The notes under the pieces are model-generated. The model was given only the letters and a program-made list of their open reading frames with translations, was not told the origin of the DNA and did no database searches. A DNA stretch of 64,000 bases from Owenia fusiformis (Eukaryota > Annelida > Polychaeta > Sabellida > Oweniidae): the NCBI GenBank assembly GCA_903813345.2, contig CAIIXF020000008.1:31334867-31398866 (forward strand), given 5' to 3'. Position numbers and translations under genes: made by a program. This document shows, piece by piece, positions 1 to 64,000 of the stretch (position 1 is the stretch's first letter; every line of letters starts with the position of its first letter).

Positions 1-2
1 AG

Positions 3-1061
3 AGTACACTGATTCCTCTGAATATGGACACCTTTTGGGGAAGTAATTCCAACAAAGAGCAACTACAATTATTGTTGAGAAAATCAATACAAAAAGTGGC
101 AAGTAGTTACACAAATATAATGTTTGTTTTAAGTGGAACAGTCAGCAATTCACCAGAGTTGTCCATGAAATGCGAAAGCTTCAATGTTCCCTCAACAAGC
201 AACACCCCGTGTATCAATAAACCAATAGAAGAAGCAGATACTAGAATGCTTCCCCATATAGTAGATGCCTTAAAGAATAACATATGTAGAGTGTCTGTCA
301 TATCAAATGACACTGATGTCTTTGTCATGGTTTTGCACTATGCAGAAAAACTAAAGGACTATGGAGCATCAGAGATATGGATACGAGCTGGCATCGGGGA
401 CTCAACAAGATATCTTCCTATGCATACATTAGCACTGAGAGTTGATGAGAATATAAGCAAAGCTTTACCTGCAATTCACTTCCTTACTGGTTCAGATGTT
501 ACAAGTAAAGTTGGTACAAAACCTGCAGCATTGAAAGTAAAACCAGAATACATTCAAGGTTTAGCAACCTTTGGGGAGAACCTAAGTGATGAAAATTGCA
601 GTAAAGCTGAAGTGTTTCTTGTACAAGTTTTGAAATCTGGGTCAAAATGTAGGACCATGAATAAATTTAGGAACTGGATGTACCATCACTCAAAATCAGC
701 TCAAATAAGCTCATTGCCACCCACATCACACCTACTAACAGACCACATAAAACGAGCTCACTTAGCCACATATCAAGTCCAGCATGTTCTAGATGAAGAA
801 GCTGTAACACTTGATCCCCTACAATATGGCTACATGAAGGACCCCACAAATGATTCTCTTATCCCAAAGCAGGACATAAGGATTTGGCCTGAAGATTTGA
901 TAAAGCAATGTACATGCAAAACTTGCAGCCAGGCATCATGTGGATGCAAACAGAGTGGGCAACACTGCATATCATTCTGCAAATGCACAAGTTTACAAAC
1001 AAATAAATGTAAAAATCCCTTTTTAAAAGAGAGTGAACTTTTGGAGGCAATGCTTAATTAA
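3..1061 (+). CDS. FEN1/XPG-like nuclease domain protein with C-terminal CXC cysteine cluster, 5'-partial
   Basis: The frame is open to the left window edge, so the first ATG at position 24 is probably internal and the gene starts outside the window. It ends in TAA at 1059-1061 and shows no introns. Three spaced acidic motifs (EADTRML, SNDTDVFVM and LTGSDVTSKVGTKPAAL) have the order and spacing seen in XPG-I/FEN1-type PIN-fold nucleases, with the glycine-rich segment after the last Asp resembling their DNA-binding turn. In that family these Asp/Glu residues bind metal. The last 45 residues are a cysteine cluster (CTCKTCSQASCGCK, then CISFCKC) resembling a tesmin/TSO1 CXC zinc-binding fold. Single-exon proteins of this kind recur in many copies in marine invertebrate genomes, so a transposon origin is likely. 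It lies in sense upstream of the spectrin exons, probably within a spectrin intron. The family assignment is inferred from motifs only. Confidence 0.6.
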   Translation, partial: STLIPLNMDTFWGSNSNKEQLQLLLRKSIQKVASSYTNIMFVLSGTVSNSPELSMKCESFNVPSTSNTPCINKPIEEADTRMLPHIVDALKNNICRVSVISNDTDVFVMVLHYAEKLKDYGASEIWIRAGIGDSTRYLPMHTLALRVDENISKALPAIHFLTGSDVTSKVGTKPAALKVKPEYIQGLATFGENLSDENCSKAEVFLVQVLKSGSKCRTMNKFRNWMYHHSKSAQISSLPPTSHLLTDHIKRAHLATYQVQHVLDEEAVTLDPLQYGYMKDPTNDSLIPKQDIRIWPEDLIKQCTCKTCSQASCGCKQSGQHCISFCKCTSLQTNKCKNPFLKESELLEAMLN

Positions 1062-3737
1062 TGTTTTATGCTGATAAAATGAACTGTTTTAATCAAATAT
1101 CACAAAACAAATTGAATGTAACAGTTGTTTTCTAGTCTCTTATTTTACAATGGATTGGAATTTAGGTAGAATCAGATCAGGGAGCAGTTTTCAAAAATAT
1201 TTATGTCATATTCGTAATCACATCTATTTTCTAGAAATTCAAAGCAGTGCATTCTTTATTAAAAAATAGAGGTATTTCTGTTAATACGTTCAAGTGTTTT
1301 GCTGTGGATATATATACTTTGAATCTGAAATATGGTTACATTATTTCATAAAATAGCATGTATCTATTAAGAGGTACAATATTTGAAATGGTCAGGAAGA
1401 CTTGGGGAGGCTAAAAGCCCATTTTGCTTTCAATTTTGTCATTTGTCTCTATGTTTCTTACTTTGCCTTCAAAAATCATACATGATTTACAAACAAATGA
1501 AACTTATAGAAAAATATATTTTCTATAGATGGCGCCTTTTATGCATGGTTTCATTCTGTCTATAATGTATTCATTAATAACCGTAATTGTCAACCATGAG
1601 CTTAACTTGTCTAAATATATATTTTTCTACTTGTTACATCATGTTAGGTTTACCTTAGAAATAAAAAAGCATATGTATTTGGTAATATGTAAAAACTGAT
1701 ATTTTGTCAAATTTCTTCCACTTTTACAAAAAATTTTTTTTCTAAGTTCCCATGTCCCACATATATTAATTTGATACTGCATCATATGTCCCCTTTAAGG
1801 TTCTAATTATTACACCAATAATAACAATTTTATCTACCATAACAGCCTCAGAATAATAAACTTTATAAGGTAGACCCTTGATTATAGGTGGCGCTTCTGT
1901 ATATTTGAGGCAAAATGACCCATCAAATGACCTTCCAGGATCACCTAAAAATTCAAATGCATAGTTTAGGATGTAGTCTCTAAGGAAACAGCAAAAAAAT
2001 AAATATGAAATTAGGTTTGGCTGAAAAAAAAATTAATTAAGATTATCACCCTGCAACTTTAAAATCACTAGATGGCGCCACTATAACCTGCCATAAAAAT
2101 TGATTTTACCCAAACCTGGAAAAATAACTTATGGATTCCTACACTTCAGGGTATCTACTAAAAGAAAATCAAAAGTTATTTCATTCTAAATCCGAGTAAG
2201 CTCAGAGAGGCTAGGGACAGGACTAAAGGGTAACTTACTGTCAATGTATAACATATACCTCACAGATATGCTGTATTCTGATTGGTTTATGATATCTGCA
2301 ATCTGATTGGTTCACATATATCTGTTGGTTTTCAGATAGAGATATCTGCAATCTGATTGGTTCACATATGACTTGATATTATATTGTATACCAATCGTAC
2401 TACGAATATTTGTGGTTGTATGTTATACCCTCAAAGTAACTGCTATATCTGCTATATTTTACATTATTTTACTGCAGTTATAAGGTCATAGTGTAGTGAC
2501 ATTTTGCCAATGCTTGTAGAAGTGTAGACATAGTTTTAGATTTTCTCTCTCATTTAACAATAAAAATTAATTCTGTCAAGAAAAAAATCTTCTTAATCGT
2601 TGTAAAACTATGCAATTTAAATGCTCATATTTTATTTTCACAGGAGGTTTGTACTAACATATTAATTTTAATGGAATGCCATTTTTCGGGACCATCTCAA
2701 ATCCTCTTATTTTCTCCAATAAAATTATAACATTTGTTTAGATGATAAGGAGGTATTTATTTATTTTGTTTTTTGTTCATGAAGAATGCATGTTTTTGTC
2801 ATAATAGTTTAGGGAACATTAATACATAAATACAAATCTTGGAAATAACCTTGGATTCATGGATTCCCTTGCCATACTTCTCCACTCTCTAAATGTTGAA
2901 AAACTTGGAAGACCATCAACATGCCAGAACAAGACTTGCCCTTTCATAATTTTTCTTAAAAATTTAGAGATTTTGAGTTGGTCCCTGTTAATGAATGCTA
3001 TTTGTGTGTTTAATTAAGCTCAATGTGTTTATATGTTGCAAGAATATGTGAACACTTAATATATTTGACACATTTGACAGACACATCGTTATGAGGATTT
3101 AGTGTCACATTTGAGTGACACATTTAAGAGCTACATTTGAATCACACATTTGAATGACACTTTTGAGACACAAATTTGAATGCAACAATTTTTATATATT
3201 TGGAACAAGGAAATTCATACCTTTATGCATGTCATTTACTTCACTTGGAACCTTGCATGAAAAATCTTAAAAACAATGAAAATATTCACCACATAAACAT
3301 GATACACATTTTTCTTGTGCATATTCAATGCCCTAAAAAATTAGTAAACTATATATTATAAGTAAGTGCATATACTGTGATGCTTTTATGGAATCAAAAT
3401 TTCAAGTGAATCTGATTTGACCCAAGTGCTTTTTATCTTTCTAAAATCAAATAAAACATGTCCGCTATAAATGTTTGATAAATGCTTCTTAAGAAATTAA
3501 ATTGTAAACTAGCTCATAAAAACTTTCTGTTTAGCTCTATATATATGTTGCTTCAACTTGAAAAAAGCTTACGGGGTCTTCAGTAGTCATTTTAGAATAT
3601 ATTACAATGAGAAAAGATTTATCATCTATCAACGATTCAAAAATCTCGTAAAACAAAGTTATTATTGTATTCATTTAGATTTTAAGTTTGTAATTCAATG
3701 AGAGTTGTTGTAACGGTGATGTTGCAATTTTTTTTAG
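1062..3737. other. Intronic AT-rich DNA upstream of the first visible spectrin exon
   Basis: No credible exon was found here. The stretch contains three CTCF-like motifs (1526, 1885, 2069), a direct repeat of about 29 bp with a GATATCTGCAATCTGATTGG core at about 2290 and 2341, and degenerate short repeats of GACACATTTGA type at 3064-3185. Confidence 0.6.
3064..3185. repeat. Degenerate short tandem repeat (GACACATTTGA-like)
   Basis: The motif ACACATTTGA recurs about eight times with small changes over roughly 120 bp. It is a diverged microsatellite-like array with no coding signal. Confidence 0.6.
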
Positions 3738-3860
3738 TTGGAAGAAGCATTTGAAGACCAGAGACGGCAAGAAGAGCGTGCCAAACAAGAAGAAGCTGAG
3801 AAGAGAGACAGGGAACGTCTTGAGGCAATCAGGAAGAAAGAACAAGATAGGATTATGCAG
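3738..3860 (+). CDS. Spectrin exon: coiled coil
   Basis: The acceptor is a T-rich tract ending TTAG and the donor is CAG|GTTAGT. The exon has 41 codons, phase 0 in and out, rich in Glu, Lys and Arg with heptad spacing. It is read as the charged helix that precedes the PH-bearing C-terminal segment. Confidence 0.8.
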
Positions 3861-6800
3861 GTTAGTCATCATAATTATAGGATTTGTCTGTCAGGCAAAA
3901 GCTCAAATACCGTTTGACGGATTTAGTTGGAAGTATAGAGGCTAATGTCCTATGGGCTTAGAACTTCTGCTTCAGAAGGCATTTCTATGATGGCCACTCA
4001 GTTCAAAATGGCTGCCATCTTTGTAACATTTGTTTCTCTCCACATTTGGGTTACAAGCGCCTATGACATAATGTCTTGTGGCCTTTCCCCATCTCAAAAT
4101 ATCTTCAATGTAGTATTTCATAGTACGATTAAACCTTAATGGAACAACATCATAAGTGGAACACTTTTCAAGGTTCTGCTAGCCATTAACCTAATGTAAA
4201 ATAAGCTTCTATAAGTGGAACACCTCCCAACTTGAACACTATTTTGAGGTACCTGTCTGTTCCACTTGCACAGGTTTTACTGTACTTCAAATTGAGTTAG
4301 CGTCTCATTATGAGCTTCATTGTTCCTCCATTTTAATTTGGCTGCATTAGCTTGGAAGTATACATTAAAGATATAAAGACTAATCAATGGTGTACCCAGA
4401 AAGGAAAAAGTGACGAGGCAATTTTTTGCAAAATTTGTTAAAAACACTTGAGACAGACGAGGCAAGTTTGCCTCTTCTGCCTCATCTTGGCTACGCTAGT
4501 TGCAACATAAACTTTCAATTTTATCCGCAGGAACGTCATAAGCATCTTATTATGAGCTTCTTTACATTTCATTTTAATATAGTTGCCTTGAGAGAACATG
4601 TTTAAGAGCCATGTAGTGGAATATTAATTTTTTTATTTAACCCACAGGAACGTCGTAAAGAAGATCAGAAAAATAGGGAAAGACGACGTAAGACTCAAGA
4701 GATAGTACTACCAGAATCCTTGAAAGAAAAACATGTGGACATCAGTATGGATGAAAATAAGGAATCAGCTACCAAGTATATAAGCATTATTTGCATTTCT
4801 TTCTTTTTCCATGTTACTTTAAAGAGGTTACAGGAATTTCAATATTTTTTCTCTAGCAAAATGAATCACACACTATTTTAAGTGAAATTATCCCTTTGCA
4901 AGGATGAATAAATGATAAAAAATGATAAAAAAAAGATTTTATAGTGGAATTGAAATACTACATTCAAATCAAAAAAGCACCAGGTGTAGTCTAGGCAATA
5001 TACATTTACAATGGTGTTATATATATATTTATTATGCACCTCATTAAAATACTCAAACCTGATTGGTTAAGAGCTGCAGGGTCTATTGCCATACGTGGCA
5101 GCAAGATCTTGTTCTATCCAGTATTGAAGCAACGTGATCTCCAACCATCCCGTGTGCCAGAATACCTATCTTTGAAAAAAATACTAGGCTCGGCTTCTGT
5201 TTTAGGAGACCCATTCTTTAAAATAAAGTACCTAAGCTTCACCTCGCCTAGTATTTTTTTCCTTGGATAGGTATTCTGGCATATCCACCTCATGGTCATC
5301 CAGTATTTGTTTAATATCAATACAGTATGTATTAATCTACTTCAATCCAGACCACTAAACCATCAATACATATGAATTATTTCCCTTCCATTTTACCCAC
5401 AAGGCCCACAAGAGAAGCGCCACCTGTACCAATGGATCGCAACCTGAGTCATGATGAAGTCGGGAAATTGGTGAAGTCCCCCGCTGCTCCCGTTGGCATT
5501 AGCCCAGTAAAACGAACCACCAGTAAGGGTGCTGCTGATGACAATGAACAAACAGAAGATGCAAAAGCCCCCATTAAACCAATTAACATAGACATTAGTG
5601 AGACACAAAAAGACTCAGTGCCTCCTCCTATAGTGATATCCCCATCATTAGTTCCAACCAATGCCTCTGCCCCTACATCCCCAGTGCATGTAAAAGCAGT
5701 GGACACTTTAAAAACAAAAGATAAACCGAAACGAACGCCAAGTTTCACAACGAGGAAAAAGACACACAGTTTCAAGGAAAAATATAAGATGACTGGGGAA
5801 CTGCCACCATCTGAGATGGAGGGAATGTTGGAAAGAAAACAAGAACTGCAGATTGGTGGGAAGAAGGCGACCATCAGATCTTGGAAGAACTATTACACTG
5901 TATTATGCGGGCATATGCTATGTTTCTATAAAGACAGGCACGGTGAGTGAAGAATTATAGAAATTCATAGTGGTCAAAACTCTTCCCATTCTGCCAGAAG
6001 TACATTTATGAAGTTTCTATGGTGTCCAATGTACCTAAAAGCATGCTTTTGAAAAATAACAGGCCTCTTAAATCCGAATGTCTTAAATCCAGCTCAAATC
6101 CAAATGTTGTTAGTTGTCACAAAGGATTTAAATAAATGTTCATACAGGCAAAAAAAACAGCATAAATCTACACATAACTTTTAGGAACTACAGATGTCAT
6201 ATTGAATACACACTTATAATGAGATCAAATCTAAAAAACTAAAGTTACATGGATTCTCTTTCAGGTTTCATTGAACAAAATGCTGCCTCCGCCCCATTGA
6301 CATTACACCATGCTACATGCGAAATAGCAACCGATTATACAAAGAAAAAGAATGTCTTGAGATTACGATTATCGGATAATTCTGAATATCTATTTATGGC
6401 AAATACCCAGAATGCAATGGTGGAATGGTTGACTAAAATCGGTTTTTATGCAGGTATGTAGTTTGAATTTTTCAAATTATTTCCATAAACATTTGAGACA
6501 TAGAAGGTAGTCATAATTTTACTAATAGAATGAAACTAAAAGCATGTTGCTTTATGAAAATTTATGGTTTTGTTTTGAAATTAATTTGGTTATGTAGTTG
6601 AGGAAGGTGCTACTAAAATTGTTTGGTTATTTTTGTTTTTAATGTGCCAAGTTTCAGAGTTTCGTGCTGTGTTAACTGCATTTAAAATGTCTTCATTTGT
6701 GAATTCTGTATATCCTTTGTGAATTAGAGTACTTTGTGAATAAGTGATACCTATTAACCTGATTAAATGCATGTGTACTAAAATATAGTGCATTTGTACT

Positions 6801-9800
6801 AAAAATGAGGGCAATTGTTACATAGTACTGAGTGCATTTATACTTTGATATAGTGCATTTGTACTTTGATATAGTGCATTTATACTTTGATATAGTGCAT
6901 TTGTACTCAAATATGCAATTGTTCTCATTTATGGGGTATTTGAGACCTGATATTTTATTTTGTCCTACCTCACCCTGGGACCATTTTCAGTTAATCTCAG
7001 CTGCCAGCCTCTAGTGATGACCATCCCAATCCCGACAGCTGTGATGTCATTAAAATAGATCTTGATTTATTATGACGCATCCGGATTCCATGCCACAATC
7101 CACGATTATTTTACATTCTTACTAACCAATCACCCGATATCTTTTAGAACCAGTTCATTACAGCGAACAGCATCCTGAGGCGCCCTCTGGCATTGGTAAT
7201 TTAATCAATAGGTGGGAGTCGGGTGGTGCGGGTAAGCTTAGCGTCTATAAATCCTCCTCACTTTTTGAGTTGCCTTGGATTTGTTCCTGCATCTAGTGTT
7301 AGTTTTATCATCGCTTGGTTTTTGTATTATTATTATGTCACCACCAGAAGTGGTGACATATTGCTCAACTTTTTTGTGGATAGTGACGGTGGTCAACAAT
7401 CAGCCGTTGGCATTCAGCATTTGGAGTTTGGCATCTGTAACAAATGACAGGTGGTGACATTTTGCATGCTAATGCCTTGTTTTATATGTTGTTGCTGAAT
7501 GGATTTTGCTGTTACTATCTGGATTTTGTCAATACTCAATGTTTGTTGTGACTGTCTAATTCTGTTGTTAGGCAACTGAATTTGTAGTGACTCAACTGTA
7601 TGTGTTGTGACTGGCTAAATCTGTTGTTAGGCAACTAAATTTGTTGTGACTGGCTAAATATGTTGTTAGACAACTAAATTTGTTGTGACTTAACTGTATT
7701 TGTTGTGACTGGCTAAATCTGTTGTTAGGCAACTTTTGTAGTGACTCAACTTTTTTTGTTGTGGCAAAAATGTGTTGGTTTTTTCCTTTTTCTCTAGTAT
7801 CTTTGTTAAATGCTGTGAACTCATTTGTAGATTCAGAATTTTCAGATAAAAGCTTGGGGATTGTAAGCAGTGGAGGAACAAAATGTTAAGCTATAAACAA
7901 TGTTCAAAAATTACAAATCAAATTTTGTCTTACAGGGGAGGGAGGGGGTTAACTATAATGAAATTAATTTTATATTTCCACAACTGCTGACAATTGGACC
8001 CAATTCCTTAAGTGTATCGAAAAAGATACATGGGTTCATTTCTTGAGCAGATTCAGATATATTCTTAGTAAATGCTACAAGAGAATTGGTTAGGTTCTAA
8101 GAGACCAACCTGTGATCTAATAAGGCCTCAGTCACATTTGATCTACAATTTGATCTGTAACTTTCTCATAACTTTCCAAAACTGAGAGAAATATGCAGCA
8201 TAAAATATAGGGATAAGCTGTGCGATGTAGATTTTTTATATCGATGATGTAACTCTTCTTTAGTTCATGTGTACTGTCCATTGAGGGATGGGGTAGAAAG
8301 CTTTACTTCCTTGTTGGGTCTGGTATTTACTCTGTAACTGTAGAAAATTGGCATTGAATTAGACCAACTCTTTTCATTATATTTGTGTACTAAAACATAT
8401 AACCATGTTTATGAATATGATTTCAAACTTTGTATGTGTTTTAAAGCATGTTCAGTTAAACCTGTATATTCCGAATCCTCTCTAATCTGAACAATTTTTT
8501 CGATTTAATTTGAAAAAAAAAAACATGTTAAAAAGTTGAGATGTGAACATTTGCCAATCCAATAATTTTTGGCTGGTCCCACTTGGCATTTGGATTATAC
8601 AGGTTTCATTGTGACTTTACATGTATTCTAGTGTTTTAGTTTCCTATGTGTTTTAAAACATATTACAATATGCAGTAGTTTTTTGAAATCATGTATAATG
8701 TATATGTGTTTTAAATTGTATTACTAAAAATGTGTTTGTGTTTTAAGACGTGTACATGTAATTACAAACTGTGAATTGCCTTAATTTGGCCATATTTAAT
8801 TTGGTGGATTCAAACCGCCAAATTTACAGTACATCCTTGTGTTAACCAATATCTGAGTTTTTATTTATATGTTATTTAGATTTCATGTGAGTTTTTCAGG
8901 GTATTGCCAGAGCAGACCAACATACAATACATTTTCTTATGTTGATGTTCTTTTTCTACATTGTTAATACACTGATTTTTAGAATTCTCTTAAATTCATT
9001 AAATTCTTGTCTTGTCTTGGTTTCATCAGATTGGAAACGAAAGGAAGGACAGCCTGGGGATTTATCATCATCAAGCCCCACCCGCAAATCAGGCCCTGGG
9101 GGGTCAGGTGAGGGTGAGGGGATTGCCCCAGGGGGTGAGAAATCCTCTGTTGGGGAATCCCCAGGGGTTGTCTCACAATCTGAGATTGGTAAGGTCATAT
9201 ATACAGTTTGTGTGTAACACATCCAGGTTTTTAATACCCAAATCCAGTTTCTCGAATTCAGTATTCATTTGAGATTTTCAAAAATGGTTTTACTGATTGT
9301 CAAGGAATAGTTTCAATCTTTTCTTGGTTACAACCTGTAACAATACATTTTATCAATCATTTTCAAATTCTAATTTTTCGAGAAACTGGATTTTTAAATC
9401 TCTTGGCATAGCAGAAGAGATACATTAAACCGATGGTTTCTGGGAGTGATCCTCCATCTATGGAACTGATGGTTTCTGGGAGTGATCCCCATCTATGGAA
9501 CTGATGGTTTCTGGGAGTGATCACCCTCCTGTGTTTTATCCACATCATCTCCTGGTCTAGTATTATTCACTCTCAAGTAATGCTTTTCAAAAAGATTTAA
9601 TAATTCAATTTTAACACAAATTATAATTCTGCCATTTTCTTTGCAGGCCTATGCCTTTAGTGTGCGTTTGTGGCTTGCAATTTGCATAATATTATAATTA
9701 TACAGGAAATAATAAGAATTTAATATGTTTGAAAAGTTTTGCTTGTGCTAGCATTTTTGTCTTTAACATTTTATCATCCCACATGATGTTATTTGCACCC

Positions 9801-12800
9801 AGGAGTCTTTCTAAAGGATGTCATTTCTACCCAGGGTTCACTACAAAGAATGTTAACTGTACCCAGGGTTCAAAGCAAAGGAGGTGGTTAACCTTGGTTC
9901 ATGTTTCATCTCTATAGAGTTATATTGATACTTAACGAGACCCAGTCCTAGCATGCATGTCTTTTTATCATTCAACATTTTGCAGTGACGTTTTGTCACA
10001 GCATATTCGTCACAGCATACTCTTCCATTTTAGGCCATGGATCTTCATTTATATTTCTTCATATAGTTAAATACATAATTTAAAAAAACTTTATTTTTAT
10101 ATGCACATAACAAAGGTAAAAAGTATTACAAAATTCCCGAAAAATTGCATATCCCGCAATAGGATATTGTGATGATATCCCATTATAGTATCTATTGATG
10201 GTATTCTAAGTCCCCTGCATGCCTATTTCATATTCATTTTATTTTATTTATAATTATCGTTTGTTTATATATTATAAATTATTATTTATTTATATGTTAT
10301 TGTAAATAGTGCATGCAATTCATTCACCCCATACAAGTTCTACCTTGGATTATTAATATACAAATATTGAATGAGGTTGAGTGCAATACCTGTATATATT
10401 CTGAGGGTGTATTCCACGCAGCCCGGAGCCACGGATGGTATATATTCCCCAGAAATATATTAAGGTATTGCACGAAAACAGAATTCAATATTTGTTTTAT
10501 TATTTCATCCATATCAACAGTTTAACAATGTGTCTCAAAAATCGAAAATTGGATAAATAATGCCACATCAGTAGGACGACACATTGCCTTAACCCATCAG
10601 TTTTATGACGTGCACATCCGCATGGGACTATATCTTTACAGCGGGGATTTCAAGTTTTTGTCAGTGCAGACATAGAAAGTTGCGGTTCTTATACGCGCGC
10701 GTTTTTTGATATTTTCATTTGAAACTTGCAGGAACGGTGCTTTGAATCTAGCTCTCTACTCTTTGAAAACGTCATGTATAATCAATACAGTTGAACTATT
10801 TATTTTTTGTCGTGAAAATATTATTTTTTTAGTTTATTTTTATTTTACAACTTTTTGGGAAAAAATGTAACAAATTTTTATTTCATGTCATATTTATCCG
10901 ATATTTTGTCATCATGAAATTCGAGATTCTTTTTAATGATGGTGCAAATTTCATAACAATTGATGAATTTTTATTATCAGTGTTATGTTTGCCAAAAACG
11001 GTGTACCACTGTGCATGTTTCTTTAATTGACGGCACATTTGCCTTTAATTGGGCGAACGTACGGGTCCCGACGCAATAAGCCTTATTTGATTTAATACAC
11101 TCAAAAATAAAGTTTGCTATCAAATCGAAATGTTCATAAAACATTAACCTTGCCTTTGTTTTCCCAATTCTAAAAGCAAGCCAAATAAACGATGATAATC
11201 GTTTGACTCTCGAGACAACAGAACTTGAACTTGAACATGCTAAAATCAAAGTTACCTATAGTTACGCTTGTAAAGTTAATTACATGTTTAACGGCCTGCT
11301 GAGTGAATGTATCTAATCAAATTTGTGACATACCCATAAGATCGTAGATCACAATTCTAAGTTTAAAATGTAATTTGGGTTCGTAAGAAGTATTTCTGTT
11401 TTAAACTTACCTTTGCTGTCTGAAAAAGATCAATAATCAGAGACGGGGATGTTGAATCCTATATTTCCTTTGAACATGTTGAATGACCTGCATTTGTACT
11501 ACGAAATGATCCTGTGGAGAAAAGTTGATGAATTCGAAACAGCTAGTTCTAGCAGATCTACTAGTATAAGCTTACTTTCTAAAAGTATTTCAATGTTAAA
11601 AATATCTATTCAAATGTTTCATTTTTAAAATGATCTTGGCTTCCCTTAACTTAAATGTGTGACTTATGAAGAATGCTTTTTACCACATCAAACTTAAGAC
11701 GTGAATTTGACAATTACTCGATACATGTTATAACGCGATTTTCTTTCATTTTCTACAAAAATGGTATGTTTTCAAACGGTTACTTATGTTAATCTATGAC
11801 CGTGGTATGATTGAAAATGAAAGAACTGAACAAAGTATTGTCGACTTGTTTGAATTATAAGATTTATTTTGATTGATTTAATCTCTTTTTGAATTTTAAA
11901 ACTTTTGTCCGAATTACATCTGCTATGGAATTAAAGTTCAAATATACCTCAGAATTGCTTATTGAATTAACCTTAGCAATTTATTTGAAAATAATTCTTT
12001 ACATAGGTTATATATCATAGATCATAGATATGTAAAAAATAAAAATGTGTTTTGAAAGATGAATTGATAACAAACGTTTTCGCACACGTGCCATTTCCAC
12101 TTTCAGCCCACTTAAAGCACGAAATCCCGTATGACGTAATATAACGAAAATGCGCAGATAATTGATATTTTTTATTTTAATTCAACTCACATTGACCGTT
12201 CAGTTATGAACGTGTTTAAAGTTCTCATGTTAAAATAAATAAATATGTGGAAAGGCAATGGTTTAAAGCTTATGAAAATGTCAAAATCATAATTCGGTTT
12301 TTAAAATAAGATATTGACTTGCATTCACGCACATGTGACATTATCTCTTTTTGTGCGATTCAAACATAAAAATCTCATTACAGTTGTACATAAGAACCAA
12401 TCTTAACCATGTCTTTCTAATAGAAGGAACTAAATTTGAATCAAAAAAATAATTCTATGTAAAGATGATTCCCCATAGATATAATAAATGTCAAAAATGT
12501 CAAAAAAATTATCAAAAATTAAATACTCACACCCTTTTAAGCACACATGACCTTCTCCAGTTTTGCTCATTTAATTTACCTTGAAAACCAAGGAGACCGA
12601 ACGCAATTTCTAAATACAACCTTGATACACGTGTACCAGGTCTATAATTGCATTTTCTCATGGAAGGAACCAAGCAAAAATTATAAAAATAATTCTGCGT
12701 AGAGGTGATGCTTCACAAATTATATTAATGTCAAAAAATTAATTCATTTCTTCAAAATTAATTACTGACACGCATTCACGCACACATGAAATTTTCCAGT

Positions 12801-15800
12801 TTTGCTTATTTCATCTACCTTGAAAACCAATGAGACTGGACGCAATTACCAAATACTTCTTTGATACGCGGACCAGGTCTATAATTGCATTTTCTCATGG
12901 AAGGAATCAAGCAAAAATTATAAAAAATAATTCTATGTTAAGGTGATGCTTCACAAATAATATTAATGTCAAAACTTTAATTCATTTCTTCAAATCCAAA
13001 TACTGACACGCTTTTACGCACACATGACCTTTTCTTCTTTTGCTCATTTTATTTATCCTAAAAACCAGTGGGCCTAAATACATTGTCCGATACTTCTTTA
13101 ATATGTATCAGGTCTAAAATTGCAGTTTATCATGAAAGAAATCGAACAATTATCATAAAAATAATTATGTGTAAAGGTGATGTTCTTCAGATTATATAAA
13201 CATCAAAATTGTAATTCATTTATTGAAAGTTAAATATCCACATGCTTTTGGGCACACATAACCTTTTCCCTTTCATTCATTTTATCTTTCTTTAAAATCA
13301 GTGAGCCTGAACTCATTGCTAAATATTTTTTGATACGAGTCAGCTCCAGGTCTAAAATTGCATTTCATCATGGAACAAATCGAGCAATCATTATGAAAAT
13401 AATTCTGTGTAAAGGTGATGTTCCAAAGACAATATATATGTCAATTTGATAATTCAGTTACTCAAAATGAAATATCCACATGATTTTACGCACACATGAT
13501 AATTTCCTGAATGATGCTACTTTTTGGATTCAACCATGCATATAACGTCGTAAAATACACATTTCTACCGAAATTATGCCCAGCCGTTTTCGTAGAAAAT
13601 GTAACAAATGAAGGCATTTTATCGGAACTGATTGATATTTGGTACTTATAGAATATCGTATTTACTTCAACTTTTTAGCGATTCAGACATTAAAAAAAAT
13701 TATGTTTAATCAATGTTAATTTCGCACGAATATAGGGTACAAAATGAGTGAAAGTCTCACGTGTTTGATTGCATTTTACTCCCATTTTTGTGCATTTTTT
13801 ATGTCCCCACCACATAGTGTGGGGCCATATTGTCGGCCTAGGCGCGTCCGTCTGTCCGTCTGTCTGTCCGTCTGTCTGTCCGTACGTCCGGCAGTTTTCT
13901 CCAAAACCGCTACAGATATCACCTTCAAATTTTCAGGGATAACTTATGAGTGCATACAGATGTGGATGAAAAAAAATTAACTCGATACCTACTTCCTGTC
14001 GGCCATTTTGAAGTCAAATGCTAAAATCCTTGTCTGCAAACTTTAAGAAAAACTGCTTCACAGTTGCTTTTAAAACTTTAACATCTTGTTCAGCTCACTT
14101 CATTCTAGATCTGATTAGGTTTTGGACCTGCTAGCTCAGTCATGTCAGCCATTTTGAATGTCTTAAGAAAAGTTAGCGCGTGATAATACTTTGTATCATA
14201 TTGAATGGTGTTTTTGAGTTTTCATACTTTAACTATTTAGTAGCTTTATAAATAATTTCAGATGTACTTTGCTGTAAAAGCCTACTTTATTGTTAACAGT
14301 AGTTATATGTGATAATTTTGTAAAAAGAAATCAGCAAAAACTCATAAGGACTTTTTTATTGTCGGCCATTTTGGATTTTTCGGTCCTAAAATCTTGTCTG
14401 TGAAGTCTTGTCTGCGCGTTTTCAGGTGAACCGTTTGGTGGATTAATTTCAAATTTTCAGGGATGATTCTTAGTATAAAAATCTAGATCTCATTAGTTTT
14501 TTGGCATTCTGGGTAAATGTCAAGGCAGCCATTTTGGATTTTCCGTCCTAAAATCTTGTCTGTAAAGTCTTGTCTACTCGTTTTCAGGTGAACCGTTTCG
14601 TAGATCAATTTCAAATTTTCAGGAATGATTCTTAGTATGAAAATCTAGAACTGATTAGTTTTTTTGCATTCTGGGTAAATGTCAAGGCAGCCATTTTGGA
14701 TTTTCCGTCTTAAAATCTTGCCTGTAAAGTCTTGTCTACGCGTTTTTAGGAGAACGGTTTGATAGATCAATTTCAAATTTTCAGGGATGATTCTTTGTAT
14801 GAAAATCTACATCTGATTACTTTTTTTGCATTCTGCGTAAATGTTAAGGCAGCCATTTTGGATTTTCTGTCCTAAAATCTTGTCTGTAAAGTCTTGTCTA
14901 CCCGTTTTCAGGTGAACCGTTTGGTAGATCAATTTCATATTTTCAGGGATGATTCTTAGTATGAAAATCTACAAACAGATTAGTTTTTTGACATTCTGGG
15001 TAAATGTCAAGGCAGCCATTTTGGATTTTCCATCCTGAAATCTTGTCTGTAAAGTCTTGTTTACATGTTTTCTGGTTAACTGTGTGACGGATCAATTTCA
15101 AATTTTCAGGGGTGGTTCTTAGTATGAAAATCTAGAACTGACTAAATTTTTGGCATTCTGGGTAAATTTTAAGGTGGCCACTTTGGATTTTCCGTCCTCA
15201 AATTGTGTTGGTAAAGTCTTGTCTACTCATTTTCAGGATAACCATTTCACGGGATCACCACTTGGTGGGGACATTTTGTACACATTTGTGTTCTTGTCTA
15301 ACATTAAAATGAAATACTGTACGCCCGGTATTATTCGCGAGCTTTAATTTCGCGAATTTTGCGAAAACACGGTTTCGCGGCTATTAAATTTCGCGAATAC
15401 TGTATTTTATCGTATTCGGGGATTCCCCAGTATATGAAATTCAGTTCCTAGTACATTCCCCAGTATGTGATGTCAAATCAAATTGCAGGCTACGATCACG
15501 TGAGCAATCGTGCGCACGTGCTCTTTCATTGCCGCGCATGCGCATAGTAAAGTCATGGAGTTGCACAGTACTACTGAAGTACTATAACTCGATCCAAACT
15601 AATAGACAAAACGAAATGCATCAGAGCCCCGGGTAAAAACAAATCCCCGGGGATTTAATTGGCAATTTCGCGACGATAATTTTTCGCGATTTTAACACCC
15701 TCGCGAAAAGCGCGAAAGTTAATCGCACGCGAATAATACCGGGCGTACAGTAGTTGGAAAGAAGAGATCAGTAGAATTCTATCCGTCACTTTCATTTTCA

Positions 15801-18800
15801 AATGTTTAAATGTTTCCCGTTTCATTGGACCTCATAAAGATGGTAGCCAACGGACCAGAAACAAGTAGTGCGATGACGTCATATATCGCTACACCACTTT
15901 GATATAAAGTTTGGTAAACAACAATGGGTTTTTTCAATGTGTCGTCCTACTGCATGTTTACAGTAGCCTATACATGTGACGTCACATTTGTTGAATACCT
16001 GTATTTATTTTTTCTAAAAATACACCTTTCATATCGATGACTTACACATGAATGGAATACCTTGTGGTATTTTTGGTCACATGGTACATGACTGACCAAT
16101 CACATGCTGATTATCACTACACTACAAAGAAATAATAATGCTTGATATCATTGCATCCATTGTTTGAAATTGGAGTATATCAATGTTTTACTATTTTTTA
16201 TGCCTTAACAATCAAAGGTTTGATTGATTTTTAATGATTCAAGAAATTTTTTATATTTCATGCTTCAGTCAATCATGTTCTTTGGTACCTATGCATAGAA
16301 TTAGTGTCTAATAGCGTACTTCACATACATGTAGATTTGGTACCTACTTTGGTACTCCACATATATTTTGTACACATATGCTTTGTACCAATTTTTTGTA
16401 CTTTTCACACTGTTAACGCTTCACAACATATCAGTAAGAAACTGTTTTTGTGGTTTGATTTTAATCTAATGAAAAGCTTTAGCCTACTGTAAACTAACAC
16501 TCATTTAAAACACATGACAGACCAACTTTAACAAAAGCAAAAGCTGTGCAACTTTTTGAACATAAATGAAACAATTTGAAACATTGTGTCTTATTCTTCC
16601 TTGTAGAATTTTTAAATTGTTAAAGTTGCTTCTAATTAAAGTAAAATATTTATCTTTAAATGTAAGCCAATATGCATTATTCAAATGAAGTACTTTGGAA
16701 AATGATTTAATTTCTGAGTTTATAAACCACATATGTTATTCTGAATTTAAAGATGGAAGAATGTTTCATCAAATGGTTTTCGTGTACAGTGAAACCTGAC
16801 AAGTGGAACACCTCTTAGTAGAACACATGTGAACACTTTCTTGTAGTACCATTTACAGGTTTTACTGTACTAATTTGTTGAGTATAATGTGTTACATACT
16901 TCGTCTAATATGTTCATTTTCCAGTTATTTGGTTTTGGATGTCAGAGTTTTCTAATATATGAATGTGCGTGGTATTCATTTCTCACTAGAAAATATAACA
17001 ATAGTGTTTTTCATGTACAATTCTTATAGTTCTTCATCTTACTATTTCAGGGTTGCCACCTGCTGAACAGCTCTCCAGGTTTGACCCAGAGAGGGCACCA
17101 CATGTAGATGTCCCAAGCCCAGGAAGTAGTCGGAGGAGTTATGGTGATAGCACTAGTCCATCATCAGAGAAACGATTTGGCGGTAGCCCCAGGGTCCCTG
17201 TACAGCCCTCTAGGGGCCCCCCTAGCCCTGCTTCCAGTCATAGCTCAGTAGATCATGACACTAAACGGCATTCTGCAGGGGGCCTTCCTATTGAGCGCCC
17301 TCTCCACCCAGATCAGCGTCCACAAGCCAGTAAGAACCCTCTGAAATTATTATCATTTAGAGAGGAACAAAGTAAGAAACCAGCTATAATTAATAGGCGT
17401 GCAGATGTTGTAACAGCTGCAGATGTAACAGCTTTAGATGGTGTGAATACTAACAAACCCATAACTAATCCCGTCAAACAAGACAATGATAATTTTGTAG
17501 CTCCCGTCAGGCCACCACCAACCAACAATAACCAAAAGGCTGACGTCACTGACCTGAACGGCAGTACCTCTCCACCTCCAATACCAGAGAGCACTTTACC
17601 TCCTTCACTGGAGAGCAGGCATGCCCACAACACCTCCATTGACAGCACTCCTGACAGTCTTAGATCAGATGGAAGAAGGAGGTCTAACACTTCCCAGGGT
17701 TCCACAAGTACAGGTAAACTCAAAATTATATACATATTCACTTTCCCAGTCACCTATTGTTGTAGATTTATTGTTGTCTACTCTAAAATATCTGCTTAAA
17801 ATACACAGAGATAGAGTAGCTCTGATCTGGTCAGTGTTTCAAAAGGTCATGTCCGAATTGTTGTCTGGCTTCACAGCCGGGGCAGATAATAACTGCTATT
17901 ACAGATCATTTAATCTGTTTAATGAAACACTTATGGAGTTGATTTCATGCTTATTTTTTGACATGTGATTTCATGAATAGCTCACCCACACATAGCCCAT
18001 TAACTTTAAATTACTGTAAATACTTTCTTATTTCTTTTTTTTATGGAACCTTTCATTGTTTTCCAAAAGTGTTTTCCAAAATATTTCCACACTATACTGT
18101 ATCATTTTCCATGTAGGTAATTGTCCGACATATTCCTACATGGGTGGGTTGCCACCCTGTCCCTATATAATATGTAATGAAACACCCTGTCTGTCTACCA
18201 CCTTCTATCCACTCAGTGAAAGCAATGACATGTCGAATTGAGTGTTTAAAATATGGCAGTTCAAGCTACTCTGTCACTGCATCATAATTGTCGACTTACA
18301 CCTCTCCTGCCTACTGCACTAACCACTGCAGAATTCAAATGCAAAAATTCACAATTTTACAGTAAATATACATTTTTTCTCAGTTACGTAAAAATTGATA
18401 GGTAACAACAATAAAAGTTTAATATTTATCAAGGAGTGAGTTAACTGATAGCTTATAACTAATATCAACTGATAGCTTATAACCTATGGCTTATGAATGT
18501 TTGTAATCTAATTGCTTCAAAAATAGAGACTTTATTTGTTGCATTAACAAACACCCCCTACAAAAGTATGGTTACTCCAACTCTCTTGGGCTGTGTGTTA
18601 ATATCTGTTTTATATTTTAAAAATTGACCAAATCAGTATTACATTCATAATGTAATTCAGAATTGAAAATTTAAATATAAACAGGTTTGAACTTACTATA
18701 CAAAAATATTTGGGTGGGTTAATGTCTGAATATTAGTTATATGTTTAAGTTATCAGTTGCCTTAAATGTAAAAGTTGATCGACAGAGTCCCTATTGAAGA

Positions 18801-21800
18801 GAAAAACAAATCTATATAAACGTTTATACCATTTCTATTTATCCATCAATCCCTTTTTAATACCTTCTCTCTATCCCCTTCCGGACAGTTATTAAATCCA
18901 CTTTATACAAAGCATGAATTGAATTTTTAAACTTGACATATTTGATTTAACATTTTTGTTTGTATATTAGACTTGGCACCACCCATATCCTACATTGGGC
19001 CTCCCATGCCAGACATTGGGCCTCCTTTACAAGATATGGGGCCTTATATGACAAACACAGAACCTTCTGTGACAAACACAGAACCTTCTGTGACAAACAC
19101 AGAACCTTCTGTGCAAGACATAAGGCCTCCCATGCCTCCAAAACGCCCACCACAACCTCTATCTGTCCCTCCCCCTCTTGTTGCCATGATACCAAATGAT
19201 GAAGAGAGAGAGGAGCCAGAATTGCCACAACCAAACAACGGAGCACCACCGAGGCCCCAGCCACCTTTCCGGCGACTCTCAGACCCTTCAAGTCCCACAC
19301 GGGGTTGGTGAACTTTGCACCCATTTAGTTATTTGACCCTCATAGTTAATTAATCCACCCATTAGTTAACTAATTCCCTCTTAGATAAATAATTTGCCTT
19401 GTTCCTTGTATGTTCTTAGTATGGATGCTATTTGTGAAAAGGTCAAAATGGTATTTTGCTCAACTTTTTTTCTCACCTTAATGACCAGTGCAGAACATTA
19501 GACAGTTGTATAATTTTTTTTAAGATACTATAGTATGTGCATTTTGGGAAATCTTACACTATGTTTTAAAATGATTGGCATAAAAAGAGTATATTAAACA
19601 AGCAAAATGTGACACTCTAAAAATTCCCAAATCGACTATTTTTGCTTGAGTTTAATTACAAAATCAGCATTTTCTTGTTTGTATTTCTACCCCTTGCTTG
19701 CTTGCTTTGCTTAATTGTCTCTTCATAGCCATGGTAAAATATATTGTATTTTATAGAATTAAATGTTAGTTCAAAAGAGTATATTGGTGGCATTATATTG
19801 TTTAACATGGAATGCTTATAACTTTCCCACTTATTATGTAAGCATGAGACTGTATGTATTATACTGAATGACATTATTTATAATATGGCATGCTACCTCC
19901 CCTCCCTTTATTATTCAACATAGGCATTGGACTGAATGTATACTGATTGGTTGGGAAAACTGACCCTACAGTATCTTCTGTATTTGACTTACTAAGATAT
20001 TAGATACTAAAGAGGTTTTACTGCATCTATACATGATATGATATAGCTCAATTTTGTTTTCAAACACTGTTTTTTCAAACAATTTATTTTCAACTTTTTT
20101 GACTTTCATTGGGTTATGATTTCCGATAGGATAAACGTACAAAAAATACCGACTTGGGCAAGGCTAAATCCTATGGTTACAACAATATCAATTGTATCCA
20201 TTCATGGATATAAATTATATTATTTCAAAACCATAGGATTTTCCTATAATATCCATAGATACTATCATAGTATTGTATGTGCATATAATATTAAAGCATG
20301 TTTATTAAGTGAAGACTAGGAAATGGAAAACATTTGCATCCCAAGACCTTAATAGCATGATTAAGTCTACTAACCAAAATTAGAAATATATTATCTGTAT
20401 ATAAAGATGTTTTATAAATGTTTATACTGAAAGCTTTATTATTGTACTCCTTATCTATCTCTTTTTTGTTTATTTAATGTAGCTGTATATGGTTTTCCAT
20501 CTTAAGTTCAAATATGAAGTAATTTGGGTTTTTATTTCTGGTTTAAACTTTATAATTTACAGTTCTAAATGTTCCTTAGTTCTAACTGGTTGAAATAGGT
20601 ATATTTGTACATGTATAGTATGTATACTGACTATGTAGTTATATGTATTAAGTACATATAATTGTGCATTAGTAACTGTATAATACAGTACATATAACTA
20701 GTAGTCATGTATTTAGTACATGTAGTCATATATACAGTACATGCAGTCATGTATACAGTACATGTAGTCATGTATACAGCACATGTAGTCATGTATACAG
20801 TACATGCAGTCATGTATACAGTACATGCAGTCATGTATACAGTACATGCAGTCATGTATACAGTACATGTAGTCATGTATACAGTACATGCAGTCATGTA
20901 TACAGTACATGCAGTCATGTATACAGTACATGTAATCATATATACAGTACATGCTGTCTGTTTAACCAGTTGGACTGGGAAGTAATCACATTATGTTATC
21001 ACATATGCTTTATCACATAATATGCATGTTATCACATATCATTTCAGATGCATCTTCAGGCTTGTCACCACGATCACCTGACCAGGTAAATATTATGTTG
21101 TATAATGATCAAGCATTACTACTAGTACAGTATATTTAAAGCTTACCTCTCAGAACCACAATAGAAACCGTTTGATTTCGTTTGGGGTTTATGCCTACAT
21201 CACATTTGTTCCGATTCATTGGCCGGCGCCTGGTCAATTGAGTATTTTGTTCAAATTTGAAAGTCAAATCTGAACTTTGAGGTCAGATGTGAACTCCTTA
21301 GGACTTGGACATGATTTTTGAAAAAAAGTTTGGCCAGTTTGACCTTGGTATTAGTTTGCCAAGCAAACATTTATGTAAAGTGTTATAGGAATTGAAAAAT
21401 TACATTCACATAAGTTTTGAAAACAATTGGTGTATCTGATATAAAACTGTTCAGATCTTGACTGTTTGAAGAGTGAAAATAATGTTCTCCATAAACAATT
21501 CAATTTCAGGCTTGCATGATAATTTCCAACACTATAAGATGTTCTATTATTTTTTCAGGCTCCTCCAATCCCATCCCAACCTCCACGCCGACACAGCTCT
21601 GGCCTGCCCCCCGGGCCGTCCATCGCACAGTCCCACTCCAGTGGTACCAATGGCCACGCTCCTGATACCTCACCCTCAGAGGGTGTTCCACTACGCTCTG
21701 CCCCCTTACGACCAGATTCCCAACCCCTGGGTGCACGTCACAGTGTGGCAACAGTGCCCTCTGGTGGTGCGTCATACACACTACCTGGACATGCATCTGA

Positions 21801-21984
21801 TCAACATATCCAACATAGTCGATTCCGCAACGAGGGCCCCAACCAGCCCACTGCAACCTTACCCCCACGTACCCCCAGAGACTGGGGGTCAACAGAGGAC
21901 AGTAGTAAAAAAGTGGAGAAAGAAAAGAAAGGAAAACGATTTAGTATATTTAGCAAGAAGAAAAAGGACAAAGAAAATAAATGA
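3738..21984 (+). CDS. Beta-type spectrin, C-terminal nine exons (coiled coil, PH domain, long tail), 5'-partial
   Basis: Nine exons join in consistent phase: 3738-3860, 4648-4775, 5404-5942, 6265-6453, 9030-9188, 17051-17713, 18971-19303, 21048-21085 and 21559-21984. Together they encode 865 residues up to a TGA. The order is a charged coiled coil (EERAKQEEAEKRDRERLEA), a Ser/Thr/Pro linker, a PH domain starting at MEGMLERKQ and split by one phase-1 intron, a disordered Pro/Ser/Gly-rich tail of about 540 residues, and a basic end (KGKRFSIFSKKKKDK) like the conserved end of beta spectrins. Beta spectrins pair with alpha spectrin under the plasma membrane, and their PH domain binds phosphoinositides. 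The GGKK-containing first PH loop and the long tail lean towards beta-heavy spectrin (karst/SPTBN5 class), but conventional beta spectrin is not excluded. Actin-binding and spectrin-repeat exons must lie to the left of the window. Confidence 0.85.
4121..4284. mobile_element. Short MITE, intronic
   Basis: The ends resemble ACGATTAAACCTT and AGGTTTTACTGTA, an imperfect inverted repeat. Internal 'AAGTGGAACAC' motifs are shared with the element at 16785-16870, so the two are probably the same family of short pogo/Tc1-like non-autonomous elements. Confidence 0.5.
4648..4775 (+). CDS. Spectrin exon: end of coiled coil and start of linker
   Basis: The acceptor is CCCACAG and the donor is AA|GTATAT. 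It is phase 0 in and phase 2 out. It continues the charged helix (ERRKEDQKNRERRRK) and then becomes acidic and less regular. A sequence resembling its first bases behind another CAG (TCCGCAGGAACGTCATAAGC, near 4530) looks like a decayed duplicate of the exon start. Confidence 0.75.
5154..5282. repeat. Foldback hairpin in spectrin intron
   Basis: The left arm (GTGCCAGAATACCTATC, then ATACTAGGC) is mirrored by GCCTAGTAT and GATAGGTATTCTGGCAT. The arms are roughly 38 bp around a central spacer of about 50 bp. It is probably a MITE remnant. Confidence 0.75.
5404..5942 (+). CDS. Spectrin exon: STP-rich linker and first half of PH domain
   Basis: It is phase 2 in (acceptor CCACAAG) and phase 1 out (CACG|GTGAGT). 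The first 120 or so residues are a Pro/Ser/Thr linker. The PH domain then begins at MEGMLERKQ and continues through GGKKATIRSWKNYYTVL to CFYKDRHG, covering beta strands 1 to 3. The RSWKNYYTVL and FYKD signatures are those of spectrin PH domains. Confidence 0.85.
6265..6453 (+). CDS. Spectrin exon: second half of PH domain
   Basis: The exon has 63 codons, phase 1 to phase 1, with acceptor CTTTCAG and donor GCAG|GTATGT. It encodes the CEIATDYTKKKNVLRLRL and EYLFMANTQ strands and the closing helix with the invariant PH tryptophan (MVEWLTKIGF). The intron inside the PH domain is phase 1. Confidence 0.85.
6830..6915. repeat. 21-bp tandem repeat, about four copies
   Basis: The unit AGTGCATTTGTACTTTGATAT repeats with single-base differences inside the intron after the PH exon. 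Confidence 0.75.
7545..7750. repeat. Degenerate tandem repeat (TTGTTGTGACTGGCTAAAT class)
   Basis: Phrases such as CTGTTGTTAGGCAACT and TTGTTGTGACTGGCTAAAT recur four to five times over about 200 bp with small changes. Intronic and non-coding. Confidence 0.7.
8453..8611. mobile_element. MITE with TIR CAGTTAAACCTGTATA
   Basis: The left end (CAGTTAAACCTGTAT, then ATTCCGAATCC) is mirrored by GGATTATACAGGTTTCATTG over a 159-bp element. The end sequence is of the type seen in pogo/Tigger-like non-autonomous elements. Intronic. Confidence 0.65.
9030..9188 (+). CDS. Spectrin tail exon: Gly/Ser-rich
   Basis: The exon has 53 codons, phase 1 to phase 1 (acceptor TCATCAG, donor ATTG|GTAAGG). It is low complexity (SSSSPTRKSGPGG and similar), consistent with an unstructured tail following the PH domain. 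Its frame fits both neighbours. Confidence 0.7.
9433..9523. repeat. Tandem repeat of about 35 bp, three copies
   Basis: The unit contains GATGGTTTCTGGGAGTGATC followed by CCATCTATGGAACT. It is intronic. Confidence 0.8.
10360..10495. mobile_element. MITE-like inverted repeat
   Basis: CAAATATTGAAT at the left is mirrored by ATTCAATATTTG at the right, with further internal pairing (GTGCAATACCT against AGGTATTGCAC). Intronic. Confidence 0.6.
12320..13510. repeat. 237-bp satellite array, about five copies
   Basis: The landmark 'CGCACACATGA...TTTTCC' recurs at about 12543, 12781, 13019, 13253 and 13490, spaced 234 to 238 bp, with a more diverged unit near 12325. Each unit also carries CCAGGTCTA, AATTGCATTT and AAGGTGATG. 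Copies differ by many substitutions, so the array is old. Confidence 0.85.
13802..15271. repeat. Element bounded by GTCCCCACCAC...GGTGGGGAC motifs, with (CTGT/CCGT) tract
   Basis: It starts at TGTCCCCACCACATAGTGTG, followed by a CTGTCCGTCTGTCTGTCCGT tract, and ends at ACCACTTGGTGGGGACATTT. The ends form an imperfect inverted repeat. Dispersed sequences of this kind are common in marine invertebrates. Confidence 0.6.
14360..15250. repeat. 162-bp tandem array, about 5.5 copies
   Basis: The phrase GGCAGCCATTTTGGATTTTC recurs with its 'CC' at about 14366, 14529, 14691, 14853, 15016 and 15178, a period of 162 to 163 bp. Each unit contains AAATCTTGTCTGTAAAGTC and TTTCAGGTGAACCGTTT. More degenerate units appear near 13998 and 14150. 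Confidence 0.9.
15315..15752. mobile_element. MITE, 438 bp, TIR CTGTACGCCCGGTATTATTC
   Basis: The left terminus TACTGTACGCCCGGTATTAT is mirrored at the right by ATAATACCGGGCGTACAGTA, with TA at both edges, consistent with a Tc1/mariner-type TA duplication. TTCGCG motifs are abundant near both ends. It lies inside the 5.4-kb TIR block. Confidence 0.8.
16785..16870. mobile_element. Short MITE, about 86 bp
   Basis: TACAGTGAAACCTG at the left is mirrored by CAGGTTTTACTGTA at the right, with internal GTGGAACACCT. It is related to the element at 4121-4284. Confidence 0.65.
17051..17713 (+). CDS. Spectrin tail exon: Pro/Ser-rich, 221 codons
   Basis: It is phase 1 to phase 1 (acceptor TATTTCAG, donor ACAG|GTAAAC). 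The composition is strongly disordered (SPGSSRRSYGDSTSPSSEKR, PPSPASSHSSVD). No catalytic domain is visible. Confidence 0.75.
18971..19303 (+). CDS. Spectrin tail exon: Pro-rich with internal TNTEPSV repeat
   Basis: It is phase 1 to phase 1. The acceptor is TATATTAG. The donor G|GTTGGT is weak but is the only position that keeps the frame into the following 38-bp exon. Three exact 21-bp repeats encode TNTEPSV, flanked by short IGPPMPDIGPPLQD-like proline repeats. It is probably a flexible tail. Confidence 0.65.
20707..20952. repeat. 21-bp minisatellite, about twelve copies
   Basis: The unit CATGTAGTCATGTATACAGTA alternates with a CATGCAG variant. The period is a multiple of three, so long open frames appear on both strands (YTVHAVM and MTACTVY repeats). 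These are artefacts of the repeat. Intronic, before the 38-bp spectrin microexon. Confidence 0.9.
21048..21085 (+). CDS. Spectrin 38-bp microexon
   Basis: The acceptor is ATTTCAG and the donor is CCAG|GTAAAT. It is phase 1 in and phase 0 out, encoding DASSGLSPRSPDQ, a Ser/Pro stretch that joins neatly to the last exon. Confidence 0.6.
21185..21270. mobile_element. Fragment of the GGCGCC-rich MITE family
   Basis: CATCACATTTGTTCCGAT, then GGCCGGCGCCTGGTCAATTG and AGTATTTTGTTCAAA, match one half of the palindromic element at 29306-29453. The other half is missing. Confidence 0.55.
21559..21984 (+). CDS. Spectrin last coding exon with basic C-terminus
   Basis: It is phase 0 in (acceptor TTTTTCAG), with 141 codons and then TGA at 21982-21984. 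It is Pro/Ser-rich and ends in KGKRFSIFSKKKKDKENK. A short basic KRFS(F/I)F-type end is characteristic of beta spectrin C-termini, which supports the assignment independently of the PH domain. Confidence 0.85.
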   Translation, partial: APPIPSQPPRRHSSGLPPGPSIAQSHSSGTNGHAPDTSPSEGVPLRSAPLRPDSQPLGARHSVATVPSGGASYTLPGHASDQHIQHSRFRNEGPNQPTATLPPRTPRDWGSTEDSSKKVEKEKKGKRFSIFSKKKKDKENK

Positions 21985-23515
21985 TATGGTATACATTGAT
22001 TGTATACATAATAAGCCCTAATATGTGATTTTTGTAATTATTTTTCTGGCATTTAGGCCAGTCTGTGTAAAATAATCATGCACCCTAATATGCGTATAGC
22101 CTACACAGCAATACTTGGTCGAATATGTCAAATATATTATGCAAATAGTGGTATTTTTCAAATAATTATGTGCAAAAAATAGTTAAGATTGCATACAAAT
22201 ATACAGGATTGTGTTCAAATGTGATTATTTTTTGTTAATTTTTTAGTATCTTTTTATTCAGTGGTTTCAAAAGCAGAAATATAGAATGTTTAATTTATAG
22301 TAATATTTGGTAACTGCCAGTCTGCCACCAATTAAAAAATTATTAGAACATCATAAGTTTGTATTCAATTTTTATTCACATTTTATTTTCTGTTTTTTCA
22401 TGGTTTTACACTTAGACGATTATGTTTTTTACCATGACATTGTATTCTGCAGAATTTGCCTTAAAGTGTTGGTTTCAGAAAATTCAACAATTTTGTGTTG
22501 ATTCCATTAGGCTATTGTACTCACAGACGTTTAACAAACAGCCTGATTTTCTAGTATCTCTTTATAATTGAATTTAGAGTGTTAGTAAGTTTACAGCATG
22601 TCTTCCTAATTTAAAAATGGTATAACTCTTTTTCCATTTTGAATTATTTATGCATATTATTGAAAGGTCAGTTGAAATAAGAATATAACTTAATTTTGTT
22701 CACTTTGTTCTTATGTTTTTTCACATTGTTTTTCAGATTGTTTTTTAACTATATTTTTTCATTTCAAGATGAGACAACAAAAGTTTTCTTCCAAGATACT
22801 GTACTTCAATCTAGATTATCAGAGAAATCTAAATTTATGAATGTTTTTATTTTTGCATTATATAATATATTGCAATTGTTATGATATATATAGTGTATTA
22901 TATACATATGTCATATAGGCTTATACCATATATTATGAGGTAAATACTTTATAAAGTTTGTAAAATTATGTAGAGCTATAATATATATTCTTTATACGGC
23001 TTTCTTCACATTTACTACAAGATAGAAGGATGGGCAATATTAAATAAATAATACATGTACAGTTACTTAATAATAATATATAAAATTAATAAAAATGTTG
23101 TTGTGTTCTTTCGAGTTCTCTTAATGAGAGAGGAATATAGATGGGAACTATATATGGCTTTCTTACCCCATTTGAAAGAAGTTGGATTACATGTTGGTGG
23201 CAATCTGAGTACTGTTTTAGTGTCTTCTATGAAAGCAGATTGTTTACTCCAAAATATCTAGGACTATACATTTAAAATTGTAGTGTCATTATCCATTGCT
23301 AGGCCTATTGTAATATGTTGCTATTCCACCATCACTGATCTGTCTGTTCATTTTTTATCCATATACTGCTGTGACACATTTTCCATCGCATTGATGCATG
23401 ATGCATGAATTCTTATTTCTAGTTAAAAGGTAAATCTAACTGGCGACTTTTTTAGAAATTGCTATACATGGCCAAATTGTTTTCTGTTACAAAATAAATT
23501 ATGACGACACTGTGT
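21985..23515 (+). other. Probable spectrin 3' UTR
   Basis: AT-rich DNA without credible coding follows the stop. AATAAA occurs at 23493-23498. The opposing gene's polyadenylation motif lies about 190 bp further on, so the two genes are tail to tail. Confidence 0.5.
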
Positions 23516-23688
23516 ACTTAAGTTTTTATTTTGAGAAGAATGTTTAGTTTCACTTAGTATCGTGCATAAGAAATGAATTGTAGACCATACATGTTGTGAG
23601 AAACGTGGAGACGAAAATAGGCAGCCATAAATAAAATAAGACAAAACAAGGATACTTTCCTTAATAAAATGCACATATGTTTCCATGC

Positions 23689-23694
23689 TTTATT
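23689..23694 (-). terminator. Copy 1 polyadenylation signal AATAAA
   Basis: TTTATT on the plus strand reads AATAAA on the minus strand, about 340 bp beyond the stop of copy 1. Confidence 0.45.
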
Positions 23695-24029
23695 TTGTAC
23701 CAAAAAATTTACATCAGGGTATAGGAATCTTCAGAATTGTCTCCGTTTAGATTCATAATAATTCAACCCGAAAAACAAATTATTCCAAAGTTGAGGGCCA
23801 CCCTGTAGAAATGTAGCTACAAAAGGTGACAACATATATTGATGAGTTGACTTTGCCAAATTGCGTATATCTACTTAAAGATAAAGATACTTAATAAGTA
23901 GTACTATGTATTCAGTTACGTTTATTGTAATTGATAACAGTGCTTATTTCGAAATTGGTGTATCCGATTCGTTGGTGCTGTAATTATAATTGGAACCACT
24001 GTTTTTCTACGTAGCTCTCTGTATCTGAT

Positions 24030-27000
24030 TTATGAAGCATCTGAAAACAGAATATCATTATAATAGATATGCAGCATATACCAGATAGAAAAAATACCCC
24101 AAAAGCTTCTTTTCATCAGTTTTCACTCAGTAGAAACGGAACACCAAGAAACAAGACCTAGTAGTTGGATCATATATAGATACTTAGATTAAGCTCTCTT
24201 GTAATAATACGTTCTGTTTTCATAATATACCTCGTTGGTAAGGGATTGTGTAGATATATCCTTCATCATCTCCAACTAACAAAACTCCTGGACTCTTGAC
24301 AGTGACGGCGACTGGTTTACCCTGCACTGGGATGAATCCCTGAAGTTCGCCAATAAAGTTCAGACGTACTATCCTGTTGTTCGAGTAGTCTGCTATGAAT
24401 ACACCGTAGCTGCTATCTATGCAGACGTCGAGGAGTTTATCAGTCGATCCGCCGTACCTAAAGGTCTCATGGCCCCCCGCTTCAATCATGGACATCTCGA
24501 AAGCGATAACCAGATTATCACTGCGGTCACTTACAATGGTAAGATTTCCCATTGTGGCCAAATAATTAGGAGAAGTAAATGTATGTACAAGTGTTCTATT
24601 ACCATCATTTTTGAGGGAGAATTGATATAAACCACCAGTCGCCGCATCTATGAGCGCCATAAATTCCATTTGCCTTACTAATTCTCCTTGAAGATATTTC
24701 GCATCTAACACAGCAAATTCTTGCACACCAATAAACTGAGTAACAAGAGTTTTCCGATCAGTATCATATAAAACTGCACTACTAGTTGAGTTAAGAAAGA
24801 ACAGCACTTTACCCAGGTTGCTAACACGACTGAAACTTTCGTTCAGATCTATGTAACTATTGAAATCATCATCATAAATACGTGACGACTGGCCGTCTTT
24901 ACGAGTTACCCCAACTTTTCCACTTGGTAAAACAGTGATATCGAGTATTCCTTCTGTGAATAATCTAATCCGTTCAACACCTGCAATTACATGAAATCAA
25001 AAATGAATGTTAAAACTCAACATCAGTTTTAAGTTTTTTGAACCATGAGTTATTTTTCTAATTTTAGTATGTATCTGGTCCAGTTGTTGTACCTGGTCCA
25101 GCTGTTGTACTTGGTCCAGTTGTTATGTCTGGCACAGCTGCTTGGTAGTGCACACAAAATTCGCCTCTGCAACCTTTGGCTAACCACATGAACCCTGTTC
25201 TATAATCGAAGCTCCAGTTGTCGGCCATCGTGCATTTTGTCCTGAAATACATACAGGTTTTGTTTTAGATTCAGCTTACACAAACCTCGCCTCTGCCATC
25301 TTTAGCTACCTTAAACTGGTGCATTGTCCCTGCTCTATTATTCAAGCTCCATTTATTGTTCATTATACAATACAGGATATCCAAAGGGTTAAGTAAAAAT
25401 GCTCTAATTTCCAGATATTCACATGCTGTGTGATAAAATTGCTATTGAGATAGCGTCTCAGGTTATTAATTTATTTTTAAGATTTTCTGTTATTTCCACT
25501 TTTGTAATTAAATGTATGAAAATAAAGAAACAAGATAAACTGACCCTACCTTGATATCTGGGTCTTGAGTGTTACGTCTTGTACAGACATCGATGTCAAG
25601 AATGGCTTGTCATTGAACACAGGACATGTGACGTTCCTCCATCTTTTACTTGCACATGGAAAGCAATACGTTCCTAGAGGTGAAATAACAAAATCAATAA
25701 GAAGAGTCTCCTCTTGTATAAACAAAAACATTTTGGCCACTCATCGTACACTTTCAATACTGTTTTTGGTCAGCCCTCGGCTTATTTGAAAATGAATATG
25801 ATCAGGCTCTGTTAATAGATGTTTTTATTTATATAAAAATTTGACAATTTTCAGGACACATTAAAATATCTGAAATCCTTCAACATTATTAAATTCCAAC
25901 GCTTGTAATTTGAACTTGAATGTAACTAGTGCACCATGACACAAAAAGGCCACCCACATAATGTTGTATAACCTTTTTGTGTGCAGGATTGTTGATTTGA
26001 ACTTCAGAATATTGAAATTATTTCAATTTCAGAGTTACTAGCTCAACTAGATTCACCTGTATGAGAGTTATAAGATGTGAGGTCTATTCTCCTGCAGGCA
26101 CACTAGATTCTACACAAAAATGCCTCCAACCTTTTGCAACATGATTTTGCAAACAAGTTACTGTTTTTGTTTTTATGTAGGTGACGAATACCTCTTTGGT
26201 ATATCCCGTGTTTGGGCAAATTTACGATAATTGATATTTTGAAATTCTGCTACTGTCATAAAGCCTGGAAGGCAGACCCAAGAACCCCTCCTTGAAAGAG
26301 CCATGTGTTCTTTTATTTGAACTCATACACAGTCATAGAAGTAAAGACCATGGCTTTTTGTAACAGTTGTGGACCACCCAGTCACACATCCTGAAGTACT
26401 CTACTCAAACAAATTAAGTGTTGCCTGGATCGGGGATCGAATCCGGGACCTATTGCTTAATTGATACACGCGTTATGCCTGAGCTATGCGAGTGGACTGT
26501 TTTAAAGATTTTATTAATGACAACTATAGCATCTTCTGTTTAATTGAATGGACATCCTTACCAAAAAGCATTAGTATTAAAATAATATGTTACAAAAGGT
26601 GGATGGCATGTAGACAAAAAAGTAATTCAACATTATGTTGTATCGCCCTGTATACAGTGTAGACATGATTTTACTTCAAGAATTTGGATTTTCCATACCT
26701 TCACCACAACGGTCGCCGTTTGTCCCGGATGGGCATAAGCATTTATAATTCCCGCCAAAAGTGTTGATGCACACAGCGTCCTCCCCATGGCAGGGTGCTG
26801 AGGAACATGCGTTTTCTACAAACAGAATTAATATAAGTGCAACTTACGCTAAGCAAGCCGAACTTTACAAATCCTCACAATTCGATGGAGTAGCTACAAA
26901 CGCCGTGTAAACAGAGGAAAGCTTAAATTTCAGAAATAATCATTCCCTGGCGGTGGTATCAAAATATTCTTAGGCTTAATCATATCATATAATGTGTTGT

Positions 27001-30000
27001 TCTCCACTATTTGGATGCAGGGGATTTCAGGAGATCTGTTTAGAGGAGCCAGAAATAATATCATTTTAAAACAAAATTTTATGATAGTCGTAAGCTCTAA
27101 GTAGTACTGCAATATGTTCACAACATTATGCTATACGTCTGATTTGTGATTTAAAATAGGAAGAAACACAAGCAAATGTAGATATCATACAGGTGATATT
27201 CCAGACACATTTTGTACAATTAAATAATGGTTTGTTATGTTTTACACGACTTACCATTCCCAGGCCAGGTACAATTACCAGCATCAGGAACATCTGAAGA
27301 TAAGTTGTATTTATTATAGAAACATTCAAAGATTTGTTTAAAAGGTTTGTTTAAAAAAATTGTTGAACATTCAAAACTGCTTAAAATACTTGGAGACTCT
27401 GAAACAGTCTTTCAGAAATTAAAAGAATAAAATTCATCAAAACTAAAATACAAATCTGCTCCCAAAGCTGGGCAAAAAATTAAACATTATTTTTAATTCA
27501 AACTGGCAGCCCAATAGCAAGTAGGTTTCTTTATTTTATTTCAAAAGTATTTTGAAACCCAAAGATGTGTGAAAATAAGAAAAAACAGTCGATGAAATAA
27601 GTCAATGGAGTGTGTATACATTACCATTGGAACAATAGTTAGGTTCACTACTGCATAAAGTACACACCTTCACTGCAGTTTTTGCCTTGTTTGTTGGGAG
27701 GACAAATGCACTGGTAACCATCATTCCAGGGAATAGAAATACCCGCATTGCAGGGAGACTCTGCAAAACAATCCAATTAATTCTTTAATTTACAGTACCG
27801 ATACCACCTTGGTGGACACCAGGGTGAATACAAAAAAGGTTCTGGTAACATCTAATCTACATCATTTTGCACATTTATAATCCATCTAACTAAAACGTAA
27901 GATTCTCCAGAGTTCGCCATCATTTCAAGCATTGAATATCTTGTACAATAGACCTACATGCCACACACTGTCAAAAGCTTTACGCCTCTTTTATTAAAAA
28001 GAAGTGTGAAGGCACGATGTATATCAGTATTTCCAGCTTGTAAACACGACATTTCTTCTGATGATTTAACATTCATACTTCTATTAACCACGAGCTTCTC
28101 TAATATTTTCAAATATGTTGAAACAAGTGTTGGAAGCGCAATAATACTGTCGCCTGCATACTGAATATGTTCTGTACTTATTCCATCCCAACCCGTAGCT
28201 TTATTCCTCGACAGAGACACAGTGTTTATCAGCTTCTTCAGCTTTGCACAATTCTCGCCTCAGGCATCATTTAGCTGCCTTGCATTGTATCGTACCCAAT
28301 CACCATTGTTAGGATATCTATAAATCTTCCTTTCAGATTCCATGTTCGAAAAGCAGATTTTTCCATTTGCTAGATCAGTTAAATCTTAAGCTAAAATACC
28401 CTGTGTGCAGAGTCTAGTTAAACGAAGACGAAGCTCTCTTTTAAGAAGTGAAGTCAAACGAATGCAAAGGGTAAGCTAAAACAAGAGTATTGTATCGCAC
28501 TTTTTGACACCATATATTATCAAATATCGAATTTTGATCATTTGCTCGCCATTATCTGTCATCTGTTAAAATTGCAGTCCAGGGCATATTATTTAAACCC
28601 TTGTAAGTGTACTCCATATTGCATTTGGAGCACACGCGTCACGAAGACGATCAAAGAACTCGACAATCAACCCGAAAAGGTTTTGATAGTCGATCTCACT
28701 AGAGGCAGCGGATTTTAACGCTCAAACACACCAGAAGTCAGAGGAAGCACAACGGACATTCTCTACAGACACATATTGCTTTCTGTGATAGACTATGACC
28801 TATGTAATCAAAATACTCTTGGTTATGAAAACCAGTTTATATTACAATACAAAGCTTTTGATAATATGAGAAAACATTTTTTGCCTTGACTGATTTTCTA
28901 AAAATGTTACGCATGTACAATTCGAACATGACTCTATTCACGCCTTCTTATATAAACTGTGAACAAAGTCAATATTTCAATTGGGTTATATTCGCAAGCA
29001 ATGCCCCTGATAATACGAGTAATGTGTGACACCATAACGGCGGTCCGTAGTATTGGCGGACCATAATGAATATTCGAAACATGTTGGTGAGTTTTCATAT
29101 TCGAATCGTAATATAGACCTCAGAACAGGGGTAATATCGTCGAATATACCCCCTAGTGCTAGGCACAAAAGTTTTCGAAACGAAGTTTACAGAAAACGTT
29201 TGTACCTAGCCGTGCGGGATGTATTCGACAACATTACCCCTGCTTTTCGGTTGCAGTTTGAGGGCAAACACATTTAGATATGAATAGTACCCGGCGTGCT
29301 TCCCGTAATGCCTTGGTCACATTTGCTCCGATTTTTACTATACGGCGTCAGTCCGATTGAGTATTTTGTTCAAAATTGAATACAATATTGAACAAAACAC
29401 TCAATCGGCCGGGCGCCGGCCGATGGATCGGAGCATATGTGACCCAGGCATTAGCTACCACCTCTGGCTTCAAACCCGGTCGTTGGCCTAAATAACAGGT
29501 TAATCTGCCTATTTAACAGCATGTAACAATGACCTATGTTCCATTTGCCAATTTGACCTAGCGGCTCTATTATAATCGATCCTAGCCACTATTTGCATTC
29601 GCGAATGCAAGCTAAATGCCTCTGTGGTTTGGTACAAGTGTTAAAACTTTAGAAAAACGTGTTTAATTCTGATAATGATGTATTGTATTAATTAAATTAT
29701 GTACAATTTTAGTAAGGCTGGGAAGCAGGTGTGAATACTGTAAATTGTTATGCGTAATACCTAATTCGAACATGACTGTATTCGCGCCTTCTATAAACTG
29801 TAAACAAAGTCAATGCTTCAGCTGGGTTATATTCGAGATCAATAACCCAGTTAATACGTGTAATGTGTGACGTCATAACGGATGGTCGTAGTAATGGCGG
29901 AGCATGATGAATATTCGAAACAATTTGGTGAGTTTTCATGTTCGAATCGTAATATAGACCTCAGAGCGGGGCTAATATCGTCGAATACACCCCTTGGGGC

Positions 30001-30297
30001 TACGCACAAACGCTTTCGAACCCCTCACTCCCTTCGGTCGTTCGGGGTACAGAAAACGTTTGTGCCTACCCTGTGGGGTGTATTCGACGATATAACCCCT
30101 GCTTTTCGGTCTATATTTCTTAAATAATAGGCGCTGAATAAGCTTACGCTATGAGTATGAGTAGATCTGCAATGTGTACAATTTTAGTATTTCAGAAATA
30201 ATATCTCGAGACTTTCATTCTTATTACCTATCTTATTAGCAGTGGTCAATCCTAGCATCGCCAATAACATCATTATAGGATGTAAGGGGATCATCAT
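24030..30297 (-). CDS. Copy 1: secreted protein, signal peptide - EGF - EGF - GCRG module - short linker - beta-propeller
   Basis: Eight minus-strand exons assemble in phase: 30297-30228, 27760-27668, 27293-27255, 26815-26699, 25673-25550, 25241-25093, 24980-24231 and 24040-24030. They encode 450 residues. In order these are a signal peptide (MMLLAMLGLTTA core), an EGF-like exon with four cysteines, a 39-bp microexon (VPDAGNCTWPGN), a six-cysteine EGF, a TYCFPC...GCRGEF module across two exons, a short Thr/Gly/Pro linker, a 250-residue exon resembling an NHL-type propeller (GVFIADYSNNRIVRLN), and a tiny terminal exon (DAS stop). No family name is known to me for the whole protein. The modules imply an extracellular binding or adhesion role, which is inference. 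The linker donor (CCAG|GTACAA) is one of several possible in the repeat and was chosen because it fits phase 1. Confidence 0.7.
24231..24980 (-). CDS. Copy 1 exon: six-bladed beta-propeller-like domain
   Basis: A single 750-bp exon, phase 1 to phase 1 (acceptor AATTGCAG, donor CGAG|GTATAT). About 250 residues fall into repeats of roughly 40. The best is VCIDSSYGVFIADYSNNRIV, followed by GKPVAVTVKSPGVLLVGDDE, the pattern of NHL/SMP-30-type blades. It contains one cysteine, unlike the rest of the protein. It has no counterpart in copy 2. Confidence 0.65.
25093..25241 (-). CDS. Copy 1 exon: second half of cysteine-rich GCRG module and short linker
   Basis: It is phase 2 in (acceptor TATTTCAG) and phase 1 out. 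It encodes TKCTMADNWSFDYRTGFMW, then LAKGCRGEFCVHYQ, a pattern resembling DUF3011 (W..G-type-IWV..GCR.F.V), then ITTGPSTTAGP. Only about two hexapeptide linker units remain, against the long mucin tract in copy 2. Confidence 0.65.
25265..25380 (-). pseudogene. Relic duplicate of the GCRG exon (copy 1)
   Basis: On the minus strand AATAAATGGAGCTTGAATAA, AGAGCAGGG and AGATGGCAGAGGCGAGGTTT parallel the functional exon (ACTGGAGCTTCGATTATAG, AGAACAGGG, AGGTTGCAGAGGCGAATTTT). The acceptor is destroyed and a stop follows. The same relic is at the matching place in copy 2. Confidence 0.65.
25550..25673 (-). CDS. Copy 1 exon: first half of cysteine-rich GCRG module
   Basis: 124 bp, phase 1 in (acceptor ACCTCTAG) and phase 2 out (CAAG|GTAGGG). 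It encodes GTYCFPCASKRWRNVTCPVF, then DVTLKTQIS, ending next to the conserved VTLKTQISRTKC junction. Confidence 0.7.
26422..26497 (-). mobile_element. tRNA-derived SINE head
   Basis: On the minus strand an A-box-like TAGCTCAGGC (26486-26477) and a B-box GGATTCGATCC (26444-26434) have tRNA-like spacing. The putative acceptor arms do not pair (GTCCACT against CAGGCAA), so this is read as a SINE promoter head rather than a functional tRNA gene. Confidence 0.55.
26699..26815 (-). CDS. Copy 1 exon: EGF-like domain 2
   Basis: 117 bp, phase 1 to phase 1 (acceptor TTTGTAG, donor GAAG|GTATGG). It encodes NACSSAPCHGEDAVCINTFG, then YKCLCPSGTNGDRCGE, with six cysteines in EGF spacing. The copy 2 exon differs at a few residues only. 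Confidence 0.85.
27255..27293 (-). CDS. Copy 1 39-bp microexon
   Basis: Acceptor TATCTTCAG and donor AATG|GTAAGT. It encodes VPDAGNCTWPGN. The same microexon with one amino-acid change (K for N) occurs in copy 2 at 45239-45277. That conservation supports it being real. Confidence 0.75.
27668..27760 (-). CDS. Copy 1 exon: EGF-like domain 1 (short)
   Basis: 93 bp, phase 1 to phase 1 (acceptor TTTTGCAG, donor GAAG|GTGTGT). It encodes SPCNAGISIPWNDGYQCICP, then NKQGKNCSE, with four cysteines, so it lacks the usual first disulfide pair. Confidence 0.8.
27920..28345 (-). pseudogene. Non-LTR retrotransposon reverse transcriptase fragment
   Basis: Minus-strand reading gives NKATGWDGISTEHIQYAG, the fingers motif of non-LTR reverse transcriptases. 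In a different frame further on it gives KAFDSVWHVGLLYK, the catalytic motif A with its Asp. The frame shift and missing intervening sequence show that it is dead. It lies in the first intron of copy 1. Confidence 0.75.
28918..29256. repeat. Long repeat, unit A of a direct pair
   Basis: It begins ATTCGAACATGACTCTATTC and is about 80-85% similar by eye to 29762-30108. Each unit contains an internal inverted repeat around TCGAATA...TATTCGAC. Confidence 0.8.
29306..29453. mobile_element. Palindromic MITE, GGCGCC-rich family
   Basis: The ends TAATGCCTTGGTCACATTTG and ATATGTGACCCAGGCATTA mirror each other, and the interior is nearly palindromic (TTTTGTTCAAAATTGAA against TTGAACAAAACACTC). A longer relative lies at 56697-58357. 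Confidence 0.85.
29762..30108. repeat. Long repeat, unit B of a direct pair
   Basis: It matches 28918-29256 in the same orientation. The two units are separated by about 500 bp that contains the MITE at 29306-29453. Unit B ends 120 bp from the signal-peptide exon of copy 1. Confidence 0.8.
30228..30297 (-). CDS. Copy 1 signal-peptide exon
   Basis: It starts at ATGATG and encodes MMIPLHPIMMLLAMLGLTTA, then NKI, a classic signal peptide with a small residue before the likely cleavage site. The donor is ATAG|GTAATA, phase 1. It aligns with exons at 52166-52100 and 62625-62688. Confidence 0.75.
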
Positions 30298-30689
30298 ACG
30301 ATCGCTCGTTCAGCTATCAAAAACCTGAAAAAGCAACACTTGTTAGGTAATAATTCCCATTGGATGTAAAGAAAATTTAGAATGCCCAAAAATCTGGAGT
30401 CAAGATTGTGACGAAGTTGTTACGAAATCGACCTTGAAAATATTTATGAAAAAAAACTTTGTAATGATCCCCATTGAATGTTATGTAATTATAGAATGCC
30501 CCAATTTAAAATGATGTTGTAATGAAATCGACTAAGAAAAAAAGTTGTAAAAATTGTGAAAAACCATTGTGAAGAAACCTACTGTAGCTAATAGTCCATG
30601 AGCTGGTCCAAAAAAGTAAGTCTCGTTATCTGGTACTCCGCCACACAAAATGAACATACCATTTAAAAGTACTGACTTCCCTTAAAAAG

Positions 30690-31810
30690 AAAATATTTCC
30701 ATAAAATGGTTTATCAAAATGCCCCGCTTTATTTGACTGACCTCTTAACCCCTCTCTCCCAAAAGCAGACCAGACATAGCTTAAGAAACCAAAATTCTTT
30801 CAATATACCCTTCTGTAGACTTAACATTAATTACAGGTCGTTTCTTCCAAATGCCATTAGGATATGGAACTGTTATGCGGTAAACACGATAAAAAATATG
30901 TCATATTCCGCAACGAATATGGCATATTCACTTGCGCTGTATGACTTACTCTTACTAAACTTACTCAATCAATCCAGGATTCATATATAAGTACTCGACA
31001 CACTAACAATATTGGTAATCCAGCGTAGTTTTACATTTAGAGTCGATTCTCGCAACCAATCAAATCAAGACTTTCTGTATCATGTTTTCACCTGCGGTAT
31101 ATGGCATATTCCGCAAGTGAGTATGACATATTCCTCAGGTGGGTATCGGGTATTCACTGAAATCACTGTATTTCATATTCACTGCGGAATATCGCATACT
31201 CACCTGCGGAATATGTCATATACCGCAAGTGAGTATGGCATATTCACCCGTATCACAAATACCGCGCAACCATGAATGTATGCCATATTCCGCGTAACAG
31301 GAACAACCTTGGACAACATTTTAGGAACATTGGTTATCTCCCTCTATTTAAATATAAACTTAAACATTCTATTTGCAAAATCAAAAATAAACTTTACTCA
31401 TTAAAAGCCAGCAAATCTGCAATTAATCATGGGAGAATCCGAATGGGTCTCAGTGCTTTAAACCATCAACGTTTCTCTTACAACCTCATAGACTTCAAAC
31501 ATTGTGCTTGTGATTTCTCACAAGAGACACCACGTCATTATTTTCTTGACTGTCCCCTCTATGTTGCCCAAAGAACAACTCTTTTCAGGGAATTAGGGAA
31601 CATAGTCGTAACCAATAGACATAATCTTCTCAATCATATAATTCATGGAAACAAAAATTCTTCATTCATTGACAACTGCGCTCTATTTAACCATGTCAAG
31701 ACATTCATCAGAGACACTCAGAGATTAACCATATAAAACTGTCTAACCTATTGCATGACATCTCAAAATTTTATATGTTACTCAAAATGCAATCATCATC
31801 ATCATCATCA
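30690..31810 (+). pseudogene. 3' part of a non-LTR retrotransposon ORF2, interrupted by palindromic repeats
   Basis: 30706-30888 encodes NAPLYLTDLLTPLSQKQT, then FLPNAIRIWN, the tail usual at the end of a non-LTR reverse transcriptase. After an insertion (30885-31290) the frame resumes to a stop at 31736 with RMGLSALNHQRFSYN and ETPRHYFLDCPLY, the conserved C-terminal HC-type motif of such elements. A (ATC)n tract at 31792-31809 looks like the element's 3' tail. Confidence 0.75.
30885..31290. repeat. Degenerate array of ATTCCGCAAGTGAGTATG-type palindromes
   Basis: Short phrases such as GGCATATTCCGCA, TGAGTATGACATATTC and their complements recur more than ten times in both orientations. They are inserted inside the retrotransposon reading frame. 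Confidence 0.7.
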
Positions 31811-31922
31811 GACAGGTTGTCTCAGTAGGCCTATTATTTATTTTCTGCATCCAAGCCAAATTCATCGGATCATTGAATAAGTCAAAACGATTGTTTGGAG
31901 GACATACAGGTTAAAAATAGTG
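31806..31922. repeat. Duplicate of the copy 1 promoter-proximal segment
   Basis: GACAGGTTGTCTCAGTAGGC through GGAGGACATACAGGTTAAAA matches 32688-32798 in the same orientation with few differences. It begins directly at the ATC tail of the retroelement. Confidence 0.85.
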
Positions 31923-32518
31923 TAAACTGTAAACCCTAGGCCAAATAAAATGATTTAAAAAAATAATATTTCTTTTTAATTGCAACAGGGGCTTTTGCCT
32001 CTAAAATGGACTTAGACAACGTAAAGAAACTGTAAAGAAACAAGGTGCAATATTTTGTATTTTACTTAGCTCTTTGATGTATATGGTGTAAATATTGTGA
32101 ATAACTAGTTCAAAATTTCAAGAAATTAGATGAAAATTAAAAAAGTTTGCAATTGTTAAACAACCAATTCCTTATCTAGAGCTTTTAAAAAATCGATAAG
32201 AAGCCCTTGCACTCAGGGTCTTGTAATGAGTCACTGATATGAATCTTTCATGAGTAATGTATGTCTACTCAAATACTGGTTATAAGTCCATGGTATATTG
32301 GGAAGTGCCAGTGACACGATTGTATAAGCAAAGTCGACTTTACTTTAAAAATTAAATTAACTGACTGAGAAAAAATTATTGAATCACAAATTCATTAGGC
32401 ACAGAGGCATTCCGTTTGTTACATATTGCTGTTTTGTGAATAACAATTTTTGTTGGATATTAAAGCAGAAATGCTCATTTCTAATGCATTGTCATAGACT
32501 TTAATATGTATACTTACA

Positions 32519-32720
32519 GATTTCAAAGCATTTACTGATTCTGGCCGAGTTACGTTTCTGATTCAATATCCCGTTTTGGTGATAAACATAGGCCCAAGCG
32601 ACTGCACCGAGACACAGTGTTGAATAAACTCCTGACCAACTTATACCTACCATTGAAGGAAGATCGCCAAAAGCACAAAGTCATCGACAGGTTGTCTCAG
32701 TAGGCCTACGATTTATTTTC
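32519..32720 (-). other. Copy 1 leader exon (probably 5' UTR)
   Basis: It ends at the donor AATCT|GTAAGTATAC and is homologous to leader exons of copy 2 (from 59103) and copy 3 (to 61805). Shared phrases include TTTTGGCGAT, TTCATTCAAC and AAAACGGGATA. In copy 1 only, it contains an open frame (MVGISWSGVYSTLCLGAVAW and on) up to the donor. The frame is broken in the other copies. The 5' limit is uncertain. Confidence 0.6.
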
Positions 32721-32826
32721 TGCATCCAAGCCAAATTCATCGGATGGTTGAATAAGTCAAAACGACTGTTGGGAGGACATACAGGTTAAAACTACATCAT
32801 TCTATTGATCAGTTAAAAAGTACATT

Positions 32827-32905
32827 TTCCAGTCTTACACAATCTAGTCATCTGCACCGTGTTTATCTATGATATTTCACTAGTCGAGTGTTTTTAATGA
32901 AGATG
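32827..32905 (-). promoter_or_regulatory. Conserved upstream block of copy 1
   Basis: Minus-strand ACTCGAC, AGTGAAATATCAT, GATA, CGGTGCAG and TAGATTGTGTAA occur in the same order as upstream of copy 2 (59415-59495). Non-coding conservation directly upstream of homologous leader exons suggests a promoter. Confidence 0.5.
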
Positions 32906-33065
32906 AAATAGAAATAATTTAATTTACTTATATCAATGCAAAGACCTTTAATGTCGAACACAGGGTAATTAAAGACACATCCGATTTTTTCTTGTTTATA
33001 TTTTTGATAAAAAATCGCGAATCTTATATTCCTCCATAGAATTTCGAGGGAACTCATGTAATGCA

Positions 33066-33577
33066 TGGGATTTTGCCCAATCGAGCCTCATGAGTTCCCA
33101 AGTTGGACTTACTGGGATTCGATGGGGCAGAATCCCATCTTGCCCCATCGAGAATGAACATGTTCAGTCTTTTCATTGGGCATCGTGAGATTTTCGATCA
33201 TATGACGTGTTGTGTGAAGTCCAACATACACCAATGGGGCACGGTGGGATTTGAAAGGACTCCATTGGACTCAATGGGGCACGATGGTAATCGATGAGGC
33301 AAAGTCATCAATGTCCCATCGGACTCCTTGTGATCCGATGGGGTAAGTTGGGTTTCGAACGGGCAAGATGGGACTCGATGGGGCAAGTTGTGTATACTGG
33401 GCTTAACCCTAATGTCTGCAGGGGGGGTCGATTTTTCAAGATGCCCAATGGAAAGACTGAACATGTTCATTCTCGATGGGGCAAGATGGGATTACGTGGG
33501 ATTCTGCCCCATCGAATCATCCATCAAGTCCCACGTAGGAACTCATGAGGCTCGATGGGGCAAAATCCCATGAAGTC
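33066..33577. repeat. Large foldback with GATGGGGCA repeats
   Basis: Arms of about 120 bp (33066-33180 and 33437-33577) are inverted copies, for example TTGCCC.ATCGAGCCTCATG against CATGAGGCTCGATGGGGCAA. The loop repeats CGATGGGGCAAG several times. The segment TTGTGTATACTGGGCTTAAC occurs twice, at about 33387 and 33599. Confidence 0.8.
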
Positions 33578-33739
33578 CTTTGAGACCCGATGGGTCAAGT
33601 TGTGTATACTGGGCTTAACCCTAATGTCTGCAGGGGGGTCGATTTTTCAACAGAACTTTTTTGCAATTTTTTGGCGTCTTCGTTATTTTTGTAGCTTGGG
33701 TCACAGATATACGATACTTTTTGGCGTAAAAACCTAGGT

Positions 33740-35500
33740 AATTGGGGGTTGTGGGGCAAAGTGTGGGGCAAAGTTATGATAGTTGGACTTGATGCAAATG
33801 AAATTGAAATTCATAAAATACTGATTGTCACCTTCTTTCTAATACTCTAGAAAATACTACAAGATGATTATTGCTCTGTTTGATAGATAATGATTTATCA
33901 TATTGAATTTTCTTTCCAATATGCTTTATTTCATGAAAAAATGAAAATCGGGCCACTATTGACTATGTTTACGATGTCTAAATGAACATCTTTAATTTTT
34001 TGCATATTCCTGATTAACCCATGCAAGGATATATAGAGATTATTTAATGGGAGGTTTTTGATACAGGATATATCTGAGGGGAAGAAAATGTATTTACCCG
34101 AGGGACCGTTACTTTATGCAACAAAAAATTGATACGTTTCTTTAGGTCCAACAAAGTTATAAGTCTTCAAAGTCAAAATTATTTTTCGAAAACCTCTCCC
34201 ATTGAAATAACATAGGAGATGAAAAATGATTTTCAAAAATGACTCTGAAGTCCTGTAACGTAAGTATTCATAAAGTAAACTAAACACAGCTTGCACACAA
34301 AAAAGTAAGACATAGAGCGTGGACTTCAAATGACTGGACTGCAATCACAGTATCATTGTTAGGCATATGAGAAAATTTAATTTTCTATATAAAAATACTA
34401 TTTTATGAATCATTTACTGAATAGATTTTATACAATGTTTAATGCATTACTATTCTTTATTTTGATGTATCAAATAGTTCTTGATAGGAAAACTTAATTG
34501 CTTTAAGATAAGTGTTCCCCGTGTTATTTCTCCATTGAAAAATCTCGTGTGATCCATTGGTTTCAGTTCATTTTGGTCATTCAAATTCAGTATCTTTAAA
34601 GTCCCTGGAGCAATCAACTTTTCCTTTTAGGAAATCGAACATGTCTCAAAGCACATTCTAATTATGCATTCAACAATATAATAAAAGGTTGCATTTTTGG
34701 AGAAAATTAGGTCAACATTTTTGAAAAAGTATGTTGATTGGTCCATTTCCCCTTCAATATCACTTAGGTCTGATTAATTAACTTATCATTATATATACTT
34801 TTCTTGAAGATAGGCCTAGTGAATGGATCTAAAAGATACACGTTCATGATCAGAAAGTATTCACAATTCAAGTTAGAATCGTTTGAAATTGTTTGCGATA
34901 ACCTACGTGCTCCTTTATCTTCAATATTGCTATTGAAGAAAAAAAATTGGCGGTATTAGAAATAATGTCGAGTTTCATTTCTATAAATTTCATAAGTATT
35001 TTCACCGCAGGTAGTGTAAATAAAAATTCAAACAAAAGGGGAATTTTGGGGGAATTCCTAACGACAGCCAAATACTTTTTCTTTCGTCAATAGAGTTCTT
35101 TTAGATATGATTAGAAAAGGAAAGCGTATTTATTGCATTTAATTAATCAAAAGGAATCTAATTGATGATATTCTTCGAAAAACTAATTTTTATTGTTTTC
35201 TAAGCCCTTGATAGATATACACATCCTTTAAATGGCTGAAAAAAGCTACCATATGGTCCAAAGGTGAATTTTGCGAGAGAAATATGGCGGCCATTTTTAA
35301 AATTTTTAAAATCAAATTAATATATTATTCCACCAAAAATAGTTTTTTTTCCAAAATTGAGGGTCACCCTTTATAAATGCATAAGGTAACCCATGTTAAT
35401 GAGTTGACTTTTAGTAACCTTGTCAAATTGAGTCATTCTATAGATTGACCGTTGTGTCTTATTTGTTAGTAGTGCTGTAATGATCAGAACCTCTGCTGTT
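33740..35500. other. Intergenic AT-rich DNA between copy 1 promoter and copy 2 3' end
   Basis: I saw no credible exon or structured repeat. From about 35340 the sequence aligns with the 3' flank of copy 1 (AAAATTGAGGGTCACCCT against AAAGTTGAGGGCCACCCTGT), so it is the 3' UTR or flank of copy 2. Confidence 0.5.
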
Positions 35501-35503
35501 ATT

Positions 35504-38500
35504 CTAGCTCACTGTAACATCTGAAAATAGAATGTAATTATGCATTGATATAGTACTATCTACCAACCAAAACCCGAGAATCTAAAAAATATGTACTGTT
35601 GAAGAACCATAATTTTTATTACTTGGTGGCTTTAGCATTGATACAGCTCTTGTGATTCCTGTGAGCAAATCGCTTGAAGTTTTTGAAGTTGTGGAGAATT
35701 TTAGCAAGGGGCTATTTTAATTCAATAATTATTTCTAAAAAGTCCCATTAAATAGTATACACGATTATTATTTTAGATCAAATATAGAGTTCTTGAGTAG
35801 CGTATCGTTCGTATTTAGGAAACCTATGATATAGTTTAGAGTAGGAATCGGAGTAAGGATTCTAAAGGTCACCGCCGTCAGTGGTGAGGTTTTTGCCGAA
35901 ATATTCAGCACATTCTTTCTTCATGGAGACCTTCAAACGCGTATCACTCGATAACTATTGTGCCGATTTGAATTAGGTTTCAGTTCTGAAATATTCAGGA
36001 AGTCTGCCATCGTTTATGTTAAACCTTGAGTTTCGAGTTTTAAGGAGGCCCTAAATCAAGCTCCAAGTGAGCACCTCTCCTCTCTCTATTCAAGTGTGCA
36101 TAAAGAGGAGGGGTGCCCACTTGGAGCATGTTTGCAATGAACAATTTTGACTCAATAAGCAGATTAACATCAAACGTTTAAAACAAAATTAACGTTGAAT
36201 GATCTAAATAATTCTGAGAATATGCATCATTGACCGAGTGAATAAACTGCCTTTTCGATTCCCTGTATTTTCAGAATTGTGTTATCGCAACTAAAACATA
36301 TATTTTCCCCACAAACCCTAATTAAATACCGCGGTCAGTATTATAAAAAGTTGAGTTATTCAGTTTCAAACGGTACACGCCCTTTATATTTATATTAAAC
36401 TACTATTTAATCTCTGACGAAATTGAAACTCGATCAACTCGAGCTCTTCTGAGAAAACCAGGATTTAGGCAGGGGTGGATTGATTTAATAAGGGGGCAAT
36501 TGACTTTAAACCTGCATATTATATGGAGATTTAAAGTCAATCGTAAGACTAGGGGTTCTTACACAGGACATTAAAATGCCTTTAAGATGAAAGGTATAAC
36601 TTTAGGATATAAATATGATCTTAGAGTTGCTTACCATCCTGACAGCTCACAACTACCCCAGGCTCGACCACAAAACCACCATCTTTAATCACCATCCAAA
36701 TAGTAGTACCATCGGTTGGATCAACAGCAGGATTATATGTGAAGGCGTAAGCATTAAAATTTAAATTAGTAGGGTCTGGTCCAATTACCCACATTCCTGT
36801 TGATGACAAATAGTAAAGGTAGAACGGGAAAAAAGAGTGTTTGTAAATCGGTCTATTCCCAGCCTCTTGGTCATTATTCTTCTCATAAAAACCAAAATTC
36901 GCCATGACAGGTAGCAGGAGCTTACGACAAGATCCACCTTAAAATAATTAAGATAAATTATGTCGGACTGATGGATGTCCTGGTGTTGAAGTAATCCGTA
37001 TTATATGAAATTTCCTCAGAGTCCTAGTTAATAGTTTAGGAACCAATCTATTAAAATACTAGTATGATATAAAATACCCAATAAGATTTTCTTCAAATGA
37101 TTGTTTATTTGTGTATTCGTTTGTCTGCCTGCAATGCAATTGGCGCTTGGCACCAATGTTATAATTGTAAAGATTTCCATATGTTATAATGAAAGAAAAA
37201 CAAAAAATCGTTTGTCTAACCAGTGCTCCCTTGACTGTCTGAATTGTGGTGTTACCTGTAGTTGTATTGCTAGAAATAGTGATTCCATCCATCGCTGTCC
37301 AACCAGTAGAGGTAACCCATCTAAATTGTGGCTTTGTTATATCCTGAGGTAGAAGGGATGTTGAAGGTATCCACATGTTAATTTGGTCATTACCAATAGC
37401 CGCGCCAAACCCCCAACGTCCACTTAATAGGTAGTACATATAATATTTTCCTGATTCGTGAATATATACTGGTCTAGAATTGTAATATTCTCCGTGTATA
37501 CTGTAAAATCCTAGGAGTTGGGTCATGTTTTGTGAAATGGACGATGTGATCACACCCCCGATGTATAACGTTGCACTAGGGACCATGTCATCTGAATATA
37601 GTAATATAAGTTATTGAATGATTTGAAGTGTAATAAGGATATATTCTGCTCGAGAAATTCCTATTGGAACGAGACGAAGTCAAGTGCCAATACAGAATAT
37701 CGAGAGCAGAATATATCCTGTATTGCACTTCAAATTAAATCATTCTATAACGTTTTTATCGTGTGATCTTCTGTATTGCTACTGAGAATGTACCAATATT
37801 TTCTGTATTGCGACGGAGATGATCAATGGGGACAATCTCAGAAGCAATACAGATTGGTACAGCACAAGAACTAAAGCAATTAAAAGGCTTCATTCTACAG
37901 ATCATACGATTAACACGAATATGCAGTTATAGTTAGTAATCCATGCCTCGCTAACGTGTTAAAAACCAAACGTATCGGTCTCAGCATAGAGTGAGGCAAA
38001 AATGTATCCCCAAAAGTGTAAATAACAACATGGATTTAAACCTTGTACAATGTTCTTTCTTTCTATTAAGTCTCATTGGTCTATCTCAAATGACAACTCT
38101 CTTATTGTTATTTTACAAAACATCCTCAAAATGCCGGTCTCATCTCTGGAGGAATGGTTCTAATCATCCTTCTTATCTTATCTTATTGTTTCAACTCCCT
38201 GATGCTTCTCCAAAGGTGTAGCCATGAATAATAAGGGGTTTAAATATTACATGGCCTTTGGGATTCGCTTTCATAACGAATGCGGGGGGGGGGGGGTTAA
38301 GCCCAAGTGGATGGGGGTGGGTCGCAAGACAGAAATAGTTTCAACAAACCAATCAATTTACAGAATATAGTATATGCACACTCATCAAATAACTAGGTTG
38401 CGTAGATGTGTGATTCATAGTTCACACAAAAACAATCATCTCTGAGACTGGGGTTAGTTTCCAGCCTTTGGTTTGTTGATCTTCCAGAAAAGGGGGTTGC

Positions 38501-41500
38501 TACTGGCTGGATGTTTGTTTTATAAATAAGGGAGTTCAAGTAGTCTACAAATTCCCTCTCACTATGCCCATACATCTAAAGTTGTAAATATGAACAATAT
38601 CTTTGAAATATGGCTCCAAAGATAAACGTTTGGGGATTCATCTATATCGGGTGATTTTTCAACATTTTATGCATGTCTTTTAAAATGGCCATAACATCGT
38701 GACCATTAAAAACAGACCATTGAAACTTACCCCCCTATCACACCAAACTAGTACTTACCCGGTCTTGACAACTACGAAAACGGGTTTAAACTGATTAAGA
38801 ACGTATTTAAGACTGCTTATGAACGAGTTAGCAAAAAATGTAGCTATCACACCAAACAAGTTGCCACTGCGTTCTTCAAAACTGGTTTTAAATTGTGTGC
38901 GAACGAAATGGACGTGGCTGCAACTTTCTAAGGTCTATTTACGAACTTCATGAACGTTCTCAGACGGGAAGGTGATTTTGGAATTTTGAATCGATTCAAA
39001 ATTCGAGGACGACCATACCGTTCAGGAATCAGGTCATGATGACCTGCTAGACTAAGGAACGCGTTATACGACGTTGCACACCGAACTGGTGCGACCTGAA
39101 CGAACTGCGAATGAGATGGACGTATTGAAGACTGTTTATGAACGAAGTAGCTAATTATTTAGGCATAAGAACTAGTTTGGTGTGATAGGGGGGTTACATT
39201 TTTTGGCTCTCCCTATATAAATTCTCAGTTGTTGTACCTTGTCCGATTGTTGTTCCTTGGCCAGTTGTTGTATCTGGTCCAGTTGTTGTATCTGGTCCAG
39301 TTGTTGTACCTGGTCCAGTTGTTGTAACTGGCCCAGTTGTTGTATCTGGTCCAGTTGTTATGCCTTGTCCAGTTGTTGTACCTGGTCCAGTTGTTGTATC
39401 TGGTCCAGTTGTTGTACCTAGTCCAGATGTTGTACTTTGTCCAGTTGTTATATCTGGTCCAGTTGTTGTACCTGGTCCAGTTGTTGTACTAGTACTTGGT
39501 CCAGTTGTTGAACCTTGTCCAATTGTTGTGCCTGGTCCAGTTGTTGCAAGTAGCCCAGTTGTTGTATCTGGTCCAGTTGTTGTACCTGGTCCAGTTGTTG
39601 TACTAGTACTTGGTCCAGTTGTTGTACTTTGTCCAGTTGTTGTTAGAAGCTCAGTTGTTGTATCTGGTCCAATTGTTGTACCTGGTCCAGTTGTTGTACT
39701 TTGTCCAGTTGTTATATCTGGTCCAGTTATTGTGCCTGGTCTAGTTGTTGCAAGTAGCCCAGTTGTTGTTCCTGGTCCAGTTGTTGTACTAGTACTTGGT
39801 CCAGTTGTTGTACTTTGTCCAGTTGTTGTAAGTAGCCCAGTTGTTGTACCTGGTCCAGTTGTTGTACTTTGTCCAGTTGCTATATCTGGTCCAGTTGTTG
39901 TACCTGGTCCAGTTGTTGTACTAGTACTTGGTCCAGTTGTTGTGCCTTGTCCAATTGTTGTACCTGGTCCAGTTGTTGTATCTGGTCCAGTTGTTGTATC
40001 TAGTTCAGTTTTTGTACCTGGTCCAGTTGTTATAACTGGCGCAGTTGTTGTACTTGGTCCAGTTATTGTGACTAGCCCAGTTGTTGTATCTGGTCCCGTT
40101 GTTGTACCTAGTCCTGTTGTTGTAACTGGCCCAGTTGTTGTATCTGGTCCAGTTGTTGTATCTGGTCCAGTTGTTGTATCTGGTCCAGTTGTTGTACCTG
40201 GTCCAGTTGTTGTACTTTGTCCAGTTGTTATATCTGGTCCAGTTGTTGTACCTGGTCCAGTTGTTGTACTAGTACTTGGTCCAGTTGTTGTGCCTTGTCC
40301 AATTGTTGTATCTGGTCCAGTTGTTGTACCTGGTCCAGTTGTTATAACTGGTCCAGTTGTTGTATCTGGTCCAGTTGTTGTTCCTCGTCCAGTTGTTGTA
40401 CCTGGTCCAGTTGTTGTACCTTGTACAGTTGTTATGTCTGGCACAGCTTCTTGGTAGTGCACACAAAATTCGCCCCTGCAACCTTTGGCTACCCACATGA
40501 ACCCTGTTCTAAAATCGAAGCTCCAGTTGTTGTCCATCGTGCATTTTGTCCTGAAATACATACAGGTTTTAGATTCAGCTTACACAAACCAAACCTCGCC
40601 TCTGCCATCTTTAGCTACCTTAAACTGGTGCATTGTCCCTGCTCTATTATTCAAGCTCTATTTATTGTTCATTATACAATACAGGTTATCCAAACAGTAA
40701 AGTAAAAATGCTCTTATTTCCAGAGATTCACATGTTGTGTGATGAAATTGCTATTGAGATATCGTCTCAAACTGATAAGAGTATGGTTGTTATTATAATG
40801 AGAGTCTGGGATATGTGCACAAAATCAAGTTTTAAAACTCTCGTGCATCATCTACGGAACGATATCAGATTCTACACGAAGTGAGGGAATATTGAACGGG
40901 GTAGAGGTGTGGTATAATCATGAAAAAGAAAATAAGGTTATTAATTTTTTATGATTTTCTGTTATTTCCACTTTTGCAATTGAATATATAGAAATAAAGA
41001 AACAAGATGACCTGACCCTACCTTGATATCTGGGTCTTGAGTGTTACGTCTTGCACAGACATGGATGTCAAGAATGGCTTGTCGTCGAACACAGGACATG
41101 TGACATTCCTCCGTCTTTTACTTGCACACGGGAAGCAGTACGTTCCTAGTGGTGAAATAAATAAATCAATGGGAAAGTTTGGAGTCTCCTCTTGTATAAA
41201 CAAAAACATTTTAGTGTTTTGCATCGATTTATTCAAAAATGTATTTGATCATCAGGCTTTTTAGATAGACGGTATCTTTACAATTACTTTTCACTTCTCC
41301 ATATTTAATTCTGAACGTAAAATTAACATAAAATAAATGAACAATTTTTAAAACACAGTAAAGATTATTCAAAATCTTAAAAAATGATGAAAGTGAGTCA
41401 CATATTTGAGTTTCACTGCTTGTAATTTGAATGTTCTCTTGGAAGTAGAATAAGTCCCCAACCTACTCCAAGAAAAATGAAGTGTCGTTGTCCGGTACTG

Positions 41501-44500
41501 AGTTCCCTTATTAAAGGCCAACTTTGCGTATTTTCAACAATTTGTGGCAAAATAAAGTCTTACAGGTGTTATGTATGTATGTATATCTTTATTGCCCTTT
41601 ATGAAAAGGAGATACATGTATACAGTGTACAATGAAAATAATGCTGATATAACATTAATGTTAAATGAACATAGAATAAAAATATATACAATATATAAAA
41701 CACACTTTATACGACTACGTTAGATGAGTGCTAACCATCTTCCCCAAGGTCGATGTAAGCATCTCATCTAACGAACCACAGACGATATAAGATGCTACCG
41801 CTATCTCATCGTCCAATTACAACCCTCAATGAGATCATTTGTGCAGAGAGCATAATTGAAAAAGTAAAAAAGGTTAGGTTAAGAAAGGTTAAGTATGTAC
41901 ATACAATTTTATACATTATATAATACACTTATCTCATTAGTTGAGTGCAAACCATCTTCCCCAAGGTCGATGTAAGCATCTCATCCACTGAACCACAGAC
42001 GATATAATTATAAGATGCTACCGCTATCTCATCGTCCAATTACAACCCTTAATGAGATCATTTTGTGCAGAGATCATAATTGAAAAAGTAAAAAAGGTTA
42101 AGTATGTACAAACATTTTATACATTATATAATACACTTATCTCATTAGTTGAGTGCAAACCATCTTCCCCAAGGTCGATGTAAGCATCTCATCCAATGAA
42201 CCACAGACGATATAAGATGCTACCGCTATCTCATCGTCCAATTACAACCATTTGAGAGATCATTTGTTCAGAGATCACAATTGACAGTAGATATAGATTA
42301 AGTATGTACATATGGTTTATACCTTATGTATATAAAATATATAGATAGATATAAAATACTTGACGCATTAATCAACAGATTTTAACCCATGGTTTGCATT
42401 AACACGCATCCGAAATTATATAAGTCAGTTATGAGTTGCATTGCAAGCACGAAGCACGAAGGTGGTATTGCTCTTGCACGATAAGTGAAACCCCTCTCAA
42501 AAAATCTAAAGACCGGGGATCATTTCTAAAGTTAATCCCTAAAATGTTGTTAATATTCATCTCTATACCAAACTTTTGGCAGTGCTCATTCAGTTTACGT
42601 CTAAACGGGGTATAACTATAAAGAGTGAGATTACGGAAAAGATGAGAAGTTATCCGGAGTGAGATTCTGGAAAAGAGGAGGAGTTATCCGGAGTGAAATT
42701 CCAGAGGTGAGGAGAAGTTATCCTGATTGTGAGCCTCGAGAAGAGGAGAATTGCTCGGAGTGAAAGTCTAAAGAGGACAAGTTCCTGGAGTGAGAGATTC
42801 CGGAGAGAGAGTCAAAAGTCAATAGTGCATAGCCCCATGTTAAGTCAATGCATACTTAAAGTAACTTGCTTTAAAATCCTCATTTTCTATGTGTAATCTA
42901 CTGTTACCAGGAAAATGTAACATAACCCAGTGTAGAGCATATATAGAGGAACATTATGCAGTAGTTTATTAGTGTGGCAGACACCCGGACAACAAACTCC
43001 TTATCTAGAGCTCTTACCCCCCTATCACACCAAACTAGTTCTTACCCGTTCTTGCCAGTCCTACGAAAACGTCGTAAAACGGGCTCAATCTGGCTGTAGT
43101 CGGGAAATATGTCTGAAATAATTAGCTTCTTCGTTCTTAAACAGTCTTCAATACGTCCATCTCGTTCGCAGTTCGTTCAGGTCGCACCACGTCGGTGTGC
43201 AACGTAGTAGAACGCGTCCCTTGGTCTAGAAGGTCAACATGACCTGATTACAGAACGGCATGGTCGCCATCGAATTTTGAATCGATTCAAAATTCTAAAA
43301 TCACATTCCCGTCTGAGAACGTTCATAAAGTTCGTAAATAGTCCTTAGAAAGTTGCAGCTACGTTCATTCCGTTCGCACACAGTTTAAAACCAGTTTTGG
43401 AGAACGCAGTGGCAACTTGTTTGGTGTGATAGCTATATTTCTGCTAACTCGTTCATAAGCAGTGTTAAATACGTTCTTAATCAGTTTAAACCCGTTTGCA
43501 ATTAGTTCTACCTCGTTCTAAACACGTTCAACTCGTTGTTAAAACGTCCCTAGTAGGATTGAAGTACGACGGTTTCGTTCGTAGTACGTCCAGCTCGTCG
43601 TTAGTACGTTTTCACTCGTTCTAATTGTAGAACGTGACGACCACGAGAACATTTTGAGCATTGTCTGAGTTCTAGAGGACCTACCCGTTCGAGTACGTTC
43701 GATGAAGTTTGTAAATAGATCCCAAACGGTTCTTAGTAGGTCCAGTCCGTTCGTACACAGTTGAAGCCCGTTTTCGAGAACGTAGTGAGAACTAGTTTGG
43801 TGTGATAGTAGGGTTAGGAAATCAGATCAGGGATTATATAAACTGCCCCCATAAATGTGGGGTTATTTTGAGGATTTTTGATATTTAAATGTCCTAAATA
43901 TCAAAAAACCTCAAAACCCCACATTTATGAACTGACTCCACAACTATGTCTGTATGTCTCGCCTCGTTTCCATACCTTCACCACAACGATCGCCGTTTGT
44001 CCCGGGTGGGCATAAGCATTTATAATTCCCGCCAAATGTGTTGATACACACAACGTCCTCCCCATGACATGGTGTTGAAGAACATGCGTTGTCTACAAAG
44101 CAATAAGAATAAACGTGTATCGTATACTGTACATGCCGCACTTACGCCAATAGCATAGTTTCAATGCAGCCTAGCTGAAAAGAACTGACATAATAGATGT
44201 CATATTTGTCTTTTTTTATTTTGGTTGGGCCAGACTGCCATAGCCTTCCATTTTATAAACTTGCAACGGTCACTTAATTTTATGCTTTATGGAAATGTGT
44301 TGGTTGATTCTGTCTGAAACTAGAATGGCATACTTTTGGATGACCCTGTCAATGTACATATTGTGATTAATCTTCATTGTTGTTGTCAAATGAATAAACT
44401 AAGGTTTTTAAAGAATCTTACCATTGCATGCATAGAAATTTGGCCAATTTTTTCAAAAGTCAAGGGAAATGATTTGAATGACATAACTGTATAGAATAAA

Positions 44501-47500
44501 GTTATTAGAAAATTTGTCAATGAATTCAAATATGTTATTAAAAAGAAAAGTTAGTCTCTTAAAATCCCATAAAACGAGGATAAGCGAGATTTCAATCAGA
44601 GCTATTAAGAATTAACTCATCTATTACAAAACAATGGCAAAAATTTAAGCAAGATTAAACCACACTTAAGTAGCAAAACAACAGAATGAACTATGTTTTA
44701 TTTTTAAGAATAGCCAGCTATAACAAAGAGAAATGCATTATTTTTCTATTGTTTCCAAAGAATGTACATTTGACAAGCTATCCAAACCAGTACGTGTTGC
44801 ACAAAAGACGATTGACTGTCACATGCAGTGTACTAAAGCTGAACTAATTACCCCCTATTCACTCATTCAATAGTTGAATAGTAAACACAAGAGAAGTCAA
44901 ATTTCAATCCGCTACATGCGGTGCACTGAAGCTGAACTAATTACATTCACTATTTCTCAACACTCTTACCTTTAAAGGCAATACAAAATAAATCAAGTTT
45001 TTATCAAGTTGGATCATGGGCCACTCAGCTTTCATAAGAGTCTGGTTTAAGTCAGATAAACTATGTAATGATTGTTAGGGGAATTAATAGCCTCGGCCTA
45101 GCGGCCTCAGCTATTATATATATTCCTCCTAAAAACCAAGCCTCATAGTTTATCTCTAACAGAAATACAAACAAATATAAATGTCATGCAACATTATGTT
45201 GCAATTAAATGAGGTTTATTATGTTTTATATAACTTACCATTCCCAGGCCAGGTACATTTGCCAGCATCAGGAACATCTGAAGATAAGTTGTAATTATAT
45301 GTAGAATCATTTAAAACGTGTTTAAGGTGCCATGGAAGTTAATAGGAAATGACAAAACAAAAAGAGACAAAACCATGCTGGATTTTGAAATTTTTTTTGA
45401 ACCAAGATAACAGAATTCTGTTTGGACCTCCAGTCAGTTTAACTAGTTCCACATATCATTTACAAAACCGGGAACACAATGGAAATGGTCAAAATGACCA
45501 TAATTATGATGAAATAACCTTTTTAGCCCTTTGAAAATGTGACTGAAAAATAACTAGGAGTAGGTGCTCAGTAAAGGTCACTGAACAGAATCTTTTGACT
45601 TTTTCATAAAATGTGCCCAATATATTGCTCTAAATGACACAATTTTAAAAGATTTGATATCATTCTTAGAAAAAGAATAAAAAAACTGAATTTAAAATCA
45701 ATCTATTTTCCTTTTTACTACAGCCATTATTGTTTCCGACAATTTTTTAAAATTTATATTATCACACATTTTTGGGTTTCAAAATATTTTTAATAATGTT
45801 AAAGCGCCGTCATTTCTGTTTACTTTTCCAAAAATATCACGGTCTCCTTAGTAATGTTACGCTCTGATAAGCTCTGATTTCCCGACTTGTCACGGTACCT
45901 CACGCTTTGATCCCGCTCCGACCAGGCTTTGTTACGCTTGAAATCACGGTTTGATAAGCTTTGATAAGCATTATTACGCTTTGGTGCGATTATGACGCTT
46001 TAAATCAGGCTCTGATACGATTGCCAAGCTCTGTTGTGCATTGTTACGCTCTGTTAAGCTCTGTCACGCATTGGAAAATGTAGAGATCGCCGATTTCATG
46101 CCGCTTTTGATCCAATGAATATACAAAGATGCAGTAGATCCATAAAACCATTGCATCTTTGACGCGAGAACACGATGGCAGAACAACAAGATCCAGAAAT
46201 TCCAGATGGACCAGACCATGACCTATCTGAAGAAGATATGATGTTTGTCGCACGGCGTGAAAGATCGTGATAGAGCGTGAGGAAGCTTGTCAAGCCTAAC
46301 AAAGCGTTTCAATCCTTGATTAATGTGTCTCAATTCGTTGGAAAGCTTGAGAGTCCTTCATGAAAGCGTAACAAAGAGTGTCAGATAATAATGAAAGCGT
46401 ATGACCTCGTGTCAGATCTTCATGCCAGATCGTAGCAAAGCTTGAGACATCTTAACGAAGCGTGCCAAGTGATACCAGACCGTGAAGAGACTGGGGTCCC
46501 CGCTTTGAATCAAGTCCTGTTAAGCTTTCCTACGCTTTGGGTCAAGCTTTGCTGAGCTTTGTTACGGTTTGTTAAGCTTTGATACACTCTCGGTGCTTTA
46601 ATCAATACGTAACAGAGCGCCCAACTTTTTTAAACGGTTTAAAATTTTTTGGCGCTCTTGCCGAATATCCCGCTTTACTCCGAGCTTTTCTACGACATAT
46701 TACGACCCCGACGTTTTAATCAAGCTTTGTTACGCTTTGGTGCCGCTTTACAAGCCGCTTTAAAACGCCGTTCTTGTGAACGTAGCTTTATGAAGTGATT
46801 GATTGCGTCATCATTTATTGCGCACGTCTATACGTCCATAAGTGTGATATTCTTACGTATAGACGACGATTTATAAGAATATCACACTTATGGACGTATA
46901 GGGCTGCGCAATAAATGATGACGTAACCAAACGCTTCATAAGTTATATGTTATAAACATGCTATAAGCGAGTTACGAAATATCTCGCTTTGTTGGCGCTT
47001 TAAAGCGGCGTGCAAAGGCGCTTTAAAGCGCCGTTAAATGCCGTTGGCGTGAACTTAGCTTAAAGGCCCCCTCACATATGAACGAATCCACCAAACGCAG
47101 CCTGACGCATGTGGTAAATTAGTCATTTCTGGCGAATATTGAGCGAAAATGTTTAAAAATATGTTACATAATAGAAAACATAACGAATAGTAATGTAAGG
47201 TAACTATTTGTTGCGAATGTTTTACGAAGTGTGACGAATTACTACTTTTCTTCGCTAAGATGCGTTGCGTCTCTTAAACAACCTTTGACATCCCCTTCAG
47301 CGAGTAATAACGCATACATGCGAAATAAAGCGTAATTATGCGCATTCTTCCGAATCTGAACGAAGCCTTACGAAAAGCAGGAGGCGTCAGCGATTCCCGT
47401 CAGCGATTAACAACGCATACATGCGAACCACAGCGCAATTGTGCGCATGCTTCCGGATCTAAACGAACCTTTGCGAAAAGTGTAAGGGTCAATTTACTTG

Positions 47501-50500
47501 ACAACACCACACTATCATATATAAATCTGAAATTGTTAACCTATTCACACAACGTAAGTTAATGAAATATAAAAATGGCAAAACTTAAAAGAAAACCAAC
47601 CGCCGGAGAACAAAACAAACCCGACAAAGAGGACACACAACCATCTTCCGTAGAGCCAAACAAGGCAGAGGAAGAAGTCACAATAGACAATAGTCCTCCT
47701 GGGTAAGATTCAAAAATTGTATGTCTTGGTTAGATGTAAATACGGATACACACACACACACACACACACACGGATACACTATGTGTAATTTTTACGCTCA
47801 TTGATATTTATTTTGTGCATTTTTATGTTCAGTGCCGGTGATATAGAGTGTGGGGCCAAAGGTGAAAACCGAGAGCAACACTCAGACTGTGCTGAATATA
47901 CAAGGTGAAGATTTCTGTTATGTTAATCGTGACTTGTCACCACAAAATTCATGTATAATATACCAAATAGTAGCACATGTTTCGTTGAGATGTACACTCC
48001 CCTCCAAACGTTTTGAAACCCGTACCCCACCATTGGATTGCCTTAACGCCTCTTCAGTTAGAATCCTTATTTGCATAATAAGAAAATACGTTTATATTGA
48101 AAAAATTACATCATATCTGTTTTTATGACTTTCATGTAAACAATGGGGGGGGGGGCAAAGTTGTTAAACATTTGTAGGCATGAAGTTAATGTTTGTTTTC
48201 GTCTTTCAGTCCAGCAGCAAACATGAATAAAGTGAAGAGAAAGAACACAAAGAGGCAGGATCACAAAATCGAAATGAAAAAAGATCCCAAAATAGAAAAA
48301 GAGTTGGTAGAATTCTATAAAATGAATCCATCCCTATGGGATATACGCCTTGAAGATCACCACAACAGGGACAACAAGAAGAAACTTCTTGAAGATATCT
48401 CGAAAAGCACCGGTGTTTCGGGTAAAAAACTGACTATTTATTCTATTTATTCAATTTAGAATTGATTGCAATTTCAAACCTGTGTTTTGTGAATATCATG
48501 TAGATTCATGCATACTTTGACACATTCATGAATAATAAATGCTGTTTAAGGTTACTCTGTATGTTCGGAATTTTGATGCAATCGTCCATAAATATTTTCT
48601 CCCTGAATTTTCCCGGTTTTTAAACATTTTATCAAAAAATATCTCTACAGTCCTTTCTAGGTACATTAGTGCACTCTTTGTGCAAAACTGAAAGATGGAG
48701 AAATGTGGGAAAGGTATAATCCATATTTGAAAAATAACATGTGACTCTATGGAGGTTTGCATCAAAATTCAGAGTAAACATACATAGCAAGCTTGATGTC
48801 AATTTGCAGTTGAAAATATAGTTGGCTGGTGGAAGGGCATTAGAGACACATACACCCGTTTGTCCCTGAAAAAATCCGGCTCGGAAAGAGACGATCTCCC
48901 ATACAAACAAAAGTGGGTGCTGCAAAATCTGTCGTTTCTAAGTAATAGACCGGTTCATAGGAGGACACCTATCAAGAGTGTGAGTGATTGATATTTCCAC
49001 ATACTCAATTGTAACTTAATGGTTAATTTGAAGTGAAATAGGCCTTTGTGATGTATAAGTGACACTTAAAAAAATAAAAATTAAAAACGGGCTTATTTTT
49101 TCGGAGTCGGAGTTGTTTGAAATAAAAAAAAATCAACAAAATCTGATGTAAAATAAATAGGTAGAAAATCGAGTTTATAAAACTAATAAGATGATAATAA
49201 TAAATACAATGTATTGATAAGATAAAAACGGGAGTTTCAAGTAGTTTCCATTAGGCCTATGTTCCCGAGGCAATATAAATAAAACAATAAATGTATAACA
49301 ATAAACAATGTTAATGATTTAGAACCATTAAGTAAATATGTTAAAACGTCCAAGGTTGCATAAAAGAAAATCAGTCAACTTAAAAATAGCACAATTCTAA
49401 ACCAGTATTTATTTCTTACCTGATAACATTTTGAATTATCCGAATTTTATGTTACTCAGTTAGCAGAGGACAGTCCTGCAGTTGACTTGAATGCAGCAGA
49501 GAGAGAAGCTGTGAGACAGGGGAAGGATGATGACTTAAAACGGAAAAGCAAAGGAAAGAAACACAGCGAGGATGAGGATAAAGAGATCACCATGCTTCAA
49601 AATACAGCGAAAGAGTCTATTAGTGTCCTTGAGTCGCTAAAGGAATCCGTCAACAAAGTTGCTGTTAAACGCGAAGAACCGTCTGATGTTGCCACCTTGT
49701 ATGGACGGTATTTGACACAAGAGATGAGACAGATGTCCAAGAGACGTTTTAAGTCATTCCGTAGGGAAGTTGAAGCAAGTTTGGCAAAGTACAACTCTTC
49801 AACCGACTCTGAAGATGATGCTATCAAACCTCTTGCTAAGAAAACAAGCAGTTCTACCTCCTCCACCGTGACTCCATCCTCAAGTGGGTAAGTAAAACAA
49901 TTATGGATTCATAAAATTATTCACTGCCACGACCAATTATGCGCATGCACTTCCTTAAACCTGCTTATTTTTTGGAAAAAACATTGACCGATTGTCAAAC
50001 ACTGTCAAACACTAGGTAAAGGAATAAAGGGGTAAAATTGTAAAGTTATTCATTACTTTGTATTTGTAATTGGTACTTGTTGTTTTGTGACAATTTATTT
50101 TATTTTCAGTCCTACCAACAGTTTCTACGCCTCTGGAATGCATCAATCTCATGGTGATGGCTGGAAGCCTCCGCCTAGCAGATGGATCCCAAATCCACCA
50201 CAAACAGCATCTCCCTGGCACAGTCAAGATGACAGATATATGCAGCAGTATTTCCAGCAGCAGAGGAAGCAGTTAACTCCCCAGATGCATCCAACATTGC
50301 AGTCCCCAAATCGACGATCGCTGATCAATGTCTCCTATGGTGAGTTCTACACATTGTGTATTATTCACATCCTTTAAATCAAGAAAGATAACAAGGGAAT
50401 ATGTTATATCCCAGACCCATGGGACGAGACTGCCATTGGATTCAGTGACAGTTTCTATCATATCGCATTGTAGTTTATTATTTTCATGATTTATTACATT

Positions 50501-52166
50501 ATTCATGCAAAATTCATGCAGTTATTATTTCTTAACTTATAGGCCAGTCTACTCAGGGCCAAGATGACTTATCTAGGGGTTCTTTACGTCCACCACAAGC
50601 TATCCCTATAGCCTCTCCTCTGACCCAGGCATTGCTGTCGTCTGGAATGGATATACTACTTCAGGAGAAGCCTACACAGGAACATGTGAACATACCTGCA
50701 ATGCCCAGCAACCTACCTGTCCTGGGTGAAGAAGGGCTCAGTATGGATGTCTCTCTTGTTGGTAGCACCCGTCCCACATCTGCTCCAGTTCTGCCTTCTG
50801 CTTCGGATGCTTTTTCCACATCCGCACCACGTAGTAAGTCAAGTGCTTAGAGACTTAGTGACGACATGTTCACTGCTCTTGTTTTTATTTTGTAAATTTT
50901 GTTGTTTACATCTAAATTTTTTGTTATAAAGATATTTTCTAAATAAAGTTTATTCTCTTAGTATAATTATTTGTCTTGTTAAAAGCAAGATTAAGTATTT
51001 GTAATGTTGGTCATGTTTTCGAAAGGAATATTCAAAAACGTTGTTGCTGATTTGGATGTACATTTTTGCAACACCGAGCTGATCATATATGCCAAATTGG
51101 CGCCGTCTCTCTGGATTCAACCATTGTCTCCTCCAGATGCCACGTTCTCTGGCTCCCCTTCTCCGCCTAAAACGGCCTCTGATGAACTCATGAATGTTAA
51201 GTTGCTGCGTTAAAACTTCTTGCTGGGCCATAGCAGCCATATACTGCAGCCTGCAGCCTCAGTCGATCTGTGTCTTCCATGACAAAAGAATTATTTGATT
51301 TAATTTGGTATTCTCTCAATTATTCAGCTTAACGTAGATCCAATTCGTAAGTATTCGTTCCACTGCGTACAAGGTTGCAAACTGCCGCAATGGTTCGTAA
51401 TGGGATCGTCGTCAGTCGCTTGATATGCAAATTATGGGGATACGACCTTATCCCCAGCGACCTGTAACGTCACTTGACGAAGCCAATGCGAAGGTTAACC
51501 GATCGTTAACGCATTGAAACGAATTTCAACGAATGACACACGAAACTTTTATTCGCTGCAATTTTTTGAACATGTTCAAAATTTTCCGACGAAAAAGACT
51601 AATTTCAACCGAGGTAAACGCTGACAAACGCATCTATGCGAACACTGCGACGTACTGTCACGAACTCGTACTAATGAGAACGAATTTGACTAATTTCCTA
51701 TTTGCCACTATACGCAAGTTGACGTAAAGGGGTTTTCGTTCATATGTGAGGGGGGCTTTAGTGCTTACTTTCACTGCAGTTTTTGCCTTGTTTGTTCGGG
51801 GGACAAATGCACTGGTAGCCACCGTTCCAGGGAATAGAAAAACCAGTATTGCATGGAGACCCTGCAAAACAATACCAAGCAATTGGTTCTTGTAATCTAC
51901 TAAAGCTAAGTTCACACCGACGGCGCTTTGATGGTGCTTTAAAGCGGCGTGCAAAGCCCCTTTGTACGCCGCATTAAAGCGCCATCAAAGCGCCGTTGGT
52001 GTGAACTTAGCTAAATAACGATGTGCGTTTCGCTTTAAATGATCAGTAATCTTAATTAAAAATTGAGAATTGATATCTTGAGCATTTTATTCTTATTACC
52101 TATCTTATCTGCAGCGGTCAATCCGAGCATCACTAATAACATTGCTATGGGATGTAAGGGGGCCAT
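35504..52166 (-). CDS. Copy 2: secreted protein, signal peptide - EGF - EGF - GCRG module - mucin-like tract - two YxYYL domains
   Basis: Nine minus-strand exons join in phase: 52166-52100, 51861-51769, 45277-45239, 44092-43976, 41145-41022, 40550-39238, 37591-37256, 36937-36635 and 35520-35504, giving 802 residues. The first five exons match copy 1 closely. The sixth begins with the same GCRG half-module but expands into about 400 residues of Thr/Gly/Pro hexapeptide repeat (TTTGPG), expected to be heavily O-glycosylated. Two phase 1-1 exons then encode related domains (GEYYNSRPVYIHESGKYYMY and NRPIYKHSFFPFYLYYLSS), followed by a terminal exon (VTVS stop) homologous to that of copy 1. The copy 1 propeller is absent. 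The mucin donor is assigned by phase (CAAG|GTACAA) and cannot be fixed uniquely within the repeat. Confidence 0.7.
36060..36127. repeat. Short hairpin
   Basis: GCTCCAAGTGAGCACCTCTC is mirrored by AGGAGGGGTGCCCACTTGGA, with a loop of about 20 bp, in the last intron of copy 2. Confidence 0.75.
36635..36937 (-). CDS. Copy 2 exon: YxYYL domain 2
   Basis: 303 bp, phase 1 to phase 1 (acceptor ATTTTAAG, donor GATG|GTAAGC). It encodes NRPIYKHSFFPFYLYYLSST, then GMWVIGPD and TIWMVIKDGG, with cysteines near both ends. Domains with a 'RPxY...YYLYY...W.IGP' pattern recur in secreted proteins of marine invertebrates. I do not know an official family name. Confidence 0.7.
37256..37591 (-). CDS. Copy 2 exon: YxYYL domain 1
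   Basis: 336 bp, phase 1 to phase 1 (acceptor ATATTCAG, donor ACAG|GTAACA). It encodes MVPSATLYIGGVITSS, then SRPVYIHESGKYYMYYL and GRWGFGAAIGND. It shares the RP.Y.H...Y.YYL...W..G framework with domain 2, so the pair arose by exon duplication. Confidence 0.7.
37611..37750. mobile_element. 140-bp MITE next to copy 2 exon
   Basis: TTATTGAATGATTTGAAGTG at the left and the matching AATTAAATCATTCTATAA at the right form inverted ends, with ATATATTCTGCTCGA mirrored inside. It starts about 20 bp from the acceptor of YxYYL domain 1. Confidence 0.75.
37760..38725. other. Intronic stretch with homopolymer
   Basis: No credible exon was seen. A run of about 14 G lies at 38283-38296. Confidence 0.5.
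38729..39193. mobile_element. MITE with TTA target duplication (Harbinger-like), copy A
   Basis: The ends are CCCCCCTATCACACCAAACT and AGTTTGGTGTGATAGGGGGG, flanked on both sides by TTA, the PIF/Harbinger-type target length. The interior is dense in ACGTTC/GAACG motifs. The right TTA, read on the minus strand, is the stop codon reached if the mucin frame of copy 2 is read through its donor. Confidence 0.8.
39238..40550 (-). CDS. Copy 2 exon: GCRG half-module and mucin-like repeat tract
   Basis: It is phase 2 in (acceptor TATTTCAG) and phase 1 out. After TGFMWVAKGCRGEFCVHYQ it consists of 18-bp units encoding variants of TTTGPG, TTTGPD and TTTGQS. Five higher-order repeats begin PSTSTTTGPGTTTG. 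The tract is almost free of charge and cysteine. The opposite strand is also open for long stretches (PVVVPGPVVV) because of the repeat and is not a gene. Confidence 0.75.
40566..40690 (-). pseudogene. Relic duplicate of the GCRG exon (copy 2)
   Basis: It matches the relic at 25265-25380 nearly base for base and resembles the neighbouring functional exon (AATGGAGC, AGAGCAGGG, GATGGCAGAGGCGAGG on the minus strand). It has a lost acceptor and a stop. Confidence 0.65.
41022..41145 (-). CDS. Copy 2 exon: first half of GCRG module
   Basis: 124 bp, phase 1 in and phase 2 out. It encodes GTYCFPCASKRRRNVTCPVF, then DDKPFLTSMSVQD, differing from copy 1 at two residues. Confidence 0.75.
41700..42310. 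repeat. Tandem repeat of about 210 bp, three copies
   Basis: AACCATCTTCCCCAAGGTCG begins at about 41733, 41950 and 42158. Each unit also contains GATGCTACCGCTATCTCATC. It lies in the intron between the EGF2 and GCRG exons of copy 2. Confidence 0.9.
42595..42800. repeat. Degenerate tandem repeat of about 34 bp, six copies
   Basis: Units begin GAGTGAGATT and contain GAAAAGAGGAGGAGTTATCC-like sequence with increasing divergence. Confidence 0.75.
43015..43814. mobile_element. MITE with TTA target duplication (Harbinger-like), copy B, about 800 bp
   Basis: The start CCCCCCTATCACACCAAACT and the end AGTTTGGTGTGATAGTAGGG are flanked by TTA on both sides. It belongs to the same family as 38729-39193 but is longer. 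The interior is filled with CGTTC/GAACG motifs. Confidence 0.8.
43856..43930. repeat. Strong hairpin near EGF2 donor
   Basis: CATAAATGTGGGGTT and TTTTTGATATTTA are mirrored by TAAATATCAAAAA and AACCCCACATTTATG. The arms are about 35 bp, roughly 45 bp from the donor of the EGF2 exon of copy 2. Confidence 0.85.
43976..44092 (-). CDS. Copy 2 exon: EGF-like domain 2
   Basis: 117 bp, phase 1 to phase 1 (acceptor TTTGTAG, donor GAAG|GTATGG). It encodes NACSSTPCHGEDVVCINTFG, then CLCPPGTNGDRCGE, six cysteines with EGF spacing. Confidence 0.85.
45239..45277 (-). CDS. Copy 2 39-bp microexon
   Basis: Acceptor TATCTTCAG and donor AATG|GTAAGT. It encodes VPDAGKCTWPGN, nearly identical to copy 1. Confidence 0.75.
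45800..47060. mobile_element. Mosaic of DNA-transposon ends with GTTACGCTTTGATAAGCT motif arrays
   Basis: Motifs of ACGCTTTGATAAGC type fill 45850-46080 and 46500-46760. Their complements (AAAGCGTAACAAAG, AAGCTTGAGAC) fill 46250-46480. AAAGCGCC blocks and the end GTGAACTTAGCT at 47060 match the terminus of the small MITE at 51904-52012. It contains the hairpin at 46789-46941. No coding region. Confidence 0.6.
46789..46941. repeat. Near-perfect hairpin, arms about 60 bp
   Basis: GCGTCATCATTTATTGCGCA and CATAAGTGTGATATTCTTA are mirrored by TAAGAATATCACACTTATG and TGCGCAATAAATGATGACG around a short loop. Confidence 0.9.
47575..50850 (+). CDS. MADF domain protein with BESS-like motif, transposon-borne
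   Basis: Seven exons join in phase: 47575-47702, 47833-47904, 48210-48421, 48810-48979, 49460-49887, 50110-50339 and 50543-50850, encoding 515 residues. After a basic start (MAKLKRKPTAGEQ), the MADF domain spans exons 3 and 4 (IEKELVEFYKMNPSLWDIRL, then NIVGWWKGIRDTYTRLSLKK and YKQKWVLQNLSFL). A BESS-like helix follows (YLTQEMRQMSKRRFKSFRRE), then a Ser/Pro/Gln-rich tail. MADF domains bind DNA and are related to Myb/SANT. PIF/Harbinger elements encode such a protein beside their transposase, which suggests the origin. Exon 2 has phase 2 at both ends and could be a cassette. AATAAA follows at 50942-50947. All frames are intact, so it may be recently active or co-opted. Confidence 0.75.
48210..48421 (+). 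CDS. MADF gene exon 3: N-terminal half of MADF
   Basis: Acceptor CTTTCAG, donor TCGG|GTAAAA. It encodes the first two MADF helices, including the NPSLWD signature. Confidence 0.75.
48810..48979 (+). CDS. MADF gene exon 4: C-terminal half of MADF
   Basis: Acceptor TTTGCAG, donor AGT|GTGAGT. It encodes VGWWKGIRDTYTRLSLKKSG and YKQKWVLQNLSFLSNRP, the WxxLRDxYxR and W.....LxFL signatures of MADF. Confidence 0.8.
51769..51861 (-). CDS. Copy 2 exon: EGF-like domain 1 (short)
   Basis: 93 bp, phase 1 to phase 1 (acceptor TTTTGCAG, donor GAAA|GTAAGC). It encodes SPCNTGFSIPWNGGYQCICP, then NKQGKNCSE. The TIR element begins only about eight bases into the intron behind the donor. Confidence 0.8.
51904..52012. 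mobile_element. 109-bp palindromic MITE
   Basis: AGCTAAGTTCACACCGACGG and CCGTTGGTGTGAACTTAGCT form the ends, and the interior is an almost perfect palindrome of AAAGCGCC blocks. It lies between the signal-peptide and EGF1 exons of copy 2. Confidence 0.9.
52100..52166 (-). CDS. Copy 2 signal-peptide exon
   Basis: It encodes MAPLHPIAMLLVMLGLTAAD, then KI, phase 1 out (donor ATAG|GTAATA). The acceptor TTTATAG lies 18 bp upstream of the ATG. Confidence 0.75.
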
Positions 52167-52285
52167 CTTTCCCTTTTTAGCTATAAATTATCGAAAAAAT
52201 CAACAGAAGGTATTGTAGGTATAGCGTTTTACATGTATATAGGGATTTTATTACTTTAGAACTTTATTGTTAAAAACATCTTTAA

Positions 52286-52887
52286 AGGAATATTCCTTGC
52301 CAAACCACCTCTCTCCTCATATGGTAGCTATAACCATATATATGCTTGCCATGTTCAGCAAAACACGCAAAAATGTTTTGATATGGTCAAATTTGATCAC
52401 TTAGAAATTTGATGCTCAATTCCAGTAAGCTGCCATCTTTTAAAATTTCACACAGGAAGTGATGTCATCGACTCTCAACTTTGCATATAGCATTAGGTGA
52501 GGAGCTATAAAGAATTACAAAACCAGCTAAATATTCTTTTTCAACTTTGTATCTTATTTAATCCTTCTGAAAATCTCTTCTTTTATTCTAAGTTGACAAG
52601 CCCTGAAAATATTTGTGCACAGAAAGTTATGATCACTTGTCTAGAAATGATTTTGTGCTACTTTCCTGTACTGTTATGGGCAAGGTTATAGAAGTTGAGA
52701 GTTGATGACATCACTTCCTGCAAGAAATCTTGAAAGATGGCAGCTCACTGGAAATAAGCACTCGATTTTTAAATGATCAATATTGACCATATTAAAACAT
52801 TTTCCCATGTTTTGGTAAATATGGAAACTATACATATGATTATATCTACCATATCAAGAGAGAACGGGTCTGGCAAGGAATATTCCT
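52286..52887. mobile_element. 602-bp foldback element flanked by TTAA
   Basis: The ends AGGAATATTCCTTGCCA and TGGCAAGGAATATTCCT are inverted. The arms extend about 200 bp (GTGATGTCATC against GATGACATCAC). TTAA flanks both ends, compatible with a piggyBac-type target or with a TA duplication. Confidence 0.7.
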
Positions 52888-52979
52888 TTAATAGATCATA
52901 TTTCAATGTTCTATAGCAAACTAACTCCCAACAACTTGCCACTAACTCCAGAAACCACTTACTCAACATACAATATACC

Positions 52980-53735
52980 AAAGATGCCACCTCACACAAG
53001 CACACTCACTCACCCAAAGATGCCACCTCACATGAGCACACTCACTCACCCAAAGATGCCACCTTACACGAGCACACTCACTCACCCAAAGATGCCACCT
53101 TACACGAGCATACTCACTCATCCAAAGATGCCACCTCACACGAGCACACTCAAGCACACTCACTCACTCACCCAAAGATGCCACCTTACACTACCACACT
53201 CACTCACCCAAAGATGCCACCTGACTCCACCACACTCACTCACCCAAAGATGCCATCTCACACGAGCACACTCATTCACCCAAAGATGCCACCTTACACG
53301 AGCATACTCACTCATCCGGATGCCACCTCACACGAGCACACTCAAGCACACTCACTCACCCAAAGATGCCACCTTACACTACCACACTCACTCACCCAAA
53401 GATGCCACCTTACACTACCACACTCACTCACCCAAAGATGCCACCTCACACGAGCACACTCATTCACCCAAAGATGCCACCTTACATGAGCATACTTTCT
53501 CATCCAAAGATGCCACCTCATACGAGCACACTCACTCACCCAAAGATGCCACCTTACACAAGCACACTCACTCACCCAAAGATGCCACCTCACACGAGCA
53601 CACTCACTCATCTAAAGATGCTTCGCGTCAAATTGTCTAATATGATTACATGCCACCTTACACGAGCACACTCACTCACCCAAAGATGCCACCTTATACG
53701 AGCACACTCACTCACACTAGCTAGCTACTTTCCAA
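52980..53735. repeat. 36-bp minisatellite, about twenty copies
   Basis: The unit CCAAAGATGCCACCTCACAC followed by GAGCACACTCACTCAC repeats with few changes. Because the period is a multiple of three, all frames look open in places. These are not genes. It lies in the first intron of copy 2. Confidence 0.9.
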
Positions 53736-54139
53736 CACCTGGCTCTGATGCTTCATGGTTTTATAAGGATTCTATGTATATAGTCACATGATGAGAACTA
53801 AGAGCTTTTTGCTTGTTGTGAATGACCCAGCTGAACAGCCTGGCTATAACTGCCTGTAAGGAGTCTTGAAAATTTGAAGACATCATCTTTAGTGATTGAC
53901 ATTAATCTTTTTAGCTAGTTTTCAAACACCTGGCTCTGACGCCTCATAACTTAACAAGGACTCTACTATTTGTTCAGATGATGAGAACTACCTGTAAGTG
54001 TTTTATATAACAGAAACTTTTGCCATGATTTGCACATTGACGGCCAAAATGACTGACCCAACACATCAGGATACAACTGTGCATGATGACCACCAACACC
54101 TGACTAATGAGATAATATGCTTATATGTGTTGATTTGAT

Positions 54140-54735
54140 ACCAATGTCCAGATTAAGCCAACCTCTCTATTATATGGTTACACTTCATTAGATGTCATTA
54201 TGATACATGTACTAAATATTAAACTTACATATAGAATTGTACTTGTGCAAGTCTGATTGCTCGGAAAATTAATGCTTATAATATTTATACATTATGCCAA
54301 TGTCTAGACTATGCCAACCTCTATTGTAAGATTACATTAGATTTCATTATGATACATGTACTATATGTATATAAAATATACATACAGAATTGTACTCATT
54401 CATGATAACCATCAAAGTCTGATTGCTCAGATGAGAAAAACAAAGGTTGTAATAATTAGGCATTATGCCAATCACTAAACTATGCCAACCTCTCTACTGT
54501 ATGATAACATTAAATGTCATTATGATACATATACTAGCTATAAAACTTACATATTATATAGAACTATACTCATTCATGATAACCATCATAGTCTCATTGC
54601 TCAGATGAGAAAAACTAATGGTTGTAATAATTAGACATTATGCCAATGTCTAGACTATGCCAACCTCTCTACGGTATGATAACATTAGACTTCATTATGA
54701 TACATGTACTAGATATAAAACTTAAATATAAAAAA
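54140..54735. repeat. Degenerate tandem repeat of about 157-175 bp, four copies
   Basis: TATGCCAACCTCT-type landmarks recur at about 54156, 54313, 54480 and 54655, with TGATACATGTACTA and CTCATTCATGATAACCATC between them. Confidence 0.75.
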
Positions 54736-54739
54736 GTGC

Positions 54740-56640
54740 AGTCTCCTATATACTAGATTATGGTAATGAATGAATTACAATGAATATGTTTTAAATGCAT
54801 TGATCTTTTGTCTAATGAATGCTGCTAAATGATAAAATTGACCACAACCATATTTTAACATTTTATGGGCTAGTGTTCTAAATTATAAATACTTTCGAGT
54901 GTCAAATAATTAAAATCTTCATATTGTAATATCAAGCAAAGTCAGTAGATGTTTTTTAGATACTAATTGATGTTGAATCCCAATGCATTACTAATTTGAA
55001 CCTAGGAATTGAATGTTTTTTGCCTGTTTTCCCAAATTGTCAAACTTTGGGGGCTTTGGTAAGGGAGTAAGATAAAGTTGTAGAATTTTATTTGACTATT
55101 TACTTCAGAAGAAACATGGTTTCATCTTTAAGGTACATAATGTTCCAAAAGTGTTATTTTGGACCATATTTATAATCATTAAAGAAAGTTAAATGTAAGA
55201 ACCTGATTATCTAGTGATGTTGCCATAGCAACTGAAATGTTAGACATATTTCACTTTCACTTTTAATCATATTATGTGCTTCAGATAGTTTAAGAATCAA
55301 GAATATGAAGACAATTATGAAACCACACAAAATAATGCATTTTAAGGTAAGAAATAGTGTTCTATTACTGTTGCTATAGCAACGGATTAAGATTTTTTCT
55401 TTATTTTCACCATACAGATTGAGCATCATACCAAGAATACTTCCTGAAAATTTCAAGTCAATATCTTTATTAGTGTCTGATATATAAAGGTGTCTTATAG
55501 TACCCCCAATAGATTTTCTTAGGGGGGTATAAGAAATGGTTTGTAGAGAGTTGCCCAAGGGTGCCGCTCCGGCATTCCGAGGTTTTGAGGACCAAACCCT
55601 ATATTCATGCTGAAAAGTTTAAAAAACATTGTAATCCGAAGAAAACGATTGATCCTCAAAATACCCCATATTTCTTCCGGACTATTGTGATCCTAGTTAA
55701 TTGAATGTTATGGTTAACTACAAAAACTGACAGTATGTAAAAACAGAAACTCAGTTTTCTTAGTTCCAAAAGTTTCAAAAATCCAGCATGATTTTGTGAC
55801 TTCCTGATTTGTCAATGCCTTTTTACTACATTTAGACCTTAAGCAGAAATGGTTTTTAAATTATATTTTAATACCAGTATGGCGAGGAAACGGTGAAGAC
55901 ACCATAGTTAAAACAATCCATTGGCTCTGAACCAAACACTCCTATCATTATATCGGTAGTTCCGCGTCAACTATTTTTGCAGCATCTAGAGTCAATATAC
56001 TGTACTCTATGTCAGTCATACATCGTCCAGATGACGGGATAAACGTAATTGTTGTACTTATGAAAAGCCAAAAACACTGAGTGTGCATTCCATTTGATTT
56101 TTAATCTATACATAATCGACCAGATATCTTTCCTTCCAAAAACTGTTCATACAAGTGTATATAATTAATGTCCACTGATTTATGCTACGTTTCACGAAAT
56201 ATTTGCTGTTAATGATTTGACATCTGTCCCACCAATAACACGGAAATATTGAATGAACAGAGGCGGTAGCGAAGATTACTTGGCTTTGCAATCGGGCCAT
56301 TTATTCTGCTCTAGTTCACCGATATTTTACTGTTTGTCGTGTCATGAATTCATTTTATTTTATTCAATTAAAGAAAGAATTTATTATTTGAAAAGCTAAT
56401 GGTAGATAAGCGAAATACGAGCTATATATAGGCATCTCTGAGTAGCTCGGTCGATTTTTCTATGAGAAATTAAAATTCAACACGTTTGAAATTTCTGGTT
56501 GATAACGTCGTAACGTTAGTGAAATCGGACGCGATTTCATTCCATTGGTTGACATGATGTGGCCATGAGTAGGTTATGTGAGTAGATACACGATGGGATC
56601 TTATTCTGCGAGTAGCAACCGAAGCATTTATACACAGTTT
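54740..56640. other. Intronic AT-rich DNA
   Basis: No credible exon was recognised. A minus-strand open frame near 55.2-55.6 kb has a hydrophobic stretch but no family signature or splice context. Confidence 0.4.
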
Positions 56641-56641
56641 T

Positions 56642-58767
56642 ACACCCCAGTCACATTTCCTACGGCGACCTTGCGGTCTATCATTTCTGCGGCCAGTAAT
56701 GCCTTGGTCACATAGGCTCCGATTTTCACTGCGGCGCCCGGCCGATGGGTGTTTTGTTCAAAATCGGCCGGCGAGCCCGGGCATCGTACGGGCGCCGGGC
56801 GATGATCGCCACTCATCGGCCGATTTTTAGACATCGTACGGGCGCCGGCAGAGTTTTATCGCGGAGATAAAAGTTGCCGATGTCTTGGCGATTTTTTCTC
56901 AACCAAACTCATCGGTACCTACCCGGCCGTGTCCCGCCCGATCATCGTACGATTATCTTACGGCGCCCGGTGGCATCGCACGGTCATCTTTGGATTTTGC
57001 GTGCTGATTTGTTGGATAAATCTTAATAATGATTACTTATAAAGTGATATAAAGGTTTTAAAAATAATGAGGTAAGGAATTATAATAACTACACCCTGTC
57101 AGAGATTTTTATAAAACATAAATGGAACGATTAAGCTTACTGTATATAAAACAATGGCACACATTTGAATGGCTGGGTGGGTGGGTTGATCTAGTCGTTC
57201 TTATATTGACATTAATCGTGTATGTCTGTCATACACATTGGATAGAGTGTTACATTTTTATGCGTATATTCACTCATGCATATACCATTACAAATCATTT
57301 ATTTTAAAAACCTTCGGAATGTTTTTGTGAGTACAGTAATTTCAAGGGTCACAAGTTTACTACGATTAATTACGTCTCAATTACAACGTAATATGCCAAA
57401 GGCTAAGGATAGAGGGGATAAGGCCAATGGGCCATATATGAGGAAGGCCTTGGGAAGACAGGTGGAAAAAGACAATAACAATGCTACTGAGCTGGTGGAT
57501 GATGAAGATTTAGATGTGTCTATAGGGAAGCGGGTACTCCACTTGAAACAGAAGAAATATGCCAATTTCTTTGAAGCCATATTTTTATGACCAAACTAAT
57601 TCTCTTTACAAGAACAGACGAAAGAAAGATGGAGAAATAGGGAATTTTGCTAATAGCATCGGATGGACAGGTAGACATAGTATTTTTTATATGAAAGATC
57701 TAAAAATGAATTAAGATCAGGGTGCACTTTGATGAAAAGACCACGTCCAGTATGGCAAGTGATTTTAGACGGTCATATCTTTCACCATGAGTACCTTCTG
57801 GGCACAAATAGAGTGTTTTTATTAAAACAATATGTTTTCTTTCAATTGAAGTACCCATGATGATAAAAATATCAATCAAACAATTCGAAAAATGATGAAT
57901 AGGGACCCCATGTCAACATTTTTTCTAAATATTGAACCTATTTACTCAAAAGAGGATCTTCTTTTTCTGATTTTTATTGCATGAAACATTATTATCCTGG
58001 AAGTCCTGTTAATCAAAGTATTTCGTTTTCAAATGTTGCATTCACGCCATGTGGAACAGTCATACTGGGTCATACAGGGATTAAGTATAAATCTAGAGGC
58101 CTGTAAATCGACCGATGTCCTGGCGGGTCCCGTACGGCCATCGGCCGATAGCCTTGCGATACCCGTGCGATGTCTTTCAGATTCAATTGATTGCGGGCGC
58201 CGTACGATGCCTGTACTTATGTGACCATACTCACGATTAGATCAAGACATCGGTGAAAAGTCACCGGCGCCCGGTCGATTTAGAAATCGGCCGATGACTA
58301 CTCATCGGCCGGCGCCCGGCGGCTATGTGACCTAGGCATTATGTGACCCAGGCATTACATTTCTACGCTCGCTGTGGAATTTCTGCGCTCTCATACTTTT
58401 GCAGTCACATTTCCCACGGCAGCCGCACGGTGAATTTTATATTTCTGTTGATAAATAATACTTTTTTCATTTTTTTTACATCGGGACAATTTATAAATGT
58501 TATTCATAGTGCTAGGATGTAATATCCAATGAAAAGTGATCGTGAAACATTGCAAATAATCATTTCTACGGGGACCTCACCATTGAACAAATATTATAAC
58601 TCCGAGTTATAATTTCTATGGCGACCCTGCGGCCTGTAAAAGACTGGATACGCCGTACGGAGACCGCAAGGCGAGCGTAGTTTTCCTACGCTCGCCGCAG
58701 AAATACACTGATTTAATTGATCTGCGGTCGACGCACGACCTCCGTACGACAAATGTGACTGGGGTGT
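56642..58767. mobile_element. Outer MITE (TIR ACACCCCAGTCACATTT) split by another element
   Basis: The left end ACACCCCAGTCACATTTC and the right end AAATGTGACTGGGGTGT are inverted. Its remaining sequence (CTACGGCGACC, CTACGCTCGC motifs) flanks the inner element at 56697-58357, which interrupts it. Confidence 0.75.
56697..58357. mobile_element. Inner 1.66-kb element of the GGCGCC-rich MITE family
   Basis: The start TAATGCCTTGGTCACATAGG and the end ATGTGACCCAGGCATTA match the 148-bp element at 29306-29453. Long GC-rich terminal regions with CGGCGCCCGGCCGATG-type motifs flank an AT-rich core. The core includes a short open frame (57393-57590, MPKAKDRGDKANGPYMRKAL) of unknown status. Confidence 0.75.
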
Positions 58768-59102
58768 TTATTAAGAAATAAGAAAAGCTCATATTTCATC
58801 AAAAGGTGAAACATTAGCATAATTTCCCGAACTACAGTATTGAAATTAGATAACAAAATAAAGATTTAAAAATTAACAAGCTTTCCCACTCCATCAAATG
58901 TAAACTTCCGATTGCCAAAACCTAGAGAGGGGAGTGTCAATTTGTGTAATAACGTACTGTGCTAATCATCATATGTCCCCAATGGGTCAGTGCTCACTCC
59001 ATGAAATTTATGACTACTTTTTCATAATACAATAAAGATCCCAAGCAAATCATTTGAGAAGTGAATCGTTTACTTTTATACTCTATACATGTATGTACTT
59101 AC

Positions 59103-59310
59103 CTTGGCTTGAACACACGAATTTCCTGCTACGGCACTGACCAAATTTCTGATACACTATCCTGTTTTTGGTGATTTATATAGTCCTAGCAATTGCATCA
59201 AAAGGAGACCAAGTTGAATGAACAGCTGACCCAAGAATACCTACCATCGTAGGAACATCGCCAAAATCACAAAACCATGACCGGGTCGTCTCAGTTCGCC
59301 AAGAATTTAA
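59103..59310 (-). other. Copy 2 leader exon (probably 5' UTR)
   Basis: It ends at the donor CCAAG|GTAAGTACATAC. Homology to the copy 1 and copy 3 leaders is clear (TTTTGGCGATGTTCCT, TTCATTCAACTT, ATCACCAAAAACAGGATA). The short frame present in copy 1 is ended early by TAA here. The 5' limit is uncertain. Confidence 0.6.
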
Positions 59311-59414
59311 TTTCGTCCTCCTAGCCAAGTCCATCGGATCGTTGAATTAGACAAATCGATTATTGAGAGGACTTCAAAAAACAAATTTTATTTATCAGTA
59401 CAACAGAAGTAATA

Positions 59415-59495
59415 TTTCTCTTTTTACACAATCTACTAAGCTGCACCGTATATCTATCAATGATATTTCACAAGTCGAGTATCTTAAAGCCCCCA
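59415..59495 (-). promoter_or_regulatory. Conserved upstream block of copy 2
   Basis: Minus-strand ACTCGAC, GTGAAATATCATTGATAG, CGGTGCAGC and TAGATTGTGTAA parallel the block upstream of copy 1. The following GATAAATAAAATT could serve as a TATA-like element. Confidence 0.5.
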
Positions 59496-59499
59496 TGTA

Positions 59500-61600
59500 A
59501 AGTTTGACCCACTTTGGCTTTATTGTAGTCTTACCCAACATCAAAGTGTAACACGTGAAACTTTTTTTTAATTTCAAAAAGTGGTTTTTGAAGGACTTTT
59601 TGCTCGAAAAATGGTGAATTTATTTAAAATAACTTTGAGAGGTCACGCATCTTTTGATAAGCGATAGTGCATAGTATATCATCAGGAGTTTTTTTATTCA
59701 GAAAATTGGTTCACAAATAAGAAAGAAATGAACCATCCAGGCATGAACCATCCAAACATGTGAACTTAAAGGTACATGTAATAAAGTAACATCATACTTA
59801 TGTCCGATCATAAGTTCATATAATAGTTGGCTTTCAAATATTATTTGTTTGACATGTATGAGACCAATGTTAACGCTTCCAGGGGGAATCGGACATGCAG
59901 GCCTTACTATAGCCTTGCCCAAGTCGGTATATTTTTACTTATCTGATATTGAATTATTACCGCCTTGTACAATCCAATACATCTCCGCTGATATTATGCT
60001 AAGTTATTCAGCAGTTTCGAGATTTCCATAATACCTACGCTGTCAGGGGTATTGCGAAACCTTATTTATTGACAAGATCACATGGGCACGACGTGTGACT
60101 TCAGGCTGATTGACTAATCAAAACATCATCAGGTTGACCTGCATAAACAAAGCAAACAACCCGTCTACGACTTGAAATTCAATGATCTGATCGAGTGTTT
60201 CTTTAGAGTCAGGAAACCTAAACCTAACAAGTACAACATGTTATCAATTCCTGACCCTTTGAGGAGATAATGGGAAAATCTGGATATAAAGTATCAAGTT
60301 ACATCTCATATCATATCTTATAGACATATTGCTCCCCCCTCCGTCCCATTTTAATTATTTTCGATTATTTTTTATACAACTTATGGAAACGTATTTTGTA
60401 AAGTCATTAAGGTCATTAATTTTATGATGATAATGTCACTTACAAATATTTATTGCAGGTTGTGTAGACCGTTGATGCTTGATTTAAAGCAAAAACATTG
60501 ACTTTTGCACGTTGGTGGCGTTGCGCCTTTTTTAATAGATCTTATACCTAAGAAGAGAATCGGCTAAAAAAATTCGTAGAATACGTGACATATTTTACCA
60601 TACCGTGCGCCTATTCGTTTAGCAATTTAATCATAAACCTTTTCTTGGAAAAATATTTTTGCAGATTTGTTCACTTTTCTACCAGAAATTGCTTGCTCCC
60701 CCCCTCCGTCCCATTTTCACGATCACCGGGCGTGAGAGTTACAATATATTATTTAATTAAATGTACATTGGAATGTAAGCGGTCATTAATATAAAGTAAA
60801 TCATGCGATTCAATGTTGATTTAAAACTGAATTCGAAAATGCACGAAGAAAATGCACGGAGACCTAGTCCGGCCATGTAGTCGTCGATCTGATTCAGTGA
60901 TTGAATCTCAGACCAGATGTTCGATCATTCGAATTCAGCGATCGTTTCAACGTTTTTTGTTGGAATCTTCTCACCTATAGGTATCCAACCGATGCTCCGG
61001 CACCCAATAAACTCTGATTGATATTTATCTGATAAAATATTTGTATTTTCATGATGAATTCGTGCAAGATTTGTTCATGAAAAGTCCCGGTGAAAAGTGT
61101 ACTTGTTTTTGACCGTGCATAATAATGAGCTAACGCGTCAGGCCTGTCGTTGATTGGTCAAATTTCAACAAACATAGACATTGGGTCGGTAAAGCACGTG
61201 GCATACTCTTGGGTACAAGGCAGTCATAATAGAAATCAAGATAAGTAAAAGAGACCAACTTTGGCAAGTCTAGCCTTACTATTTACACGAGCACATGTTC
61301 TTTCTGTTTTGAAAAAGTCGATATGTGATGTATATTTCTTGGTTTTTCAAAGAAGTCTACAAATATTTCGCTACGGTTTTATCTTTACATCGTTATTTTA
61401 ATCACCGCCATAATTTTTCAAACGAGTTACCTTGAAATATCAAGACGTCATGCTATTTTCATACTTATAGATCTAGAAATCAATGTGACTGTCATTGGCC
61501 ATTTATTAAGCAGTGGGTGACAAAATGTTTCTACTTTCCCGGTGAATGTCGAGTTTCGCATAATACGAAATCAATGTAATTTTAGGCGATCTGTTTGCAT
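59500..61600. other. Intergenic region between divergent copies 2 and 3
   Basis: About 2.2 kb separates the two leader exons. CTCCCCCCTCCGTCCCATTT-like sequence occurs twice (about 60332 and 60690). No exon was recognised, and the copy 1/2 upstream block was not found before copy 3. Confidence 0.5.
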
Positions 61601-61614
61601 GGGGTGTAAAACAA

Positions 61615-61805
61615 CCTTTCCATGGTTCTGTGATTTTGGCGATGTTCCTTCGGTCGGAGCTATACGTTGGTCAACTATTTATTCAACTTTGGGTCTCTTA
61701 TTGATACAGTCGCTGAGGCCTCGCTGAGGAGTACATTAAATCATCAAAACGGGATACTGAATAAGAAACTGGGTCAGAATCATCAAATACGTTGTTCAAC
61801 TATAT
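61615..61805 (+). other. Copy 3 leader exon (probably 5' UTR)
   Basis: It ends at TATAT|GTAAGTACATG and matches the other leaders (TGATTTTGGCGATGTTCCTT, TATTTATTCAACTTTGGGTC, CATCAAAACGGGATACTGAA). The upstream frame ends at TGA (CCTCGCTGA) before the donor. Confidence 0.6.
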
Positions 61806-62624
61806 GTAAGTACATGTATCGAGAGTATTTTATTAAGAAATAAAATAAAAGGTTCACTGCTTCAGTGATTTGCAAGGGAATTTTATTCTATTATTACTCT
61901 AAAATATAGTCATAAATTTCATGCAGTGATTAGAAACCCATTTTGGCAACAGGAAGTCTTAAACCGGAAGTGTTAAAGCCTTTTAATGTTTGAATCTTTA
62001 TTTTGATGATTTTTTTGAATCGTCAAACATAAACTGGTTTGAGTAGTATATGGGCGATTCAGAAGGCGAGTTCGTTTGCCAAAATATGGAGGGGTTGTAT
62101 AACCTGTTGCTAACACTGTTTTATGAAATCGCTTGAGCAACCCGCTGTCATTTAGCTTAAATGTCCAAAGTAGAAATTGTTGAACCATCTAAATATAATT
62201 TGTAATGACTAAGAAAAGTTGTTCGCGGATTTTTTTTTATTTCGATGCACATATTTTGTTACTAAATCACTGATTTTTATTTGTAGTACATCTTGAAATA
62301 TGAACAAATACAATAGACAAAAACCAGTTGAACTTGATATTGTTGATTATTCGGTTCCGAGTTCCATTGATTTCAATGGGTTTTCGCAATACCCTCGTGT
62401 TCATTCTTAAAAAGTGCAAAGCTTCAGTTCTAGAAAAGCTTTTACCTTGATTTTGTTTTATTTGAAAAATAATAGATTGTTATTGTAGCAATTAAGTATT
62501 AAGCATTATAGCACCAGAACATTTTATTTAGAAACAAAATTAACAATTAATTACAACATGTCAAAAATTATATTGTTGCCTTTCCAGGTTTTTGATAATT
62601 CATAGCTTAAGGAGAGATCGTAAG

Positions 62625-62688
62625 ATGGCCTTCTTCCATCCCATAGTTATGTTATTGGTGATGCTTGGATTGACCACTGCTAAGAAAG
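62625..62688 (+). CDS. Copy 3 signal-peptide exon (rest of gene outside window)
   Basis: It encodes MAFFHPIVMLLVMLGLTTAK, then K, phase 1 out (AAAG|GTGAAT). The acceptor TTCATAG and the bases up to the ATG match copies 1 and 2. The following EGF exon is not in the remaining 1.3 kb and should lie beyond the right edge. Confidence 0.7.
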
Positions 62689-63073
62689 GTGAATAAAGGG
62701 CTCGAGATATCAATTCTCAAATATATTTGTCAAGTCATTTTCATTGTAAATGTACTTCAAGTGATTTATTAATATTAAACCATCACATAACCACTGGGTA
62801 ATCGTCTCAACAATACAATATAACATATTCCCAGCCTTACTAAAATAGAATTTACATATTTCAATTATAGTACGGCCAAGGCCATTTGTGTCCAAAGCAC
62901 CTAGATTCTATTTGACTTTAGATTCTTGTAGGGGACCCCAAGGTATGAAAAAAGTTTGTGAACCCTTGCAAAGCAGGCTCAAAAGTGTGGAGTCAGCAAA
63001 TTTTATCATTTTCGAGTCGGCGTTTGACTATATGGTAGAAACTATTTAATATCTCATTTGAGTATGTTGCAAT

Positions 63074-64000
63074 TATAGGGTGTCCGGAAAGTAAAGATAC
63101 AAATGCTCTAAGATTTACCTGTTATGAGATGAAATTGCTCTAGAATGTAGAATGACATGATCAAAATATATCCTGCAACTGTCATGACTTTCATGAAAAA
63201 GTTATGGTTGTTATGGTAATGGGAGTCGAGGGTAAGTGGAGCAACGTCACAACTGTGTTCTACAAATCTCTTTCCTGCTCATATGATCTTGGCACTCCAC
63301 CATCTATTCCCATATTATATCAAATTATGTACAACCACAGCATAGGGATTAGTAGTAATGTAACATTATTTGATCATTTTATATTACTACTATCATTATA
63401 TATTCAGTATTTTCCTCATTTTCTATACATTCTTGGTGCATCTTGACCTGCGATTCAAAGACCTGACAAAACCGTTGCTGTCCATCTCTCAAATTGCTGA
63501 TAACATTGGCTTCCAGCTGAGTCTCATTTGTATTTTGAACTTTTTACAAATATTGCTTTCCAATGGTCATTAAGGTAGAAGTCTAAAGATGCTTTATCAG
63601 GTGAATATGGGGCATTGTATAGAAAGGTTTAATGTCAAGACACTCCATTGTAAGATTTGTTTTTTGCTTTGTGAATTGGTGCATTGTGGAGATGCAATAT
63701 TGACTTTCCTACTAATGGCCAGGGACCATTCTTCTAGGCACTTGTATAATATTTCTTTCATTTTACTGGTTAGTGACATAACATAGTTCTGATAAGTAGC
63801 AATGACATAGATAGAAAATACAACAAAAAACACTGTTTCAAATGGTTGTCTTTAGAAATTCTTCACTCTTTAGCGTTGTTCTGGAACTGCTCCGCATACC
63901 TCATAACAACTGTAACTTGAACACATTTAGACTATATGTGATGAAAGTTGGTAGATATATTGTAATATTGTTCCCCTACAATCTGTAGCAATTTCATTTC
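63074..64000 (-). mobile_element. Mariner-like element, running off the right edge
   Basis: It begins at TATAGGGTGTCCGGAAAGTA and contains a broken minus-strand transposase. Its first 150 bp resemble sequences in the intron of copies 1 and 2 (AAATGCTCT, GATGAAATTGCT, TATGGTTGTTAT at 40700-40800). Confidence 0.6.
63523..63691 (-). pseudogene. Mariner transposase fragment
   Basis: The minus strand reads LHNAPIHKAK, two stops, then YNAPYSPDKASLDFYLNDHW. This parallels the conserved mariner catalytic-region motifs (a HDNA-P-H-A block, then PYSPDLAPSDF). The first Asp is Asn here and stops interrupt it, so it is dead. Confidence 0.65.

Follow-up and report, generated by a model that had tools for sequence, protein, structure and literature searches.

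A secreted gene family of Owenia fusiformis predicted to carry alternative C-terminal heads on a conserved EGF and DUF3011 stem

The window, the whole 64,000-nucleotide stretch of Owenia fusiformis contig C8 that was analysed, contains two genes on the minus strand and the beginning of another. These genes are part of a seven-gene array, and the 'three-copy' family of the original prediction was thus too narrow. Internal AG/GT boundary sites are legible along the predicted exon chains of copies 1 and 2. Copy 1 (minus strand) begins with a start codon and a signal peptide, recognised by eye (E1, 30228..30297, ending in phase 1), in a region that matches copies 2-5 and 7. The chain continues with a degenerate four-cysteine EGF exon (E2, 27668..27760, phase 1-1), a 39-nt microexon, DVPDAGNCTWPGN, that is present in all seven array copies (E3, 27255..27293, phase 1-1), and a further EGF exon (E4, 26699..26815, phase 1-1; Pfam EGF 2.6e-5). 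Two exons then encode the first half of a DUF3011 domain (E5, 25550..25673, phase 1-2) and its second half (GCRG) with a short Thr-rich tail (E6, 25093..25241, phase 2-1; DUF3011 1.9e-6). As originally described, the C-terminal 'head' of copy 1 is a single 750-nt exon encoding a putative NHL-like beta-propeller (24231..24980, phase 1-1 or terminal). A weakly based candidate terminal exon ('DAS*') lies at 24030..24040.

Copy 2 (minus strand) includes the same stem exons: E1 with the signal peptide (52100..52166), E2 (51769..51861), the microexon E3 (45239..45277), the EGF exon E4 (43976..44092), and E5 with the first half of DUF3011 (41022..41145). E6 (39238..40550) encodes the second half (DUF3011 1.7e-10 for E5+E6) and runs into a long TTGP mucin-like tract. 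The exon's 3' end is uncertain, since G|GTACAAC sites occur within the repeat unit. The predicted head comprises two YxYYL exons, Ya (37256..37591, 336 nt) and Yb (36635..36937, 303 nt), both phase 1-1, and is followed by a candidate terminal exon ('DVTVS*', 35504..35520). Copy 3 opens with the same signal peptide in the opposite direction (E1, 62625..62688, plus strand, ending in phase 1); its later exons, from E2 onward, lie beyond the window, starting at C8:31403437.

The near-identity claimed for the stems of copies 1 and 2 is borne out by 144 of 158 identical residues across E2-E6. DNA identity is 86-92% in the E2-E6 pieces and 76% in the signal-peptide region. For the exons that copies 1 and 2 swap, the proposed phase 1-1 of every swapped unit is confirmed; inside the stem, E5 is 1-2 and E6 is 2-1, and a phase-2 intron therefore splits DUF3011. 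The terminal exon said to be common to copies 1 and 2 is based on short DNA similarity (34 nt at 82%, E 1e-5; 49 nt at 76%, E 5e-5). Copy 1 also matches copy 3 in this region (36 nt at 83%, E 4e-6), and copies 2 and 3 are 81% identical over 133 nt (E 1.5e-29). Yet the propeller exon ('QRGIL*') may be the last one of copy 1, with the terminal exon unused, because both propeller relatives on contig C3 stop directly after the same 'TIPY' motif.

We identified at least 39 stem loci in the 498-Mb genome, a count that rests on our own pairing of exon matches. Seven contigs of 31-40 Mb and a single small one carry stem loci, a spread for which 'local' is too narrow a description. The stem order is signal peptide, degenerate EGF, microexon, EGF, DUF3011 lectin domain and, often, a Thr-rich stalk. 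Copies 1 and 2 are DUF3011 members by the Pfam cut-off of 25 bits (28.4 bits for copy 1, 41.6 bits for E5+E6 of copy 2). Of the 39 loci, we class 15 as stopping after DUF3011 and 22 as continuing (hereafter long forms); two are unclassed. All seven array copies retain the splice sites of E2-E5 and the acceptor of E6. For the 32 loci outside the array, in a survey that tolerated in-frame shifts of up to 15 nt, AG and GT flank E4 in 29/29 loci read and E5 in 25/31 searched, and the E6 acceptor is kept in 30/31.

Downstream heads could be assigned in 19 of the 22 long forms: YxYYL repeats (6), fibrinogen-like (5), NHL-like propeller (3), EGF (3), CAP (1), and ShK (1). Pfam scores support Fibrinogen_C (2e-45), FXa_inhibition/EGF (2.5e-14), EGF_CA (2.6e-8), ShK (9e-7) and, on a hand-joined two-exon piece, CAP (1.7e-8). 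Two of the five Fibrinogen_C heads were profile-scanned, and the positions of all five are in the genome match list. A C4a exon considered as WSC was dropped after its profile scan returned 0 families, and a 1050-residue open frame after C10a gave no convincing family (best E 0.015).

Several observations link these heads to the stems. Outside C8, 12 of the 15 long forms have a phase-1 donor within the final 90 nt of their E6 frame, and phase-1 acceptors are legible for the fibrinogen-like, CAP, ShK and C3 propeller heads. Stem-matched heads recur downstream in 6/7 C8 copies, 2/2 C3 genes and four closely related C11 genes. In copies 3, 5, 6 and 7, a single open frame of 462-632 residues spans DUF3011, the stalk and the first YxYYL domains. 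Some implied introns are long and largely unread, including 40 kb between E5 and E6 at C3B and about 9.5 kb to the EGF head at C11b. In the predicted chains, a conserved N-terminal stem is followed by alternative C-terminal heads in matching phase 1. Listing the C-terminal modules of further copies, the check suggested with the original prediction, favours its picture of a constant stem with interchangeable ends: six assigned head kinds lie downstream of one stem with conserved splice sites.

The propeller illustrates this pairing. Among 147 genomic propeller matches, the best two after copy 1 (E 9e-42 and 2e-38; the next is 9e-15) are on C3, on the same strand as DUF3011 stem exons and downstream of them, by 4.7 kb at C3A and by a largely unread 15 kb at C3B. 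Because the two best non-self matches both follow DUF3011 stems, the association is not a chance one. In PDB sequences the copy 1 propeller resembles designed Pizza propellers (to 2.7e-19), PknD (1.9e-6) and TRIM3 (0.026); its Pfam NHL score (0.012) is below the cut-off, and its predicted model is unusable (mean pLDDT 42.5). Many of the other genomic matches fall within open frames of roughly 620-660 residues, which we take for putative TRIM-type genes. The copy 1 head resembles the propellers of TRIM-NHL proteins; unlike these, copy 1 has a signal peptide and an EGF/DUF3011 stem, and a Pfam scan of its protein detected no RING or B-box.

For the YxYYL heads, neither Pfam and NCBIfam (the lowest Pfam E, 0.0029, came from one of 14 members) nor PDB sequences (lowest E 0.95) yielded anything convincing, and the predicted model of the copy 2 pair is unusable (mean pLDDT 44.2). 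On a further contig, the five-YxYYL cassette also comes after astacin exons.

Copy 6 is clearly a recombinant between neighbouring copies. In the stretch running from E5 to the stalk, it matches copies 3/5 at 131 of 144 informative sites; after the stalk, it matches copies 4/7 at 288 of 315. These sites form 63 runs, compared with a shuffled mean of 237, and 0/5000 shuffles gave a value as low. On the stem tree, with labels set before C11b was found with an EGF head and C10d was found to be short, the fibrinogen and EGF labels each require at least two changes on strongly supported branches. These patterns indicate that heads changed between genes during evolution and that array paralogues recombine. 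We disfavour, though without proof, the view that copies 3/5 and 4/7 are unpurged haplotypes. Upstream of copy 3, the similarity to copy 5 starts at window position 59001, about 3.6 kb before E1, and a copy 2 E1 search found no second copy 2; tandem duplication is therefore favoured.

Codon-based estimates indicate that stems are under purifying selection and that several heads (Y3, Ya, Yb, propeller and fibrinogen-like) are near the neutral ratio. Omega-type estimates are biased by recombination; with that bias, omega is 0.31 for the C8 stem (omega=1 rejected, p 1e-7), and 0.17 for E5+E6 of the C3 pair versus 1.39 for its propeller. Grid values for heads are 1.22 (Ya), 0.7 (Yb and Y3) and 1.0 (C11 fibrinogen-like). 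The first run fixed kappa at 2 in the null; the grid repeat covered the stem, Y3, Ya, Yb and fibrinogen-like sets, and values for Y1, Y2 and the C11 E5+E6 set come from the first run alone. No head omega significantly exceeds 1 (Ya p 0.31; C3 propeller dN>dS p 0.08), and 1 of 76 pairwise Fisher tests fell under 0.05, uncorrected. Constraint acts on the first YxYYL domain (divergent pairs give pairwise omega values of 0.19-0.52; omega=1 rejected, p 0.01, kappa fixed at 2), and therefore not every head part varies. Head-versus-stem nd:sd comparisons in six chosen pairs, using Ya+Yb only for C8, gave odds ratios above 2.9 in all six, with p <0.002 in three and no significance in three. Relaxed constraint would also fit head evolution. 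Together with paralogue recombination, the quicker amino-acid replacement seen in several heads relative to stems also favours a constant stem with interchangeable ends.

We consider it probable that the family comprises secreted, modular, lectin-type recognition proteins with swapped heads. Stem and head exons would be spliced together, the DUF3011 stem would bind a glycan, and the head would contact a second, varying target. The proteins may act against microbes or parasites as soluble or mucus-borne recognition molecules of opsonin or agglutinin type. New specificities would arise in the germ line when heads are swapped at phase-1 introns, when tandem arrays undergo unequal crossing-over and when heads acquire point changes. 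Recognition, as opposed to structural adhesion, is an inference. An unlikely alternative makes these proteins structural secretions (adhesive, tube or mucus components) whose strength would come from the lectin, EGF, mucin and Tyr-rich modules and whose heads would drift under weak constraint. Thr-rich mucin-like stalks that differ in length, Tyr-rich YxYYL heads and the compatibility of heads with neutrality would suit such a role, but six unrelated head kinds downstream of one stem seem unlike a repetitive glue. Nonsynonymous change in the fibrinogen-like heads also peaks at codons 131-220, which speaks against this alternative, yet synonymous change is raised there too.

Still less likely is a gamete or egg-coat role in fertilisation or egg protection, with heads diverging by reproductive conflict, although the DUF3011 lectin reported with a function is a sea hare egg-mass lectin (PMC5484111). 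Fast heads on slow stems would fit this role too. To our knowledge, gamete families usually need fewer loci and unrelated heads than the 39 or more loci and many heads found here. It is very doubtful that the heads belong to separate adjacent genes and that the stem by itself makes a full, short secreted DUF3011 protein: 15 loci do end right after DUF3011 and the stem-head chains are read from genomic sequence, but the phase-1 donors, the matched heads behind matched stems and the shared open frames argue against such an artefact.

For the recognition reading, we see the closest layout in snail VIgL proteins (FREP, CREP, GREP), and we read the Owenia family as laid out like these on an unrelated stem. 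VIgL proteins are likewise reported to be secreted, with a common N-terminal region and alternative lectin-type heads at the C-terminus that include a fibrinogen-like one, and to diversify by gene conversion and point mutation (PMC12074976). The copy 6 mosaic reflects the same kind of process, recombination, which does not imply membership. In contrast, VIgL N-termini are IgSF domains, whereas the Owenia stem has EGF and DUF3011 domains, often with a mucin-like stalk; the copy 1 protein matched no Ig family when scanned against Pfam up to E 10. The Owenia family also has four head kinds besides fibrinogen-like and EGF.

We hold open, with somewhat less than even confidence, that this is an undescribed recognition system of this lineage: a DUF3011 lectin stem with a standing head library, trade at phase-1 introns, recombination in tandem arrays, constant and variable regions under different rules, and a head cassette that also occurs in an astacin protease gene. 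Among the papers listed on DUF3011 with fibrinogen or lectin we found no account of this architecture, which does not imply absence from print. If transcripts confirm the chains, the family would be a second, unrelated case of the VIgL layout, with more head kinds. It would offer a readable record of head movement and make testable, in an animal without antibodies, whether phase-1 exon shuffling still yields new recognition proteins. Few tandem E2-like repeats on C4, C10 and C11 have AG, GT and the full cysteine pattern in our scan; we therefore dropped them as Dscam-like alternative exons.

The little-studied DUF3011 domain also gains an animal context. It is the proposed carbohydrate-recognition domain of the Aplysia egg lectin, and AKL of Aplysia kurodai is reported to bind galacturonic acid (PMC5484111). 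A rotifer lectin survey reports seeking DUF3011 lectins and finding none (PMC8878817). Like the Owenia proteins, AKL places DUF3011 in an animal lectin; it differs in having three repeated domains, with no EGF or other head mentioned in the available text (PMC5484111), whereas Owenia combines DUF3011 with EGFs and heads. C10a encodes two DUF3011 units; elsewhere in the family there is one.

The window spans C8:31334867-31398866. Its self-comparison marks exons E2-E6 of copies 1 and 2 by pieces matching at 86-92% and identifies three signal-peptide regions that match one another at 76-79%. Signal peptides were assigned by eye. As read from splice sites, copy 1 would comprise a stem (E1 signal peptide, E2 degenerate EGF, E3 microexon, E4 EGF, and E5 and E6), a propeller, and a candidate short last exon. 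Copy 2 would comprise E1-E5, an E6 with a long Thr/Gly/Pro repeat, and two YxYYL exons. Pfam places an EGF on E4 and a DUF3011 domain across E5 and E6 (E = 1.7e-10 in copy 2), and matches the propeller weakly to NHL. The window also contains an inverted repeat (38778-39167 and 43108-43497; arms of ~390 bp, 92%), possibly a mobile element, and a long plus-strand open frame (5336-5947) with a weakly PH-like 3' end (PH_9, E 0.001, below cut-off), which probably represents an exon of an adjacent, unrelated gene.

Genome searches (498 Mb, 525 contigs), which give lower bounds with part of the DNA masked, returned 77 matches to E5+E6, 147 to the propeller, 81 to the YxYYL domain Ya, 109 to E2-E4, and 6 to the E1 region. 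On C8 (contig CAIIXF020000008.1), the array holds seven genes, of which copies 1 and 2 lie on the minus strand; the plus-strand copies 3-7 run from C8:31397455 to about 31531000. The shared stem of the original prediction holds, with the count raised from three to seven. All seven retain the AG/GT sites of E2-E5 and the E6 acceptor; the E1-region search found no match for copy 6. In copies 3-7, YxYYL domains Y1 and Y2 share the stalk frame and are followed by Y3, Ya, and Yb (partial in copy 5, cut at the edge of the sequence piece analysed). Copy 2 has Ya and Yb, and a search of the window gave no further convincing Y1-Y3; copy 1 has the propeller in place of YxYYL. An in-frame TAG in Y1 breaks the stalk-Y1-Y2 frame of copy 4, possibly reflecting a pseudogene, a polymorphism, or an assembly error. 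No known family or structure was found for YxYYL in Pfam, NCBIfam, or PDB sequences.

We identified 39 stem loci by joining E5+E6 and E2-E4 matches by proximity (C8, 7; C3, 2; C4, 4; C10, 4; C11, 12; C12, 4; C9, 5; small contig C119, 1), some pairings spanning wide gaps (E4-E5, 18 kb at C11b, 25 kb at C10d, and 16 kb at C12c; E5-E6, 40 kb at C3B). The family is therefore less local than first proposed. Outside C8, in a survey tolerating in-frame shifts of up to 15 nt, E4 has AG and GT in 29/29 loci read, E5 has both splice sites in 25/31, and the E6 acceptor is present in 30/31, the miss being C11k, with an N run in its sequence. The six E5 exceptions (C9a-e and C12d) comprise four loci without a match and two with spurious matches lacking proper sites. 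DUF3011 matches at C8:29671558, C10:35525655, C11:1033438, and C179 were excluded from the 39; the first two (E 6e-17 and 6e-7) each contain an internal stop. Tandem partial E2 copies occur at C4:1083881-1085494, C10:35098698-35100398, and C11:1168159-1168762, with a second E2 in three more stretches; few of these E2-like copies combine AG and GT sites with a complete Cys pattern. At C4:15950400-15956500, a family-type E4 EGF is followed by more EGFs and by an open frame of 200 residues with no assigned family; the E5+E6 search gave no DUF3011 match there.

We classified 35 loci as short or long, taking copies 1 and 2 from their own chain readings and leaving C4d and C11k unclassed. In the fifteen short forms, a stop lies 16-27 residues from the tryptophan of DUF3011. 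C11j and C11l stop at 24-26 residues and were counted as long because a phase-1 donor (weak at C11j) precedes the stop and a head, the C-terminal module, lies downstream. Outside C8, 12 of the 15 long forms have a phase-1 donor within the final 90 nt of the frame; a candidate phase-1 donor is present at C11a, and none occurs in that interval at C11d or C10a. In line with the original prediction, further copies have varied candidate C-terminal modules downstream: six kinds of head were assigned at 19 of 22 long forms. These are YxYYL (C8 copies 2-7; n = 6), propeller (copy 1, C3A, and C3B; n = 3), fibrinogen-like (C11c, e, f, g, and j; n = 5), EGF (C11b, d, and l; n = 3), CAP (C11a; n = 1), and ShK (C11h; n = 1), with C4a, C10a, and C11i (n = 3) unassigned. 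Phase-1 acceptors are readable for 5/5 fibrinogen heads, CAP, ShK, and both C3 propellers, with other-phase acceptors also near some. EGF heads come from a scan restricted to phase 1-1 exons, so their phase is not independent evidence. Genome-wide, 150 Fibrinogen_C matches were scored among 317 candidates, 5 on a DUF3011 stem; clusters lie, for example, at 6.28-6.40 and 7.08-7.13 Mb on C11 and 29.84-29.97 and 33.50-33.68 Mb on C12. At C10:37100000-37112000, two DUF3011 units precede a 1050-residue open frame in which no convincing Pfam family was found.

Head swapping was assessed on a stem tree built from 31 rows, comprising all seven C8 copies and 24 of the 32 other loci; rows were dropped if they lacked E4, E5, and E6 or had no label. 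The fibrinogen label, and likewise the EGF label, requires two or more changes on branches with strong support. Jointly, the ten labels require 14 changes (minimum possible, 9; shuffled mean, 21). One change each suffices for the propeller and YxYYL labels, with 9/26 inner branches open. Support is moderate for grouping copy 1 with copies 2, 4, and 7, close to the C3 propeller genes, so either copy 1 may have gained the propeller or its neighbours YxYYL. Beyond the array, the top Ya match lies on C7 (62%), where C7:17402500-17415500 contains a five-domain YxYYL cassette in the order of copies 3-7, downstream of exons matching astacin protease (9.6e-25), EGF_2 (1e-5), and, below threshold, CUB (0.0016). 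We found no convincing DUF3011 exon in the 9.3 kb upstream, and 0/77 E5+E6 matches lie on C7. Judged from these exons, one YxYYL head cassette is predicted to sit behind two unrelated N-termini.

Codon models give an omega (dN/dS) of 0.31 for the C8 stem, with omega = 1 rejected (p 1e-7). For C8 heads, Ya gives 1.22 (0.3 is worse by about 25 lnL units) and Yb and Y3 a grid optimum of 0.7, none significantly different from 1. Y1 is constrained (pairwise omega 0.19-0.52 in divergent pairs; omega = 1 rejected with kappa fixed, p 0.01); Y2 ranges pairwise over 0.40-1.39 (omega = 1 test, p 0.20). Fibrinogen heads on C11 have pairwise values of 0.60-0.86 and a grid optimum of 1.0; E5+E6 of these loci span 0.05-0.98, with omega = 1 rejected (p 0.004, kappa fixed). 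The C3 pair gives 1.39 for the propeller versus 0.17 for E5+E6. In hand-chosen pairs, with Ya+Yb as the C8 heads, nd:sd differs between head and stem for C3 (p 0.0005), copies 3/6 (p 0.0016), and copies 2/7 (p 0.0005); three other pairs give p 0.12, 0.24, and 0.28 with odds ratios of 2.95-5.25. Protein change is therefore faster in propeller and outer YxYYL heads than in their own stems, and fibrinogen heads follow the same trend without significance; positive selection on heads is not established by the codon-model, pairwise, or nd:sd tests.

The study describing a sea hare egg DUF3011 lectin reports galacturonic acid binding and puts DUF3011 forward as the domain responsible for recognition (PMC5484111). 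A glycan-binding stem, often with a mucin-like stalk, thus probably bears a second, variable binding head. By analogy, the family probably works like the snail FREPs, CREPs, and GREPs, which a review describes as the VIgL family, combining IgSF and lectin domains, with FREP diversity attributed to gene conversion and point mutation (PMC12074976). In contrast to VIgL proteins, copy 1 showed no IgSF domain in a Pfam scan, and the stem-head family is therefore not a VIgL member.

Recombination in the array was followed at 517 informative sites, stalk repeats excluded, each of which separates an internally consistent 3/5 pair of copies from an internally consistent 4/7 pair. Over the E5-to-stalk stretch, copy 6 agrees with 3/5 at 131/144 sites; past the stalk, it agrees with 4/7 at 288/315. 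Its Y1 is still 3/5-like (17/22 sites), placing the switch between the end of Y1 and later Y2; E2-E4 are mixed (30 and 38 of 70 sites). Across the 517 sites, copy 6 shows 63 runs; shuffled data average 237, and 0/5000 shuffles were as low. Identity between copies 3 and 5 is 99.5% over 5.4 kb; between copies 4 and 7 it is 98.8% over the E2-E4 piece but 92% over 4 kb from E5 on.
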